Assembly (NCBI GenBank): GCA_037951105.1
Contig: JBAMJV010008294.1
Location: 87,498 to 151,497 of the forward strand
DNA length: 64,000 nt
Direction of reading: 5' to 3'
Source of the DNA: Echinarachnius parma
Lineage: Eukaryota > Echinodermata > Echinoidea > Clypeasteroida > Echinarachniidae
The notes below the pieces were generated by a model, which saw only the letters and a list, made by a program, of their open reading frames with translations, searched no databases and had not been told where the DNA came from. Made by a program: the position numbers and the translations under genes. Below, piece after piece: positions 1-64,000 of this stretch; within the stretch, counting starts at the first letter, position 1, and every line of letters begins with the position of its first letter.

Positions 1-730
1 TATCGTGTTTTGTTTAACTTTTCTGTGCAATATGACTTTTTATATTTTGTGTGCAAATTTGCAATTTTTACTTTTGCACCTTGGAACAGAAGAAAAATGA
101 ATGTGTTCTCTCATGCGTATTCTTTGTATTTGTATTCTTTGTATTCACCTACCAGGTTGAAAAACAATTAAATATCCTTTAATTTGATATATAATTTATT
201 TGTTTTTTATAAAATCTTATATGAAAAATATGAACTTGAAAAAGTGTTTACTTTTTTTTTTTTCTGAGTGTATAATGTAAGACGGGTATGTGCCGTTTAA
301 AAGAACCCCGTTTTCACACCCGATTGCCGCTCTAAAGTTACCGATTTAAAAACATTGCCGCTCCATCATAGACCTCCGGAATGACTTGGCTAGGTAGTTG
401 AGTAGCGCGAAGTCCATTATTCTTCTTCTAGTCAGCTCATTGGAGCACCATTTGATCCTCTTTGAGGGTTTCCATAGGTCTTTGGTAGCTCAAAGTCTAT
501 GTATTTTGTAGTTTTAGTCTGCTCCTTAGACCCCCTACCTCCTGTTTCAGGGTTTTTGTAGCTCCAAAGACCCTATATTTTGTGCTTGTAGTAAGCTCTT
601 AAGACCCCCATTTCAGAGTTCCGTGCGCCACACCCCCGTCAAAAAATTACTCAACATATCCCTTATTATTGTTTTTATTGATTAATTGCGCCATATTTGT
701 CATACTGTGTTCAGTTTGTTCATTTGGTAT
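1..730. other. Upstream non-coding region
   Basis: No gene is recognised. The first 250 bases are T-rich. Positions 420-640 contain imperfect re-use of a block around AGCTC...AAAGAC...TATTTTGT...TAGT at about 75-95 base spacing, possibly a decayed tandem repeat. No promoter could be assigned with confidence for the receptor gene whose first coding exon lies at 1852. Confidence 0.4.
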
Positions 731-736
731 GATTAA

Positions 737-1108
737 AGTGAATCCAGTAAAGTGTCTAACTCCACGAAAATTACTTGGAGCTTCCATATTTCTCTCTACT
801 GTGCTTATGGTAAGAGAAGAATAAAATAGGGTTAGATTTTTTTTAAATGCCCCTTTAGTATGACGATATCTATCATTGAAATCATTTAGCTCAAGAGCGT
901 TAATGAACGGTCATAAACCTCATACACGTTATACAGTAATTCGTTGTAAAAGCTGAAGCAAATTTTCTTTTTTTTAAACCAGGAAAGCCGTGTTCCGTTT
1001 CAATGAAACTTTCACACATCATTTGGACATATCTTACAATGATTTTGGCATAGGATTGAAGTCTCAAATGTAATTTTGGGCAATATCTGACACTTTACAG
1101 GTGCACCT
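737..1108 (-). mobile_element. MITE family C, copy 1 (372 bp)
   Basis: The left end follows TTAA at 733-736. The right end is GACACTTTACAGGTGCACCT, followed by TCAA (a decayed TTAA). The interior shares GAAGCTCC, AAGTAATTTTCGTGGAGTTA and CTAACCCTATTTTATTCTTC (one strand or the other) with copies at 15530 and 32363. Orientation is opposite to those two. It is non-coding and non-autonomous. Confidence 0.72.
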
Positions 1109-1239
1109 TCAAGTAATTACTTTTGTGTTATTGGTTGCTGAAGCTTGTGGCAATTATATTTTGACGATTATGCTATAATCAAATTACTTTGTTTTATGCT
1201 TTGTTGGAATTGACCCATTATTCGCAGAATTAGATTTGA

Positions 1240-1485
1240 TAAATCATCATCATTTGAAACGAAGATGATAACACATGCACAATTTTGTATGTAAAATGGT
1301 TGAAACCAATGCGTTTTGAGAAAGCGCCCTCTTATGTTTTAACGGCTCGTTTTGAACAATTAGAGGCTTTTTTCTTAGTCGTTTGTAATTTCTGAGCATG
1401 GTGGAGCTCTAACTATTAGTTTGTAATGGTATTGTGCGGGTTTTGGTTGCTAAAGTTCAGTCTTACCAAAATGAAACTATAATTG
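1240..1485 (+). mobile_element. MITE family A, truncated right half
   Basis: It contains the conserved right-half blocks of family A: CACATGCACAATTTTGTATG, AAGCGCCCTCTT, CTTAGTCGTTTGTAATT, GAGCATGGTGGAG and TTACCAAAA. The left half and left TIR are missing, and the right terminus is mutated (ACTATAATT instead of ACTACCCCTTTAA). Confidence 0.65.
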
Positions 1486-1851
1486 ATGCTTAAATGTTTC
1501 ACTTTTATATTCTCCGATTTCATTGACACTGTCGGAATGTTAATGAGGGGGCAGCTGCCTCATGTCCCTCCACCCCCGATAGAAACCTCTGGAACACACG
1601 TGTCATATTATTTTATGATAACCGTCTAACCTGCATGAAATATTGAAAGTTTCAATCCACCGTTATAAATCATCGTAATCATTTCAAGTGCATACAGCGT
1701 GCTAACAATGAAAGGCATATTACTGCGCGCCAGGTAAACCTCAAGACAAGGAACTACCTTACCATTATGGGATATGTTTCAGTTTCTTATACAGTATCAC
1801 GCTCGACATGCTAGAGACGTTTGTGGAATGTATCACTTGCCTAAATTCAAC

Positions 1852-1909
1852 ATGATTTCTTTGATTCCCTACGCACTTTATTGGATAGTTTTTAACCCTC
1901 AGCAGTTTG
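1852..1909 (+). CDS. Exon 1: signal peptide
   Basis: The ATG at 1852 has A at -3 and opens a hydrophobic stretch (M-I-S-L-I-P-Y-A-L-Y-W-I-V-F), followed by a GTAAGA donor at 1910. The exon ends in phase 1, which matches the Ig1 exon at 2516. In-frame ATGs also lie at 1828 (adding MYHLPKFN, a plausible basic n-region; 667 aa in total) and 1774, and the frame is open back to 1738. The choice of start is therefore uncertain. No cDNA evidence is available, but phase, donor and hydrophobicity agree. Confidence 0.6.
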
Positions 1910-4900
1910 GTAAGATATCAATGGTAAATTTGTTATAAATAATAACAATTGATACTCATTTCGTTAAAGATATGCATGCACAAAAAGGAGAGGAATATTC
2001 GATGTATTAACTCGGAACATACTTAGGAAGCCGTTAGTTTTAGTGACTAATTTATGCTTAAAAACTAAATTGATGATTATTGTATCCTTTTTGTTTTAAA
2101 TGTTAGCAAGGATTTCGAGGCCTTACGTAATAACAGGATACTTAATACTACTTAACAGTAAACAACTTTCCACTTTTTCACGCCATCTTGAGTTTTTTGT
2201 TGTCGAAATTAAGTTTAGCTTAGAAGTCCATGTGAGCCATTAAATATTATCATGATTAATGTTTGGATGCAGAAACTAAGCGTTAACAAAGCAACCCACC
2301 CTGTTTGAGATGTGATTGCATATTGCAAAATACGGCCTTAACAACGAGTATAATTAGTTACACTAGGCTACCTTGCCTCTAGAATTAATGGTTTGTGGAA
2401 TTTTCATAATCTGGTCGAGTTATAATTCTCTTGTATAGGCTCATAAACATATAAATATCTTCAAAATTGTCTTGAACCCTTTTTTCGACCATTTATTTTA
2501 AATCTGGTAATGCAGTTTATCCAGTGAGTGGAATAGATAATGATTCCTTTTACAAGACAGAGGTCACAGAAGGTGAGGATGCTCATTTGGATTGCAATTA
2601 TTCCGGAGATGGTTCATCAACTATTTCAATATCTTGGACTTTCCGAGGAGAACAGGTTATACGGTGTGGAATTAATTCCTCACATGAATCGTCTGATGAT
2701 TATGCTATCATCATAAACCGAGCTGAGGGAACGAGTGAATTGACCGTAAGTGACGTAAACAGCGATGATGCAGGAAACTACACATGCCTTGTTTCCGGAG
2801 ACCGAAAATCCCTGAAGATCTTGGTTGAACTTTTAGTCGAACGTGAGTAGCCACCTGCTTTACATTTAAATAATGGTCCCAACACATTTAACTTCAGTTG
2901 GATTCTCCAACTACCATAATGCCTAACAAGTCCTTAATTGATTTGTGCATGAGACTTCATTTCAGTCCCATTATTGTTTATGATTATTTTTCATTTCTAA
3001 CTGTTCGGATCTTTATACTCGTGTGTATTCCTAACAGCTGCTGAGTATTCTCGTATGAATGAAAGCAAAGCTTGCCACTTTCTTGCATATTGGTTCTTAT
3101 GGCTAGGTTTTATCCCCGGCGGTATCACTTCGTATACATTTTAAATAAAAACAAATAGTAAACAAATGGTATACATGCACATTAACGAAAGTGACCCTTT
3201 TTAATGACTACAAATACCGGGATGAATATTAATCATTTGTCACGTTTCACGAACTGATGGATTTTGAAATCTGTACCCTTTTTTTATCATACCCGTGAAC
3301 ATAATCACGACATTACCGCGATTTTGGACCCTTGTTTGCGAAATTGTGCAATTGCGAAATCACGCGTATAAAATCCAATGTGCCGTGACACGCCCGAGGT
3401 TTTATCTCGACTTTATCGTGAACTTGTAGCCTATATGAAATAACTAACGGAAGAAGGATCTGGTTTTATTGACGTTATTCTATTCATCATACACATTCAT
3501 AACAATAACTTTGATATTTAAAGACAAGATAACAACAAACAACATAATAGAGAGAACCAAAAAACACAACACAAATTTATATACGAATACGCAAACCGGC
3601 AAGAAAGAATGGTGAAGTCTTATGTGGTGGTTTTTCCTTATAAAGCAAACCTGCCATAAACACCGATTCCTTCATAATTTCTAAACCAAGAAGATTTTGA
3701 CAAATTTGTCTCGACAAAGATATTCAAATAGTTATGTACATTTGTTGTGAAAAAATCAGGGACATCTATCACTTGATGACTGCCTGAGCATAAGTCAAAT
3801 ACAAAAGTCTCAAGAATTACTTGCGCTTGCCTGCATGTTTACCCGTTGATGTTGATCCATTGTCCTAAAAACAGCACGTGTGATTGAATGCATTATGTTT
3901 CTTTGTAAATCAATACTGCTTGAAATTCTAGCCGTTTTGTTTTTTTCAGTGGCACATGTGGTAAAATGCAATAAACTACACTGATTTGCAATCGCAATAA
4001 AACTGTGGAATTTTATACATTATAATATCCAATAAAGTGCAATAATGTCGAATTCCGCATTTTGACCGTTCTTTATTGTGCTTTCTCAACCATGCATACA
4101 TTGTTTTCTGTGTGTTTACGTATTATTTTTCTAACCACTATAGCAACAAATTTATTTGGCGAGACGAAATCTTAACACAAATCTTGTTTATGAAATAATG
4201 TATTACTTTTTTTAGGTTTGGTAAAGAATATTAACCTAAGGCCTACACCTTATACTCAACAGCATTTTCTAACAATGTTTGAGTAGATGTGAAAGACGGT
4301 TCACATAAATGGCAATGTTCCAGAAGTGCTGACCAATATAAATTTGTTTCGTGTACTTGACATTGAACAAATGCCGTTTTGGTAAATGTGTGTTTGAAAT
4401 GCCCAAAATGGCGTCGTTTTAAATGCATTTTCACTCATTTTTGTGTTAAAGGGAATGTCCGCCATTTGCAAGCCAATGTTCAAAACTTAATGTCTTATTT
4501 GGAAAAAAAGTGTCATTTAACTGCATGCCTAAAGAGCTTGAAATTTCTTTTTCATGGAGTTATAGACCTCAAATAAATTATGCTTCGCGACGCTTTTTAT
4601 TATGCATTACGAGTCTTCGCGCTTGCTAAATTTCGCTTACAATAGCTGCCGATGTATCCCGGGCTATGTGTGACCCCTACGTGACCCGCGCAAAGATTTT
4701 GATCGAAGAACGGCGTAAGCGAATACTAATTAAATAACTAAGACTCGCTAAAACTGACTACATGTAAATGTATATTCTTCATTTTCGAGACCTTTTTAGT
4801 GGCATACATTTATCAATGTCGGCATCTCAATACCTTTACAAGAATAAGTACAATATCGTTGTACTATTATGCTAAATCAGTTAAACGCATTTATTGGCCG

Positions 4901-7900
4901 ATATAAAGTTCGAAAGAGATAATTTCTACACATTCGTTTTTCACTCGTAGAATCCAAACTACAGGATTGTTCGATCTGAAATTTGTTTTTTTTAAGTTAC
5001 ATTCATCCTCATCCGTCTACTGGAAACTGTTCAGACGATTTGTAAATGGTGGACACTCTCTTTAAAGGATTTAATTATAATGAACATGTTTTTGCAACGC
5101 TGGGAAAAGGTGGTCCTCTTCTTTGAAAATTTGTTAACAATCATGTGTTAAACATTTGTGTTTGAAGTGGTATCGCCGAGACAAGCAAGTATAACATCTT
5201 CAAAAAGGATATATCGATTGTGCTTTGTTTCTCCGTTTAGCTCCACCTAATGATATCTTCATACGAGACAGCTCAGGGAAGTTGTACGGTGATAGAGAAA
5301 CTACAGACATGATCATTGGTACTCAGCAAAGCTTTGTCTGCTCTGCTGATCAAGCTGTGCGATTGCCATTTTATCTGACTTGGACAACCGAAGATGATAG
5401 CTCCAATGGGTTTTCTTTCAATAAGGGTGTTCAAGATGAAAATCGCAACAGCATTTGCATTGATGTTAATGTGGCTCGGCCCTCATCACTACGTTTAACG
5501 TGTTCATTGGCAATGAATGGGACTATCAGCAAGAACAAGTCTGCCTTAAACAAGACCATCTATATTGAGGCACGGGGTAAGTTATACAAAATAATTAACT
5601 TATCATACACATTTAGAGTTTATTTGAGACCGCCTATGCGGCTAGAATAACCTCTGACAAATTCTACTAACATGCCATTTATATAAGTATTAAGGCCTTA
5701 TTAATGTATATTTACACAACCCAGGGTGTTGCACATGATGATATCGACAGTCACAGCAAAAATATTATGTGCATCTCAAGTACTATTATATGCTACAGTT
5801 TAAAAACATATTATGTAATATAATGTTTGCATAATTATTCTTTTTGAACCTTCTTAAAAGGATTTTTAAGAGTAAACTTGACATGATGAAACACTTGATG
5901 TATATATACTCTCGCTCAAACAACTCTCGTTTATCAGACTGTATATTCGACAAAAATAGTATCTAAATCCTGATTTGTTTAGATACTCAAACGCTACGAA
6001 CCATACGAAGAGATTTTGAGTGACAAATATGTGATTTTGATAACATCAACATGCCGACTGGAGTGAAAAAACTGGACAGAAAAAGAACGCCAAAGAAAAA
6101 TCCCCAGTGACACGGCGCAAGAGATTTCCATCCCCCGAGAGTTCGGGGTCGGAAACCGACCAGAGCAACACTGACGAGCCAGCAGCACTAGAACTGGACA
6201 ATAACGTCAAAGCGGCTTTTGAGCGTCAAATCGGCCATTCATTGCGAATTCACCGAACCTTATCAAGCAAATTGCACAAGACGTGTGTAAGGTGATAGCG
6301 ACATCGTTCGAAGAGAAAATAACAAAGAAGGTGTACGACGCTGTAAGCCCGAACATGAAAAAGCACAGCGACGAAATAGGAGCCTTGGAGAAGAAAGTGA
6401 CTGACATGAGGTAGGAGATCAAGATGATGAAAAATGAGACCGACGACGCTGAGCAATACAGCAGAAGAAACTGCCTGCGCATATACGGCCTCCCAGAGGG
6501 ACCAGATGAAAAGACAGACGATCTCGTCTTAGATGTATTCAACGCGAAACTCGGTCTCGGAATACCCCGGGAAGCTATCGACCGCAGCCACCGCATCACG
6601 CCGCGTCAGAGGCAGGACGGAAACCGAGACCATGACCCATCCATGCCATCGACATCATTCGTGGACGCGGCACGGAGAAGGAAGCCTAGAGCAGTCATCG
6701 TTCGCTTCAGCCGTTACAACGCACGTAACGAAGTCTACAGAGCGAGAACCAAGCTGAAAGACGTACAGGGCCCGAAAATCTACATTCGCGAAGATCTGAC
6801 AAGCAAGCGGGCCACACTCTACTGGGAGCTGGTCAACAGCAAGAAAACAAAGACATGCTGGACCCAAGATGGGTCCATCTTCGCCCTCACGCGAGACTCC
6901 AAGAAAGTGAGAATCAGCGACGCCCATGACATCGAAAACTTGTAAGAAAATACTCATCTTCATAACTTGTCTTAATATTATAGCGTACCATTAAATATGT
7001 CATGCAATGCTGCTAACGATGAGTTTCCATGTCTGATCTGCCGCAAAGAAGTAAAGGAGAATCATAATGCTTTGTCGTGTGTTACATGCAACAAATTGGC
7101 ACATTTTAAATGTTCAAGAGCTTCTTGGGACACCTTCAACTCCGACAGAAACTGGACTTGTGACATATATCTTTTTAAAGAATTACCACAAACTGTACAT
7201 TTTAATGAAATTGACGTCTTATGATCCATCACAACATAGAGTGGATGTATATAAGTATGACAGTGTTGAGAACACTTTTGATAAACTGAAATCTTCTTCA
7301 GGCATTAATATTGCCCATTTGAATGTCTGCTCACTGTTTAAAAATATTGATGAGGTGAAACATATTTTGATAAATAATAACATTCATATATTTTCTTTAT
7401 GTGAAACACGATTAGATGAGTCTGTTAGTGAAGCAGAAATATGTATTCCAGGTTATAGAAGTGTAAGGCTAGACCGAAACAGAAATGGAGGTGGGATTAT
7501 CACATATATTAAAGATAATATACCATTCAATGTAAAACAGGACCTCATGTTTGATGACTTAGAGCTCATGTGTATTGAAGTTTCCTTACCCAAACAAAAA
7601 ACATGTATGGTTGTATATTGGTACAGACCACCGAATTCCCAAAATATCATGTTTGATAAATTTGAAGCATTACTTCAGCTATTGGAATCAACATCGAAAG
7701 ATGTTTTAATTATGGGAGACCTAAATTGTGATTTTATTAAAACACCATTAAATCATCAGACGAAAATACTGAAACGTTTGGGTGAGGAATATGATTTAAA
7801 ACAGCATGTTGATAAACCAACAAGAGTAACACCAACTTCTTCAACCTTAATTGATGTACTATTTTCTTCAAATCATGACAAAGTTACCTTCTGTGACGTC

Positions 7901-10900
7901 ATCCCACTGAGCTTGAGTGATCATTATATGATAGTATGCTCTCTCGGAAGAGTAAACTATCCTAAAGCACAGCATAAATATGTTAATTCTCGCAATATGC
8001 GTAGATTTGACGTAGATAAATTCAAAACTGATTTACGTCAAGTGAACTGGGATGATGTTTTAGAAGATTCTGATCCAAATACTGCGTATGAAACTTTGGC
8101 TGTTAAGTATAATATAGTTTTGAATAAACATGCTCCTTTAAAAAGAAAAAGAGTGCGTCAAAAAGAGTCATCCTGGATTAATGATGATATATTGAATAAA
8201 ATACGTGAACGAGACCGTATGAAACGTAAAGCTAAACGTACTAAACTAGATAGTGATTGGACTTTGTATAAAAAATCACGAAATTCTGTGACGGCAATGA
8301 TAAGGAGAGCAAAACGTTCATACGTCTCTGAAAGTATTTTGAATAATACAGGTGATAGCACAGCAATGTGGAAGTCATTGAGGCGCATAATGCCTAAAAA
8401 ACGAAATGTTGGCTCTATTCCAAAAATTACTGTTGATAGAAAAGAAATAACAGGTTAAAAAAATATAGCATCATGTTTTAATGATTATTTTGTTGATTGA
8501 GCTACAAGAAGGAAAGAGACCAGAAAGTTTGGTACTAATATGGAGCAGTATATGACTCCCGTTGATTCTATATTTAGGTTTAAAGAAATTTCCCAAGAGG
8601 ATGTTTTGAAATGTATACATGGTATTGCAAGGAACAAGGCCACTGGCCTTGATCAAATCCCCGCTAGCGTTGTTAAAGACTCTATTGAATGTATTGTTCA
8701 ACTACTTACACATATCATCAATTTATCACTAGTGACGGGAAAATCCCCGATGCTTGGAAAAAGGCTCGTGTAACTCCCATACACAAAAGTGGAGATACCT
8801 CAGACCCCACACATTATAGACCGATTTCGATCCTTCCTATTTTGTCAAAAGTATTGGAACAATTGGTATTCAATCAAGTATATGATTATTTGTCGGTAAA
8901 TAATTTACTGAATCAAAATCAACATGGTTTTCGCCCTAACCATTCTACTTTAACTGCCCTTATGTCTTTGACTGATGATATGATCAAATCTATAGATGAA
9001 GGAAATGTAGTTGGTGTTGTTACACTAGACTTAGAAAAGGCTTTTGACTTGATATCCTTCGACATATTATTGAAAAAACTAAAATACTTTGGCTTTGACC
9101 AAACAGTTATTAAATGGTTTCAGAATTATTTTTTGGGTAGAGAGCAATCCACATTAGTAAATGGAAGTTTATCTTCGAGCCGAACTGTAAAAAGTGGTGT
9201 ACCCCAGGGTAGTATACTTGGGCCGTTATTATTTATTATTACATTGAATGATATAGTATGTGTTTTGATAGGTCTTAGTATGCACACATACTCCCTCTGT
9301 GGATTGGTTGTTCTATGTTTATATTCTACATGTTGCAAAGGCTTCCAGGGGGTGTGTGGGAAATTAAGAAAACAGCATAAGCATATGCTTTTACTTTTAG
9401 TCATTACACACCTCTGGAAGTTGTTTAATTTTACCATGATTTATCATGCAAGAAGTAGATAATTCAAGGGAGAGTGTTCATATGAGGAAATAGCACATAT
9501 TTGTAGGCATAAATAAGGATTAATTCAACTAGCGCAAGTGCGCTTGCGACTTTTTATGTCCGTCCTTTTCATTTCTTGCAAATATTTAAATCACAATTAA
9601 AGTGTTTTTAAGAGGTGTCAAACTTGAGATTCATATTCCTTGATGTTGTCTTCTTATGGTTTAAACATTTGGTGGCCCGATCGGGCCACCAAACTTTGGC
9701 ATTTTCATGTTTTTACTGGCCCGACCGCAACTTTTACTGGCCCCGGGCCATCGGGCCTACGCCAATTTCGAGCGTTGGATATACATAATCTGTTAATAAA
9801 TGTTCAATCTCTCTTTACGCTGATGATACATGTATGTACTATGCTTCAAAGGATCCCAAAGATTTAGAGAAATCAATTAATGATGACTTGAAGTCTATAA
9901 TGCGTTGGTTTTCAAGTAATGAACTTTTGCTTAATATACCCAAAAGTCAATTTATTTTAGTTGGATCAAAACACAATTTGCGCCAGTTTTCTGATGTTAT
10001 AATAAGTATTGGTAATACAAAATTACAGAAAGTTACGGAGTGTAAACATCTTGGGGTCATGCTTGATTGTAATCTTTCATGGGACCAGCAATAGACTTTG
10101 TAAGGAAAAAGGCACTAAAAACATTCCACGCTCTCAGACGAGTTAGGCAGTTAGTAGATCAAACGACTTTTCTTGTACTTTATAAGACTTTGATTCAACC
10201 CCACTTTGATAATAATAGTTTGATTTGGATGAATGGGCATCTTACACAGTTAAGTCGCCTTCATGTTATACAAAATAGATGCTTACGTTTGGTACTTGGT
10301 GTAAATAGTCGCTTCAATAGAGAAACTTTATATAGAACACTTGGTGTCGATCAACTGGAAGTTCACCGAAAGAAACAAGCTTTGGTTTTTATTTTTAAGT
10401 TACCATGTTACTACACAATCTTGCCCCTCCATTGTTGTCATCCCGCATAGAGTTAAAACCCCACTTAGAGTATAGATTGCGACATGCAAACACCCAAATT
10501 GAATTGCCTCGACCCCGCACAAACTTTATTCGAAATAGCCCATTATATGATGCATCAAAACTGTTTAACATTCTACATATTTATTTACGAATTATACACG
10601 ACGTTAAGATATTTAAAAAGGAAATTATGAAGCTACCCATACTAGATTTATAATTCATGTGCATATTAGTTGTTCAATGATTGTTTTTACTCATGTATAT
10701 ACTTATGCCTATTGGTTTCCTCGTTCATTCTGATTAGTAAATTATTATTACCCCAATCTTTGTAAATATGTGTTTTTTCCCCCTGTTTAAATAACTTGTT
10801 TGTAATTAATATTTTGTATTATTTTATGTATTTCTGTATTCTTTTGTCTCACGGCTCTGCTGAAAAACAGCTTGTAGCTGAAAGCGGGCATTTTATTATT

Positions 10901-13900
10901 GTATATACCGTGATTAAATAAAATAAACAAACAAACAAACAAACAAATCAAACATCAAAACGTTCCACAAGATCCTGCTTATTCCAAATGTTATCATAAA
11001 CATTATCATAATAATAACGATGACGATTATAAAAGTATGATAGTTACAATATTGATACTAATTCGGATGTAATGTCATTGTGATGTATGTGTTGACATTG
11101 TTTAAAGCCAAATATCAGTATTGGGAATGTTACCGAAAACATCTATATTGGCCAAACTATTTGATCAATGTTGTTGAATTAGTATTAAAGGGGATTGCGT
11201 GGTAAAATCCGAACCTTAGTATCGTAAGATGAAGAAATATTTGTGGGAACTCAATTCTCCTCGTCAGCCCGCCAGTGAGATTTGGCCTATATTCACGGCC
11301 CGTTCGGGTTGCTCCGCTAGGCTAGAGATCGGGTAGACAAACCCAATATGCCGTTCTTACGTGCTCTAACAATACATAGCTTTCATACGCAGTGTATGCG
11401 ATTGAATTGAATTATTTGTTTCACAGATCGCTATATTTCGAACATTTTGATGCTCAAATAGTGAATTTCAAAGCAGGTTTTGTCCATATTTAGATAAACG
11501 GATATCATAATATGGTAGGTTATAAAAGCTAATTGTTCATTGTTTCTGTGGGGCGTTTCCAAAACTGTCATTTGGCTTAAAATTATGTTTTTGTTTTTTA
11601 CAAAGCAAAGCTGCAATATGCTTCAACGTACGAACATGTTTGGTTCATCAATCCTACTTCATATTAACAAAACTAGCAACTTTAAATTTTTTTTAAGCAA
11701 CTAAAAAATAAGAAATAGGTGAAATTGTATGTAAAAAAACATAATTATAATGCTCAAATAAAATGTTACAATGGGAGTGAATTTCATACTATCGCTCATC
11801 TTTACATGATCTTCAAATAGGCACAGCATACTTATCTCCTTGCTTTCCTGTCCGATTCTAGTTAGTTTTCATCACTGATCTACGTTAATATTTCTATTTT
11901 GCTTTACAATAATGAATATTAGCCTATACATCTACTAAAGATTGTCTCCCTTTAACCCAACACGGACACAACTATCCGCTTCCTTACTATATTTTACAAT
12001 ACCCTTAAAATGTATACAGACACGACCGACCTAATTCAGTTCCCGTACATACCTTAGGCGATGAGTTATTAAAACCGAAATTAGAGGGTCGAGCATTATC
12101 AAAATAAGGAGTGCAATGTACTGTACAGTTTTGTTCTAATGTTTTTTTAAAATAAAAATAAAAAATTAAAATATACTAACGCAGACGTCACATTCCTTGG
12201 GACAGATATTTTCTGTTTCACAAGTATGTGAAAATGCATAACGTTCGTGTGTTCACTACAAGATGAACTATTGTATAAACAGTGTAAAGAATGTAAGACG
12301 CCGAACATTATGTTCGGAGAATATGTTTTGTGTAGGTATAATAGTAATCAGTCACTTTGAAGAACATTTTGAAATATAACTTTGTAGAAAAAGCATAGTT
12401 AATGGAAATTTGATGATTTCGTGTTCATCCACATGTTCGACATTATACTCCAGGACCACCTACAATTACATCGAATATTCAGACCGATGACCTTGTCGAG
12501 GGGATGAAGAACCTTACGCTGAATTGCTCGCTGCCGAGGAACATGACGGAGCGTCCACTACAGTGGTCTAAACACGAGGAACCAAATGTAACTTTGGACC
12601 AGTCTACTATGAATAATACGGGTGATCAAATTCTACATATCAGCACGTTGGAAGTCGGACACGCAGGCATATACAATTGTACTTCGAATACGTCATTGGG
12701 TCCAGTCCATGCCGAGATTGAAATAAAAGTTCATTGTAAGAAACGGTTTCCTTTACAATTCTCACAATAATATCGTTTACTTTTTGCTTTCTTAACCAAA
12801 TTAAACCAAATTAAGTGATAGGCTATTCCTCAAAACGAGTCAAGTAAAGTATTTCCATCTTGTAATGGTTATCCAAATTCTATAGATACACGTTGTTTTA
12901 TGTTTTACTCCCCCCCCCCCCCCCCCCCCCAAAGCGGATTCGTTGAAGATGATCGGAATGATAGTTATGGCAATATCTCGTTTTTTGTTGTATTCACTGT
13001 TAATTAATTATGCGTTTAATTAAATAATGTTGTTAAACTATAAACAAGTCATTACAAGAAAGTAATAATGCCAAATCAACAACACCAAATATTTGATCCA
13101 ATTGCCATTTATTTATATCACGTAATGAAAGTATATACCATACATCATGTACATTATCATAAGAAGAAACAAATGTAATATACTAAATTTATATATAACT
13201 ATATTTTGAGGTTTTGTTGTTGATGTTTTTTTCTTCATTAAAGATTCTCCAAGATTTCGAGATTTCAGCACGGGAATAGAGATTCACGACACTCAAAGCA
13301 TTATTAGTTTATTCTGCTTGATCAACTCCTACCCCGAATCAAACGTCACGTGGACTGACATATTGGGCAATGAGCTCGCCGGGTCCACACAATCCGTAAC
13401 TTCCGACAGTGGTCATAGATTCACCATCAATTCGTCGCTTATCATTGCTGAAGCCTCGATGGAAAATCTTGGTAATATTTCTTGTGTCGCAAGAAATCAC
13501 GTCGGTGAAAACAGGAAATCGTTCGACTTGTCATCTCTGTTCAGTTATGGTAATTTACTATTAGACTCATTCATACGATTACTATTGTTTTTGCATTAAC
13601 ATGATACTGACAGTGGTCAGTTATTGTATTTGGAGGGTGAGTTGGTGTCAGTGAATTCATATTGTTAATCATATGAGCATGTACATTGTATTATTATACA
13701 TTTAAACATCAATGTGATGAAAAAGTGTGTATTGTCTAGATTGCTGATAAAGTTATTTTTGTTAAATAATGTGTCATTACTAGTGTTGTAATTTCCAGTC
13801 CCAGTCATTAACTTGGGTGGAAGATTACAGCACCATTCAATTCAATTCAATTCAATTCAAATTTGGTTTATTAAAAATACTGAGTAAAAAAGTCCGAAGA

Positions 13901-16900
13901 CTAAACATGTCAGTTTACAACATTTGAAAATGTAACAAAGTAAACACATAACACCATCAACAACATTGAGGAGACCAACTTGCACAATAAGTATATGTTA
14001 CGTTCTACATTGCCCAACATCACAGGAATGATAATGCTTGCCCTAACATGATTTAATGTAACGATTATCCGCTGACATAGGACAATTCTCACTGCTACAT
14101 GTGTATACGACATATAATGACATATGGATGTTTTGCTCTATTTTATTTCTTCTAGTATGTGGCAAATAATGGACACGTGTAACATAACAATCCGTAAATT
14201 TCCTATCACCTGCCAATAATCATTTAATTTTTGTATGAACCAGGCTTCACAATAGTCCCGACAAATCCGACCGAACTACAAGAGGACGATGTGCCATATG
14301 TCTTGCAAGTGGTCACGATCACCATCGGGATAGGCGTTCTTTGCCTCTATTTGGTGTTTGTTTTCTTTCGTCTTATCATCAACATAAAGCGTAAGTTTAA
14401 TCTAAAATGTAATTTTATGTGAGAAAGGGGAATGGACATGGGACATACAGGGTATTTAAATGCTCGCATATCAATTTGCATTTAAAATTGTATAAGCATA
14501 TTAATTCTATCCCATATTTTGTATAATTTTTGAATATAAGACGATTTGTAAACGCAGACTTTTCATATATCTTTAACAAGTTAAAATAAAACACATTCGA
14601 TAATTACTTTAACCAAAGCATGCTGTTTTTATTCTTGGCACTTTTGGAGTGAAACACCAACTGCGCAATGAGACTACCAAGTAATGTTCTGTATGTTTTG
14701 AAGATCGCAGCTCTTCATACCGTACTAAAGATCACAATCAGCCAGCTAGTCAACTAGGTGTTCATGGTCAGATAACTCTGCCGGTTATCCCTCATGTCCC
14801 TGCGAACCCGTCCTCCCCTGCATTGTCTAACGCGTTGAGTAGGCATGCCAGCATGGATTCAGTGGCTCTACCGCGACAGAATGTCCTCTTGCTGAACGTT
14901 CCCATTGGCTTGGCAGCAAGTAGGCCTATGTTAAATATTAAGGAAACAATCCAGAACACAGACGTTCGTGCCATCCAGAATTCTCAACAGCCACGCCCTC
15001 GATTTGAAGTCGCTGATAATCAACGACAGCATGGACGACGGCATCAGATGAACCGAATGCAACAAGTAAGCAGTTGTATAACTTCAGTTCACTTCGAGTT
15101 GCAATATATTTTATCTGTGTTTTGAACAATGAACCCTTGTTTTATGTTGACGCGCATTTTAATCCACCGCTGCCAAAATACATCATTTCCAGCTTCTATA
15201 TTGATTGCAAGGACAACATGCGATGAAAGATGGGATGTATTTGAAAGGATAACACTTTACAAGGCAATATTATGCTGACAACTTAAAAGTGACAATTTTA
15301 TATACAATACCACTACACAATTACCATAATCAATAACTCACCTAACATTTTGGACAGTCATGCGTTGAACCCTGCAGTGGAAGATTGCAGTTATCTACAA
15401 TTGTGTGATGCCGTTATGCTTTTGTTATCAATTAAATTAAACTAACTGTTTATGTTAAATTGTACCATTTTCGGTAAACCTCCTTTTTTTTTTAAATCTG
15501 GCTGCTGAATTGAAATAAACATGGATTAAAGGTACACCTGTAAAGTGTCAGATATTGCCCCAAATGAGATTGGAGACTTCAATCCTGTACCAAAATCATT
15601 GTAAGATATGTTCGAATGATGTGTGAAAGTTTCATTGAAAAAGAGCGCTGCTTTCCTGGTTAAAAAAGCGAAAATATGCGTCAGCTTTACAACGGACGTT
15701 TATGAGGTTTATGACCGTTATTTAACGCTTTTGAGCTGAATGATAGATATCGTCATACTAAAGGGGCATTTGGAAAAATCTAACCCTATTTTATTCTTCT
15801 CTTACCATATAGTCCAGTAGACATGTCTAGGGCCTAGCAATGTGTATAAAGATAATGAGATAATTTGCATATTTCGGATATAAGGTCAGAGGTCATTTGC
15901 TATCTAGGAATAGTGCAAACATAATGAAACTATTATAAAGGTGTTTTGGGATAAGGAATTCAATTCCGATGCTCATTTGCATTATCCATATGGGCAAGAA
16001 CCTGAAATCCAAGATGGCTGCCCCTAATGTGCATATTTATGAATATTATTAGTTTTTGGTGGTTCAAGCCATTAATGAGCAAGAAGTACTATGTATTATT
16101 TTTCAATCATGTTCTACATATGTATGAAAGACATTTTAGCTTTGTTGCCACCTTGGCAACAATCAGCAATGCATATAATTAGCATAATTAGGTTTTTCAC
16201 CTAATTTGCATATTCCCCAAAATCAAGTAAAATCAAATATAGTGTGAACCCTAACGGTAAAAATGACAAGTAATACAACTTTTCCAAGGTTTTGGGGGGC
16301 AACAAATCTATTTATGATACGTAATTGAACATATATATCACCGTGGCAACCCACATGAATCCAAGATGGCCGTCTTTGGCTTTGTAAGGAGATAATGTTA
16401 TTAGTATGTTTGATCGCATTTATTTCATAAATGTATTATTTGTTATCGTTAAAACAAAACTGAATTGTGAGTCCAGTTTTCTAATTGCTTATTCCAATGA
16501 TTACAAGTTAATAAAATCATCCTGATCTTATGTAACCAAAAGAAGGAACACACGTATCCTAGCTCTACTAATTTTGGGAGCGGCCATCTTGGATTTACCT
16601 GGGTTGCCATGGTGATATGTTGAATTAAGTATCAGAAATGGATTTGTTGCCCCGCAAAACCTTGGAAAAGAGGTATTACTTGTCATTTTTACTTTTCAGG
16701 TTCACAAAATATTCGATTTGATTTGATTTATGAGAATATGCAAATTAGGTGAACAAACTACTTATGCTAATCATATGCATTGCTGATTCTTGCCAAGGTG
16801 GCAACAGAGCTGAAATATCTTTAATGCATATTTAGAACATGATCAACACATAATATCCTGTAATTTTTGCTTATTAATGGCCTTAGTTACTAAAAAAAAA

Positions 16901-19900
16901 TAATATTCATGAATATGCAAATTAGGGGCAGCCATCTTCAGGGTGTTGTCCACATGGCATATGCAAATGGGCACCAGAAATGGATTCCCTACCTCAAAAC
17001 ACCCTGAAATAATAGTTTTCATTATGTTTGTACTATTCCTTGATAGAAAATGACCTCTGACCTTAGTTCAGATATATGCAAATTCGCTAATTAGGTTATA
17101 CGTATATCATACGTATAACCTATTGATTTCGTACGAATTTTATTATTATTCTTCCGATTTTGTCCGTCGCATATCTCAAGATCGCATGAATCAATTGTCA
17201 TGAATCGTCACATGATGATAGATCATGATCTAACTTAGATCTGCAATTTTTTTCAGTGACGTCACATTACTGTGACGTCATCAGGACGCCATTTTGTCAA
17301 ATTTCAATAATCATCATATCTCAGTCATGAGTTATCAATTTCAATTCAAATTTTGCATCAATATTCATCAGGTCAATGTTCATCTTTTAAGCTCATGTTG
17401 TGTTGGGATCGGATATTAATGATATTGGCAGTAGGAGAGGTACATGTACTTAAATGAAGCAGCAATGAGTCATATCATTCCGGAGTAATATTCAAGTCTT
17501 TATTCAAGCTCCAAACCAGTCTCACATACATGTAGTATACAGTATAGATCTCGGGAGCATGCAGCTGAACACGTGCTAGCCCAGTAAGGGTCTGAGCCAG
17601 CAATCCTCCTTAATCCAGGGGCACACATCAATATATAGCTTAACCAGGGTGGTTTCAATACAAGGGAGCTGTTCAGAGAAGGGGAGGGGTGATTTACTAC
17701 TGGACACCTGCCATGTGCTCGGGGACGGAACATCAAAGGTGTTTGTCCAGGGAAAGGGATCATCAACATTATTGGGGAGCAGACGGGAAGTCTGGTCTGG
17801 GGGATTATGATCGCCTTTCCAGTCTATACATGCACATGGAATATGAATGCAACGGGTGCGCTCAAGGCAATGAAAGTACATTAAATCCGTGCTAATATAT
17901 GGCCTTAATATGAACACGGAAATGGAGTACAATCATATACCTATCCCGTTATTAATCAAATATTCATAAACGTAAAGACTATGAAGGAATCAAAATCAAT
18001 TAAACCTCAAACAGATATTTTCAAATTTGCTAATCAAAAGCAACATAATAAGAATGAGTCTAAATTCATCTCATGCCTGAATGTAGTATATTACGAACAA
18101 TGTAATGAACTTCTAAATCAATCCATATGAGAAACAGATACGAACGATTGTATAGAAACAAAATAACCATAATAGCTTTAACATCCCTAAATGAGGGTAA
18201 TACCAAATTTCCATAAGTATATCAATTGTATAATCGTCGTTTAGCCTTTGTATGTAACTTGGCTAGGGTTACATAAATTGTAAATACAGTATATAAATGT
18301 AACTTTGCAAGGGTTACACAAATTGTGAATACAGTATGAAAGCAACGGGAGCGCTAAATGAGGGTAATACCTAATTTCCAAAAGTACCTGTGTATCAATT
18401 GTATGCAACTTGGCTAGGGTTACACAAATTGTGAATACAGTCAGTAAATGTAACTTGGCTAGGGTTACATAAATTGTGAACACAGTATATATTTAGATGA
18501 AAACAACGGGTGCGCTCAAGGCGATGAAAGTATGTCCATGCATACATGCTCATCAAGAAATGAGTCAATGGGGCAAGGGCATGGAAATGCAGTACGAACA
18601 AACACCTTTCCCATTAAATTCAATCACACAAGCATAAGGCTAAAAGGGGTCAACATCGAACAGATACTTTCAAATCTGCTAGTCAAAAGCAACGTAACGA
18701 TTATTAAGTCTCACAAACACGAATGTAATACCTGTAATGCTCAATAAAATGATTAATGCAAGCTCTTCTTATTCTTTCTTCTCTTCTTAACAAATTTCAT
18801 TTCTACAATAATTAATATGCACATAGTTTGTTCAGTACCAAAATCGCACATAAGACATTCTCCATTTAAAATGAAGTTTACTGATCTCTGTCAGCTTTTA
18901 AGTTTGTCAAACTGCGTTTGATTACTGCATCTATAACCGATTGTACATTTAAATATTGAATGCATTGAACTTTTCATTCGAATTAACATGAGAGAAAACA
19001 AAAATAAATATCTGTATGCACATGTGCCCAGATAACAATGCTACGTTGGCCCATCGTTGGCCCAATGTAGGCGGTCATGTTGGGCCAACGTCAAAACGTG
19101 ACGTCTAGCCCACGTCATTCTTGCCGCTGGGCCCTCGTTGGCCCAACCCCTATACGTCAACGTCAATTGCCAATGTTGAGCCAACGTTTGCCCAACCATT
19201 TATTTTGCTATTTCTGACGTCAAGCCAACATTGAGCCGACTAAACCCCAACGTTAATACGACTAAATAAGTCAATGTCGGGCCAACGTTAAAACGTGACA
19301 TTTGGCCCACGTCATTCTTGCCGCTGGGCCCTCGTTGGCCCAACCCCCATAAGCCAACGTCTTGCTACGATGTTGAGCCAACGTTTGCCCAACCTTTTAT
19401 TTTGCTATTTATGACGTCAAGCCAACATTGAGCCGACTAAACACCAACGTTGATACGACTATATAAGTCAATGTCGGGCCAACGTAAAAACGTGACGTTC
19501 GGCCCACGTCATTCTTGCCGCTGGGCCCTCGTTGGCCCAACCCCACAAGCCTACCGTCGAAATGTGGTTGTTTGTTAAAGGTTGGTTTGACGTCAGCTAG
19601 CCAACCAATATACAACGCCGCTCATTGACCGAATAGTGTATAGGCGAAACGTTGCCCTAACGTTGGCTTGCCTACCGTCGAAATGTGATTGTTTGATAAA
19701 TGCTGTTTTGATGTCAGCTAGCCAATCAATATCCAACGCCATTCATTGACCCAATTACCAAGTAGGCGAAACGTTGGCTTAACGTTGGCTTGCCTAGTGT
19801 CGAAATGTGAATGTTATTGTAAAACGTTGGTCTGACGTCAATTAGCCAACCAATTTCCAACGCCACTCATTGACCAAATGTTGTAGTAGGTGAAGCGGTG

Positions 19901-22900
19901 GCCCAACGTTGGCTTGCCTACTGTCGAAATGTGGTTGTTTGTCAAATGTTGGTTTGACGTCAACTAGCCAACCAATATCCAACGTCGCTCATTGACTGAA
20001 TGGGGTAGTAGGCGAAACGTTGGCTTGCCTACCGTCGAAATGTGGTTGTTTGTTAAAGGTTGGTTTGACGTCAGCTAGCCAACCAATATCTAACGTCGCT
20101 CATTGACCGAATGTTATAGTAGGCGAAACGTTGGCCTAACGTTGGCTTGCCCACCGTTGAATGTGGTTGTTTGTTAAAGGTTGGTTTGACGTCAGCTAGC
20201 CAACCAATATCGAACGTCGCTCATTGACTGAATGTTGTAGTAGGCGAAACGTTGGCCTAACGTTGGCTTGCCTACCGTCGAAATGTGGTTGCTTGTCAAA
20301 TGTTGGTTTGACGTCAACTAGCCAACCAATATCGAACGCCGCTCATTGACCAAATATTGTAGTAGGCGAAACGTTGGCCCAACGTTGGCTTGCCTACCGT
20401 CGAAATGTGATTGTTTTTTAAATGTTGCTTTGACGTCAGCTAGCCAACCAATATCCAACGTCGCTCATTGACTGAATGTTGTAGTAGGCGAAACGTTGTC
20501 CTAACGTTGGCTTGCCCACCGTCGAAATGTGGTTGTTTGTTAAAGGTTGGTTTGACGTCAGCTAGCCAACCAATATCCAACGTCGCTCATTGACCGAATC
20601 TTGTATTAGGCGAAACGTTGGCCTAACGTTGGCTTGCCTTCTGTCGAAATGTGGTTGTTTGTTAAATTTTGGTTTGACGTCAGCTAGCCAACCAATATCG
20701 AACGCCATTCATTGACGTAATTACGTAGTAGGCGAAACGTTGACTTAACGTTGGCTTGCCTATTGTCGAAATGTGGTTGTATGTCAAACATTGGTCTGAC
20801 GTCAACTAGCCAACCAATATCCAACGCCACGCATTGGCCGAATGTTGTAGTAGGCGAAATGTTGGCCCAACGTTGGCTTGCCTACCGTCGTAATGTGGTT
20901 GTTTGTCAAACGTTGGTTTGACGTCAACTATCCAACCAATATCTTACGCCACTCATTGACCGAATGTTCGGTCATATAGTCGTATAGTCTATAGTCGGCA
21001 CCGTCGCGGTTGGCAAAACAACGTTAAGCCAACGTTGGCCTAAGGTAAATTTACAACCACATCTTTGCAGTTGGCGAGCTGACGTTCAAACAACGTTAAG
21101 CCAACGTTGTCTGTTGACTGTTGGCAAACTGATTGGCAAATGTACGTTGAAACAACGTTGGGTGATAGTTGGACGAACAATCATATTTCTATGGTCGAAA
21201 AACAAACGTTGGACCAACGTTTCGCCTACTACGACATTGTGTCGATGAGCGGCGTTGGATCTTGGTTGGCTAGCTGACGTCGTACTAACGTTTGGCAAAC
21301 AACCACATTTCGACGGTAGGCAAGCCAACGTTATACCAACGTTTCGCCTACTACGACATTGTGTCAATGACTTGCGTAGGATATTGGTTGGCTTGTTAAC
21401 GTCAGACCAACGTTTAATACACAACCACATTACGACGGTATGTAAGCCAACGTTGGGCCAACGTTTCGCCGACTACAACATTCGGTCAATGAGTGGCGTT
21501 AGATATTGGTTGGCTAGTTGACGTCAAACAAACGTTTGACATACAACCACATTTCGACAATAGGCAAGCCAACGTTAAGTCAACGTTTTCGCCTACTACG
21601 TCATTACGTCAATGAATGGCGTTCGATATTGGTTGGCTAGCTGACGTCAAACCAACGTTTGACAAACAACCACATTACGACGGAGACAAACCAACGTTAG
21701 GCCAACGTTTCGCCTACTACAACATTCGGTCAATGAGCGACGTTGTATATTGGTTGGCTAGCTGACGTCAAACCAACCTTTAACAACCACATTTCGACGG
21801 TGGGCAAGCCAACGTTATTCCAACGTTTCGCCTACTACAACATTCGGTCAATGAGCGACGTTTGATATTGGTTGTCTAACTGACGTCAAACCAACATTTA
21901 ACAAACAATCACATTTCGACGGTAGGCAAGCAAACGTTGGGCCAACGTTTCGCCTACTACTATATTTGGTCAATGAGCGGCGTTCGATAATGGTTGGCTA
22001 TTTGACGTCAAACCAACATTTGACAAGCAACCACATTTCGGCGGTAGGCAAGGCAACGTTAGGTCAACGTTTCGCCTACATATACAACATTCGGTCAATG
22101 ATCGGCGTTGGATCTTGGTTGGCTAGCTGACGTCAAACCAACCAATAAACAACCACATTTCGACGGTAGGCAAACCAACGTTAGGCCAACGTTTCGCCTA
22201 CTATAACATTCGGTCAATGAGCGACGTTCCATATTTGTTGGCTAGCTGACGTCAAACCAACATTCAACAAACAATCACATTTCGACGGTAGGCAAGCCAC
22301 CGTTGGGCCATCGTTTCGCCTACTACAATATTTGGTCAATGAGCGGCGTTCGATATTGGTTGGCTAGTTGACGTCAAACCAACATTTGACAAGCAACCAC
22401 ATTTCGGCGGTAGGCAAGGCAACGTTAGGTCAACGTTTCGCCTACATATACAACATTCGGTCAATGATCGGCGTTGGATCTTTGTTGGCTAGCTGATGTC
22501 AAACCAACCTTTTACAAACAACCACATTTCGACGGTAGGCAAACCAACGTTGGGCCAACGTTTCGTCTACTACAACATTCGGTCAATGAGCGACGTTGGA
22601 TATTGGTTGGCTAGTTGACCTCAAACCAACCTTTCTCAAACAACCACATTTCGACGGTATAGGCAAGCCAGCGTTAGGCCAACGTTTCGCCTACCACACT
22701 ATTCGTTCAATGAGTGGCGTTGGATAGTGGTTGGCTAGTTGACGTCAAACCAACATTTGACAAACAACCACATGTCGACAGTAGGCAAGCCAACGTTGGG
22801 CCACCGCTTCATCCTACTACAACATTTGGTCAATGAGTGGCGTTGGAAATTGGTTGGCTAATTGACGTCAGACCAACGTTTTACAAAACAATCACATTTC

Positions 22901-25900
22901 GACACTAGACAAGCCAACGTTAAGCCAACGTTTGGCCTACTTGGTAATTGGGTTAATGAATAGCTTTGAATATTGATTGGCTAGCTGACATCAAACCAAT
23001 ATTTTACAAACAACCACATTTCGATAGAAGGCAAGCCAACGTTAGGCCAACGTTTCGCCTACTACAACATTCAGTCAATGAGCGATGTTCGATATTGGTT
23101 GGTAGCTGACGTCAAACCAACCTTTAACAAACAACCACATTTCGACGGTAGGCAAGCCAGCGTTAGGCCAAAGTTTCGCCTACTACGTAGTGTCGTTATT
23201 GGTTGGTTGAATGAGATTTGGCCAACGACGAACTGATAGCAAGCCAACAGTTATGATACATATGATTAATACTTCTTATTAATCATAACATTTTCCCGCT
23301 CAATTTGACACTTTTTCAATCGAAATCATTCAAATTCACGCATTGCCGTGTAATTGTTGGAATCGGTCTTTCAAATTCCGAATAAGTGCATACGCATAAG
23401 CTTTCGTCTTTAATCAACGTTTACAAAACGTTTACAAAACTTTTTTATTAGGTCAAGTATATCTTCGTCTTTAATCAACGTTTAAAAAACGTTCTTCAAA
23501 CGTCTCCAGCGTCCGACAGGTTTTCTGCTGGTACTTGCACTTCAAATCAAATACATTGAAAGGTTTTTTGTTGTTTTTTCTAACGTTTAAACAACGATTT
23601 AAAAACGTTCATTTGGAACGTTCTAAAAACGTTTTCAACCTTCCACAAAAACACGTTTTAAAAACGTTTTCACATAACGTCCAAATAACCGACTTTGAAC
23701 CTGTTTAGAACGTTCAGAAAACGTTCAATTGTTAGTTGGGTAGCATTCACGAATGTGCAGCCAAATAATCGTTTGATGAAATTATATAATGACAATAAAA
23801 ATAAGATAATAATAATGTTTCGATTTATATAGCGCCTAATTTAATGATATTATAACCCTGGTCATCGGGGGTCATCGGACACACTCACAATCAATCCACA
23901 CGATATACAATTAAGTACAATTACATACACGTTCTACTCCTACAGGGTAAATTGGTAGAGCACAGCAATATTGGATTAATTGTCTTGCTTAATTAAGGAC
24001 AAACGAGAACGCGAACATTTTACCACACCACGTCTACAATTTTGTGTACGGTTCAAGTTATGTTATTATTTTATGAACACCACTGCGAAGTTTATAGCAT
24101 TGATCAATTTAATTCATCAACTGTGTACGTATCAGTGACAAAAGAGCTGGAAGTGTTACAAACAGAATCTTTTTAGATTTCGCAAAGGACTAACAACACT
24201 TTTCCCTACAAGTTCATGAAATCCGCATAGACTTTGCACACATCCCACTCGGTGCCCGTGGTCAAGGGGTATTTATCCGATATCACTATAACTTACGATG
24301 TTTTTTTTCTTCTCGATTACCGTGTAGTTTCAAAATGATCTGTAGTGGAACCAGCGTTTTTCCTCATATACAAACGATTTCCAAACCTACTTTATTATTT
24401 CCATTTGGGATTGTTTGCAGATTATTCTAGCCGGTTTCGCATTCTTTAGAGAGGATTTACACATAGATTTAAATGTAATAAAGTCAAATATTGACGCATT
24501 TCATATAGATGTAAAGAAAATATATTAGACCAAATTCATGCTTTTTATATAGAAATCGTTACCGACAAAATGTTTTTTTGGTATCAAGGATTCGTATTAA
24601 AGGTTAGTTGAGTTGAGTTTTGGTATAAAGGGCGCTACACACAATATTTGTGTGAGATAATAAACAAACGGAGTGTCAAATTTGAAAGAGCATACAATTG
24701 TAATGACAGAATATTAACTTAATTTGATCAAAATTTGTTCAGAAATGCCTGAGATATCCATTAACATAACATTTAAAAAATGTTCGGGAACACAAAATAT
24801 AACTTTGAACCGGCCGCTAACAAATTAAAAAATTGCTTCTCCTTTTTAAAAAGGTACTATTAAAGATGTTTTTAAATACTTGTTGATTATCTCTCTATCT
24901 AATAACTATTTCAACAAATCATGACATGCACAACATTTTATTTGTAAAGACCTTTTAAAACCAATAGGTTTTTAAAGAGCGTCCTTTTGAGTTTTAACGT
25001 TTTTTTTTTGTAATGGGAACATGCTTTGTACTTAGTCGTTTGTCATGTGTTGTGTAATTCCTTTCGAGCATGGTGGAGTAAGTTATAACTGTCAGTTTGT
25101 AATGTAATGATGCAGGTTTTAGTTAATACAACTCAGGTTAACCAAAGCTGAACTCTCTTTACCAAAACTCAACTATCCTTTTAATGAAAACATCATTGAT
25201 GAAGTGGATTGTACTTCATTTGTAGTAAAATAGATACGTATATTACGAACAAAAGATTAACCACTGCTATACATTTCACGGGGAAAATTGATTAACAAAA
25301 TGCAAGATAGCTAAATCAAGACAGATATAGGGAAACAGTCCATTTCATTCATTGGGGCAGTAATTTTAGATGAACCTCCATGTGACTTAAAATGTACGAT
25401 GTCACGATATGGATTTCGTAAATTGTACAATGATTAAAATATATTTTAATTATGTTCTACCAACAACGTATGAAAACCTTTTTGGAACATTTTGGATTGT
25501 TGTAATATTATCGATAATATAATGTACATTCTATACTTGTATTGCTTATAGTTGTATAAGGGCTAGTTTTGACTAACATACTATGCAATGTCTGTCCTTT
25601 TTAATAAATGACGGGAAATTGTGAAATATTGTACATTATATGATTTTGCTGAATTGGTAAATGAATACAATTAAATGAAATGTTATTAACAAAATATTAG
25701 GGGTGCAAAGCCCCTTTGCACAGTCCCCTCTTTATTCACTTTGATACATCTATTAATTAGTGATTTATGATCGGTAAAGGTTGGTTTCGCAATCGATCCC
25801 AATGCGTCGTAAGTGGGCCGACGTTGGGCCAACGTTGGCCCAACGCAGAATTATTATCGGGGTTCATGATCGATTATAAACGATCATATAGTGAACAGAA

Positions 25901-28900
25901 AAATTGCTATTTTTGCTATTATTTGTATTGAAAACAGTGTTATCATGTCCTTGTTTTTCTATATAATTTATAAAACTATAAATGACACCTGAATATAGTG
26001 TTATGAATATGATTCAAAGGCTAATTATTTTAGAATATACTCTCAATCTACTCTTGACAATTACTAACCACTAACAAATGTACTTAGTATGTATAGGTAT
26101 ATATATACTAAGTCGATTGTATAGTATGTTGTTAAGACGATAGGATAGGATAGGTTAGAATGATAGGTATAGGATTAGGTGTAGGATAAGGATGTAGGAA
26201 TAGTGTTTGCATGAAGGTAGGGTAGAATTTGTAACACCATCAATCAATCTTTTTTTTTTTAAGTTTTCGTATTGTTGGCTAAAGGTTGGCTCAAGTTTGG
26301 CTAAACGTTGGCCCGATGTCATAAGTAGCCAACTGAAAGGTTGGGCAAGGGTCGGGAAAACGTTGGCCCAACACTTGTACGACGTTGGCTTGTGGGGTTG
26401 GGCCAACGAGGGTCCAGCGGCAAGAATGACGTGGGCCAAACGTCACGTTTTTACGTTGGCCCGACATTGACTTATAAAGTCGTATCAACGTTGGGGTTTA
26501 GTTGGCTCAATGCTGGCTTGACGTCAGAAATAGCAAAATAAAAGGTTGGGCAAACGTTGGCTCAACATCGTAGCAAGACGTTGGCTTATGGGGGTTGGGC
26601 CAACGAGGGCCCAGCGGCAAGAACGACGTGGGCCATACGTCACGTTTTAACGTTGGCCCGACATTGACTTATATAGTCGTATTAACGTTGGGGTTTAGTC
26701 GGCTCAATGTTGGCTTGACGTCAGAAATAGCAAAATAAATGGTTGGGCAAACGTTGGCTCAAAATTGTCAATTGACGTTGGCGTATGGGGGTCGGGCCAA
26801 CAAGGGCCCAGCGACAAGAATGACGTGGGCTAGAGGTCACGTTTTGACGTTGGGCCAACATGACCGCCTACATTGGGCCAACGATGGGCCAACGTATCAT
26901 TGTTATCTGGGAATGAGTCATATCATTCCGGAGTAATATTCAAGTCTTTATTCAAGCTCCAAACCAGTCTCACATACATGTAGTATACAGTATAGATCTC
27001 GGGAGCATGCAGCTGAACACGTGCTAGCCCAGTAAGGGTCTGAGCCAGCAATCCTCCTTAATCCAGGGGCACACATCAATATATAGCTAAACCAGGGTGG
27101 TTTCAATTATACAAGGGAGCTGTTCAGAGAAGGGGAGGGGGTGATTTACTACTGAACACCTGTGCACGTGGTCATCTATCCCATGTGGGGTGGTTTCATT
27201 CAGGGGCTTATAAAAGGGATGTTGTTCAGAGAAGGGGAGGGGTGATTTACTACTGGACACCTGCCATGTACTCGGGGACGGAACATCAAAGGTGTTTGTC
27301 CAGGGAAAGGGATCATCAACATTATTGGGGAGCAGACGGGAAGTCTGGTCTGGGGGATCATGTTGACCATAAAACATTGGGGGGGTACACTAGCTAGGAT
27401 TAAATTACATTTCCGAGGGTCAATGGTCTGAATATATAAGAGGGGCATGTTAGGGTAATATTACTTTTACTAAGAAGGGGGGAGGGGTATTTAGACTACT
27501 AATACATTACACTCATGCGCATGCAATTACACTCGGAGACGCGCGCGTACGCGTCCCGTCAATTAAAAAAAAAAAAAAATAATGCTCAAAACCCTAACCC
27601 GAGTAATTTACTATATGTTTCAGACAATTTTAAGCGTTTCAAAAATTTCCGCGCGTGCGCGTCGGCGCGCGCGTATTTGCGCGCGTAACGCAAATGAACA
27701 GAAAATGGCGTGTTTTTACATTTGCAATCCTTACACATTCCTTAATGCACCCTATCAATTTGAGCCATTCTTGACTCATAATGACGGAGTACGCGCGCGT
27801 CAAAGTCAAAATTACGCGCGCACGCAAAATGGCAAAACAATGTAAAAACATCCTTTTTTATTCGGCCATAACTTTTTGTAAAGTCCACAAACACCAATTC
27901 TATATTAATATTCGGATAGATTATGAGTTGTAGATACGAATTCATACCTCATTTATGCCGAGTAAATGTTATAAAGTCATCATATTGAGGGTTAAAGTTG
28001 AAAATACGAATTTTAACCCATTTTAATCGATTATGAAATCGATCACAGGGGACTTTCAACCATATCTCGCTTATTCTCCATCGATTTTCTCCCAGATTTC
28101 GATATGTTGTAGCTGAAGTTATGCTTTACAGGTGCTGTGGTTTAAATTATCTAATAATATGAATTCAGGAACTATAATGTGTCTCTATACAATTGTGATT
28201 AGTCTGCCACGCGTATTTGCGCTCGTAACGCAAATAAATAGGGAAAATGCCGTTTTTTCACATGTTTTGCAATTCTTATACATCTCTCAACACACCCTAT
28301 CAATTTGAGTCATTGTTGACTCATAATAACGGAGTACGCGCGCGTCAAAGTCAAAATTACGCGTGCATGCAAATTGGCAAAATATGGTAAAAACATCCTT
28401 TTTTTTATTCGGCCATAACTTTTTAAAAAGTCCATAAACACCCAATTTTATTTTAATATTCGGATAGTTGTAGATACGAATTCATACCTCATTTATGCCA
28501 AGTAAATGTTATGACATCATCATATTAGGCGTTGGAAAGTCAATATCATCATATCGTAATTTAAATACGTATAACCTTAATTCGTCAAAAGTGACGAATT
28601 CAACGTCTAGTTATCTTTATAATGCTTATTTTAAAAAAAATGCTCAATGTTGACGAGGTGGTAACAACCCTGAATTTTCTCTAGGAACCATGAAGAACTT
28701 GATTAGCAAAATAAACATCAGACTTATGAATGTGTCCAGGTCTAATACACGACATATAGAACCGGCTACTGGACTAATAAGCTAAACAACACGATAGAAG
28801 AGAAACGAGGAAGCTCCAAGTAATTTTCGTGGAGTTAGACACTTTAATAACAGGTATTCCTTTAATTTCACTAGTCGAATGACAGCTGAAGGGAATGTTT

Positions 28901-29606
28901 ACTATAAATATTCTGTTCAAGAGCTAATAGTTCTTAGGAACACATATATTGCCCTTCGTTTCATCATAATCATTGCGTCTGTTATGGCAAATGTATTTGT
29001 TAATAATTGTATTTGGTATATTATATCTTATTGTGTTCTCAGGATTTGGAAGTAGGATACGAGGAGATAAATGATGCATTCCGTGGGACCATCCGCAATT
29101 TAGTGGTAAGTACAACTGTTGCATTAATGAAACATATTATGAAAATCAAAATGTATGTTCTAGAATACAGCACTGATGTAATTGTCATTGGTAACATAAC
29201 TTCATTGTTGTTGTAGTGTGTTGGTTATGTGGAAGCAAATTCTCATTTTAAAAACTATGCAACTAAACCTAACAGTTAACCGTGACTTCGAATATGAGAC
29301 AGTGTTTTATTTACCAATTTCCAGCGGTAATTTGGTGGGCCATTTATTAACTCTATGGGCCTTGTACAATCTTTTAGGAAACAGGTTAAGAGTGATTCTC
29401 TCTGTCACCAAAGCATTATAATAGCAAAGATATGTAAATAATTCATGCATGCAAGTAGCCTTCTTATCTAGTCCCGTTTTCTTTTAATGTCATTCTCATT
29501 GAAACAGAAGAGCAACGTGAATGAACACGATCCTGCGACATATAACGGCAGGATACTGCCAGATTATCCGCCGACCGGAGAAACGGTTCTTGATACTTCG
29601 CTCTAG
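1852..29606 (+). CDS. Ig-superfamily type I membrane receptor, nine exons, ITIM-like tail
   Basis: The assembled gene joins 1852-1909, 2516-2842, 5241-5576, 12454-12735, 13244-13549, 14244-14390, 14704-15065, 29043-29105 and 29508-29606. Every junction has GT-AG borders and matching phase (1-1 through the Ig and TM exons, then 1-0, 0-0, 0-stop). The total is 1,980 nt, or 659 aa. Order: signal peptide (1-20), Ig1 (21-128), Ig2 (129-240), Ig3 (241-334), Ig4 (335-436), stalk and transmembrane segment (437-485), cytoplasmic tail (486-659). Many NxS/T sites fit an extracellular, glycosylated part. The tail has V-G-Y-E-E-I at 610-615 and ends T-S-L. Consecutive phase 1 Ig exons are standard for the Ig superfamily. 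Family traits imply adhesion or immune-type signalling at the cell surface. The ligand and orthology are unknown, so no symbol is given. The first exon and the far tail exons are the least certain parts. Confidence 0.8.
2516..2842 (+). CDS. Exon 2: Ig domain 1
   Basis: The acceptor is TGCAG at 2515 and the donor is GTGAGT at 2843; phase 1-1. This is a textbook V/I-type Ig fold: first Cys in HLDCNY, core Trp in SISWTF, and the F-strand motif D-D-A-G-N-Y-T-C. These are residues C46, W60 and C110 of the assembled protein. A second CAG at 2523 could act as an alternative acceptor but would change the phase. This is the most canonical of the four Ig domains. Confidence 0.88.
2843..5240 (+). other. 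Intron 2, no gene seen
   Basis: This is a 2.4-kb AT-rich intron between the Ig1 and Ig2 exons. I see no exon with matching phase and Ig hallmarks and no clear mobile element, although a TTAAAGGGAATGTCC block near 4446 resembles the TTAAAGGG starts of the MITEs elsewhere in the window. Confidence 0.5.
5241..5576 (+). CDS. Exon 3: Ig-like domain 2 (divergent)
   Basis: The acceptor is TTTAG at 5240 and the donor is GTAAGT at 5577; phase 1-1. It encodes a degenerate Ig-like domain with Cys in SFVCSAD, Trp in LTWTTED and a later L-R-L-T-C strand, but without the usual D-x-G-x-Y motif. It is rich in N-glycosylation sites near its end (NGT, NKS, NKT). Its place in the phase 1 exon series supports the call more than its sequence does. 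Confidence 0.78.
6051..6945 (+). pseudogene. LINE ORF1: coiled coil plus RRM-like domain, broken
   Basis: ATG at 6051 begins a Lys-rich start that stops at TGA 6108. A shifted frame continues (RRKRFPSPESSGSETDQ) to about 6290. A third frame gives a coiled-coil-like stretch (EIGALEKKVTDMR), a TAG at 6412, then the core E-Q-Y-S-R-R-N-C-L-R-I-Y-G-L-P-E. That core matches the conserved start of L1-type ORF1 RRM (Transposase_22-like) domains, and the frame ends at 6945. The protein normally coats the element's RNA. Two frameshifts and one stop disable it. Confidence 0.8.
6997..8458 (+). pseudogene. LINE ORF2 N-part: PHD-like finger and APE endonuclease
   Basis: ATG at 6997 opens a PHD-like finger (CLICRKEV, SCVTCNKLAHFKC, NWTC) that ends at a frameshift near 7220. 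The endonuclease continues in another frame to a stop near 8456. APE motifs are visible in order: IAHLNVCSL (Asn), SLCETRLDES (Glu), GGGIITYI, YRPP, MGDLNCD (Asp/Asn), TLIDVLF and LSDHYMIV (Asp-His). This is the target-nicking enzyme of non-LTR retrotransposition. The stop between endonuclease and RT breaks the polyprotein. Confidence 0.87.
9256..9783. mobile_element. Insert of about 530 bp inside the LINE RT
   Basis: It splits the RT between the L-N-D-I codons and the segment leading to YADD. The 6-mer GATATA occurs immediately before the insert (9250-9255) and at its far end (9778-9783), consistent with a target-site duplication. The insert has no ORF match and no clear TIRs. It contains a perfect 26-bp palindrome at 9668-9693 and a GGCC-rich block. 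The element type is unknown. Confidence 0.68.
9668..9693. repeat. Perfect 26-bp palindrome
   Basis: The sequence is self-complementary over its whole length, with 13-base arms (TTTGGTGGCCCGA and its exact complement). It lies inside the insert that interrupts the LINE reverse transcriptase. Confidence 0.9.
10951..12453 (+). other. Rest of intron 3, no gene seen
   Basis: This AT-rich stretch lies between the LINE tail and the Ig3 exon. I see no supported exon, RNA gene or repeat boundary in it. Confidence 0.45.
12454..12735 (+). CDS. Exon 4: Ig domain 3
   Basis: The acceptor is CTCCAG at 12453 and the donor is GTAAGA at 12736; phase 1-1. The frame is open from the acceptor, reading PPTITSNIQ and onward. 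Ig hallmarks are Cys in LNCSLP, Trp in LQWSKH and the strand E-V-G-H-A-G-I-Y-N-C. It starts with a Pro-rich linker typical of the beginning of an I/C2-type domain. Several NxS/T sites are present. Confidence 0.87.
12909..12930. repeat. Poly(C) tract in intron 4
   Basis: An uninterrupted run of about 22 C lies between the Ig3 and Ig4 exons. Similar C or G homopolymers recur at 33938, 34610-34655, 39121, 43444, 53669, 55983, 59691 and 62551. Confidence 0.9.
13244..13549 (+). CDS. Exon 5: Ig domain 4
   Basis: The acceptor is TTAAAG at 13243, after a T-rich tract, and the donor is GTAATT at 13550; phase 1-1. The Ig hallmarks are Cys in LFCLINSYP, Trp in VTWTD, and N-L-G-N-I-S-C-V-A-R-N in place of the usual D-x-G-x-Y-x-C. 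The NHVGE-type turn after the second Cys is common in I-set domains. This is the membrane-proximal Ig domain. Confidence 0.85.
13836..14145 (-). mobile_element. Truncated retroelement 3' end in intron 5
   Basis: It opens with (TTCAA)5 followed by ATTTGGTTTATTAAAAA. Read on the minus strand this is a TTTAATAAACC-type 3' end followed by an (AATTG)n tail, the layout of a 5'-truncated LINE or SINE. The other boundary is unclear. No ORF is recognised. Confidence 0.5.
14244..14390 (+). CDS. Exon 6: stalk and transmembrane segment
   Basis: The acceptor is ACCAG at 14243 and the donor is GTAAGT at 14391; phase 1-1. An acidic stalk (TELQEDD) is followed by roughly 24 hydrophobic residues (VVTITIGIGVLCLYLVFVFF), then R-L-I-I-N-I-K as a positively charged stop-transfer. 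This sets the topology: Ig domains outside, C-terminus inside. Confidence 0.87.
14704..15065 (+). CDS. Exon 7: cytoplasmic tail, membrane-proximal part
   Basis: The acceptor TTTTGAAG at 14703 restores the frame from exon 6 (phase 1). The nearby CGCAG at 14710 would not. The donor is GTAAGC at 15066, phase 0. The product is a roughly 120-residue Ser-, Asn-, Gln- and Arg-rich segment of low complexity, with a basophilic site SRHASMDS and a Pro-rich stretch near PVIPHVPANPSS. I recognise no folded domain. It likely acts as a disordered signalling tail. Confidence 0.72.
15066..15525 (+). other. Start of intron 7, no element seen
   Basis: AT-rich intron sequence between the exon 7 donor and the first MITE. 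Nothing further is recognised. Confidence 0.45.
17092..17122. repeat. 14-bp-arm palindrome at 5' end of the Helentron-like element
   Basis: TAGGTTATACGTAT and its exact complement are separated by ATC. The right arm carries the TACGTATAACC motif that recurs next to the 3' hairpin at 28567-28576. Confidence 0.85.
17464..17805 (-). repeat. Direct repeat R1a, LTR-like
   Basis: 342 bp, nearly identical to 26912-27358 but lacking an internal block of about 105 bp. Read on the minus strand it has a TATA-like stretch, then GAATAAAGACTTGAATATT (a polyadenylation-like signal) close to its end, a U3-R-U5-like arrangement. TG...CA ends, a primer-binding site and gag/pol are not seen, so the LTR identity is only suggested. 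Confidence 0.55.
18248..18495 (+). repeat. Minisatellite, about four diverged units
   Basis: The block TGTAACTTGGCTAGGGTTAC followed by A(T/C)AAATTGT(G/A)AA(T/C)ACAGT recurs four times at irregular spacing (starts near 18252, 18298, 18401 and 18447). The surrounding repeat GCAACGGG(T/A)GCGCT appears three times between 17850 and 18515. Confidence 0.7.
19029..19555 (+). repeat. Left outer arm, ~200-bp units
   Basis: About 2.5 units with a 200-bp period, each containing GGGCCAACGT(T/C)AAAACGTGAC, CCCACGTCATTCTTGCCGCT and TTTATTTTGCTATTT. The block is inverted and highly similar at 26270-26911. Confidence 0.88.
19556..20990 (+). repeat. Forward tandem array, about 12 units of ~120 bp
   Basis: Each unit reads roughly TTGCCTACCGTCGAAATGTG, TTTGACGTCA(G/A)CTAGCC, AACCAATATC(C/G)AACG, CTCATTGACCGAATGTTGTA and GTAGGCGAAACGTTGG in order. 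Eleven of about 12 units keep the 8-bp palindrome TGACGTCA. Units differ by scattered substitutions, so the array is not freshly amplified. Confidence 0.9.
20991..21186. repeat. Spacer at the centre of the inverted arrays
   Basis: About 200 bp separates the forward and reverse arrays. It contains several AACGTTAAGCCAACGTTG-type pieces and TATAGTCGTATAGTCTATAGTC. It marks the symmetry point of the palindrome. Confidence 0.75.
21187..23200 (-). repeat. Reverse tandem array, about 16 units of ~120 bp
   Basis: Inverted version of the 19556-20990 units: AACGTTTCGCCTACTACAAC, TTCGGTCAATGAGCGACGTT, GATATTGGTTGGCTAG, (C/T)TGACGTCAAACCAAC and ACAACCACATTTCGACGG follow one another at ~120-bp steps. 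It has more units than the forward array, so part is unpaired in a hairpin. Confidence 0.9.
23201..24596. other. Interior of the foldback element, no gene
   Basis: Positions 23410-23720 are rich in AACGTTT/AAACGTT motifs (a different CpG-containing repeat). Positions 23805-24010 contain TTTATATAGCGCC and TTGTCTTGCTTAATTAAGGAC, which look like a short interspersed element fragment. I see no coding sequence. Confidence 0.45.
24601..25180 (+). mobile_element. MITE family A, copy inside the foldback element
   Basis: It is flanked by TTAA on both sides (24597-24600, 25181-25184). The left TIR region AGTTGAGTTTTGGTA and right TTACCAAAACTCAACTATCC are complementary. The interior shares the GGGCGCTACA, TTTGATCAAAAT, CTTAGTCGTTTG and GAGCATGGTGGAG blocks of the family. 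Confidence 0.82.
25185..26269. other. Interior of the foldback element, second part
   Basis: AT-rich, no gene. A lone patch of ACGTTGGGCCAACGTTGGCC at 25818-25840 matches the core motif of the arrays. Positions 26090-26200 are rich in TATAGG/GATAGG. Confidence 0.45.
26270..26911 (-). repeat. Right outer arm, ~200-bp units
   Basis: About three units in inverted orientation relative to 19029-19555, ending with the terminal CATTGTTATCTGGG. Blocks such as AGCGGCAAGAATGACGTGGG and AAATAGCAAAATAAA match the left arm's complement. Confidence 0.88.
26912..27358 (-). repeat. Direct repeat R1b, LTR-like, longer copy
   Basis: It abuts the terminus of the 7.9-kb foldback with no gap. It matches 17464-17805 and has an extra block of about 105 bp because GAGAAGGGGAGGGG(G)TGATT and its surroundings occur twice. 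The extra block brings GGGCTTATAAAAGGG on the + strand. Confidence 0.6.
27655..28555 (+). repeat. Two-copy tandem repeat, ~541-bp period, CpG-rich motifs
   Basis: GCGTATTTGCG(C/T)... near 27671 and 28212 starts two diverged copies. Shared blocks include CACCCTATCAATTTGAG, GGAGTACGCGCGCGTCAAAG, TCGGCCATAACTTTTT and TACGAATTCATACCTCATTT. The CGCGCG runs stand out in an AT-rich background. It forms the 3' part of the Helentron-like element. Confidence 0.78.
28579..28610 (+). repeat. 3' hairpin and CTAG terminus
   Basis: AATTCGTCA, loop AAAG, TGACGAATT (perfect 9-bp stem), then CAACGT and CTAG. The host sequence resumes with TTATC. Confidence 0.75.
29043..29105 (+). CDS. Exon 8: 63-nt tyrosine-motif exon
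   Basis: The acceptor is TTCTCAG at 29042 and the donor is GTAAGT at 29106. The exon is exactly 21 codons, phase 0-0, reading DLEVGYEEINDAF and onward. V-G-Y-E-E-I fits the ITIM consensus (V/I/L/S-x-Y-x-x-I/V/L), and Y-E-E-I is the classic preferred Src-family SH2 ligand. Phase 0 at both ends means it could be skipped without a frameshift. It is joined to exon 7 across a 14-kb intron on phase and content alone. Confidence 0.65.
29508..29606 (+). CDS. Exon 9: C-terminal exon with stop codon
   Basis: A CAGAAG tandem acceptor (NAGNAG) ends at 29507 or 29510; both keep the frame and differ by one Lys. The exon encodes 32 residues (KSNVNEHDPATYNGRILPDY and onward) and ends D-T-S-L before TAG at 29604-29606. 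T-S-L fits the class I PDZ ligand pattern S/T-x-hydrophobic. Two more tyrosines (Y639, Y647) lie here, the latter in a P-D-Y-P-P context. Confidence 0.65.
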   Translation, partial: KSNVNEHDPATYNGRILPDYPPTGETVLDTSL

Positions 29607-30070
29607 AAATGTATGACCAGCTCGATTTGATTCCTAGACCAATGTGAAATAGTTTGTAACACCAGGGATATCCCTGGTAGCACATAAGAGATTAAAAAGA
29701 ACAAATAATCGAATTTCGCATATATATCAGAGAATATGTAAGAATAGCGCATAGAGATGAAGGTAACACATTTTATTAGACTGTGAGCGCACTGTCGCCA
29801 CAGTGTGACATTGCATGCGTTCACAGTGTGTATCAAAGTAAATCTCGCAACCCTCGAAACAGTCCGGAAATCATTAAAACGATATCTCATAGAGAATAAT
29901 GTTGAATGATTCGGCATAAAACAATGTAGATATATAATCGCACAGTCACTTCTGTACATATTGTAACTTGTAAGTACGCTTGGTAAAAAAATTCCATTTA
30001 ATTTCAAAATAGTGCGATCATCAATTTCACACTTTGTTAACACTGAAAACGCTACAACTTAACCAAGTAA
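29607..30070 (+). other. Region after the receptor stop codon
   Basis: Probable 3' UTR and flank of the receptor gene. It contains the inverted pair GGGATATCCC near 29665. No perfect AATAAA lies close to the stop; the first clear one downstream is near 31038. The transcript end is not resolved. Confidence 0.4.
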
Positions 30071-30500
30071 GGCCGGATGCAATTATGCCCCCCGTCTCCG
30101 CGATTTTTCGATTGCTCCGTAACACGTATAGATGACGCACCGCCGCTTCGAGTAATTATTTGTTTTCAAGTCATGCGCATCTTTTAAAACAAAAATGCAA
30201 ATTTTCATGATTTCTGTAAAAAAAACATGGAAATTTAATGTTTCCTAAAGAGAGAAAAAACATTGGTTATTTTGTCTTGTTTTAATTGTGGGTGTTTGTT
30301 ATTAGTTTCAAAATAGTTGAATTATAGTAAGAAATATAATAATACTACAAAAACAATGAAATACCTCAGTTAAAAACAAAAAGAAATTCAAAGAAATGAC
30401 CTGGCTCTTACAAATGTGTTTGGTGTATTATTATTCCAAATTACCCTAAGAATAATAACCATAAATATGCAAATGACTGAGTAACAACAAAATTACTAGC
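30071..30500 (-). mobile_element. MITE family E, truncated copy
   Basis: Opposite in orientation to 33904-34668, sharing GGCCGG...ATTATGCCCCCC, GATGACGC(A/G)CCGC, GCGCAT and GAGCCAGG/CCTGGCTC. Only the end matching the right terminus of the full copy is present. Confidence 0.6.
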
Positions 30501-30889
30501 CGTATTAAAGCATACAAGTTCGACTACATAATGGGGTGATATGTCTACAAAGAAATACACTTATATATTTATATACAAACAACAGAACATCGGGCAGTGA
30601 GATCGTTATACCTTGGAAATAATGATCAATTATAACTAAATCACTCAATACTGTTTGCCTTATTTGACAAAAAAATGTGCTTACAATGAAACTATCACTG
30701 ACGCCGCTTTCTTAATAGGTTTTTTGTATACTCTCAAGGAAGTGTTTCTATACTGATTGTATATACAAATATAAGTTTAATTGGAATTGTTCAGTACGTG
30801 TGTGTATGTTTAAGAGGTATGCATTCATATGATTATGCTTACTGTCTGTCTTTCTCAAACTCTGACTCAGTTATTGCCATTGTAATTTT

Positions 30890-30982
30890 GTATCAATATA
30901 TACGTGTTGTTTAAATCTGTATTTGTATGCTTTGGCTAGTTTGTAAAGAGTGTGGAATACAATATGAATTGAATTGAATAGT
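30890..30982 (+). repeat. Possible retroelement 3' tail with GAATT repeats
   Basis: GGAATACAATATGAATTGAATTGAATAG ends an AT-rich stretch, resembling the (AATTG)n tail seen inverted at 13836. Upstream boundary and identity are unknown. Confidence 0.35.
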
Positions 30983-31296
30983 GGAATTTACAAAACTACA
31001 CTCAGATTGTGAGTTTAATACATTTCCCAACTATTTGAATAAACACATAATATACCATGCTATTGTATTATTCCATGCACTATGAAAGTAGAGTGAAAGG
31101 AGAGTTCCGACCGTATCAACATGCATGCTTCTGTTGTACTCGAATCCAAACTTGCGTACATGGATTTGGTATATAACTATTGGAATATAATATGTTTTTG
31201 TTTATGCTTGTAATGCATAACAAACCTATTCGTAGAGAAAACTGCTAATGACTACTCGCCTGAATGTAACATAATATGAGCACATCACTGTTTATA

Positions 31297-32037
31297 CTAG
31301 CCTATCCGATATGCGTCGGGCTTTCTGGCACGTATACAATCATCGCGTTATGGAGACGGACAATCGGCGAGGGGGAAGCCCGAGCGCATATCATCACTGG
31401 TGAACACATCATTTTTCATATTTTATCGTATGTGTGACGATTGTATTTTCATGCATGATTCATAAGACTAGCCTTATTTGGTGATCAACCCCTTTTGTTC
31501 AACCAATCAAATATTCTCTCCAAGTTCCGATTTTTTTTGGACGAATCCATGTTTTTATGGGTTGATTTAGGAGAATGAATATGTACATTTATTAATTTTA
31601 TTTCTTTAAAATTCTTATTAATCTCAGTATTATATATTATATATTATCGTATGTGTGACGATTGTATTTTCATGCATGATTCATAAGACTAGCCTTATTT
31701 GGTGATCAACCCCTTTTGTTCACCTTTCGCTTATTTATATATTATATTATATTTTAATTTCGATTATATGTCGACGATTCCACTTCGCCCGGAGTTTAAT
31801 CGAATAATTATGTTTTTCTCTCACATCTTCTACCTACTTTGTTGGAGTTGCTTAATATAGTCGTATGCAGGGGGTTCGTAGATTTTCTACAAACGAAACA
31901 ATCTAAATAAAAGAAAATTTACTTTCGCATTCACCAGTGATGATAAGCGCTCAGGCTTCGCCCTCGCCGATTGTCCGTCTCCATAACGCGATTAGTTGCA
32001 CTTGCCAGAAAGCCCGACGCATATCGGATAGGCTATG
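31297..32037. mobile_element. TIR element of 741 bp with ~110-bp inverted repeats
   Basis: The left end TAGCCTATCCGATATGCGTC (from 31298) is complementary to the right end finishing at 32035. Similarity continues for about 110 bp, including CGCGTTATGGAGACGGACAA. TTTATA flanks both sides (31291-31296, 32038-32043), a candidate target duplication. There is no transposase ORF. A 77-bp block is repeated inside it. Confidence 0.78.
31425..31722 (+). repeat. 77-bp direct repeat, two exact copies
   Basis: TATCGTATGTGTGACGATTG through CAACCCCTTTTGTTCA occurs at about 31425-31501 and again at about 31646-31721 with no difference that I can see. Confidence 0.85.
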
Positions 32038-32362
32038 TTTATATTAAAACACACACCAAAGTACGAACTAGATACACCGGCCGTATAAAACAGTTGTTCA
32101 AAATTCTGTATTTCACTAGCTTGCATGTAGAGACACTAACTAAATCACAGACATTGATACATGTATTAATAATTGTCAGGTAAGCGAACGTGGAGATCAG
32201 GACGGTAATAAAGTCTTCATAGATTTTAACTTTGTGGCATGCATGTTATGAAAATGAAAATCAGTGAAACATCCGTAATGTGCCCGTGTCGACGTATTTG
32301 AAAATAACGATTTCCATTATATTTTGTTCATGGTTTGGAAACAAATAATCAATACATATTAA

Positions 32363-32954
32363 AGTGTTCCATGTAAAGTGTCGATATTGCACAAAATGAC
32401 ATTTGAGACTTCAATCCTATATCAATATCATTGTAAAATACAATTAGAAGATTTGTGAAAGTTTGAAAGAAAACGTCCACTGTTTACCTTGTGAAAAAAA
32501 CGAATATTGAGTTCATATTTTATCACCGAATACTGATGGCCTGCCGTAGATTTGTTGCAGTAATAATCGTCCGTTCGACGAATTCCGCACAAGTGTATAC
32601 AGACGGTACAGAATTTGCGCTCGCTCAGCCTAACGACCCGTCGCGACGGGTCGTTAGGCCGCCGAAGGCCGAAGGTTTCGGCTACTCCGCACGCCAGAGT
32701 TCGTTATCGCGTGGCGCGCCGCCGGCCGCGGCCGGGCGTGTACAACTACAACAATTGTACGTTTATCCAAAAGCGTTAGCTAACGCTTTTGAAATAATGA
32801 TTTTCAATGATAATCATCTTCATACTGAAGGGACATTTGAACAAATCTAACCCTATTTTATTCTTCTCTTACCATAAGCTAAATAACACGGCAAAAGAGA
32901 ACTGAGGAAGCTCCAAGTAATTTTCGTGGAGTTAGACACTTTACATGGATGTCT
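32363..32954 (+). mobile_element. MITE family C, copy 3 (592 bp, with GC-rich insert)
   Basis: Flanked by TTAA (32359-32362, 32955-32958). The ends contain the exact inverted 14-mer CCATGTAAAGTGTC / GACACTTTACATGG. It is longer than the 372-bp copy at 737 because of a GC-rich block around 32580-32760. Confidence 0.82.
32629..32658. repeat. Perfect 30-bp GC-rich palindrome
   Basis: CCTAACGACCCGTCG is followed directly by its exact complement, with no loop. It lies in a CpG-rich patch (32625-32745, including GGCGCGCCGCCGGCCGCGGCC) unlike its AT-rich surroundings. Confidence 0.92.
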
Positions 32955-33085
32955 TTAATAAAGCTTCAGAGTTTTTAATGCAAATAAGTCCGCTATATTG
33001 CATTTGTTATGGGTGTAATTATACATACATGAAGTGTTAAGATGTGTGGCTGATCGCTGACATGAGATTGCCTTAAAGGGATCTA

Positions 33086-33613
33086 CACTGTTAAAACGCT
33101 GTGTAAACAAATTCAACAACTTGTTGAAAATTGTTTACAACCGCTGTTTAACATATGAACCATCCAAATCTTGTTAAAACATTCAATAACCCCAGTTGTT
33201 TAAAGTTTACACAAATGTTGTTTTAATATTTTTCTACAACCGTTGTTTAGAATAAATTTTAGAATAAATGTTAAACAATCCTGTTGTTGAAATAGCAAAA
33301 ACAAAAATTATTGTACATGTACTATAACACGGCAAAGTCGGAATTGAACCGGGGACCTTTGGGTTATAAGACTAACACGCTACCTCGTTGCTATGTCGTT
33401 TCGCTTGGTTTGCAGTGGGACAAAAGGGTTTTGTTGCGATGATTTTGCCGTCGAAACTATCACGTGATTTAACACGTTTAATCAACGCTTGAACAATGGC
33501 CACTTTACACAACCATTCTTTCTACAACTAATCATGCTACACTTAAGGTTGTATAAAAAAGATTCAACAACCAATTTTACACAGCGTTTTTTTTACACAG
33601 CGTTTTAACAGTG
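33086..33613. mobile_element. MITE family D with TA target, 528 bp
   Basis: TIRs are CACTGTTAAAACGCTGTGTA and its complement at the right end (22 bp or more). It interrupts MITE B with TA on each side (33084-33085, 33614-33615). The empty site ATCTAGTAAC is intact in the copies at 44033, 58925 and 63133. A TA target and short TIRs suggest a Tc1/mariner-type non-autonomous element. Confidence 0.82.
33331..33402 (-). pseudogene. tRNA-like relic inside MITE D
   Basis: On the minus strand TAGCAACGAGG resembles an A box and GGTTCAATTCC a B box. Between them GTTAGTCTTATAACC resembles an anticodon arm with loop CTTATAA (anticodon UAU; close to tRNA-Met apart from C to T). The T stem and acceptor stem do not pair well, so this is a tRNA-derived relic rather than a functional tRNA gene. 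Confidence 0.5.
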
Positions 33614-33903
33614 TAGTAACTTTGTTGACAAGTGCAAAAAGTGATGAGTGATTAATGAAATGTGTATTAAAGTGATATGATATGTCCAAACAAAAAAAAT
33701 GCAAAGTGATATTTACTTACCCCGTAGACAATTTAAAATCTGAACACTTCAATCGTAAATATCTTTTGAACGAAATGTTAATTTGACAAACCCAAAACTG
33801 TGCCGTACTTTTAGTGTTAATATGAATATGAAAAGGTATGATAAAACCACTAGAATTGCAAGTAAGTTTTGAGGATTTGGACAATGTTACTAAGTCTCTT
33901 TAA

Positions 33904-34668
33904 CCCTTAAAAAGGCCGGGCTTTTTGAGGTCTTATGCCCCCCCCCCCCCCCCCCCTAAGATCTGCGGCCGATCGCCGTGAAAATGTGCACGCATGATAA
34001 GTGAAGTGTATAGAATACAATGGTAATTTTAATTTTTTTTTAATTCATTAATTTGCATATTTATGCTAATTTATGCAAATAAGGTCATAAAATGCATATT
34101 TTTACCCATAAATCATATATTCTTCATAATTAAACATTGGTTTTCACTACATATATTCTTTAGAGCATTTGGAATAATAATGCGACAATCTGTTTTGGAA
34201 GAGCCAGGTTCTTCCTTATGTTTTCGATTGTTTTTATAATTTCTTATGTATTTCTTTGTTTTTTTAAACTTATGTATTTTATTGTTTATGTTGTTTATTT
34301 TATTTCTAACTATAATTCATCTATTTTGAACCCCAAAACAAACATATAAAATGTAAACAAGACCAAATAACCAATGATATACTTCATTTTACCAAAACTG
34401 ATATTTCCATATGTTTTGTACACAAATCACGAAATTGAGCGATTTTCGGGCTGACATGCATAGACAAAAGGTCATGTGACTTTGTAACGGTAGGTCTGAT
34501 TTTCAAAAAATTTTTTTTTAAATATGCGCAAGACCCAAAAGAAAAAAGTCACCAAGCAGCGGCGCGTCATCTTACAGCGTTTTGGAGCAATACAAAAAAT
34601 TGCGGAGGAGGGGGGGGGGGGGGGGGGGCATTATGCCCCCCCCCCCCCCCCCCCCGGCCTTATTAGGG
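33904..34668 (+). mobile_element. MITE family E, piggyBac-like ends, 765 bp
   Basis: The ends are CCCTTAAAAAGGCCGG and CCGGCCTTATTAGGG, flanked by TTAA on both sides (33900-33903, 34669-34672). TTAA followed by CCC is the classic piggyBac terminus (established knowledge). It sits exactly in the TTAA that borders MITE B. Poly(C) and poly(G) tracts lie just inside the ends. No transposase is present. Confidence 0.8.
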
Positions 34669-34672
34669 TTAA

Positions 34673-35458
34673 GGGTTGTTAAGGAACTAAACTTGTTTTA
34701 AAACATGCGTAACATTTTTTTAAAACTATTAAGTCGAACAATGTTAAAAGTAAACAATTGTAATGTCTCATTACGTCCGCCTATTTGTAACGAAGTACTT
34801 GTAACTTAATTTCACATTTTAATATGTTGTAATATACATCGTTATGTATGATACATTCGTTTTATCGGAATTGTTATTCACAAAAAGACATCGATTAATA
34901 AATATCACCTTAGAACAAATTTGTCATCTAGTTCAAAGTGTCTCCCTTTTTGTACATTATAGCATTTATTCTGATAACAGTTTGCAAATAACAGAAATCA
35001 AATGAAGGGCTATTATTTATTTCATGGTAGTTATCTTTCACACCGTTAAAATGTGGAGCATTAATATGTTTTCAGTTCTGATATAGATGTGACTGAAATC
35101 CAATACAAAGTTTTAGCTGGAATTGCAGGTGATAGATTGGTATACTGTGTCCCGCGGCAAATCTATTTCTAGGATCGAAATATGGACTCTATTACCTGCA
35201 TTAGTATCTTCTGTTATCTTAATTTTAGCCACGCAATATGTTATTGCAGGATTAGTGCAGGTGGAACTATTTGCAAGTCAGAACAAAATATGCACATTAA
35301 AACCAATAACCAATGTTCAATTAATAGCCACTTTACAAGCGATTGCAACTCTTTCTGCAATGGGGCCCTAGTCTTGTCCATGAAATAATTTCATAATGTA
35401 AATTGAAGTGGTCTATTTCACTACGTAGTTAACTTAATAAACATATAGATCTATGAAC
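34673..35458. other. Intergenic, nothing recognised
   Basis: AT-rich. A short open frame at 35123-35371 overlaps another in a different frame and has no recognisable domain, so I do not call a gene. Confidence 0.4.
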
Positions 35459-35462
35459 TTAA

Positions 35463-36005
35463 AGGTAGTGTTGAGTATTGGTATTTCCCGAAGTGCCCCC
35501 CGATATTTTTTTGTGAGAAAATGAAAAACTGACTGTCAAATTCGAAAGAACATACAATTTTAATGACAGAATAAACTTTATTTGATCAAATTCGGTTCAG
35601 AAACGGCTGAAATATCCATAAATATATTTGTATTCAAAATGTTCTTCACCGGCAATCACCGGGCGATATTTAGACTTTTTAGAAAAATTTCAAAAAATGC
35701 TCGAAGACTACTTTGAAAAAAATCAGAATAGGTTTGTAAAAAGTCGTTGATGATACTCTATTGAATCATTATTTTAACAAACATTAAATGCACAATTTTT
35801 GTTTGAAAAAAAACCCAATGATTTTGTTTAAATAGCGCCCTCTTGAGTTGTAACGGCTCTTTTTGAATGATAACAGGTGTTTTACTTAGTCGTTTGTAAT
35901 TGTGTATACTTTTCGAGCATGGTGAAGTTATAACTATTACTTTGTACCGTAATGGTGCCGGTTTTGGTTACTAAAGTTAAATTTGACCAATACTCAACTA
36001 TCCCT
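35463..36005 (+). mobile_element. MITE family A, copy (543 bp)
   Basis: TTAA flanks at 35459-35462 and 36006-36009. Ends AGGTAGTGTTGAGTATTGG and CCAATACTCAACTATCCCT are complementary with few mismatches. Interior blocks match other family A copies. Confidence 0.82.
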
Positions 36006-36673
36006 TTAAAATATGCTCAATAGTTTTGACAGTGCATAGCCCAATTAATATGCATTACATTGGCTACAGTAAGACTAGAGAAAGGCCGAAGATGGGGTTT
36101 ATGGACCAGGCGTGATACTACATGGGGTGCGGAAAAAAAAGAACGGATCGATATCTGCCTAACTACATCGTATTCGCCTGTATTAAACATATATCTACTA
36201 TAAATCATTAGGGGACACATTATATACGAACATAGATCAATTCATAAGGACATTTTTGGCCACAACAAGGCGGAATAAAAACAAATTATATTAAATACAA
36301 TAAGATTTCCTCAGAATCGGGAGAACTTGGTTCCCGTCTCACGGGATCCGAGTAAAAATCGGTCCTCGTAGTAGAGGCCTGGGTTGACAGATGAGGAAGC
36401 ACTAGGATTGGGGAATGGAGCAGTTGGTATCCACTATGGCGACTTTCTAATGTGATATGTTGAACATGCCGAAAGGTCCATGGACTACATGGACTAGGGG
36501 ATTATTTGTAATAAAACAAGCGCCATACCGGTTGATATGTGATACTAGTAGTTTGGTCGCATTATCTGCCCAGTACCCACATTATAATATGCGAACTACA
36601 GCCAGGATAGGTTTGACGAAAGTCTAAATCTACGGTATGTTTCATGGTGTACAAATTTGAACATAAACATAAT
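36006..36673. other. Intergenic, nothing recognised
   Basis: About 670 bases between two MITEs with no ORF or repeat I can identify. Confidence 0.4.
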
Positions 36674-37483
36674 GGCCCGTATTCTGGAGTCAGGTTTAGT
36701 TAAACTTGGTTTAAGCTAAACCTGAGGTCTAACTAAACTCGCCTTAAACCTCAACTCCAGTCTAAGGCAAGTTTAACTCAATTTCAGTTTCTGAAGTCAG
36801 GTTTAGTTATACCTGAGTCTAAGTCAATGACGTATGTGCTGAACGACCATGCATAGATGCAAACAAGTCACCTGATCGTTAGTAATATTTGAAATATGTT
36901 CAATATAGGTTCAATATTGATACATTTTTATCCTTATCATCTCTGTAGTTTATACAATCAATTACAAATGTTTTCATAACAATATGAGGAATCAATACGT
37001 CTTTTTGAGGAAGTTATATGACAATCTTTAAACATCAACATCTTGAATGAAGACTCAACATCCGGGCCTTTTTACATGTACCGTACAAATCCGGTACTGC
37101 GATATGCATATTGCATGCAATACATGTTAGCGTTGTGCATATGGGTATTGCAATGCATCCATTTCGAACATAACAAAACTTTCCAATAGACTATCCCATT
37201 GATGTGCAACTGTGGAAAACATATACAAACTAATTTCCGAGTTTGTAGCATGATCGAACGTTGCTTAAACCATCCTTAAACTATGTGAACACATAGTTTA
37301 TCTCAGCCCTATACTGCACACGTTAAAGTTAAACCCGCCTTAAACCTGCCTTAAACCTTGGATCGTTAAACCCGACTTCAGAATATGAAATTTCGACTTG
37401 AGGTTTAAATGCCGAGTTTAAACCTGCCTTAAACCTTGCTTAAACTTGAAGTTTAACTAAACCTGACTCCAGAATACCGGCCC
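36674..37483. mobile_element. MITE family F, 0.8 kb, ~33-bp TIRs
   Basis: GTATTCTGGAGTCAGGTTTA near the left end is complementary to TAAACCTGACTCCAGAATAC at the right. Sub-terminal regions on both sides are packed with repeats of TTAAACCTGCC / GGCAAGTTTAA. The target duplication is unclear and there is no ORF. Confidence 0.75.
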
Positions 37484-38183
37484 ATGTATTTATATATTAT
37501 TTGTATGCATAATTAATGTATGTGGAATGTAACTTTCTCCGCTAACATTGATATTTGGTAGCCACTAATATTAACAGCAAATAAAAGAGACTCTTATGAA
37601 GAGGCACCACGTCGTTCAGTGTTTCATCCGGTTCTTGAAAGAAAATGGGTATAAACCAAAAATATAATGTCACATGATACATGTTATACTGGTGTTATCT
37701 ATTAGGCGCTATTGCACACGTTTGTCTTGAATGTGTTTTACTAATGTTTAGATGTAGACTTGTTAATTTAACCAGGAAGCAACATCAATACTTGCAACAC
37801 AGTTACACATCACCCATGATACATTACTCAATGCGGCTAGGCATCATATAGGTCAAACAAACACTATACACTAAACCAGTCATCAGTTTCATACAGACAT
37901 CTATGCACATCAAGCACATCGTTTATGTATGACAAGACCAAACTACACAATTATACATGAATCGATCTTAACCTACAAACAGTTCACATCAGTTTATATT
38001 CCTAATAATGTATTTCATCATATCAATGGTGACACGCTTATAGCGTGATTCTTCCATTCCCCTGAATGAGGCCAACAAGCATCAAAGACAACAATAACGA
38101 GAGCTTAGTCTACACACAAGTAACTATACTTTACATTTCTACGCTGATGTAATGTGTGCATCGATTGATAATGAATGTATTAA
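37484..38183. other. Intergenic, nothing recognised
   Basis: AT-rich sequence between MITEs F and A with no supported feature. Confidence 0.4.
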
Positions 38184-38714
38184 AGGGGTAGTAAAGTGTT
38201 GGTATACCTAGAGGGCGCTGAACAGTTTTTGTTTGTTGTGAGATAGTGAAAAACCGAGCGTCAAATTTGAAAAAGCATACAATGTTAGTGAAATAATCAA
38301 CTTTATTTGATCAAAATCGGTTCATAGACGGCTGAAATATCCATAAACATAACTATTTGTATTAATTGTGGGGCCCCACAAAGATTCAATAATTTGGAAC
38401 CAGCCGTTAAATATTCCTCTTTTTAAAAAATGTACAAAAGAGGTTTTTATTGTTGATGATCTCTCTATTTAATCATTATTTCTACAAAACATCACATGCA
38501 TAATTTTGTATGAAAAATGGTTGAAACAAATGCTTTTTAAGAGAGCGCCCTCTTGTGCTTTAATGGCTCATTTTGCATGATAACAGGTTTTTAGTTAGTC
38601 GTTTGTAATTGGCTATACCTTTCGAGCATGGTAGAGTTATAACTATTAGTTTATAATGTTATTGTGCAGGTTTTGGTTTCTAAAACTCAGCCTTACCAAA
38701 ACTGTACTACCTCT
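38184..38714 (+). mobile_element. MITE family A, copy (531 bp)
   Basis: Starts AGGGGTAGTAAAGTGTTGG after TTAA at 38180-38183. Ends CCAAAACTGTACTACCTCT before TTAC (a mutated TTAA). Interior blocks match the family. Confidence 0.8.
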
Positions 38715-39120
38715 TTACTATTCTGTTTCTGATACTGGTTACTTAATGTTGATGTACTTTACATATCGAATAATCATTCATTAATCATAATTTTAATGGG
38801 GATACAGACATACTTGAATGATTACGATCACCAAGCCAGAGCTTTTGACGCCCTCGTTGTATAAAGGAGGTTTCGCTACTTGTATCGATACTCTCAATAC
38901 AACTGTAACTTTTTGATAAATCGTATTTTGATAGCAAGGAATTTTATAATACATTTTCTTTTCTCGAAAATTTGTTATCAGATGGATACATCCTGTTATG
39001 TTTGATTTGGATTAATGGTATTGTAAAACAGTGCTGAAAGTATGTGTGTTTTATTGGAACTGTACAGAAATGTAATAAAGTGTACGTAAATAACAACGGA
39101 TATAGAATGCGATTACTCCG

Positions 39121-39320
<200 letters not shown>

Positions 39321-39790
39321 GTTATTTGTTTTCCTTCAAATTAAATATATGAAGCACATACAGTTAAATACAAGTTTACATAATTGAACAAATTAACATA
39401 CACACACACACACAAACTTCTTCTTCTAGTATTTATTCCTCCGATATGCGGAGATCAGCAGCGAACTGCAGGGCAAGTCCAAATTGGACGGTGTAGCATA
39501 GTTACAGCAATTATACATGACGATGACGTACATTGCTAATTTTCAATATGTATATTGCAAGCAAAGAGATGTCAGACGGATAGACAAGAGAGGGGAAGGG
39601 GATATTCATTGTCAAGATCACAAGCGGTGATGAATGAGGACAGGGCATGCTGCTAGAAGGTGTACAGTGTCTTCAACAGCAAGAGAGCAAAGCTTACACG
39701 TCCTACCACGGCACTTCCCAATGACAACAAGACGACTTTGAGTTACAAACATGACAAAAGTCTGAGTGAGGAGTTGTGAACGGAGTTTAA

Positions 39791-40232
39791 AGGCATATAT
39801 GCGTGGGTTATTAGACGCGTGGATCCATCTTGCGCACTTTTACGCACGGTACGTAATCCCCATTGGCTCAGTTATAAGTAGCGATCGCAAACTGTCCCTT
39901 TCCGAATACCCGAGGAAAAAATGCATCAGAAATAGTCGCGTACGGAATGTTTGTACTAGTCGAATGGAGATCCATCAGAGATGTTTACGAGCGAAAATAT
40001 CACGTAACACGCTTAACCGCAACCGACTTCAAAGCGCCGCCGTAAGATGCCTAGGTGACAGCGTGAGAAATTTGTTTGCTGCATGCAATTTCATAAGAAG
40101 GCCTTTATTCAGATATTTCGAAGCAATTCTCTTCGATCGATCCAACACATATCGTGAGTTTACCTCGAGAGATTACGGTGGAGTCGAGTTGGAATTTGCT
40201 GACTACCCTTTATAACCCACGCATATATGCCT
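39791..40232. mobile_element. MITE family G, 442 bp, open across almost its whole length
   Basis: Ends AGGCATATATGCGTGGGTTA and TAACCCACGCATATATGCCT are exact complements over at least 20 bp. TTAA flanks both sides (39787-39790, 40233-40236). A 149-codon frame starts outside at 39766 and ends in the right TIR. It is Arg- and Ser-rich with no domain I recognise and is probably chance. Confidence 0.82.
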
Positions 40233-40329
40233 TTAACTGCAAAACGCAGATGTGAAGGCAACGAAGACGGATACAGAAGACACAAACATACACACAGATC
40301 CAACCCCCTTCCTTTTTCGTTCTACATGT

Positions 40330-41740
40330 GTGTGTATACTATATCAACATCGATTGTATGTATCATATAACATTTACAAGAACTTATAGATTACATATTC
40401 TATTGAAAACTTACTCTCTATTCATAATTGGTGGTGGAATTTGCAAATAAGTGCGATTTTCACTGTATCAACCTCTTATCAGTGTATCTCAACATTACTG
40501 GCATTATAACCAAATAGATTACGAATACATTCAATGAGTGATAACCTTTCAAAGCACTTTTTTCAAAATAGGTTTCGTTATGTAAAATGAAGTCCACTTA
40601 AATCGAAACTCTCAACATACTTGTCCTATTGTGACAAATCATATTCATACAATAAAGTGTTTTCGTAGAAGTACCTATAAATCATATGAAGGATAAAGGT
40701 GAGACATTGCAGCCTGCGTATACTACTTTTAAACAATGAAAGGATTTTTGATATCGAGGTTATTAGATTTGTTGGACTTAAGACATTAGCCTCTCAGGAT
40801 AGCTTTAAAATAGATATTAAACTAATGCATACTTTCATTCATAAATGTATCTTATCGCACACGTCATGGCGACACCTTGCACCGGTTTTTACCTCCTAAA
40901 TGTTTACCTCTGACAATGTTACCTTTGGCATTTTGCAAAGCCATTACTGAAATATTGATGTGTATCCGCGATGCATTTTTCAAAAGGGGGCAGAGCAGAC
41001 CAGGTGGCAACTTTCTCACATAGGAGTAGGTGTGGGCAGACTGGGGGTACACCAGTCATGTGGCGTATAGTCAATTAACAGACAAACATGGCAAACGGGA
41101 GACATAGTTATGAATGTAACAACAGGGAAGGCAGGCGTGATGTAAACATAACACAAACATACATTCTCCCCTACACAATTACTCATAATGTATTAAGCGA
41201 GACGTTATTAAAAATGATGTCCTACCACTAATATTTCTACAGTTATTTTGTCCCTTAGTGTGAACATCAGACACATCCATCACTCCATAGCTGATTAAGC
41301 TTAGGTTGAAGACAACATGACCCAATGTGAAAAGGCACAAGAACTTGCGCATGTCTGTATATTGTTGTGAAATAGCAAAAGTGGTTGAATCCAGCCAGTT
41401 TGACTTTCTTTGGCACTTGTTAAATTCATTTAATTTAATTGCAATACAGTTCACTTTGACATTTTTAAAAAATTTTAAATAACTGCGGTAAAATATTACT
41501 TTTGCGAATTTCGGAATGTGGTCAATTTACAATTCATGCTCAGTCAGCCATGAAGTAATGGATACCTTTTATTTGTACAGTTTTCCTAGCTCTAGCATAG
41601 ACATTAGCACGACAGCATCGTGAACCAATTCTAAGTTTTGAAATCAAGAGGATTTGTTTAGGATGATAATATGGGATGCCATAATACACTTGCATAATAC
41701 ATTTATGCACCCCTATGTGCATAGCCTTGTCCCTATACAA
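40330..41740. repeat. Module alpha, copy 1
   Basis: Non-coding block also found near 47440-49690 and 58025-59925. Diagnostic strings are TATTGAAAACTTACTCTCTA, TTATCGCACACGTCATGGCG, TTTACCTCCTAAATGTTTAC and GGTGTGGGCAGACTGGG. No gene is recognised. Confidence 0.8.
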
Positions 41741-41745
41741 GCTCT

Positions 41746-41824
41746 CCTAAGAGTGCAGACGTACACCCTGACTAGGGGTGCACATTGTGCACCCCTGCCT
41801 GGGGTGTACGTCTGCACTCTTAGG
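41746..41824. repeat. 79-nt near-perfect hairpin
   Basis: A 23-base outer arm (41746-41768) is exactly complementary to 41802-41824. A 5-base internal loop follows on each side, then an 11-base stem AGGGGTGCACA / TGTGCACCCCT with one unpaired T at 41785. It lies at the alpha-beta junction of the first module set only. Confidence 0.93.
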
Positions 41825-43120
41825 GGCTAGCTATTAAAGAAACGTTTTAGACATGATACACAATCCAGAACGATATATGGAATAATCAAGTGTCATATTT
41901 CCATAGGAATGTGTTCAGAGTCGGGGAAGTAAATGCTGTTTTCTCAAAAGTTAACAAAGTGGATTTAGTGCCGATTGGAATTAGGCTTCTTTTTAGTTCT
42001 GAGTAGTATGTTTATTTGCTAACAATTGTAATTCATCACTACTACATTTTCTTAAGTTCTTAGTTCCATTGTTGGCTGGAATTAAATCAAACATAATTTT
42101 ACAGAGGTATGTTGGAAAGAATGGGATTTTCGTGTTATTTTATCAAAAGGCCATTACTCTGACAGAGGCTGCTTTTAGTAAATCCCTTTAATTCCATCCC
42201 CGATGCGTCATGTTAATTATATGTCAGCATTTCTAGTAATCTAATTGTAGCTTTTAGAGTTTATTTAGACAGGTTGGTATTATGCTTACTTTTAATTTAA
42301 AGAGTTTGCATACCTCGCATGTTATGTATTATTGTTTGTTGTATGTATGAAGATTTACTATTTTTAAAAATCTTACAAATAAAGGTAATCCTTGTCTCAT
42401 ATGAGTCACATTTTCGTTAAGATAACGCACATAAGTCAATTACAGGGTGACTGAGGTTTTCAAACTTGTAGATGGCAGCAAGCATCATTCTAGTCCACGT
42501 CGGGTGGATTGCAGCGATAGGCAGCGACAGCTGATAATATAAATTATGTCCACGATGCTTATTCATCATGTGACACAAGGCAGGGACATTCAATTAGTTA
42601 CAAAATGGCAGAAGAAAATGGGGAACAATAACATTTATTGATATGTTTTTATTTTTTATAATTGATCTCGAGTTATTGATATAAAAAAATTGTATACTGA
42701 TACTTACGAGGAATACATTGTAATGTTAAACTGAATTAGCTCAGAAAATGTGTTTTTTTACACATTTTTTATTGTACTAATTTCACAAAGTATCACAATG
42801 CATAAACAGAGTAAATACAAGGTCGTGAAGTAATTAATACAATTTTCTTTGCCGTGAGTGAATTGAGATTTGGATTGATTAAGAGACAAGCAAATTACTG
42901 TGGCACACCTTCATGTATATTGTTTTGTTTAAAAGATATTATTTTGTATAATTGCCACAGTAAAGTTTGTTTTGTATCAATGGTTCTTGATTTAGTTCTT
43001 GGTGTATTTCCCTCCCAAACTTTTCAGGCCGAATTTAGGAACCGGGAGGTTATTAAATTAATACATTAATTGAAACCATTCTGTATTTTAAATCAGCGAT
43101 AAATAACCTTTTTAACGTAC
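41825..43120. repeat. Module beta, copy 1
   Basis: Starts GGCTAGCTATTAAAGAAACG. It recurs at 50010 (with a Helentron-like insertion) and 60415 (with a MITE). It holds the empty sites ATGCTTATTCATCATG (42557-42572) and GGTTATTAAATTAATAC (43048-43064). No gene is recognised; ATGGCAGAAGAAAATGGGG near 42605 stops after eight codons. Confidence 0.85.
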
Positions 43121-45018
43121 GCTTTCTATAAACGACGTTTCCTTGTATGAAATGAAGTCCACTCTAATCGATACTCTTGAAACAATTTATGGTTACGAAA
43201 TAATGAGGATTTTATTTTGGGAGGGGAAACACTTGTTTGTGTTAGATTTGTATTGAATGCCATATTGAAAGTTGTGACACTAAAACGGGAAAGAAATGCG
43301 TACTGTACCGGCTGCAAATGTCAAAGTCAACACCGTGCGCCATTTTATTTCACCTTTTGCTGTATTTCCGTTTCGGGTGGGAGTACTTGTGTACACAAGC
43401 TTTACCTTAATGAGTGTCGTAGCGTGGTGTGATTGATTGGGCCGGGGGGGGGGGGGGGGGGGGGGGGGGTGGGGGGGGGGGGGTGGTACAACAAATAATT
43501 ATTTGGGGGCACACCCTTAGTATTCCTGATATGTGTATAACATTGTACCCGTTATGTTCGTCATTGTCCTGTCAAATTATTGGTGGTACAGTGCTACCCC
43601 TGTGCCCCCACCCTACCCCTCCGTTTCGCCACTGCCAGTGCACGGGCTGTGACACTCTCATGGACTTTGCCCTCTTGCCTCTTTTAGCAAAAATATGCCA
43701 TTGTTCAATATAAATTAGGAATGATTTGCTTAAAAATTACTCTTTTTTCTGACAGAAACCATTCAAAACATGTTCGTAAACAAAATAAATTAAGAGCTTA
43801 TTTCCAAAATCAAGCGTTTAAGTCAAAGTACGCAATCGAGTACAACATAATTATGGAACAATAAATTGTAACATTTATGTAGGGATGTGTACACAGTCCG
43901 ATAAATAAATGAGTTTCTCCAGAGATAACAAAGTTGATTTACCGCCTTTTGGAATCTAGCTCTTCATTATACACACTGTTTACCGAGAAGTCAGTTACTT
44001 GCTCCCTATCGCAATTTATTAAATGTTATTAAAGGGATCTAGTAACTTTGTTGACATGTGCAAAAAGTGATGAATGGTTGATGCAATGTATATTGTTGTT
44101 ATATCATATGTCCACAGGGTATTGTGTGAACATTTCAAGTCAAATGGACATTGCATGGCCAAGTAATGAGCGAAAATGCAAAGTGATATTCACTAACTCA
44201 CTGCACTCACTTTGTACACGGTTTCAAAACTCCACCTGAGTTTTTTTTTATATGAATACTTCGAACGTACATATCTTTGTAACGAAAGAGAAATTTGAAA
44301 AACCGAAACCGGTCCCATAATTGTATTGTTAATACGAATACAACAAGGTATGAGGGAACCGCTAGAATTACAATTTTATTTTGAGGATTTGGACAATGTT
44401 ACTAAGTCCCTTTAAGGTGAATATTGCAATGATATCATTCGGTTCATTGTGGCAGGGAGTGCATTCGAAATATAATGCATACATATGTATGTTGACAAGT
44501 ATGGGATGTTCATTATATTTCCCAACGAGGTGATTTCTATGGCAGAGGCTGATTTTAGACATTCCTATTAATCTAATCCTAGTGCATCATGCCAATCACA
44601 ATAGTCATAATAATGAGTGACTATTAAAGGTGATGAATTACGGAAGCAAACTGGGCTTACTTTGTATTTGAAGATTATGTATGCATTGTACGTTATATAA
44701 TTGTTTCTTGTTTGTATAAAGAATTATACACCTCTGCGTTTGCAACCGACTATGTCCTATATTTCAAAATCGATGAAATAAACGTAACTATTTCTTATTT
44801 TGGTATTTGTTTATCATAGTGTGGCACACAAAAGTGACTTCTGGGTGACGGAGCTTTTAAAAATTTTCACCGTGGATGCTGGTGCAAACACCGTTACAGT
44901 CACGTCGGGTTGATTGCTATAATGCACGGACTACCGACTGCCAGTGTGGTCACGAAAAAAGACCGGCCGCGGAATCAAACTGCGCAGTGCTATTTACGGG
45001 AGAGTGCTGCTAACATAA
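43121..45018. repeat. Module gamma, copy 1
   Basis: Nearly identical to 62249-64000 at a constant offset (19,100 bases between landmarks such as the MITE B copies). It contains an interrupted poly(G) tract at 43444-43483 and a MITE B copy. It ends with CACGTCGGGTTGATTGCTAT and GACCGGCCGCGGAATCAAAC, shared with 57052-57135. Confidence 0.87.
44033..44411 (+). mobile_element. MITE family B, copy 2 (379 bp)
   Basis: TTAA at 44029-44032 and 44412-44415. Ends AGGGATCTAGTAACTTTG and GTTACTAAGTCCCT. The paralogous empty site TATTATTAAGGTGAAGA is present in gamma copy 4 near 56569. Confidence 0.88.
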
Positions 45019-45962
45019 AGGGATACTTTGTTAACATGTGCAAAAAGTGATGAATGTTTGATTCCATACATATTGTTGTTATCTGATATGTCCACTGGGT
45101 ATTGAGTACAAATTACAAGTGAAAGGGATAGTTAAGTTTTGGTAGAGAGGGCGCTACAAAAAATAATTTGTTGTGAGCTAATGAAAAACTGAGTGTCAAA
45201 TTTGAAAGAGCATACAATTTTAATGGCAGAATAAACTTTATTTGATCAAAATCGGTTCAGAAACAGCTAAAATATCCATAAACATAACCATTTATAATAA
45301 ATGTGGGGCCCCACAAGTATTCGATAATTTTGAACCAGCTGTTAAAATTCGTTTTAAAATGCTTCCTCTTTTCAAAAAAATTCAAAAGAGGTTTTTAGAT
45401 AGTTGTTGATTATCCCTCTATCTAATCACTATTTCAACAAAACACCACATGCACAATATTTTATTTACAATGGTTTAAACAAATGCATTTCTTGAAAGCG
45501 CCCTCTTTAGTTTAAACAGCTCTTTTTGAATGATAACAGGCTTTTTACTTAGTCGTTTGTAATTTTTATATTCATTTTGAGCATGGTGGAGTTATATCTA
45601 TTAGTTTGTAATGAAATGGTGCAGGTTTTGGTTACTAAAATTCAGTTTGACTAAAACTGTACTCTCTCTACCAGAACTCAAATATCCCTTTAAATGGACG
45701 TTACATGGCCGAGTAACGAGCAAAAATGTAAAGTCATGTTCACTAACTCTTTGCACTGACTTTGTACACAGTTTCGACGATCCGTTGGAAAACTTGACAT
45801 CTTAACATTTCAATCATAAATATCTTTTTGACGAAAGGAAAATTTGAAAAAAATGAAACCCGTCCCATTCTTTTTTTTGTTAATACCAGCACAACAAGGT
45901 ATGAGAGAACCGCTAGAATTCCAATCAGATTTTGAGGATTTGGACAATGTTACTAAGTCCCT
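45019..45962 (+). mobile_element. MITE family B, copy 3, split by a family A MITE
   Basis: The left part is 45019-45123 (AGGGATACTTTGTTAACATG) and the right part is 45690-45962 (ending GTTACTAAGTCCCT). Without the insert it is about 378 bp, the family length. Confidence 0.82.
45124..45689 (+). mobile_element. MITE family A inside MITE B (566 bp)
   Basis: Starts AGGGATAGTTAAGTTTTGG, ends CTCAAATATCCCT. TGAA precedes and TTAA follows it. The empty site TCAAGTCAAATGGACATTG is intact in MITE B copies at 44135, 59025 and 63235. Confidence 0.83.
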
Positions 45963-45964
45963 TA

Positions 45965-46400
45965 AAAGGCCAATCCAATGCTTAAATTGCCAAGTCATGT
46001 ATCAAATTAAATGTCTGTTCCCCCTTTAAATGATAATAGTAGCCGAAAGCCATAGTTTCATTGTCCTTTAATTTTTCTTAGTTTTAGCCACTAAATTTAA
46101 TCAAAGCCCCTTAATCTAGTCAAAGCCCCGAAATGCATCCATTATAGCCTCAACAATAAGGGTTAGGGTTAGGGTTAGTCTTGTTCGCAAGCATTTTTTT
46201 TTAAATTTAAGTAACCAACCAAAAATAATATTGTGGCAAACCGGATACAATGCGTGCTCGGATCTTATCCGGGGTTATCCACTGCCTACACTAAACAATA
46301 CAGAATGGAATAAAATTCAAGGTTATGTTTGTGATTTAAGACCAACTTATACGTTACTGCTTTTGTTCGATTGGTCCTATTTATGATTACATTTTTTCAC
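45965..46400. repeat. Module epsilon, copy 1, with (TTAGGG)3
   Basis: Shared with 57625-58012 (GCCAAGTCATGTATCAAATT, TAGCCGAAAGCCATAGTTTC, TCCGGGGTTATCCACT). It contains GGGTTAGGGTTAGGGTTAG near 46159-46177. No gene is recognised. Confidence 0.8.
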
Positions 46401-46799
46401 ACTAAAACAAATAAGTAAAACAACATTATTTGTTCAAGTTTTTATTTTGTTACTATATTTTACGATCATATGACAGAACAGTTATTTATTTGGAAATGTA
46501 AGGAAACGTGAAGGAAATACGACAATTTCATTGGCGTACAAAACATTTCTTTACTAAAAGTGTCACGCATCGCGAAGTGGGCTGAGCAAATTCCTTTTAA
46601 GTTCATACAAAATAAAAAGCTTTGATATAAGAAATTCTCCTATAACAAGGTAATTTTGCTGGTCAAGGCTCTTATGGTTCGCATTTAATGCCCCATATTG
46701 TAACACGATATTATATATTTCCTTCTTAACTGCTGGAGATAATTTTGTTTAAGCATTTCTAAATGTTTCTCTTGGTTCTTCCTTGGATCCATTTCTTGT

Positions 46800-47143
46800 C
46801 AATGAAGAATGCTGTCAGCTTCCGCCAGTGAAAAAAAGGCTAAACGCCTTGCCTTTCGTGCCTCGAGCAACAACGACAGTTGAGCCTGTCGATCTTGTCT
46901 TACCCACCATGGCAGATCATCGGTTATTACCATATTGCATTCTCTCAGGTGATGAGCCTGCTTCATGTATTCATGTTGTCGACACATCTCAGCACCCGGG
47001 CTTTAATAGGACCTGGCCTTGGTTTTGAAGCATCCGGAACACGACGGACCCCCTGGAACTCTATATTCCTCACTTCTGCTGGAACTATATTTCGCCTGTC
47101 TTGTAGGAATTTCGTTACCACTTGCTCAGTTCTCTGATTCTCC
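46800..47143 (-). pseudogene. Decayed LINE ORF1 fragment
   Basis: On the minus strand one frame reads T-E-Q-V-V-T-K-F-L, then RNIEFQGVRRVPDASKPRPG and IKARVLR. After a frameshift and TGA near 46990 another frame reads MVITDDLPWWVRQDRQAQLS followed by LLLEARKARR. The order R-N-I-E-F-x-x-V-x-R-V ... K-P-R-P-x-x-x-x-A-R ... D-D-L-P ... R-x-x-L matches the core and C-terminal region of L1-type ORF1 RNA-binding proteins. It is a truncated relic with no endonuclease or RT nearby. It lies between the first and second module sets. Confidence 0.7.
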
Positions 47144-47440
47144 GTCCTCTTCTAGTATTCCAAAGTAAGAATAATTACTGTTCTCTCTCACCACGTAGAG
47201 CTGACATTTTTTGTTTGAACCTCTTTGCACACTTATTTATGATTATTTTGTATTTCATCTTGTATTTTAGGAATAGTTTAAGTTTTTAACTCGTCAACGT
47301 CGTCTCCTTATGCAATATCTCACTGCTTTAATAAATTCCGATATTTTAGATTTTTCACACTGTGAAAATGCTCGAATTAAACATTATGGTTCACACTATA
47401 AAACACAGTATGGTCACAGTGTGTTCACACTGTATATATG
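47144..47440. other. Short unassigned stretch
   Basis: AT-rich with several short inverted pieces of TTCACACTGTGAA / GTTCACACT (47346-47430). No gene is recognised. Confidence 0.4.
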
Positions 47441-49700
47441 GGTTTGTATATATATCAACATTGTATGTATTATAAGTAAATATGGACACAAACTTATATA
47501 GTTAACATATTTTATTGAAAACTTACTCTCTAATCATAGTTGGTGGGATTTGCAAATAAGAAATATGCGTCATTATATAAAATACGTATTATTTTAATTC
47601 AATATTACTGGCATTAAAACCAAATATATTACGAAAATGTTCAATAAGTGATAACATTTCAAAGCACTTTTTTCAAACTAGGTTTCGTTACTTAAAATGA
47701 AGTCCACTTTAATCGAAACTGCAACATACTTGTCCTATTGTGATAAATCACATTCAAACATTAAAGACAGAGTGTACGTAGAAGTATTTATATGAAGGAT
47801 AATGGTAAGACATTGCAGATTGCGTATAATACTAACAACAAGAAGAGATTTTGATATCGATGATATTAGATTATGCTTATGTTCTAGTTGATGCATACGC
47901 ATAAACTCTTAAACCATGTATTTAAATATTATTTAAAAACGGCTTAGAACGAATCTGTAAAAACATACAACGAATAATTAAGTATAATTTCGAAAATTAT
48001 TCAGGGTTAATTTTGATGTTGTGTTTGTTAAAAATAATGTTGACACAATTCTTTTTCAGAAGGCAATTTATAATGCTAACTGGATTAATGAAACTAAATG
48101 TGAGTATAATATATGATTTAATGAATCATTAAAATGCGTATATTTTGAGGCTTTTGCGAATAGTCCTAAACGGATAGGATATCAGGCCTGGGGCTTCTTG
48201 TCTTTGTTTCAGGGAAGGAGCCGCCGAAATTGTGTGTACTTAAGACATGTAGCCTCTCAGGACTGCTTTCAAAGGGGTAACTAATGCATAGTTTTATTCA
48301 TAGATGTATCTTATCGCACACGTTATGGCGACGACTTGCACCGGCTTTTACCTCCTAAATGTTTACCTCTGACAGTATTGCCTTTGGCATTTGGCAAAGC
48401 CATTACTGTCATTTTGCTGTATATTTGCGATGCATTTTTTCCATTTTTTGCAATATTTCTAACATAGGAAGAGGTGTGGGCAGACTGGGAGTACACCAAT
48501 GGCGTATAGTCGTGTAATCGACACACATGACAAACGGGATACGTATACATTTGGTAAAGTATGAATGTAAAACAGGGAAGGCAAAAGTTTCCCGTAGACA
48601 GTTACTCATAATATATTAACCAAGAATTTTTTTTTAATTCTGCCCTAAAATTAATATTTCTAGTTATTTTGCCCCTTAGTGTGTAAATCAGAAAAATCAC
48701 TACATGGCTGACTGAGATTAGATTAATGACAACATTACCCAATTTGAAAAGTCACACTAACTTGCGCATGCCTGTATATTGTTGTAAAATAGCACATGCT
48801 TTGATTGTGGTTTGGAAGCCGTTTGATAATCCATAATACAGTTCACTTTGACATTTCTGATTTCTTAATTGACTATAGTAAAAATATTACTATTGCGAAT
48901 TTAGGAATATGGTTAATTTACAATTTATGCTCAGTCAACCATAAAGCAATTGTTGCCTTTTATTTGTACACATAGATTCCCTAACTACCATTTTAAAACA
49001 ATTTTTAGTCATGAAATAAAGAGGATTTGTTTAAGATGGGAATCTCTATTGTGTAATGTTAATATGGGATATCATACAAAGCAAGGTAGCACGCTTTTAT
49101 TTCACATTACGGAGGCATTCCGTGGCACATCCATCACTCAACAAAATGTGGGAAATTGTGCAATTGTGAAAGAAGAAGTGTAATGTACACAGGACGCCAA
49201 TTATGCCAAAGGCTGCATTGTGCGCCAAAATAGGTATGCGCTATTACATGCATCGTGTAGTTTGACTGGGAATAGTGTTTTTCGTCTCCAACTGGGTGGG
49301 AGTGCAGCCCTACCGTACATGGAAGTGGCGTAGCATGGTCGGATTGATGGAGGAGAGGGATGGGGCACGAACAGTGATTGGGGGCGCACCTTTAAAATGT
49401 TCTTTTACATGATTTTACCCATATATTGCTAAATCTGTTGTCACTCTAGTGCCCTCCCCCTTTCCTGGCGCTGCGCCACTGCTACACGGAATATGGCTCT
49501 GGACTTTGCCCCAATTGCCTCGACTAGCTAACATGCGCCATTGTTCATTCCAAATGCAAAATATGTACTATACAATGATATTTTTGTACAAAAACATTCA
49601 CAAAAGGTTGGTTTGTGAACAAATATGAAGAGCTTAATTCTAAAAGGCGCTAAATCCTCTTTCTAGCAAAATTAAGCTAACAATTAAGTTAAATTACACT
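47440..49700. repeat. Module alpha, copy 2
   Basis: Paralogous to 40330-41740 and 58025-59925. It carries the empty site TAATGTTAATATGGGATATC (49055-49074) where MITE B is inserted in copy 3. No gene is recognised. Confidence 0.8.
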
Positions 49701-49704
49701 AACC

Positions 49705-50006
49705 CTAACATTGTCCAAATCCACAACACTTACTCAGAACACTGTTCGTTTCCTCATACATTGCTGTATTCTTATTAGCAATACAATAATGGAGCAGGTT
49801 TTGGTTCTTCAAGTTTCCCTTTCTCTAAAAAGATATATTCGACTGAAGTGTTAGGATTGTTATTAATCCACCGACATTTAAAAATGTACTCAAAGTCAGT
49901 AATATGTATACATATTACATAGTGGACATAGTGGACATCAGATCACACAAAATAATGCACATTGTATCAACCTTCCATCACTTTGTGTCCACATGTCAAC
50001 AAAGTG
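49705..50006 (-). mobile_element. Degenerate MITE B, reverse orientation
   Basis: ACATTGTCCAAATCC at the left and ACATGTCAACAAAGT at the right match the reverse complement of family B ends. The interior has diverged and contains ACATAGTGGACATAGTGGAC. Confidence 0.55.
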
Positions 50007-50009
50007 GCT

Positions 50010-53000
50010 AGCTATTAAAGAAACGTCTTAGACATGATACGCAATCCAGAACGATATATGGAATAATCAAGTGTCATATTTCCATAGGAATATGTTCTGA
50101 GTCGGGGAAGTAAATGCTGTTTTCTCGAAGGTTGACAAAGTGGATTTAGTGCCGATTGGAATTAAGCTCTAGTACTGAGTAGTCTGTTTATTTGCTAACA
50201 ATTTTAATATATCAATAATACATTTTCTTAAGTTCTTAGTTCCATGGTGGCTGGAATGAAATCAAACATAATTTCACAGAGGTATGTTGGAAAGAATGGG
50301 ATTTTCGAGTTATTTTTTATCAAAAGGCCATTACTCTGACAGAGGCTGCTTTTAGTAAATTCCTTTAATTCCATTCCCGATGCGTCATGTCAATTATACG
50401 TCAGCATTTCTAGTAATCTAATTGTATTTGTTAGAGTTTATTTAGACAGGTTGGTATAATGCTTACTTTTAATCTAAAGAGTTTGCATACCTCGCATTTT
50501 ATGTATTATTGTTTGTTGTATGTATGAAGATTTACTATTTGTAAACAATCTTACAAATAAAGATAATCCTTGTCTCATATGAGTCACATTTTCGTTAAGA
50601 TAACGCACATAAGTCAATTACAGGGTGACTGAGCTTTTCAACATCTTAGATGGCAGCAAGCATCGTTCCAGTCAACGTCGGGTGGATTGCGGGCTATGGG
50701 CAGCGACAGCTGATCATATAAATCATGTCCACGATGCTTATTACCCACGCCGATGAAATCGGCAGGGGGTTATGTAAAGGGTTCCGTATGTTTGTTTGTT
50801 TGTCTGTTTTTTTTACCCACGCCGATGAAATCGGCAGGGGGTTATGTAAAGGGTTCCGTATGTTTGTTTGTTTGTTTGTTTTTTTTTTTGTTTGTTTGTT
50901 TGTGTACAAGATAACTAGAGAACGGGTGAACGGATTTGCACCAAATTTTCAGGGAATGTTTGGATAGTGACATGGAAGAATCGATTAGATTTTGGTGATG
51001 ATTGGTTGACCCCTGCAAATTCTGTGGAACCTTGAAGTTTGAGTATGTATTTAATTAGGCATCGTCATTCGGCGTTACATGGCGTGCGCGCATGGGCCAT
51101 ATTTTTGTACACGTAGTTTGCGCGATGTTTGGCTGTGGGCAATGCAACTTCGCTATTGCAAGGGTGGAGGGATATACTATTTTTCCAAATGTAATGTGGT
51201 CAAACAGCTGATTGAACCACGTAATATAATATGCATGTGAAGTATACACAAGAGATGCTTGCGATGATTATAGATCCGGTTCGTGTTTTGAATCGAGAAA
51301 CTCGACCAATTTCAACCTCCGTAAGTCATTTTTTGCCGCATTTTCGCAGTGAACTTTGTTGAAATCTCAAATTTTCGAGCAATCGGAAGTAGGGTGCACT
51401 TTGGAAACTTACATTTTTGGATGATTCAGGTGTTTTTACGATATATTCTCGGAAGATTTGTCTGCCTCAAGCAGTCTCACATAATCATTTTTGTCAATAA
51501 TTTTGTACACTGCCTCGCCATGGGGCTGCCGCGCCGCAAGCAAGCGGCCTACACCCTGGCCTAGGCATTTTCACTGCAGTTCGCCAGTTGCAGTCGCAAA
51601 ATAATAATTAATGGCATTAATGCACACATCCTGGCCCAATGACCAGAACAATGGTGATGATCCTCTCAAGTGGACAATTTACATGCAATTTAAACTTATA
51701 CGCTTAAGATAAACATACAGTTCATACACTCGTTCTGTTCAACGGTTGATCACTATGTTTTAGGATGCATCGGTAAGCAAAACAGGGTTGAGGCCGACGA
51801 AGGGGTAGAACAGGGCTAATGGGAGGCGTGGGTATGCTGACTTTGTCGGCCTTCTAGTTTTTTTTTGTTTTTTTTTTTGTTTGTTTGTTTGTGTACAAGA
51901 TAACTAGAGAACGGGTGAACGGATTTGCACCAAATTTTCAGGGAATGTTTGGATAGTGACATGGAAGAATCGATTAGATTTTGGTGATGATTGGTTGACC
52001 CCTGCAAATTCTGTGGAACCTTGAAGTTTGAGTATGTATTTATTGGTACGGAAATTGACAACAATTACGGGAGTACGGAATGGCGCTGAAATGTTACGGA
52101 TTTTGGGAAATCCGATAATGCACTACCGTCTATGCATTTCTATTTGTGCTCCGTGCGATCGCGATGGCACACACGCACTAATGTACTTATCACACACACA
52201 CAGTCTCTCTTCTCCTCTCCCTTCTCACACTAGTCTCTCCTCGTCTCTCCCGTCTCAAATCATTTCAAGAAAACAACGTGGCGCACACGCCATGCCAATA
52301 GATGTACTTACACATAGTACACACCCGCATGTAATGTGTTGTGCATATTGCAATGCATAAATATTAGGCATATCTATACTACACAGGCAGCTAGTAAAAA
52401 CACGTGCGAATCGGCAGATAGCTGTCATGAAAAGATCTAAAATCATATTTATGCAAGAGAAATGGACATAAAAGTTTGCAGAATCAGGAAGATAAGGTAT
52501 CTGTTATTGTTTGTAATAGTTTATTTTGTTTGAATTCATGATTTATGTTACATTTATCGCCAATAAATTGGACAGATGTCGGCATTTTCAAGCCCTCCCT
52601 GCAGGCATACCCAGTCAGCATAGTTTACTATGCCTGGAGTTGTGGGGGATTCTGTTCAACGGTTGATCACTATGTTTTTAGGATGCATCGGTAAGCAAAA
52701 CAGGGTTGAGGCCGACGAAGGGGTAGAACAGGGCTAATGGGAGGCGTGGGTATGCTGACTTTGTCGGCCTTCTAGTTCATCATGTGACAAAAAGCAGGAA
52801 AATTCAATTAGTAACAAAGTGGCAGAAGAAAATGGGGAACAATAACATTTATTGATATGTTTTTAATTTTTTATAATTGATCTCGAGTTATTGATCTAAA
52901 CAATTGTATACTGATGATTACACGGAATACATTGTAATGTTAAACTGAATCAGCTCAGAAAATGTGTTGTTTACACATTTGTTATTGTACTAATTTCACA

Positions 53001-53330
53001 AAGTATCACAATACATAATAAACAACGTAAATACAAGGTCGTGAAGTAATGCATACAAGTTTCTTTGCCGTGAGTGAATTGAGAATTGGATTGATTAAGA
53101 GGCAAACAAATTACTGTGGCACACCTTCATGTATTTTGTTTTTGTTTAAAAGATGTTATTTTTTATAATTGCCATAGTTAAGTTTGTTTTGTATCAATGG
53201 TTCTTGATTTAGTTCTTGGTTTATTTCCCTCCCAAACTTTTCAGGCCGAATTTAGGAACCGGGAGGTTATTAAATTAATACATTAATTGAAACCATTCTG
53301 TATTTTAAATTTGCGATAAATAACCTGTTT
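50010..53330. repeat. Module beta, copy 2, with a 2-kb insertion
   Basis: Matches beta copy 1 up to GATGCTTA at 50740 and again from TTCATCATGTGAC at 52776. The intervening 50741-52775 is foreign. Confidence 0.83.
50741..52775 (+). mobile_element. Helentron-like element, two 3' ends in tandem
   Basis: Begins TTACCCACGCCGATG and ends with GGCGTGGGTA (complement of TACCCACGCC), a GCTGAC-TTT-GTCGGC hairpin and CTTCTAG. It is inserted in ATGCTTATTCATC, which is intact at 42557 and 61144. Its first 75 bases are repeated (50741-50889), and a complete second 3' end identical to the last 65 bases lies at 51791-51857. T/G-rich (TTTG)n follows each start. No Rep/helicase ORF, so non-autonomous. Confidence 0.75.
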
Positions 53331-54540
53331 AAAGTACGCTTTCTATAAACGACGTCTCCTCGTATCAAATTAAGTCCACTCTAATCGACACTCTTCAAAC
53401 AATTTATGGTTACGAAATAAAGGGGATTTTATTACAGGAGGGGATTCACTTGTTTGTGTTAGATTTTTATTGAATGCCATATTGAAAGTTGTGACACAAA
53501 AACGGGAAAGGAAATGCGTAATGTACCGGGCTGCCAATGTCAAAGTCAACAGCGTGCGCCATTTTATTTCACCTTTTGATGTATTTCCGTCTCGGCTGGG
53601 AGTGCTAGTGTACACAAGCTCTACCTTACATGGCAGTGCCGTAGCGTGGTCTGACTGATTGGGGGAGGGAAGGGGGGGGGGGGGGGGTACAACAAATATT
53701 TATTTGGGGGCGCACCCCTATTATTTCTGTAATTTGTGTAACATTATCCGTTATGTTCGTCATTGTTTTGTCAAATTATTGGTGGCATAGTGCCACCCCC
53801 GTGCCCCCATCCTATCCTGGCGCTTCGCAACTGCTACACGGGCTGTGACACTGGACTTTGCCCTCTTGCCTCGTTTAGCAAAAAATCGCCATTGTTCAAT
53901 CAACATGCAGAATGATTTGCTTTTTTTTAATTTTTTTAAAGAAACCATTCACAACAGGTGAATTTGCGAACAAAATATGAACAGTTTATCTCTCAAACGC
54001 GCTAAATCCACTTCTATCGAAATGTAGTTAATAACATAAAGCAATGATATGTTACGTAGCTAGCTATAAATCAAACGATTAATTACAAATACGCAATCGA
54101 GAATGAGATATGGAACAATTAATTGTCAAAGGAATGTGTGCAAAGGCCGGGTAAAAAATGCGATTTTCTTCAAAGATAAGAAAGTGGATTTAGCGCCTAT
54201 TGTAATTAAGCTCTTTATTCAAATAAGTAGTCAGTTTATTTGATAACCAGTGTAATTCATCACATCAATACATTTAGTAAGATTAATTTTGTAATAATAT
54301 AATAGTCGGTTCTAGGTGGCAGGGATATCATTTAAAATATCATGCACAAATATGTCTGATTTAAACGCACAAAAAGTCAACTATAGCCCAGGGTGACCGA
54401 GCAGCTTTACAGCATTTCCATCGTAGATGGCAGCAAACATCGTTCCAGTCACGTCTGGTTAATTGCTATAAGGCAGCAACTGTCGCGGGAATCCAAGATG
54501 ACAACCCATCATGTGACTAAAGTAGGAACATATCGACAAT
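53331..54540. repeat. Module gamma, copy 2
   Basis: Paralogous to 43121 onward (ACTCTAATCGACACTCTTCAA, poly(G) at 53669-53686, CGGGCTGTGACACT) and diverged from copies 1 and 3. It ends near CATCATGTGACTAAAGTAGG. Confidence 0.78.
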
Positions 54541-54576
54541 AACCTACCAGCTCCCCAAAACAGAACAAAGGAGAAA

Positions 54577-54690
54577 ATGGCGTCCAACGAGATACTAAGC
54601 ATTCCAAGGGGCCCCAATGTAGCATACATACCAAGTTTGTTGCTTGTTTCAAACTTCGAACGTTTATTACACTTACCTGCTCTACTATAA
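54577..54690 (+). CDS. Possible small ORF or first exon, 37 codons
   Basis: ATG in a strong context (GAGAAAATGGCG) opens MASNEILSIPRGPNVAYIPS and onward to TAA at 54688. No homology is recognised. Internal GT dinucleotides (for example at AAT/GTAGCA) could be donors. The same position in sister modules reads AAAATGGCAGAAG and stops at once. It may be chance. Confidence 0.2.
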   Translation: MASNEILSIPRGPNVAYIPSLLLVSNFERLLHLPALL

Positions 54691-55269
54691 ATCACATGTC
54701 GGCAATAAAAAAAACATAAAGTCTTCTCTAAAAGTACATATTTATTAAGTCCAACGTGAATCATCTTCAGCTGGTGAGATATGTTATGTTTGTAGCCAAT
54801 GGATAGAAACGAATTCTCAAACAATGATATCTCATCATAAATTAGATTTTCAATGGTGCTTAAGGGAAAATGTTGCGTATATATGCTAATGTTAAACAAT
54901 ATTTTGAAGATTGCAACACATAGTGTTAACTCTGTTGGTCACATTTACCTGGCCTGCTGTGTTTTGAAGCATATTCTAACGAAAAGTGAATCCAAAGTTG
55001 TGAGTTTATGGGTGATAAATTATCGAATCTGAACTTTTGCATTTGCAAAAAGTCTTAAATGGGTGTGATACAATACCTCCTTGTAGTGAGTTTGTCAAAG
55101 ATTCAAGAGGCGGAACACTAGTGCCCCGTTGCAGAAAGAGATACAGTCGAGTGTAAATTACACTTAATTGTAACTCAGATCATGAGTTCTAAATGCGCAA
55201 TCTGATTGGTTGAAGCGCGCATATTTTATAATAAATTTAAACTTACAATCGATTGTATCTCTTTCTGAA

Positions 55270-57175
55270 ACGGGACCCGGGAGATTATGGTTTTGCGCAG
55301 TTCTACAACGCGCGAGATGAATTTACATTTTGGTTAATATCTTGACTCTTGTCACAAATGTAAAATAGCACACTAGTCATGGCGACGCTTTGCAGAGGTT
55401 TGTAACTCTGACAGTTTTAGTTTACCGAATGGACCATTGGTTAAGCTACAACTCAAAAATAATCTTGCGTGTCTGCGATCAGAGAAGCAGATCGGAGATG
55501 GTCGCAAGATTTATAACATGGGAGGTGTGGTGGAGACCCTGGGGTTCACCAGTAATTTAATCGATACACGGGCAACGTAAAACTTGTGAATGTGAAAGGG
55601 GAAATGCAGGACTTGTGATCTAAACATAACACAAACAATTATTCCCCTTAGACAATTACTCATAAATTCTTAACCAAAAATCTTGTTTGTGTGTGTTAGG
55701 TTTATGTCGAATGCTTTATACAGATGATAACGAATGGGGATAGGCTTGTTTCGTATTATGGAGGCATTCAGTGGCATATCAAGCACTCAACAAATGGGGG
55801 AAGTTGTGAAACTGAAACGGGAAAGGCAATGCGTGATATGCTGAGGATATGCAGGGAACGCGTGGTGTACTCAGGTTGCAAATCAGTGCCGAAGCCATTA
55901 TTTGACGAACGGGGGAAGGTGTGAATCTGAAACGGGAATGAAGAGGTGTAATGCGTGCGACGTATGAATGTGGAAGGGTAAGGGGGAGGGGGGGGGGGGC
56001 GGCACAAAAAGTTATTTGGGGCACACCCTTAGTACTTCTGTAATGGGTATAAGATTCTACCTGTTATGTTCGTCATTGTTTTGTAAAATTATTGGTGGTA
56101 CAGTGCCACCCCTGTGCCCCCATCCTACCACTGCGTTTCCCCACTGCTACACGGGCTGTGACACTCACATGGACTTTGCCTTCTTGCCTCTTTTAGCAAA
56201 AATATGCCATTGTTTAATACAAATTAGGAATGATTTGCCTAAAAATTACTTTTTTTTCTTACAGAAACCATTCACACCAGGTAAGTTGGTAAACAAAAAA
56301 TTAAGAGCTTATTTCCAAAAGGCGTTAATTTCACATTCTTTCATTTTAGTTAATGAAATAACTGCGATGATATGCTACGTAGCTAGCTATAAATCAAGCG
56401 TTTAAGTCAAAGTACCCAATCGAGTACAACATATGGAACAAGTAAGTGCGATTTTCTCCAGAGAGAACAAAGTGGATTTAGCACCTTTTGGAATATAGCT
56501 CTTCATAATAGTTAACCGATAAGTCAGTTACTTGTTCCCTATCGTAATTTATCAAATCAACAATATTATTAAGGTGAAGACTGCAATGATATCATTCGGT
56601 TCATTGTGGCAGTTAGTGCATTCGAAATACTATGCATATATAATGTTGCAAAGGATGGGATGTTCATTTTATTTCCCCACAAGGTGATTTCTCTGGCAGA
56701 GGCTGATTTTAGCCATTCATATTAATCTAATCCTAGTGCATCATGTCAATCACAATAGTCATAATAATGAGTGACTATTGAAGGTGATGAATTACGGAAG
56801 CAAAGTGTGCTTACTTTTAATTTGAAGATTATGTATGCATTGTATGTTATATAATTGTTTTTTGTTTGTATGAAGAATTATACACCTATGCGTTTGCAAC
56901 CGACCATGTGCTATATTTCAAAATCGAAGAAATACAAGTGACTATGTCTTATTTGGGTATTTGTTTATCATGGTGTGGCGCACAAAATTGACTTCTGGGT
57001 GACCGAGCTTTTAAACATGTTCACCGTGGATGGCGCAAACACCGTTACAGTCACGTCGGGTTGATTGCTATAATGCACCGACTACCGACTGCCAGTGTGG
57101 TCGCGAAGAAAGACCGGCCGCGGAATCAAACTGCGCAGTGCTATTTACTGGAGAGTGCTGCTTACTTAAAGGCCA
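55270..57175. repeat. Partial module: alpha-like then gamma, copy 4
   Basis: GTCATGGCGACGC at 55377 resembles alpha; beta is missing; gamma is recognisable from about 55640 to 57175. It includes poly(G) at 55983-55999, TGACACTCACATGGACTTTG and GACCGGCCGCGGAATCAAAC. It carries the MITE B empty site near 56569. Confidence 0.75.
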
Positions 57176-57624
57176 ATGCAACTCTAGAATAGAGTTTATC
57201 CTACTTTATACATCGTAATATGCTTGTTTATTTCGCATAACATTACCCCGACTCAGATTTCTGCTTTGGAAGAAATATGTGAAAACACTATCGGGTACAC
57301 CACTATTCACGCGAACGCTGGAGGCCGCCATTGTTAGGTCTGTGCGGACTCCACTAGCATGTGATCGGACAATGATGCATTCCTGCACTTTACTACCATT
57401 GTTTGAATACTTGTAGACGCTTTGATGAGTCTGCAAATCAGTGAAAAGATTTTCTTGTTGTGAGAAGATCTTTTTGTTCTGCCATCCGCACAGTCGTCAT
57501 AATTTGCGAAACATGTCCGCTCCCATTATCTTTGCGAACATGGCCGCTCCCATTATCTTTTGCCACCGTTACAATTAGTACAATTTGAGTGTGTTTACAG
57601 AAGGATTTCATGGGATCCAGTGGG

Positions 57625-58012
57625 CCAAAATTGCCAAGTCATGTATCAAATTAAATGTCTGTTCACCCTCTAAATGATAACAGTAGCCGAAAGCCATAGT
57701 TTCATTGTCCTTTAAATTTTCTTAGTTTTAGCCACTAAATGTAATCAAAGCCCCTTAATCTAGTCAAAGCCACCAAATGTATCAATAATAGCCTCCAAAT
57801 TTAGGGTTAGGGTTAGGGTTAGTCTTGTTCGCAACCATTTTTTTGGAAAATTGAAGTAAGCAACCAAAAATAATATATTGGCAAGTCGGATAAAATGCGC
57901 GCTCGGATCTTTTCCGGGGTTATCCACTCCCTACACTAAACAATACAGAATGGAATAAAATTCAAGGTTATGTTTGTGATTAAAGACCAAATTATACGTT
58001 ACTGCATTTTTG
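57625..58012. repeat. Module epsilon, copy 2, with (TTAGGG)3
   Basis: Same blocks as 45965-46400, including the telomere-like TTTAGGGTTAGGGTTAGGG at 57802-57820. Confidence 0.8.
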
Positions 58013-58024
58013 ATCATTTTATCG

Positions 58025-59925
58025 AGGTTATTAGATTTGTTGGACTTAAGACATAAGCCTCTCAGGATAGCTTTCAAATAGATAAACTAATGCATACTTT
58101 CATTCATAGATGTATCATATCGCACACGTCATGGCGACGCCTTACACCGGCTTTTACCTCCTAATTGTTTACCTCTGACAACGTTACCTTTTCATTTGGC
58201 AAAGCCATTATTTACCTAATGTTGTGTATCTGCGATGCGTTTTTTTTTTTCAAAAGGGGGCAGAGAAGAGCCGGTAGCAAGCTTTCTCACATAGCAGGAG
58301 GTGTGGGCAGACTAGGGGTACACCAGTCATGTGGCGTATAGTCAATTATAAACATACAAACATGGCAAACGGGAGACGTAGTTATGATTTGTAACAACAG
58401 GGAAGGCAGGCGTGGTGTAAACATAACACACAAATACATTCTCCCCTACACAATACTCATAATGTATAATTAACCAAGAAGTTTTTCAAAATTCTGCCCT
58501 AAAATTAATATTTCTATAGTTATTTTGCCCCTTAGTGTGAAAATCAGAAAAATCCATCACTACATGGCTGACTGAGCTTAGATTGAAGACAACATGACCA
58601 AATTTGAAAAGTCACAATGACTTGCGCATTCCTGTATATTATTGTGAAACAGCAAATTTGACTTTCTCACGCACTTGTTACATTCATTTATTTTTTTTAT
58701 TGTACAACAGTTCACTTTGACATTTCTTATTTCTGAATGAACTGCAATAAAGATATAAATTTTGCAAATTTGTTAATATGGTATATTTACAATTTAAGCT
58801 CAGTCAACCATGAAGCAACTGTTGCCTTTTATTTGTAGATTCCCTAACTACCATTTAAAAAAAAATTTAGTCATGAAATAAAGAGGATTTGTTTAGGATG
58901 GGAATCTCTATTCTGTAATGTTAAAGGGATCTAGTAACTTTGTTTACATGTGCAAAAAGTGATGAATGGTTGATGCAATGTATATTGTTGTTATCTCATA
59001 TGTCCACAGGGTATTGTGTAAAAATTTCAAGTCAAATGGACATTGTATGGCCAAGTAATGAGCGAAAATGCAAAGTGATATTCAGTAACTCACTGCACTC
59101 ACTTTGTACACGGAAGAAAAACTCGCCCGGAGTTTTTCTTATCTGAATACTTCAATCATACATATCTTTGTAACGAAAGGGAAATTTGAAAAACCGAAAC
59201 CTGTCCCATGATTTTATTGTTAATACGAATACAACAAGGTATAAGGGAAGCTAGAATTAAAATTTTATTTTGAGGATTTGGACAATGTTACTAAGTCCCT
59301 TTAATATGGGATATCATATAAAGCAAGGTAGCACGCTTTTATTTCAGATTACGAAGGCATTCCGTGGCACATCCATCACTCAACAAAATGTGGGAAATTG
59401 TGCAATTGTGAAAGAAGAAGTGTAATGTACACAGGACGCCAATTATGCCAAAGGCTGCATTGTGCGCAAAAATAAGTATGCGCTACTACACGCATAGTGT
59501 AGAGTTTGATTGGTACTAGTATTTGTCGTCTCCAACTGGGTGGGAGTGCAGCCCTGCCGTACATGTGGCGTAGCATGGTCGGATTGATGGAGGAGAGGGA
59601 TGGGGCACAAACAGTGATTGGGGGCGCACCTTACAAATTTTCTTTTACATGATTTTACCCATATATTGCTCAATCGTTTGTCACTCTAGTGCCCCCCCCC
59701 CCCCCTTTCCCGGCGCTGCGCCACTGCTACACGGAATATGGCACTGGACTTTGCCCCATTGCCTCGTCTAGCTAAAATGCACCATTGTTCAATCCAAATG
59801 CAAAATAATGTAGTACACAATGATTATTTTTGGTACAAAAAAACATTTACAAAAGGTTGGTTGTCTCAAATATCAATAGCTTTATTCAAAAAGGCGCTAA
59901 ATCATCTTTCTAGCAAAATTAAGCT
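58025..59925. repeat. Module alpha, copy 3, with MITE B
   Basis: Paralogous to 47440-49700. Landmarks such as CACACGTCATGGCGACGC, AGGTGTGGGCAGACTAGGGG and ATATGGGATATCATA are in the same order. It is interrupted at 58925 by MITE B. Confidence 0.82.
58925..59300 (+). mobile_element. MITE family B, copy 4 (376 bp)
   Basis: TTAA at 58921-58924 and 59301-59304. The empty site is in alpha copy 2 at 49055-49074. Ends AGGGATCTAGTAACTTTG and GTTACTAAGTCCCT. Confidence 0.88.
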
Positions 59926-59926
59926 A

Positions 59927-60412
59927 AAGGGATCTAGTAACATTGTCTGAATCCACAACACTCACACATAACACTGGTCGTTTTCTTATACCTTGCTGTA
60001 TTCTTATTTATAAATGTACTCAAAGTCAGTGATATTTCATAATAGACGATACTTAACATGCTATATTATTATGCGTGTATATATTTAATGATGTCTTGTA
60101 TAAATATATTCACTCTTCCCATCATTTATGTTCGTTTTGAATTTTTATAATAATGTAATGTATATATGTTTATATTTTGCTGTTTTGTCAACATGCAAGT
60201 TGAACTGCAGGGCGCCTTAAAGCAGTTTTGCATAACTGAACATGCCTACCCTGCAGTATAAAATAACAAATTAAAAAAATTAAAATTTACACACATTACA
60301 AAGTGGACATAGTGAACATAGTGGACATAGTGAACATAGTGGACATAGTGGATCACACAAAATAATACACATTGTATCAACCTTCCATCAATTTTGTTCA
60401 CATGTCAGCAAA
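59927..60412 (-). mobile_element. Degenerate MITE B, reverse orientation, with internal insert
   Basis: The left end AGGGATCTAGTAACATTGTC follows CTAA. The right part CACATGTCAGCAAAGT is the complement of the family's other end. Positions 60060-60295 hold extra AT-rich sequence absent from the copy at 49705. Confidence 0.55.
60298..60355 (+). repeat. Short tandem repeat GGACATAGTGAACATAGT
   Basis: About six units of the 9-mer (G/A)ACATAGTG in tandem. A two- to three-unit version lies at 49918-49940. Confidence 0.8.
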
Positions 60413-60414
60413 GT

Positions 60415-62248
60415 GGCTAGCTATTAAAGAAACGTTTTAGACATGATACGCAATCCAGAACGATTATGGAATAATAAAGTGTCATATGTTTATAGGAATG
60501 TATTCAGAGTCGGGAAGTAAATGCTGTTTTCTCGAAAGTTAACAAAGTGGATTTAGTGCCGATTGGAATTAAGCTATAGTACTGAGTAGTATGTTTATTT
60601 GCTAACAATTGTAATTCATCACATAATACATTTTCTTAAGTTCTTAGTTCCATTGTTGACTGGAATGAAATCAAACATAATTTTACAGAGGTATGTTGGA
60701 AAAAATGGGATGTTCGTGTTATTTTATCAAAAGGCCATTACTCTGACAGAGGCTGATTTTAGTAAATTCCTTTAATTCCATTCCCGATGCGTCATGCCAA
60801 TTATATGTCAGCATTTCTAGTAATCTAATTGTAGCTTTTAGAGATTATTTAGACAGGTTGGTATATAATGCATACTTTTAATTTAAAGAGTTTGCATACC
60901 TCGCATTTTATGTATTATCGTTTGTTGTATGTATGAAGATTTACTATTTGTAAAAATCTTACAAATAAAGATATTCCTTGTCTCATATGAGTCACATTTT
61001 CGTTAAGATATTCGCACATAAGTCAATTACAGGGTGACTGAGGTTTTCAACATCGTAGATGGCAGCAAGCATCATTCTAGTCCACGTCGGGTGGATTGCA
61101 GCTATAGGCAGCGACAGCTGATAATATAAATTATGTCCACGATGCTTATTCATCATGTGACACAAGGCAGGGACATTCAATTAGTTACAAAATGGCAGAA
61201 GAAAATGGGGAACAATAACATTTATTGATATGTTTTAATTTTTATAATTGATCTCGAGTTATTGATCTAAAAAATTGTATACTGATACTGACGAGGAATA
61301 CATTGTAATGTTAAACTGAATTAGCTCAGAAAATGTGTTTTTTTACACATTTTTTATTGTACTAATTTCACAAAGTATCACAATACATAAACAGCGTAAA
61401 TACAAGGTCGTGAAGTAATTAATACAAGTTTCTTTGCCGTGAGTGAATTGAGATTTGGATTGATTAAGAGACAAGCAAATTACTGTGGCACACCTTCATG
61501 TATTTTGTTTTTGTTTAAAAGATATTATTTTGTATAATTGCCACAGTAAAGTTTGTTTTGTATCAATGGTTCTTGATTTAGTTCTTGGTTTATTTCCCTC
61601 CCAAACTTTTCAGGCCGAATTTAGGAACCGGGAGGTTATTAAAGGGGTAGTTTAGTTTTGGTAGAGAGGGCGCTGCACATCACAATTTTTTTGTGAGGTA
61701 ATGCAAAACTGAGTGTCGAATTTGAGAGAACATACAATTTAATGGCAGAATAAACTTTATTTGGTCAAAATCGACCCAGAAACGGCTGAAATATCAATAA
61801 ATATATCTGATCTTAAAATTATTTAGGGCCCAAATAATTAGATGATTTTTAGAAAAAAATAAAAAAATGCTTGCACTTTTCAAAAATTTTCAAAAGCGTT
61901 TTAAAAATAGTTGTTGATGAACTCGCTATTTAATCATTATATCAATAAAACATCACATGCATAATTTTGTATGAAAAATCGTGGAAACCAATGCCTTTTT
62001 AAAAAGCGCCCTCTTGTGTTTTAATGGCTCTTTTTGAATGATAACAGGCTTTTTACTTAGTCGTTTGTAATTTTGTATATCTTTCGAGCATGGTGGAGTT
62101 ATTACTATTAGTTTATAATGTAACTGTGGCAGGTTTTGGCTACTAAAGTTCAGCCTTACCAAAACTAAACTACCCCTTTAAATTAATACATTAATTGAAA
62201 CCATTCTGTATTAATTTAAATCAGCGATAAATAACCTTTTTAACGTAC
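60415..62248. repeat. Module beta, copy 3, with MITE A
   Basis: Highly similar to 41825-43120. The offset between copies grows from about 18.6 kb to 19.1 kb across the MITE A insertion, as expected. Confidence 0.87.
61643..62177 (+). mobile_element. MITE family A, copy (535 bp), best-preserved
   Basis: Ends AGGGGTAGTTTAGTTTTGGT and ACCAAAACTAAACTACCCCT are exact complements. TTAA at 61639-61642 and 62178-62181. The empty site GGTTATTAAATTAATAC is in beta copies 1 (43048) and 2 (53266). Confidence 0.92.
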
Positions 62249-64000
62249 GCTTTCTATAAACGACGTTTCCTTGTATGAAATGAAGTCCACTCTAATCGAT
62301 ACTCTTGAAACAATTTATGGTTACGAAATAAAGAGGATTTTATTTTGGGAGGGGAAACACTTGTTTGTGTTAGATTTGTATTGAATGCCATATTGAAAGT
62401 TGTGACACTAAAAACGGGAAAGAAATGTGTAATGTACCGGGCTGCAAATGTCAAAGTCAACACCGTGCGCCATTTATTTCACCTTTTGCTGTATTTCCGT
62501 TTCGGGTGGGAGTACTTGTGTACACAAGCTTTACCTTACGGAGCAGTGTCGGGTGGGGGGGGTGGGGGGGGGGGGGTGGGGGGTGGTACAACAAATAATT
62601 ATTTGGGGGCACACCCTTAGTATTCCTGATATGTGTATAACATTGTACCCGTTATGTTCGTCATTGTCCTGTCAAATTATTGGTGGTACAGTGCTACCCC
62701 TGTGCCCCCACCCTACCCCTCCGTTTCGCCACTGCCAGTGCACGGGCTGTGACACTCTCATGGACTTTGCCCTCTTGCCTCTTTTAGCAAAAATATGCCA
62801 TTGTTCAATATAAATTAGGAATGATTTGCTTAAAAATTACTCTTTTTTCTGACAGAAACCATTCAAAACATGTTCGTAAACAAAATAAATTAAGAGCTTA
62901 TTTCCAAAATCAAGCGTTTAAGTCAAAGTACGCAATCGAGTACAACATAATTATGGAACAATAAATTGTAACATTTATGTAGGGATGTGTACACAGTCCG
63001 ATAAATAAATGAGTTTCTCCAGAGATAACAAAGTTGATTTACCGCCTTTTGGAATCTAGCTCTTCATTATACACACTGTTTACCGAGAAGTCAGTTACTT
63101 GCTCCCTATCGCAATTTATTAAATGTTATTAAAGGGATCTAGTAACTTTGTTGACATGTGCAAAAAGTGATGAATGGTTGATGCAATGTATATTGTTGTT
63201 ATATCATATGTCCACAGGGTATTGTGTGAACATTTCAAGTCAAATGGACATTGCATGGCCAAGTAATGAGCGAAAATGCAAAGTGATATTCACTAACTCA
63301 CTGCACTCACTTTGTACACGGTTTCAAAACTCCACCTGAGTTTTTTTTTATATGAATACTTCGAACGTACATATCTTTGTAACGAAAGAGAAATTTGAAA
63401 AACCGAAACCGGTCCCATAATTGTATTGTTAATACGAATACAACAAGGTATGAGGGAACCGCTAGAATTACAATTTTATTTTGAGGATTTGGACAATGTT
63501 ACTAAGTCCCTTTAAGGTGAATATTGCAATGATATCATTCGGTTCATTGTGGCAGGGAGTGCATTCGAAATATAATGCATACATATGTATGTTGACAAGT
63601 ATGGGATGTTCATTATATTTCCCAACGAGGTGATTTCTATGGCAGAGGCTGATTTTAGACATTCCTATTAATCTAATCCTAGTGCATCATGCCAATCACA
63701 ATAGTCATAATAATGAGTGACTATTAAAGGTGATGAATTACGGAAGCAAACTGGGCTTACTTTGTATTTGAAGATTATGTATGCATTGTACGTTATATAA
63801 TTGTTTCTTGTTTGTATAAAGAATTATACACCTCTGCGTTTGCAACCGACTATGTCCTATATTTCAAAATCGATGAAATAAACGTAACTATTTCTTATTT
63901 TGGTATTTGTTTATCATAGTGTGGCACACAAAAGTGACTTCTGGGTGACGGAGCTTTTAAAAATTTTCACCGTGGATGCTGGTGCAAACACCGTTACAGT
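62249..64000. repeat. Module gamma, copy 3, cut by the window end
   Basis: Nearly identical to 43121-44900, including its MITE B. The main visible differences are in the poly(G) region at 62551-62583 and a few single bases. Confidence 0.88.
63133..63511 (+). mobile_element. MITE family B, copy 5
   Basis: Duplicated together with gamma: same coordinates as 44033-44411 plus 19,100, and same flanking TTAA. Confidence 0.88.

Follow-up and report, generated by a model that had tools for sequence, protein, structure and literature searches.

The locus described here raises the question of whether an echinoderm genome encodes a surface receptor of the immunoglobulin superfamily (IgSF) with a signalling tail and, if so, what kind of receptor it might be. 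The window (i.e., the whole analyzed stretch of 64,000 nucleotides of Echinarachnius parma DNA) had earlier been interpreted, from its letters alone, as carrying a type I cell-surface IgSF receptor in an invertebrate genome, and this sequence-only reading is supported by the present analysis. The nine exons with consistent phases that it proposed, all on the forward strand, join into one reading frame of 659 aa with a single stop at its very end. The introns are GT-AG in 8/8 cases and all eight junctions check out, the three that had been named (1909/2516, 15065/29043, and 29105/29508) being exact. The deduced protein comprises a signal peptide, four Ig-type domains (D1–D4), one transmembrane (TM) segment, and a 175-aa tail, and its exon phases are, in order, 0/1, 1-1 (five times), 1/0, 0-0, and 0/stop. 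The phase 1-1 layout is usual for Ig genes with one domain per exon, and each of the five exons from D1 to the TM segment of the window gene has it.

Exon 1 (1852..1909, ending in phase 1) encodes the signal peptide (MISLIPYALYWIVFNPQQF), with a possible cleavage site after residue 25 (VSG/ID), and its counterpart is alike in the four other copies in which it was found, i.e., C3588, C12587, C8765, and C7050 (such symbols, e.g., C6493, denote contigs of the same genome assembly; the searched genome comprises 1.20 Gb in 14,790 contigs). The translation start at 1852 is not certain, because in-frame ATGs are present upstream of this exon at 1774 and 1828.

The domain composition was examined by Pfam and by comparison with solved structures. 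D1, of the V/I-set (exon 2, 2516..2842, phase 1-1), matched I-set (4.5e-12) and V-set (5.8e-8), D3 (exon 4, 12454..12735, phase 1-1) matched Ig_3 (4.1e-8), and D4 (exon 5, 13244..13549, phase 1-1) matched C2-set_3 (1.3e-8) and I-set (1.6e-8). D2 (exon 3, 5241..5576, phase 1-1, with strong splice sites) is Ig-like by its C-W-C pattern only: there was no Pfam match in the window copy and no Ig match among eight family members, the domain alone found nothing in PDB, its profile gave only sub-threshold PDB matches (the best being Ig chains of LRIG1/LRIG3, E 0.15-0.22), and a single-sequence AlphaFold model had a pLDDT of 34 and no usable fold. Since the pattern (C-x13-W...C spacing; C33-W47-C87 of the domain) is invariant in 8/8 aligned copies, D2 is counted as probably an Ig domain. 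Thus, of the four Ig domains originally proposed, three are confirmed by Pfam and the fourth is only probable. The single TM segment, in exon 6 (14244..14390, phase 1-1) together with a juxtamembrane stalk, is borne out by a mean hydropathy of 2.66 over aa 459-477. Exon 7 (T7; 14704..15065, phase 1-0), encoding the proximal cytoplasmic tail, had neither Pfam nor PDB matches.

No orthologue had been named from the sequence, and the search of the assembled protein against solved structures likewise gave no clear one: among the best 60 of 128 PDB sequences, Fc receptor-like protein 5 (FcRL5), DSCAM, and contactin-2 lead. The top match, FcRL5, reaches 6.5e-13 summed over domains and 0.0096 for its best single stretch, and it is taken as general Ig similarity because DSCAM and contactin-2 follow closely.

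Several peculiarities of the extracellular and membrane parts may be mentioned. In the D1 pattern IRC-G-x-x-C, the first cysteine is present in 41/41 copies and the second, four residues on, in 35/41; the window D1 has serine at the latter position, which leaves one D1 cysteine without its usual neighbour. An extra cysteine found in D2 of 3/8 copies (window included) might pair with it. In C1626, C9922, and C8174, a single open frame (312-384 aa) spans D1 and D2, as though their separating intron had been lost or were readable. The TM segment of C7050 and C8765 has the sequence AMRIAVFY[IL]FLVF, in which an arginine falls within the span (TIGIGVLCLYLVF in the window copy). Activating receptors that signal through an adaptor typically have a basic residue in the TM segment; C7050 and C8765 keep the long YEEI tail despite this arginine.

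A doubt about the 3' end of the gene model came from intron 7, which is 14 kb long. Exon 8 (29043..29105, 63 bp, phase 0-0) carries the motif EVGYEEIND with Tyr612, and exon 9 (29508..29606), the terminal coding exon, ends with LPDYPPTGETVLDTSL and a stop, giving a C-terminus that resembles a class I PDZ ligand. In principle, both exons could be part of another gene, with the receptor ending at the stop at 15125, up to which exon 7 remains open in frame. Yet in 5/5 near copies with a tail region examined (C6493, C3588, C7050, C8765, and C11110; the sixth, C12587, is covered only through D2), exon 7 is followed on its own strand by exons 8 and 9. The gap between exons 7 and 8 measures 451-3016 bp in these five, and that between exons 8 and 9 a further 376-1409 bp (placing exon 9 within 0.9-4.5 kb of exon 7), with splice sites conserved. 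As the near copies carry them after exon 7, the two exons are evidently part of the predicted receptor gene, which answers the doubt, voiced when the gene was first proposed, that they might belong to a different one.

The great length of intron 7 is recent. The intron consists mostly of a 13.3-kb repeat block (15523..28861, no strand assigned, left edge approximate) that is not part of the receptor and is regarded as one or more late insertions, because it is missing from two near copies: in C6493 positions 15522 and 28862 are only 4 bp apart, and in C3588 positions 15433 and 28862 are only 18 bp apart. With these empty insertion sites and the near copies, the separate-gene explanation is rejected for the family and, for the window itself, retains a barely appreciable probability. 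A non-LTR retrotransposon in intron 3 (5908..10940, forward strand, left edge approximate), also not part of the receptor, contains endonuclease (Exo_endo_phos, 3.1e-11) and reverse transcriptase (RVT_1, 6e-27) matches in separate broken frames; it is likewise taken as a late insertion, because it is absent from C7050 and C6493.

It should be added that exon 8 is the sole open 0-0 segment of 30-250 nt with such strong splice sites on the forward strand of the window, and that no such segment with sites as strong was found on the reverse strand. Splice scores, calculated with approximate, self-made matrices, were rejected as proof by themselves, since a 1-1 phase segment of no known meaning (56197-56280) outscores exon 8 (13.6 vs 12.0).

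The window contains further repeats. Within intron 7 there is a foldback at 19027-26911, with 122-bp tandem arrays in opposite orientation (19549-20968 and 21205-23186) and, flanking them, 197-bp arrays with inverted 533-bp arms (19027-19559 / 26380-26911) that are 95.7% identical. A 176-bp (CA)n microsatellite occupies 39135-39310, and the part of the window from 40752 to 64000 is a diverged tandem duplication of blocks (62178-64000 vs 43053-44900, 97.7% identical; 60412-61643 vs 41822-43057, 95.5% identical), in which no gene was recognised by inspection. The Rfam search at gathering thresholds gave no match and the tRNA scan found none.

The predicted receptor was also compared with its own genome, which mitochondrial characters assign to an echinoderm. 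At the COX1 locus, ATA encodes Ile, AGA Ser, TGA Trp, and the single AAA Asn (at a site nearly always occupied by Asn), as in the echinoderm-type code, and the genes are arranged as cox1-trnR-nad4L-cox2 (trnR called by ARAGORN, nad4L and cox2 recognised by inspection); this code and this arrangement both characterize echinoderms. The whole protein gave at least 73 matches (67 of 331 candidates scored), D1 gave 47 matches at E<=1e-5 (all 120 candidates scored), and D3 gave 55 at the same threshold (all 79 candidates scored). Near-complete D3 matches (>=90 of 93 residues, >=58% identity) numbered 43 including the window, two of them with an internal stop. The exon 7 search indicated 34 places (51 rows, of which 17 represented the TM exon only). 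Judging from these searches, the genome holds dozens of copies, and the receptor is a member of a large family. The match numbers are not gene counts, because some places are probably two haplotypes of one locus, as titin-like stretches appear twice. Matches to I-set (titin-like, by their long open frames) on C2848 and C4949 occur in mirror order with near-identical scores. The assembly thus seems to hold both haplotypes, so that matches outnumber genes and some of the "paralogues" may be alleles. Some loci look degenerate because of a premature stop in exon 9 of C6402 and stops inside D3 of C6993 and C1241. On viral contigs, two stretches fitted the search pattern and neither encodes a relative.

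The conservation of the tyrosine motif was analyzed in 31 copies: the 16 matches of the exon-8 search (window included), 14 copies chosen by exon 7, and C8174, chosen by D1 and its terminal exon. They represent 30 of the 34 exon-7 places plus C8174, the places left out being C4563, C10665, C1376, and the second one on C11564. The motif exon was seen in 29/31 copies and, among the 15 selected without regard to exon 8, in 13; in C2234 and C2858, a search of 1 kb per copy did not reveal it. In all 29 copies with exon 8, the tyrosine, E(+1), and I(+3) are invariant and the -3 residue is acidic (E or D). Position +2 is E in 27 (hence YEEI in 27/29), K in one (YEKI), and D in one (YEDI), and position -2 is mostly V (25 copies), with L in two others and M in the remaining two, C8845 and the second C2072 copy. 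Moreover, pN/pS was lower in exon 8 (0.30 in near copies and 0.28 in all copies) than in the other eight exons, while the highest values among near copies were those of D4 (0.88), the TM exon (0.81), and D1 (0.76), no exon-wide value exceeding 1; these values were pooled over pairs, which are non-independent. As Y, E(+1), and I(+3) never vary and pN/pS is lowest in this exon, the motif is evidently under purifying constraint.

What the motif might bind is a separate matter. The window tail had been called ITIM-like for its VGYEEI, and the pattern [IVLS]xYxx[IVL] indeed fits 27/29 copies with exon 8 and is constrained; it is an ITIM by sequence only, and among the four tail tyrosines (Y491, Y612, Y639, and Y647) only Y612 fits it. 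Since 21% of shuffled tails contain a loose ITIM, its presence means little by itself and was rejected as evidence when taken alone; Y[DE][DE][ILV] occurs in 0.7% of such tails. Classical inhibitory receptors usually carry two ITIM/ITSM motifs, suited to tandem-SH2 phosphatases; a check of the four tyrosines revealed no second ITIM/ITSM in this tail. An ITAM is formed by two YxxI/L spaced 6-12 residues, and this assignment was rejected, as there is one YxxI and neither of the following tyrosines, at distances of 27 and 35 residues, fits. Src-family SH2 domains prefer glutamates at +1 and +2 (pYEEI), and an ITIM requires neither. The fixed glutamates would therefore favour a Src-family SH2 reading over an ITIM or a hemITAM. 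Kinases with YEEI tails have been described (PMC4140816). Exon 8, being 63 bp long and of phase 0-0, could be skipped without a change of frame; such a transcript would lose the YEEI motif alone and still encode the PDZ-like end.

Apart from the motif, the analysis revealed two alternative tail ends, A (DTSL-type) and B (SEDGYLVP), which were absent from the original interpretation. Of the 16 copies from the exon-8 search, window included, 14 yielded exon 9; none was found in the 3 kb examined for C10294 and C11564 (C12871, C1626, C9922, and C2234 were left out of this survey). The 14 ends are DTSL (nine), ETTL (two), YTTL (one), DTSF (one), and a premature stop (one), so that 13/14 A copies with exon 9 have a PDZ-ligand-like (class I) end, with final Leu in 12 and Phe in one; an end of the D[ST]xL type occurs in 0.06% of shuffled tails. 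The more distant B group keeps YEEI in exon 8 and has a different terminal exon with SEDGYLVP, which ends 7/7 B copies read, none of which has a PDZ-type end. This terminal exon gave 30 genome matches at E<=0.01, the motif not being read in every one.

Comparison of synonymous sites showed divergence between copies to vary along the gene. Between the window and C6493, synonymous differences amount to 18/73 in D2 and to 3/165 in D3, D4, and TM together, and between the window and C3588 they amount to 4/146 in D1 and D2, 17/129 in D3 and D4, and 1/119 in TM and T7. Because selection on the protein does not readily explain such unevenness of synonymous changes, it points to exon-scale mosaicism by exchange between copies. 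In a test of uneven divergence along the exons (eight pairs, synonymous and other changes pooled, 20,000 simulations), no simulation was as high as the observed value for six pairs and 36 were for one, and C6493 vs C11110 showed no mosaicism (2,832 of 20,000 as high). Hence, 7/8 pairs are uneven along their exons, as expected of a multigene family with exchange between loci, one of the hallmarks of paired receptors.

Another hallmark, related ectodomains joined to different tails, was found for D1, with tails linked to heads by contig position. The tree of 41 D1 domains contained 17 with an A tail, 16 with a B tail, and eight without a label. Labels were hand-made, each D1 taking the type of the first tail exon that follows it on its contig and strand (exon 7 is the sole basis for C2234 and C4563, and the terminal exon for the C4570 copy located at 46 kb), and a few may mislead (tandem genes, misassembly), because heads and tails are linked by contig position. 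On this tree a minimum of six changes of tail type is needed, each of them forced by well-supported branches (bootstrap range 6-6). Tail types nevertheless cluster: shuffled labels averaged 11.4 changes, and a number as low as the observed one was reached in just 2 (A) or 1 (B) of 500. An example of the change is C8174, whose D1 is 71% identical to the window D1 and whose tail is of the B type, with an exon 7 of 45% identity to a B copy and 33% to the window, the exon 8 motif DVDYEEIDG, and a B-type end. The D1 alignment (42 sequences fetched of 47 places, five weak ones being left out, and one dropped for a stop codon) showed a strict framework and only moderate variation in the 41 intact copies, so a hypervariable D1 was rejected. 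The analogy with vertebrate paired immune receptors, drawn in the sequence-only reading, has gained support from the multigene family, its mosaicism, and the two tail types on related D1 domains.

Considering all these data, we find it reasonably probable that this is a shuffled echinoderm IgSF family signalling through the phosphorylated Tyr612 in the manner of Src-type SH2 ligands. In such a receptor, the four Ig-type domains would be exposed at the cell surface to bind a ligand, which may be carried by another cell, and engagement or clustering would lead to phosphorylation of Tyr612 within E-V-G-Y-E-E-I-N-D by a Src-family kinase. Phospho-Tyr612 might then be bound by an SH2 protein, for which a Src-family kinase is the likeliest candidate and an SHP-type phosphatase the alternative. 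In A-type members, the C-terminal DTSL (D/E-S/T-x-L) would hold the receptor in a PDZ scaffold, whereas B-type members would have, in place of this end, an exon bearing a second conserved candidate site of tyrosine phosphorylation, SEDGYLVP. Domains and tail ends may be reassorted between loci by gene conversion or unequal exchange, giving related heads with different outputs. A more far-reaching proposal, which we put forward tentatively, is that of a paired-receptor system built on one phosphotyrosine switch, in which heads are recombined with two output ends while EVxYEEIND stays near-fixed, exon-8 skipping serves as the off state, and the whole has been assembled independently for self/non-self or microbial recognition. 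Any immune or allorecognition label calls for caution, as D1 is not hypervariable and a PDZ-type C-terminus is common in adhesion molecules.

Indeed, the same PDZ-type end in 13/14 A copies would equally suit an adhesion molecule acting in the way of JAM, Kirrel, or nectin, i.e., by homophilic or heterophilic Ig contacts, DTSL-mediated PDZ anchoring, and coupling of phosphotyrosine to actin. The better sequence matches of the N-terminal domains include JAM-A, NCAM, and DSCAM, and the skeletogenic cells of sea urchins have an Ig protein, KirrelL/IgTM (PMC6768484). We nonetheless consider this explanation rather improbable: the B members read have no PDZ-type end, the 52 PDB sequences that D1-D2 matched include no chain named Kirrel, nephrin, or SYG, and dozens of loci with mosaic exchange would, in our judgement, be unusual for housekeeping adhesion. 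Unlikely, too, is a true ITIM receptor, in which phospho-Tyr612 would recruit an SHP-type phosphatase or SHIP and dampen a partner activating receptor on coelomocytes. It would agree with the mosaic multigene family and with the pattern itself (27/29 copies, a hydrophobic -2 residue, and the invariant I(+3)), and ITIM or hemITAM tails are attributed to Botryllus FcoR and Hydractinia alr in PMC12065747. Against it, one of four tail tyrosines fits, two copies have Met at -2, the fixed E(+1) is no ITIM requirement, and no activating partner has been identified; FcRL5, the best PDB match of the whole protein, would speak for it were this match not general Ig similarity with DSCAM and contactin-2 close behind.

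The hemITAM, a single YxxL after an acidic run (DED-G-Y as the lead-in in Dectin-1), offers a further model, in which one YxxI after acidic residues would recruit Syk to a receptor dimer and activate it. The E or D at -3 in 29/29 copies and the B-tail SEDGY, close to the hemITAM lead-in, are in line with this; still, there is no acidic triplet before Y612, the +3 residue is I and not L, and the B exon has P at +3 (YLVP), a better fit to pYxxP, an adaptor-type phosphotyrosine site. Even with the hemITAMs that Botryllus FcoRs carry (PMC12065747), such a receptor seems quite unlikely here, and signalling of the Src/SH2 type is preferred.

Among known systems, the FcoR family of the tunicate Botryllus schlosseri is instructive. 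It is described as a large IgSF family with 53 reported loci, a V-type Ig domain, two C2 Ig domains, one TM segment, and a long tail with an ITIM, hemITAM, or YxxI/L/V core motif that differs between members (PMC12065747). The window receptor resembles it as a member of a large invertebrate IgSF family with V-type and C2 Ig domains, one TM segment, and a long tyrosine-motif tail; nevertheless, FcoR has, by that account, a sushi domain in the position of D2, and FcoR membership was rejected, as D2 has no sushi match and its two cysteines are conserved in 8/8 copies. Furthermore, in the family of the window receptor the tyrosine motif is near-fixed and the tail end varies. The alr receptors of Hydractinia share the character of invertebrate IgSF receptors with ITIM/ITAM-like tail motifs encoded in a gene complex, although theirs is a cnidarian allorecognition complex (PMC12065747). 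Similarly, two proteins of the Pacific oyster are mollusc IgSF receptors, i.e., CgIgIT2 with five Ig domains, one TM segment, and an ITAM (PMC11999971) and CgSiglec-1 with two I-set domains (PMC5877582). They belong with the window receptor among invertebrate IgSF receptors and differ from it in that the ITAM of CgIgIT2 is absent here and the cited descriptions of both mention no shuffled family. Thus, invertebrate IgSF receptors with ITIM, hemITAM, or ITAM tails (FcoR, alr, and CgIgIT2) are already known.

The likeness to vertebrate systems is one of organization. KIR, SIRP, Siglec, and CEACAM families have related ectodomains with different tails, phase 1-1 domain exons, and exchange between loci, all of which are shared by the family described here; unlike in vertebrate paired receptors, both tail types keep YEEI, and no short-tailed, adaptor-coupled member has been shown. 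The V-set of Siglecs is without the usual B-F disulfide and has a sialate-binding arginine, and Siglec membership was rejected, since D1 keeps the canonical cysteine pair in 41/41 copies. Nearest in taxon are the sea urchin KirrelL/IgTM, likewise an echinoderm Ig-domain TM protein (PMC6768484), and other echinoid proteins. The latter, IGTM (Hibino and Nonaka 2013), are reportedly echinoderm Ig-domain transmembrane proteins as well, and both may be related to the present family or even identical with it. A literature search limited to open-licence papers found no echinoderm family of the present description.

PMC12065747 presents tunicate, cnidarian, and vertebrate allorecognition or NK-like families as unrelated receptors that converge on ITAM/ITIM signalling. 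If plain adhesion proves to be the function of the receptors found here, the family would still be an unusual expansion. The features described provide defined peptides for testing (pY612, the C-terminal DTSL, and SEDGpYLVP) as well as heads and tails already exchanged in nature, as in C8174. The deuterostome branch beside the chordates would be filled in by an echinoderm family of mosaic build whose YEEI switch is near-fixed and whose two ends are exchangeable and, if the paired-receptor reading is true, this family would constitute a further family of recognition receptors outside vertebrates, tunicates, and cnidarians, in which the same class of heads gives different signals.
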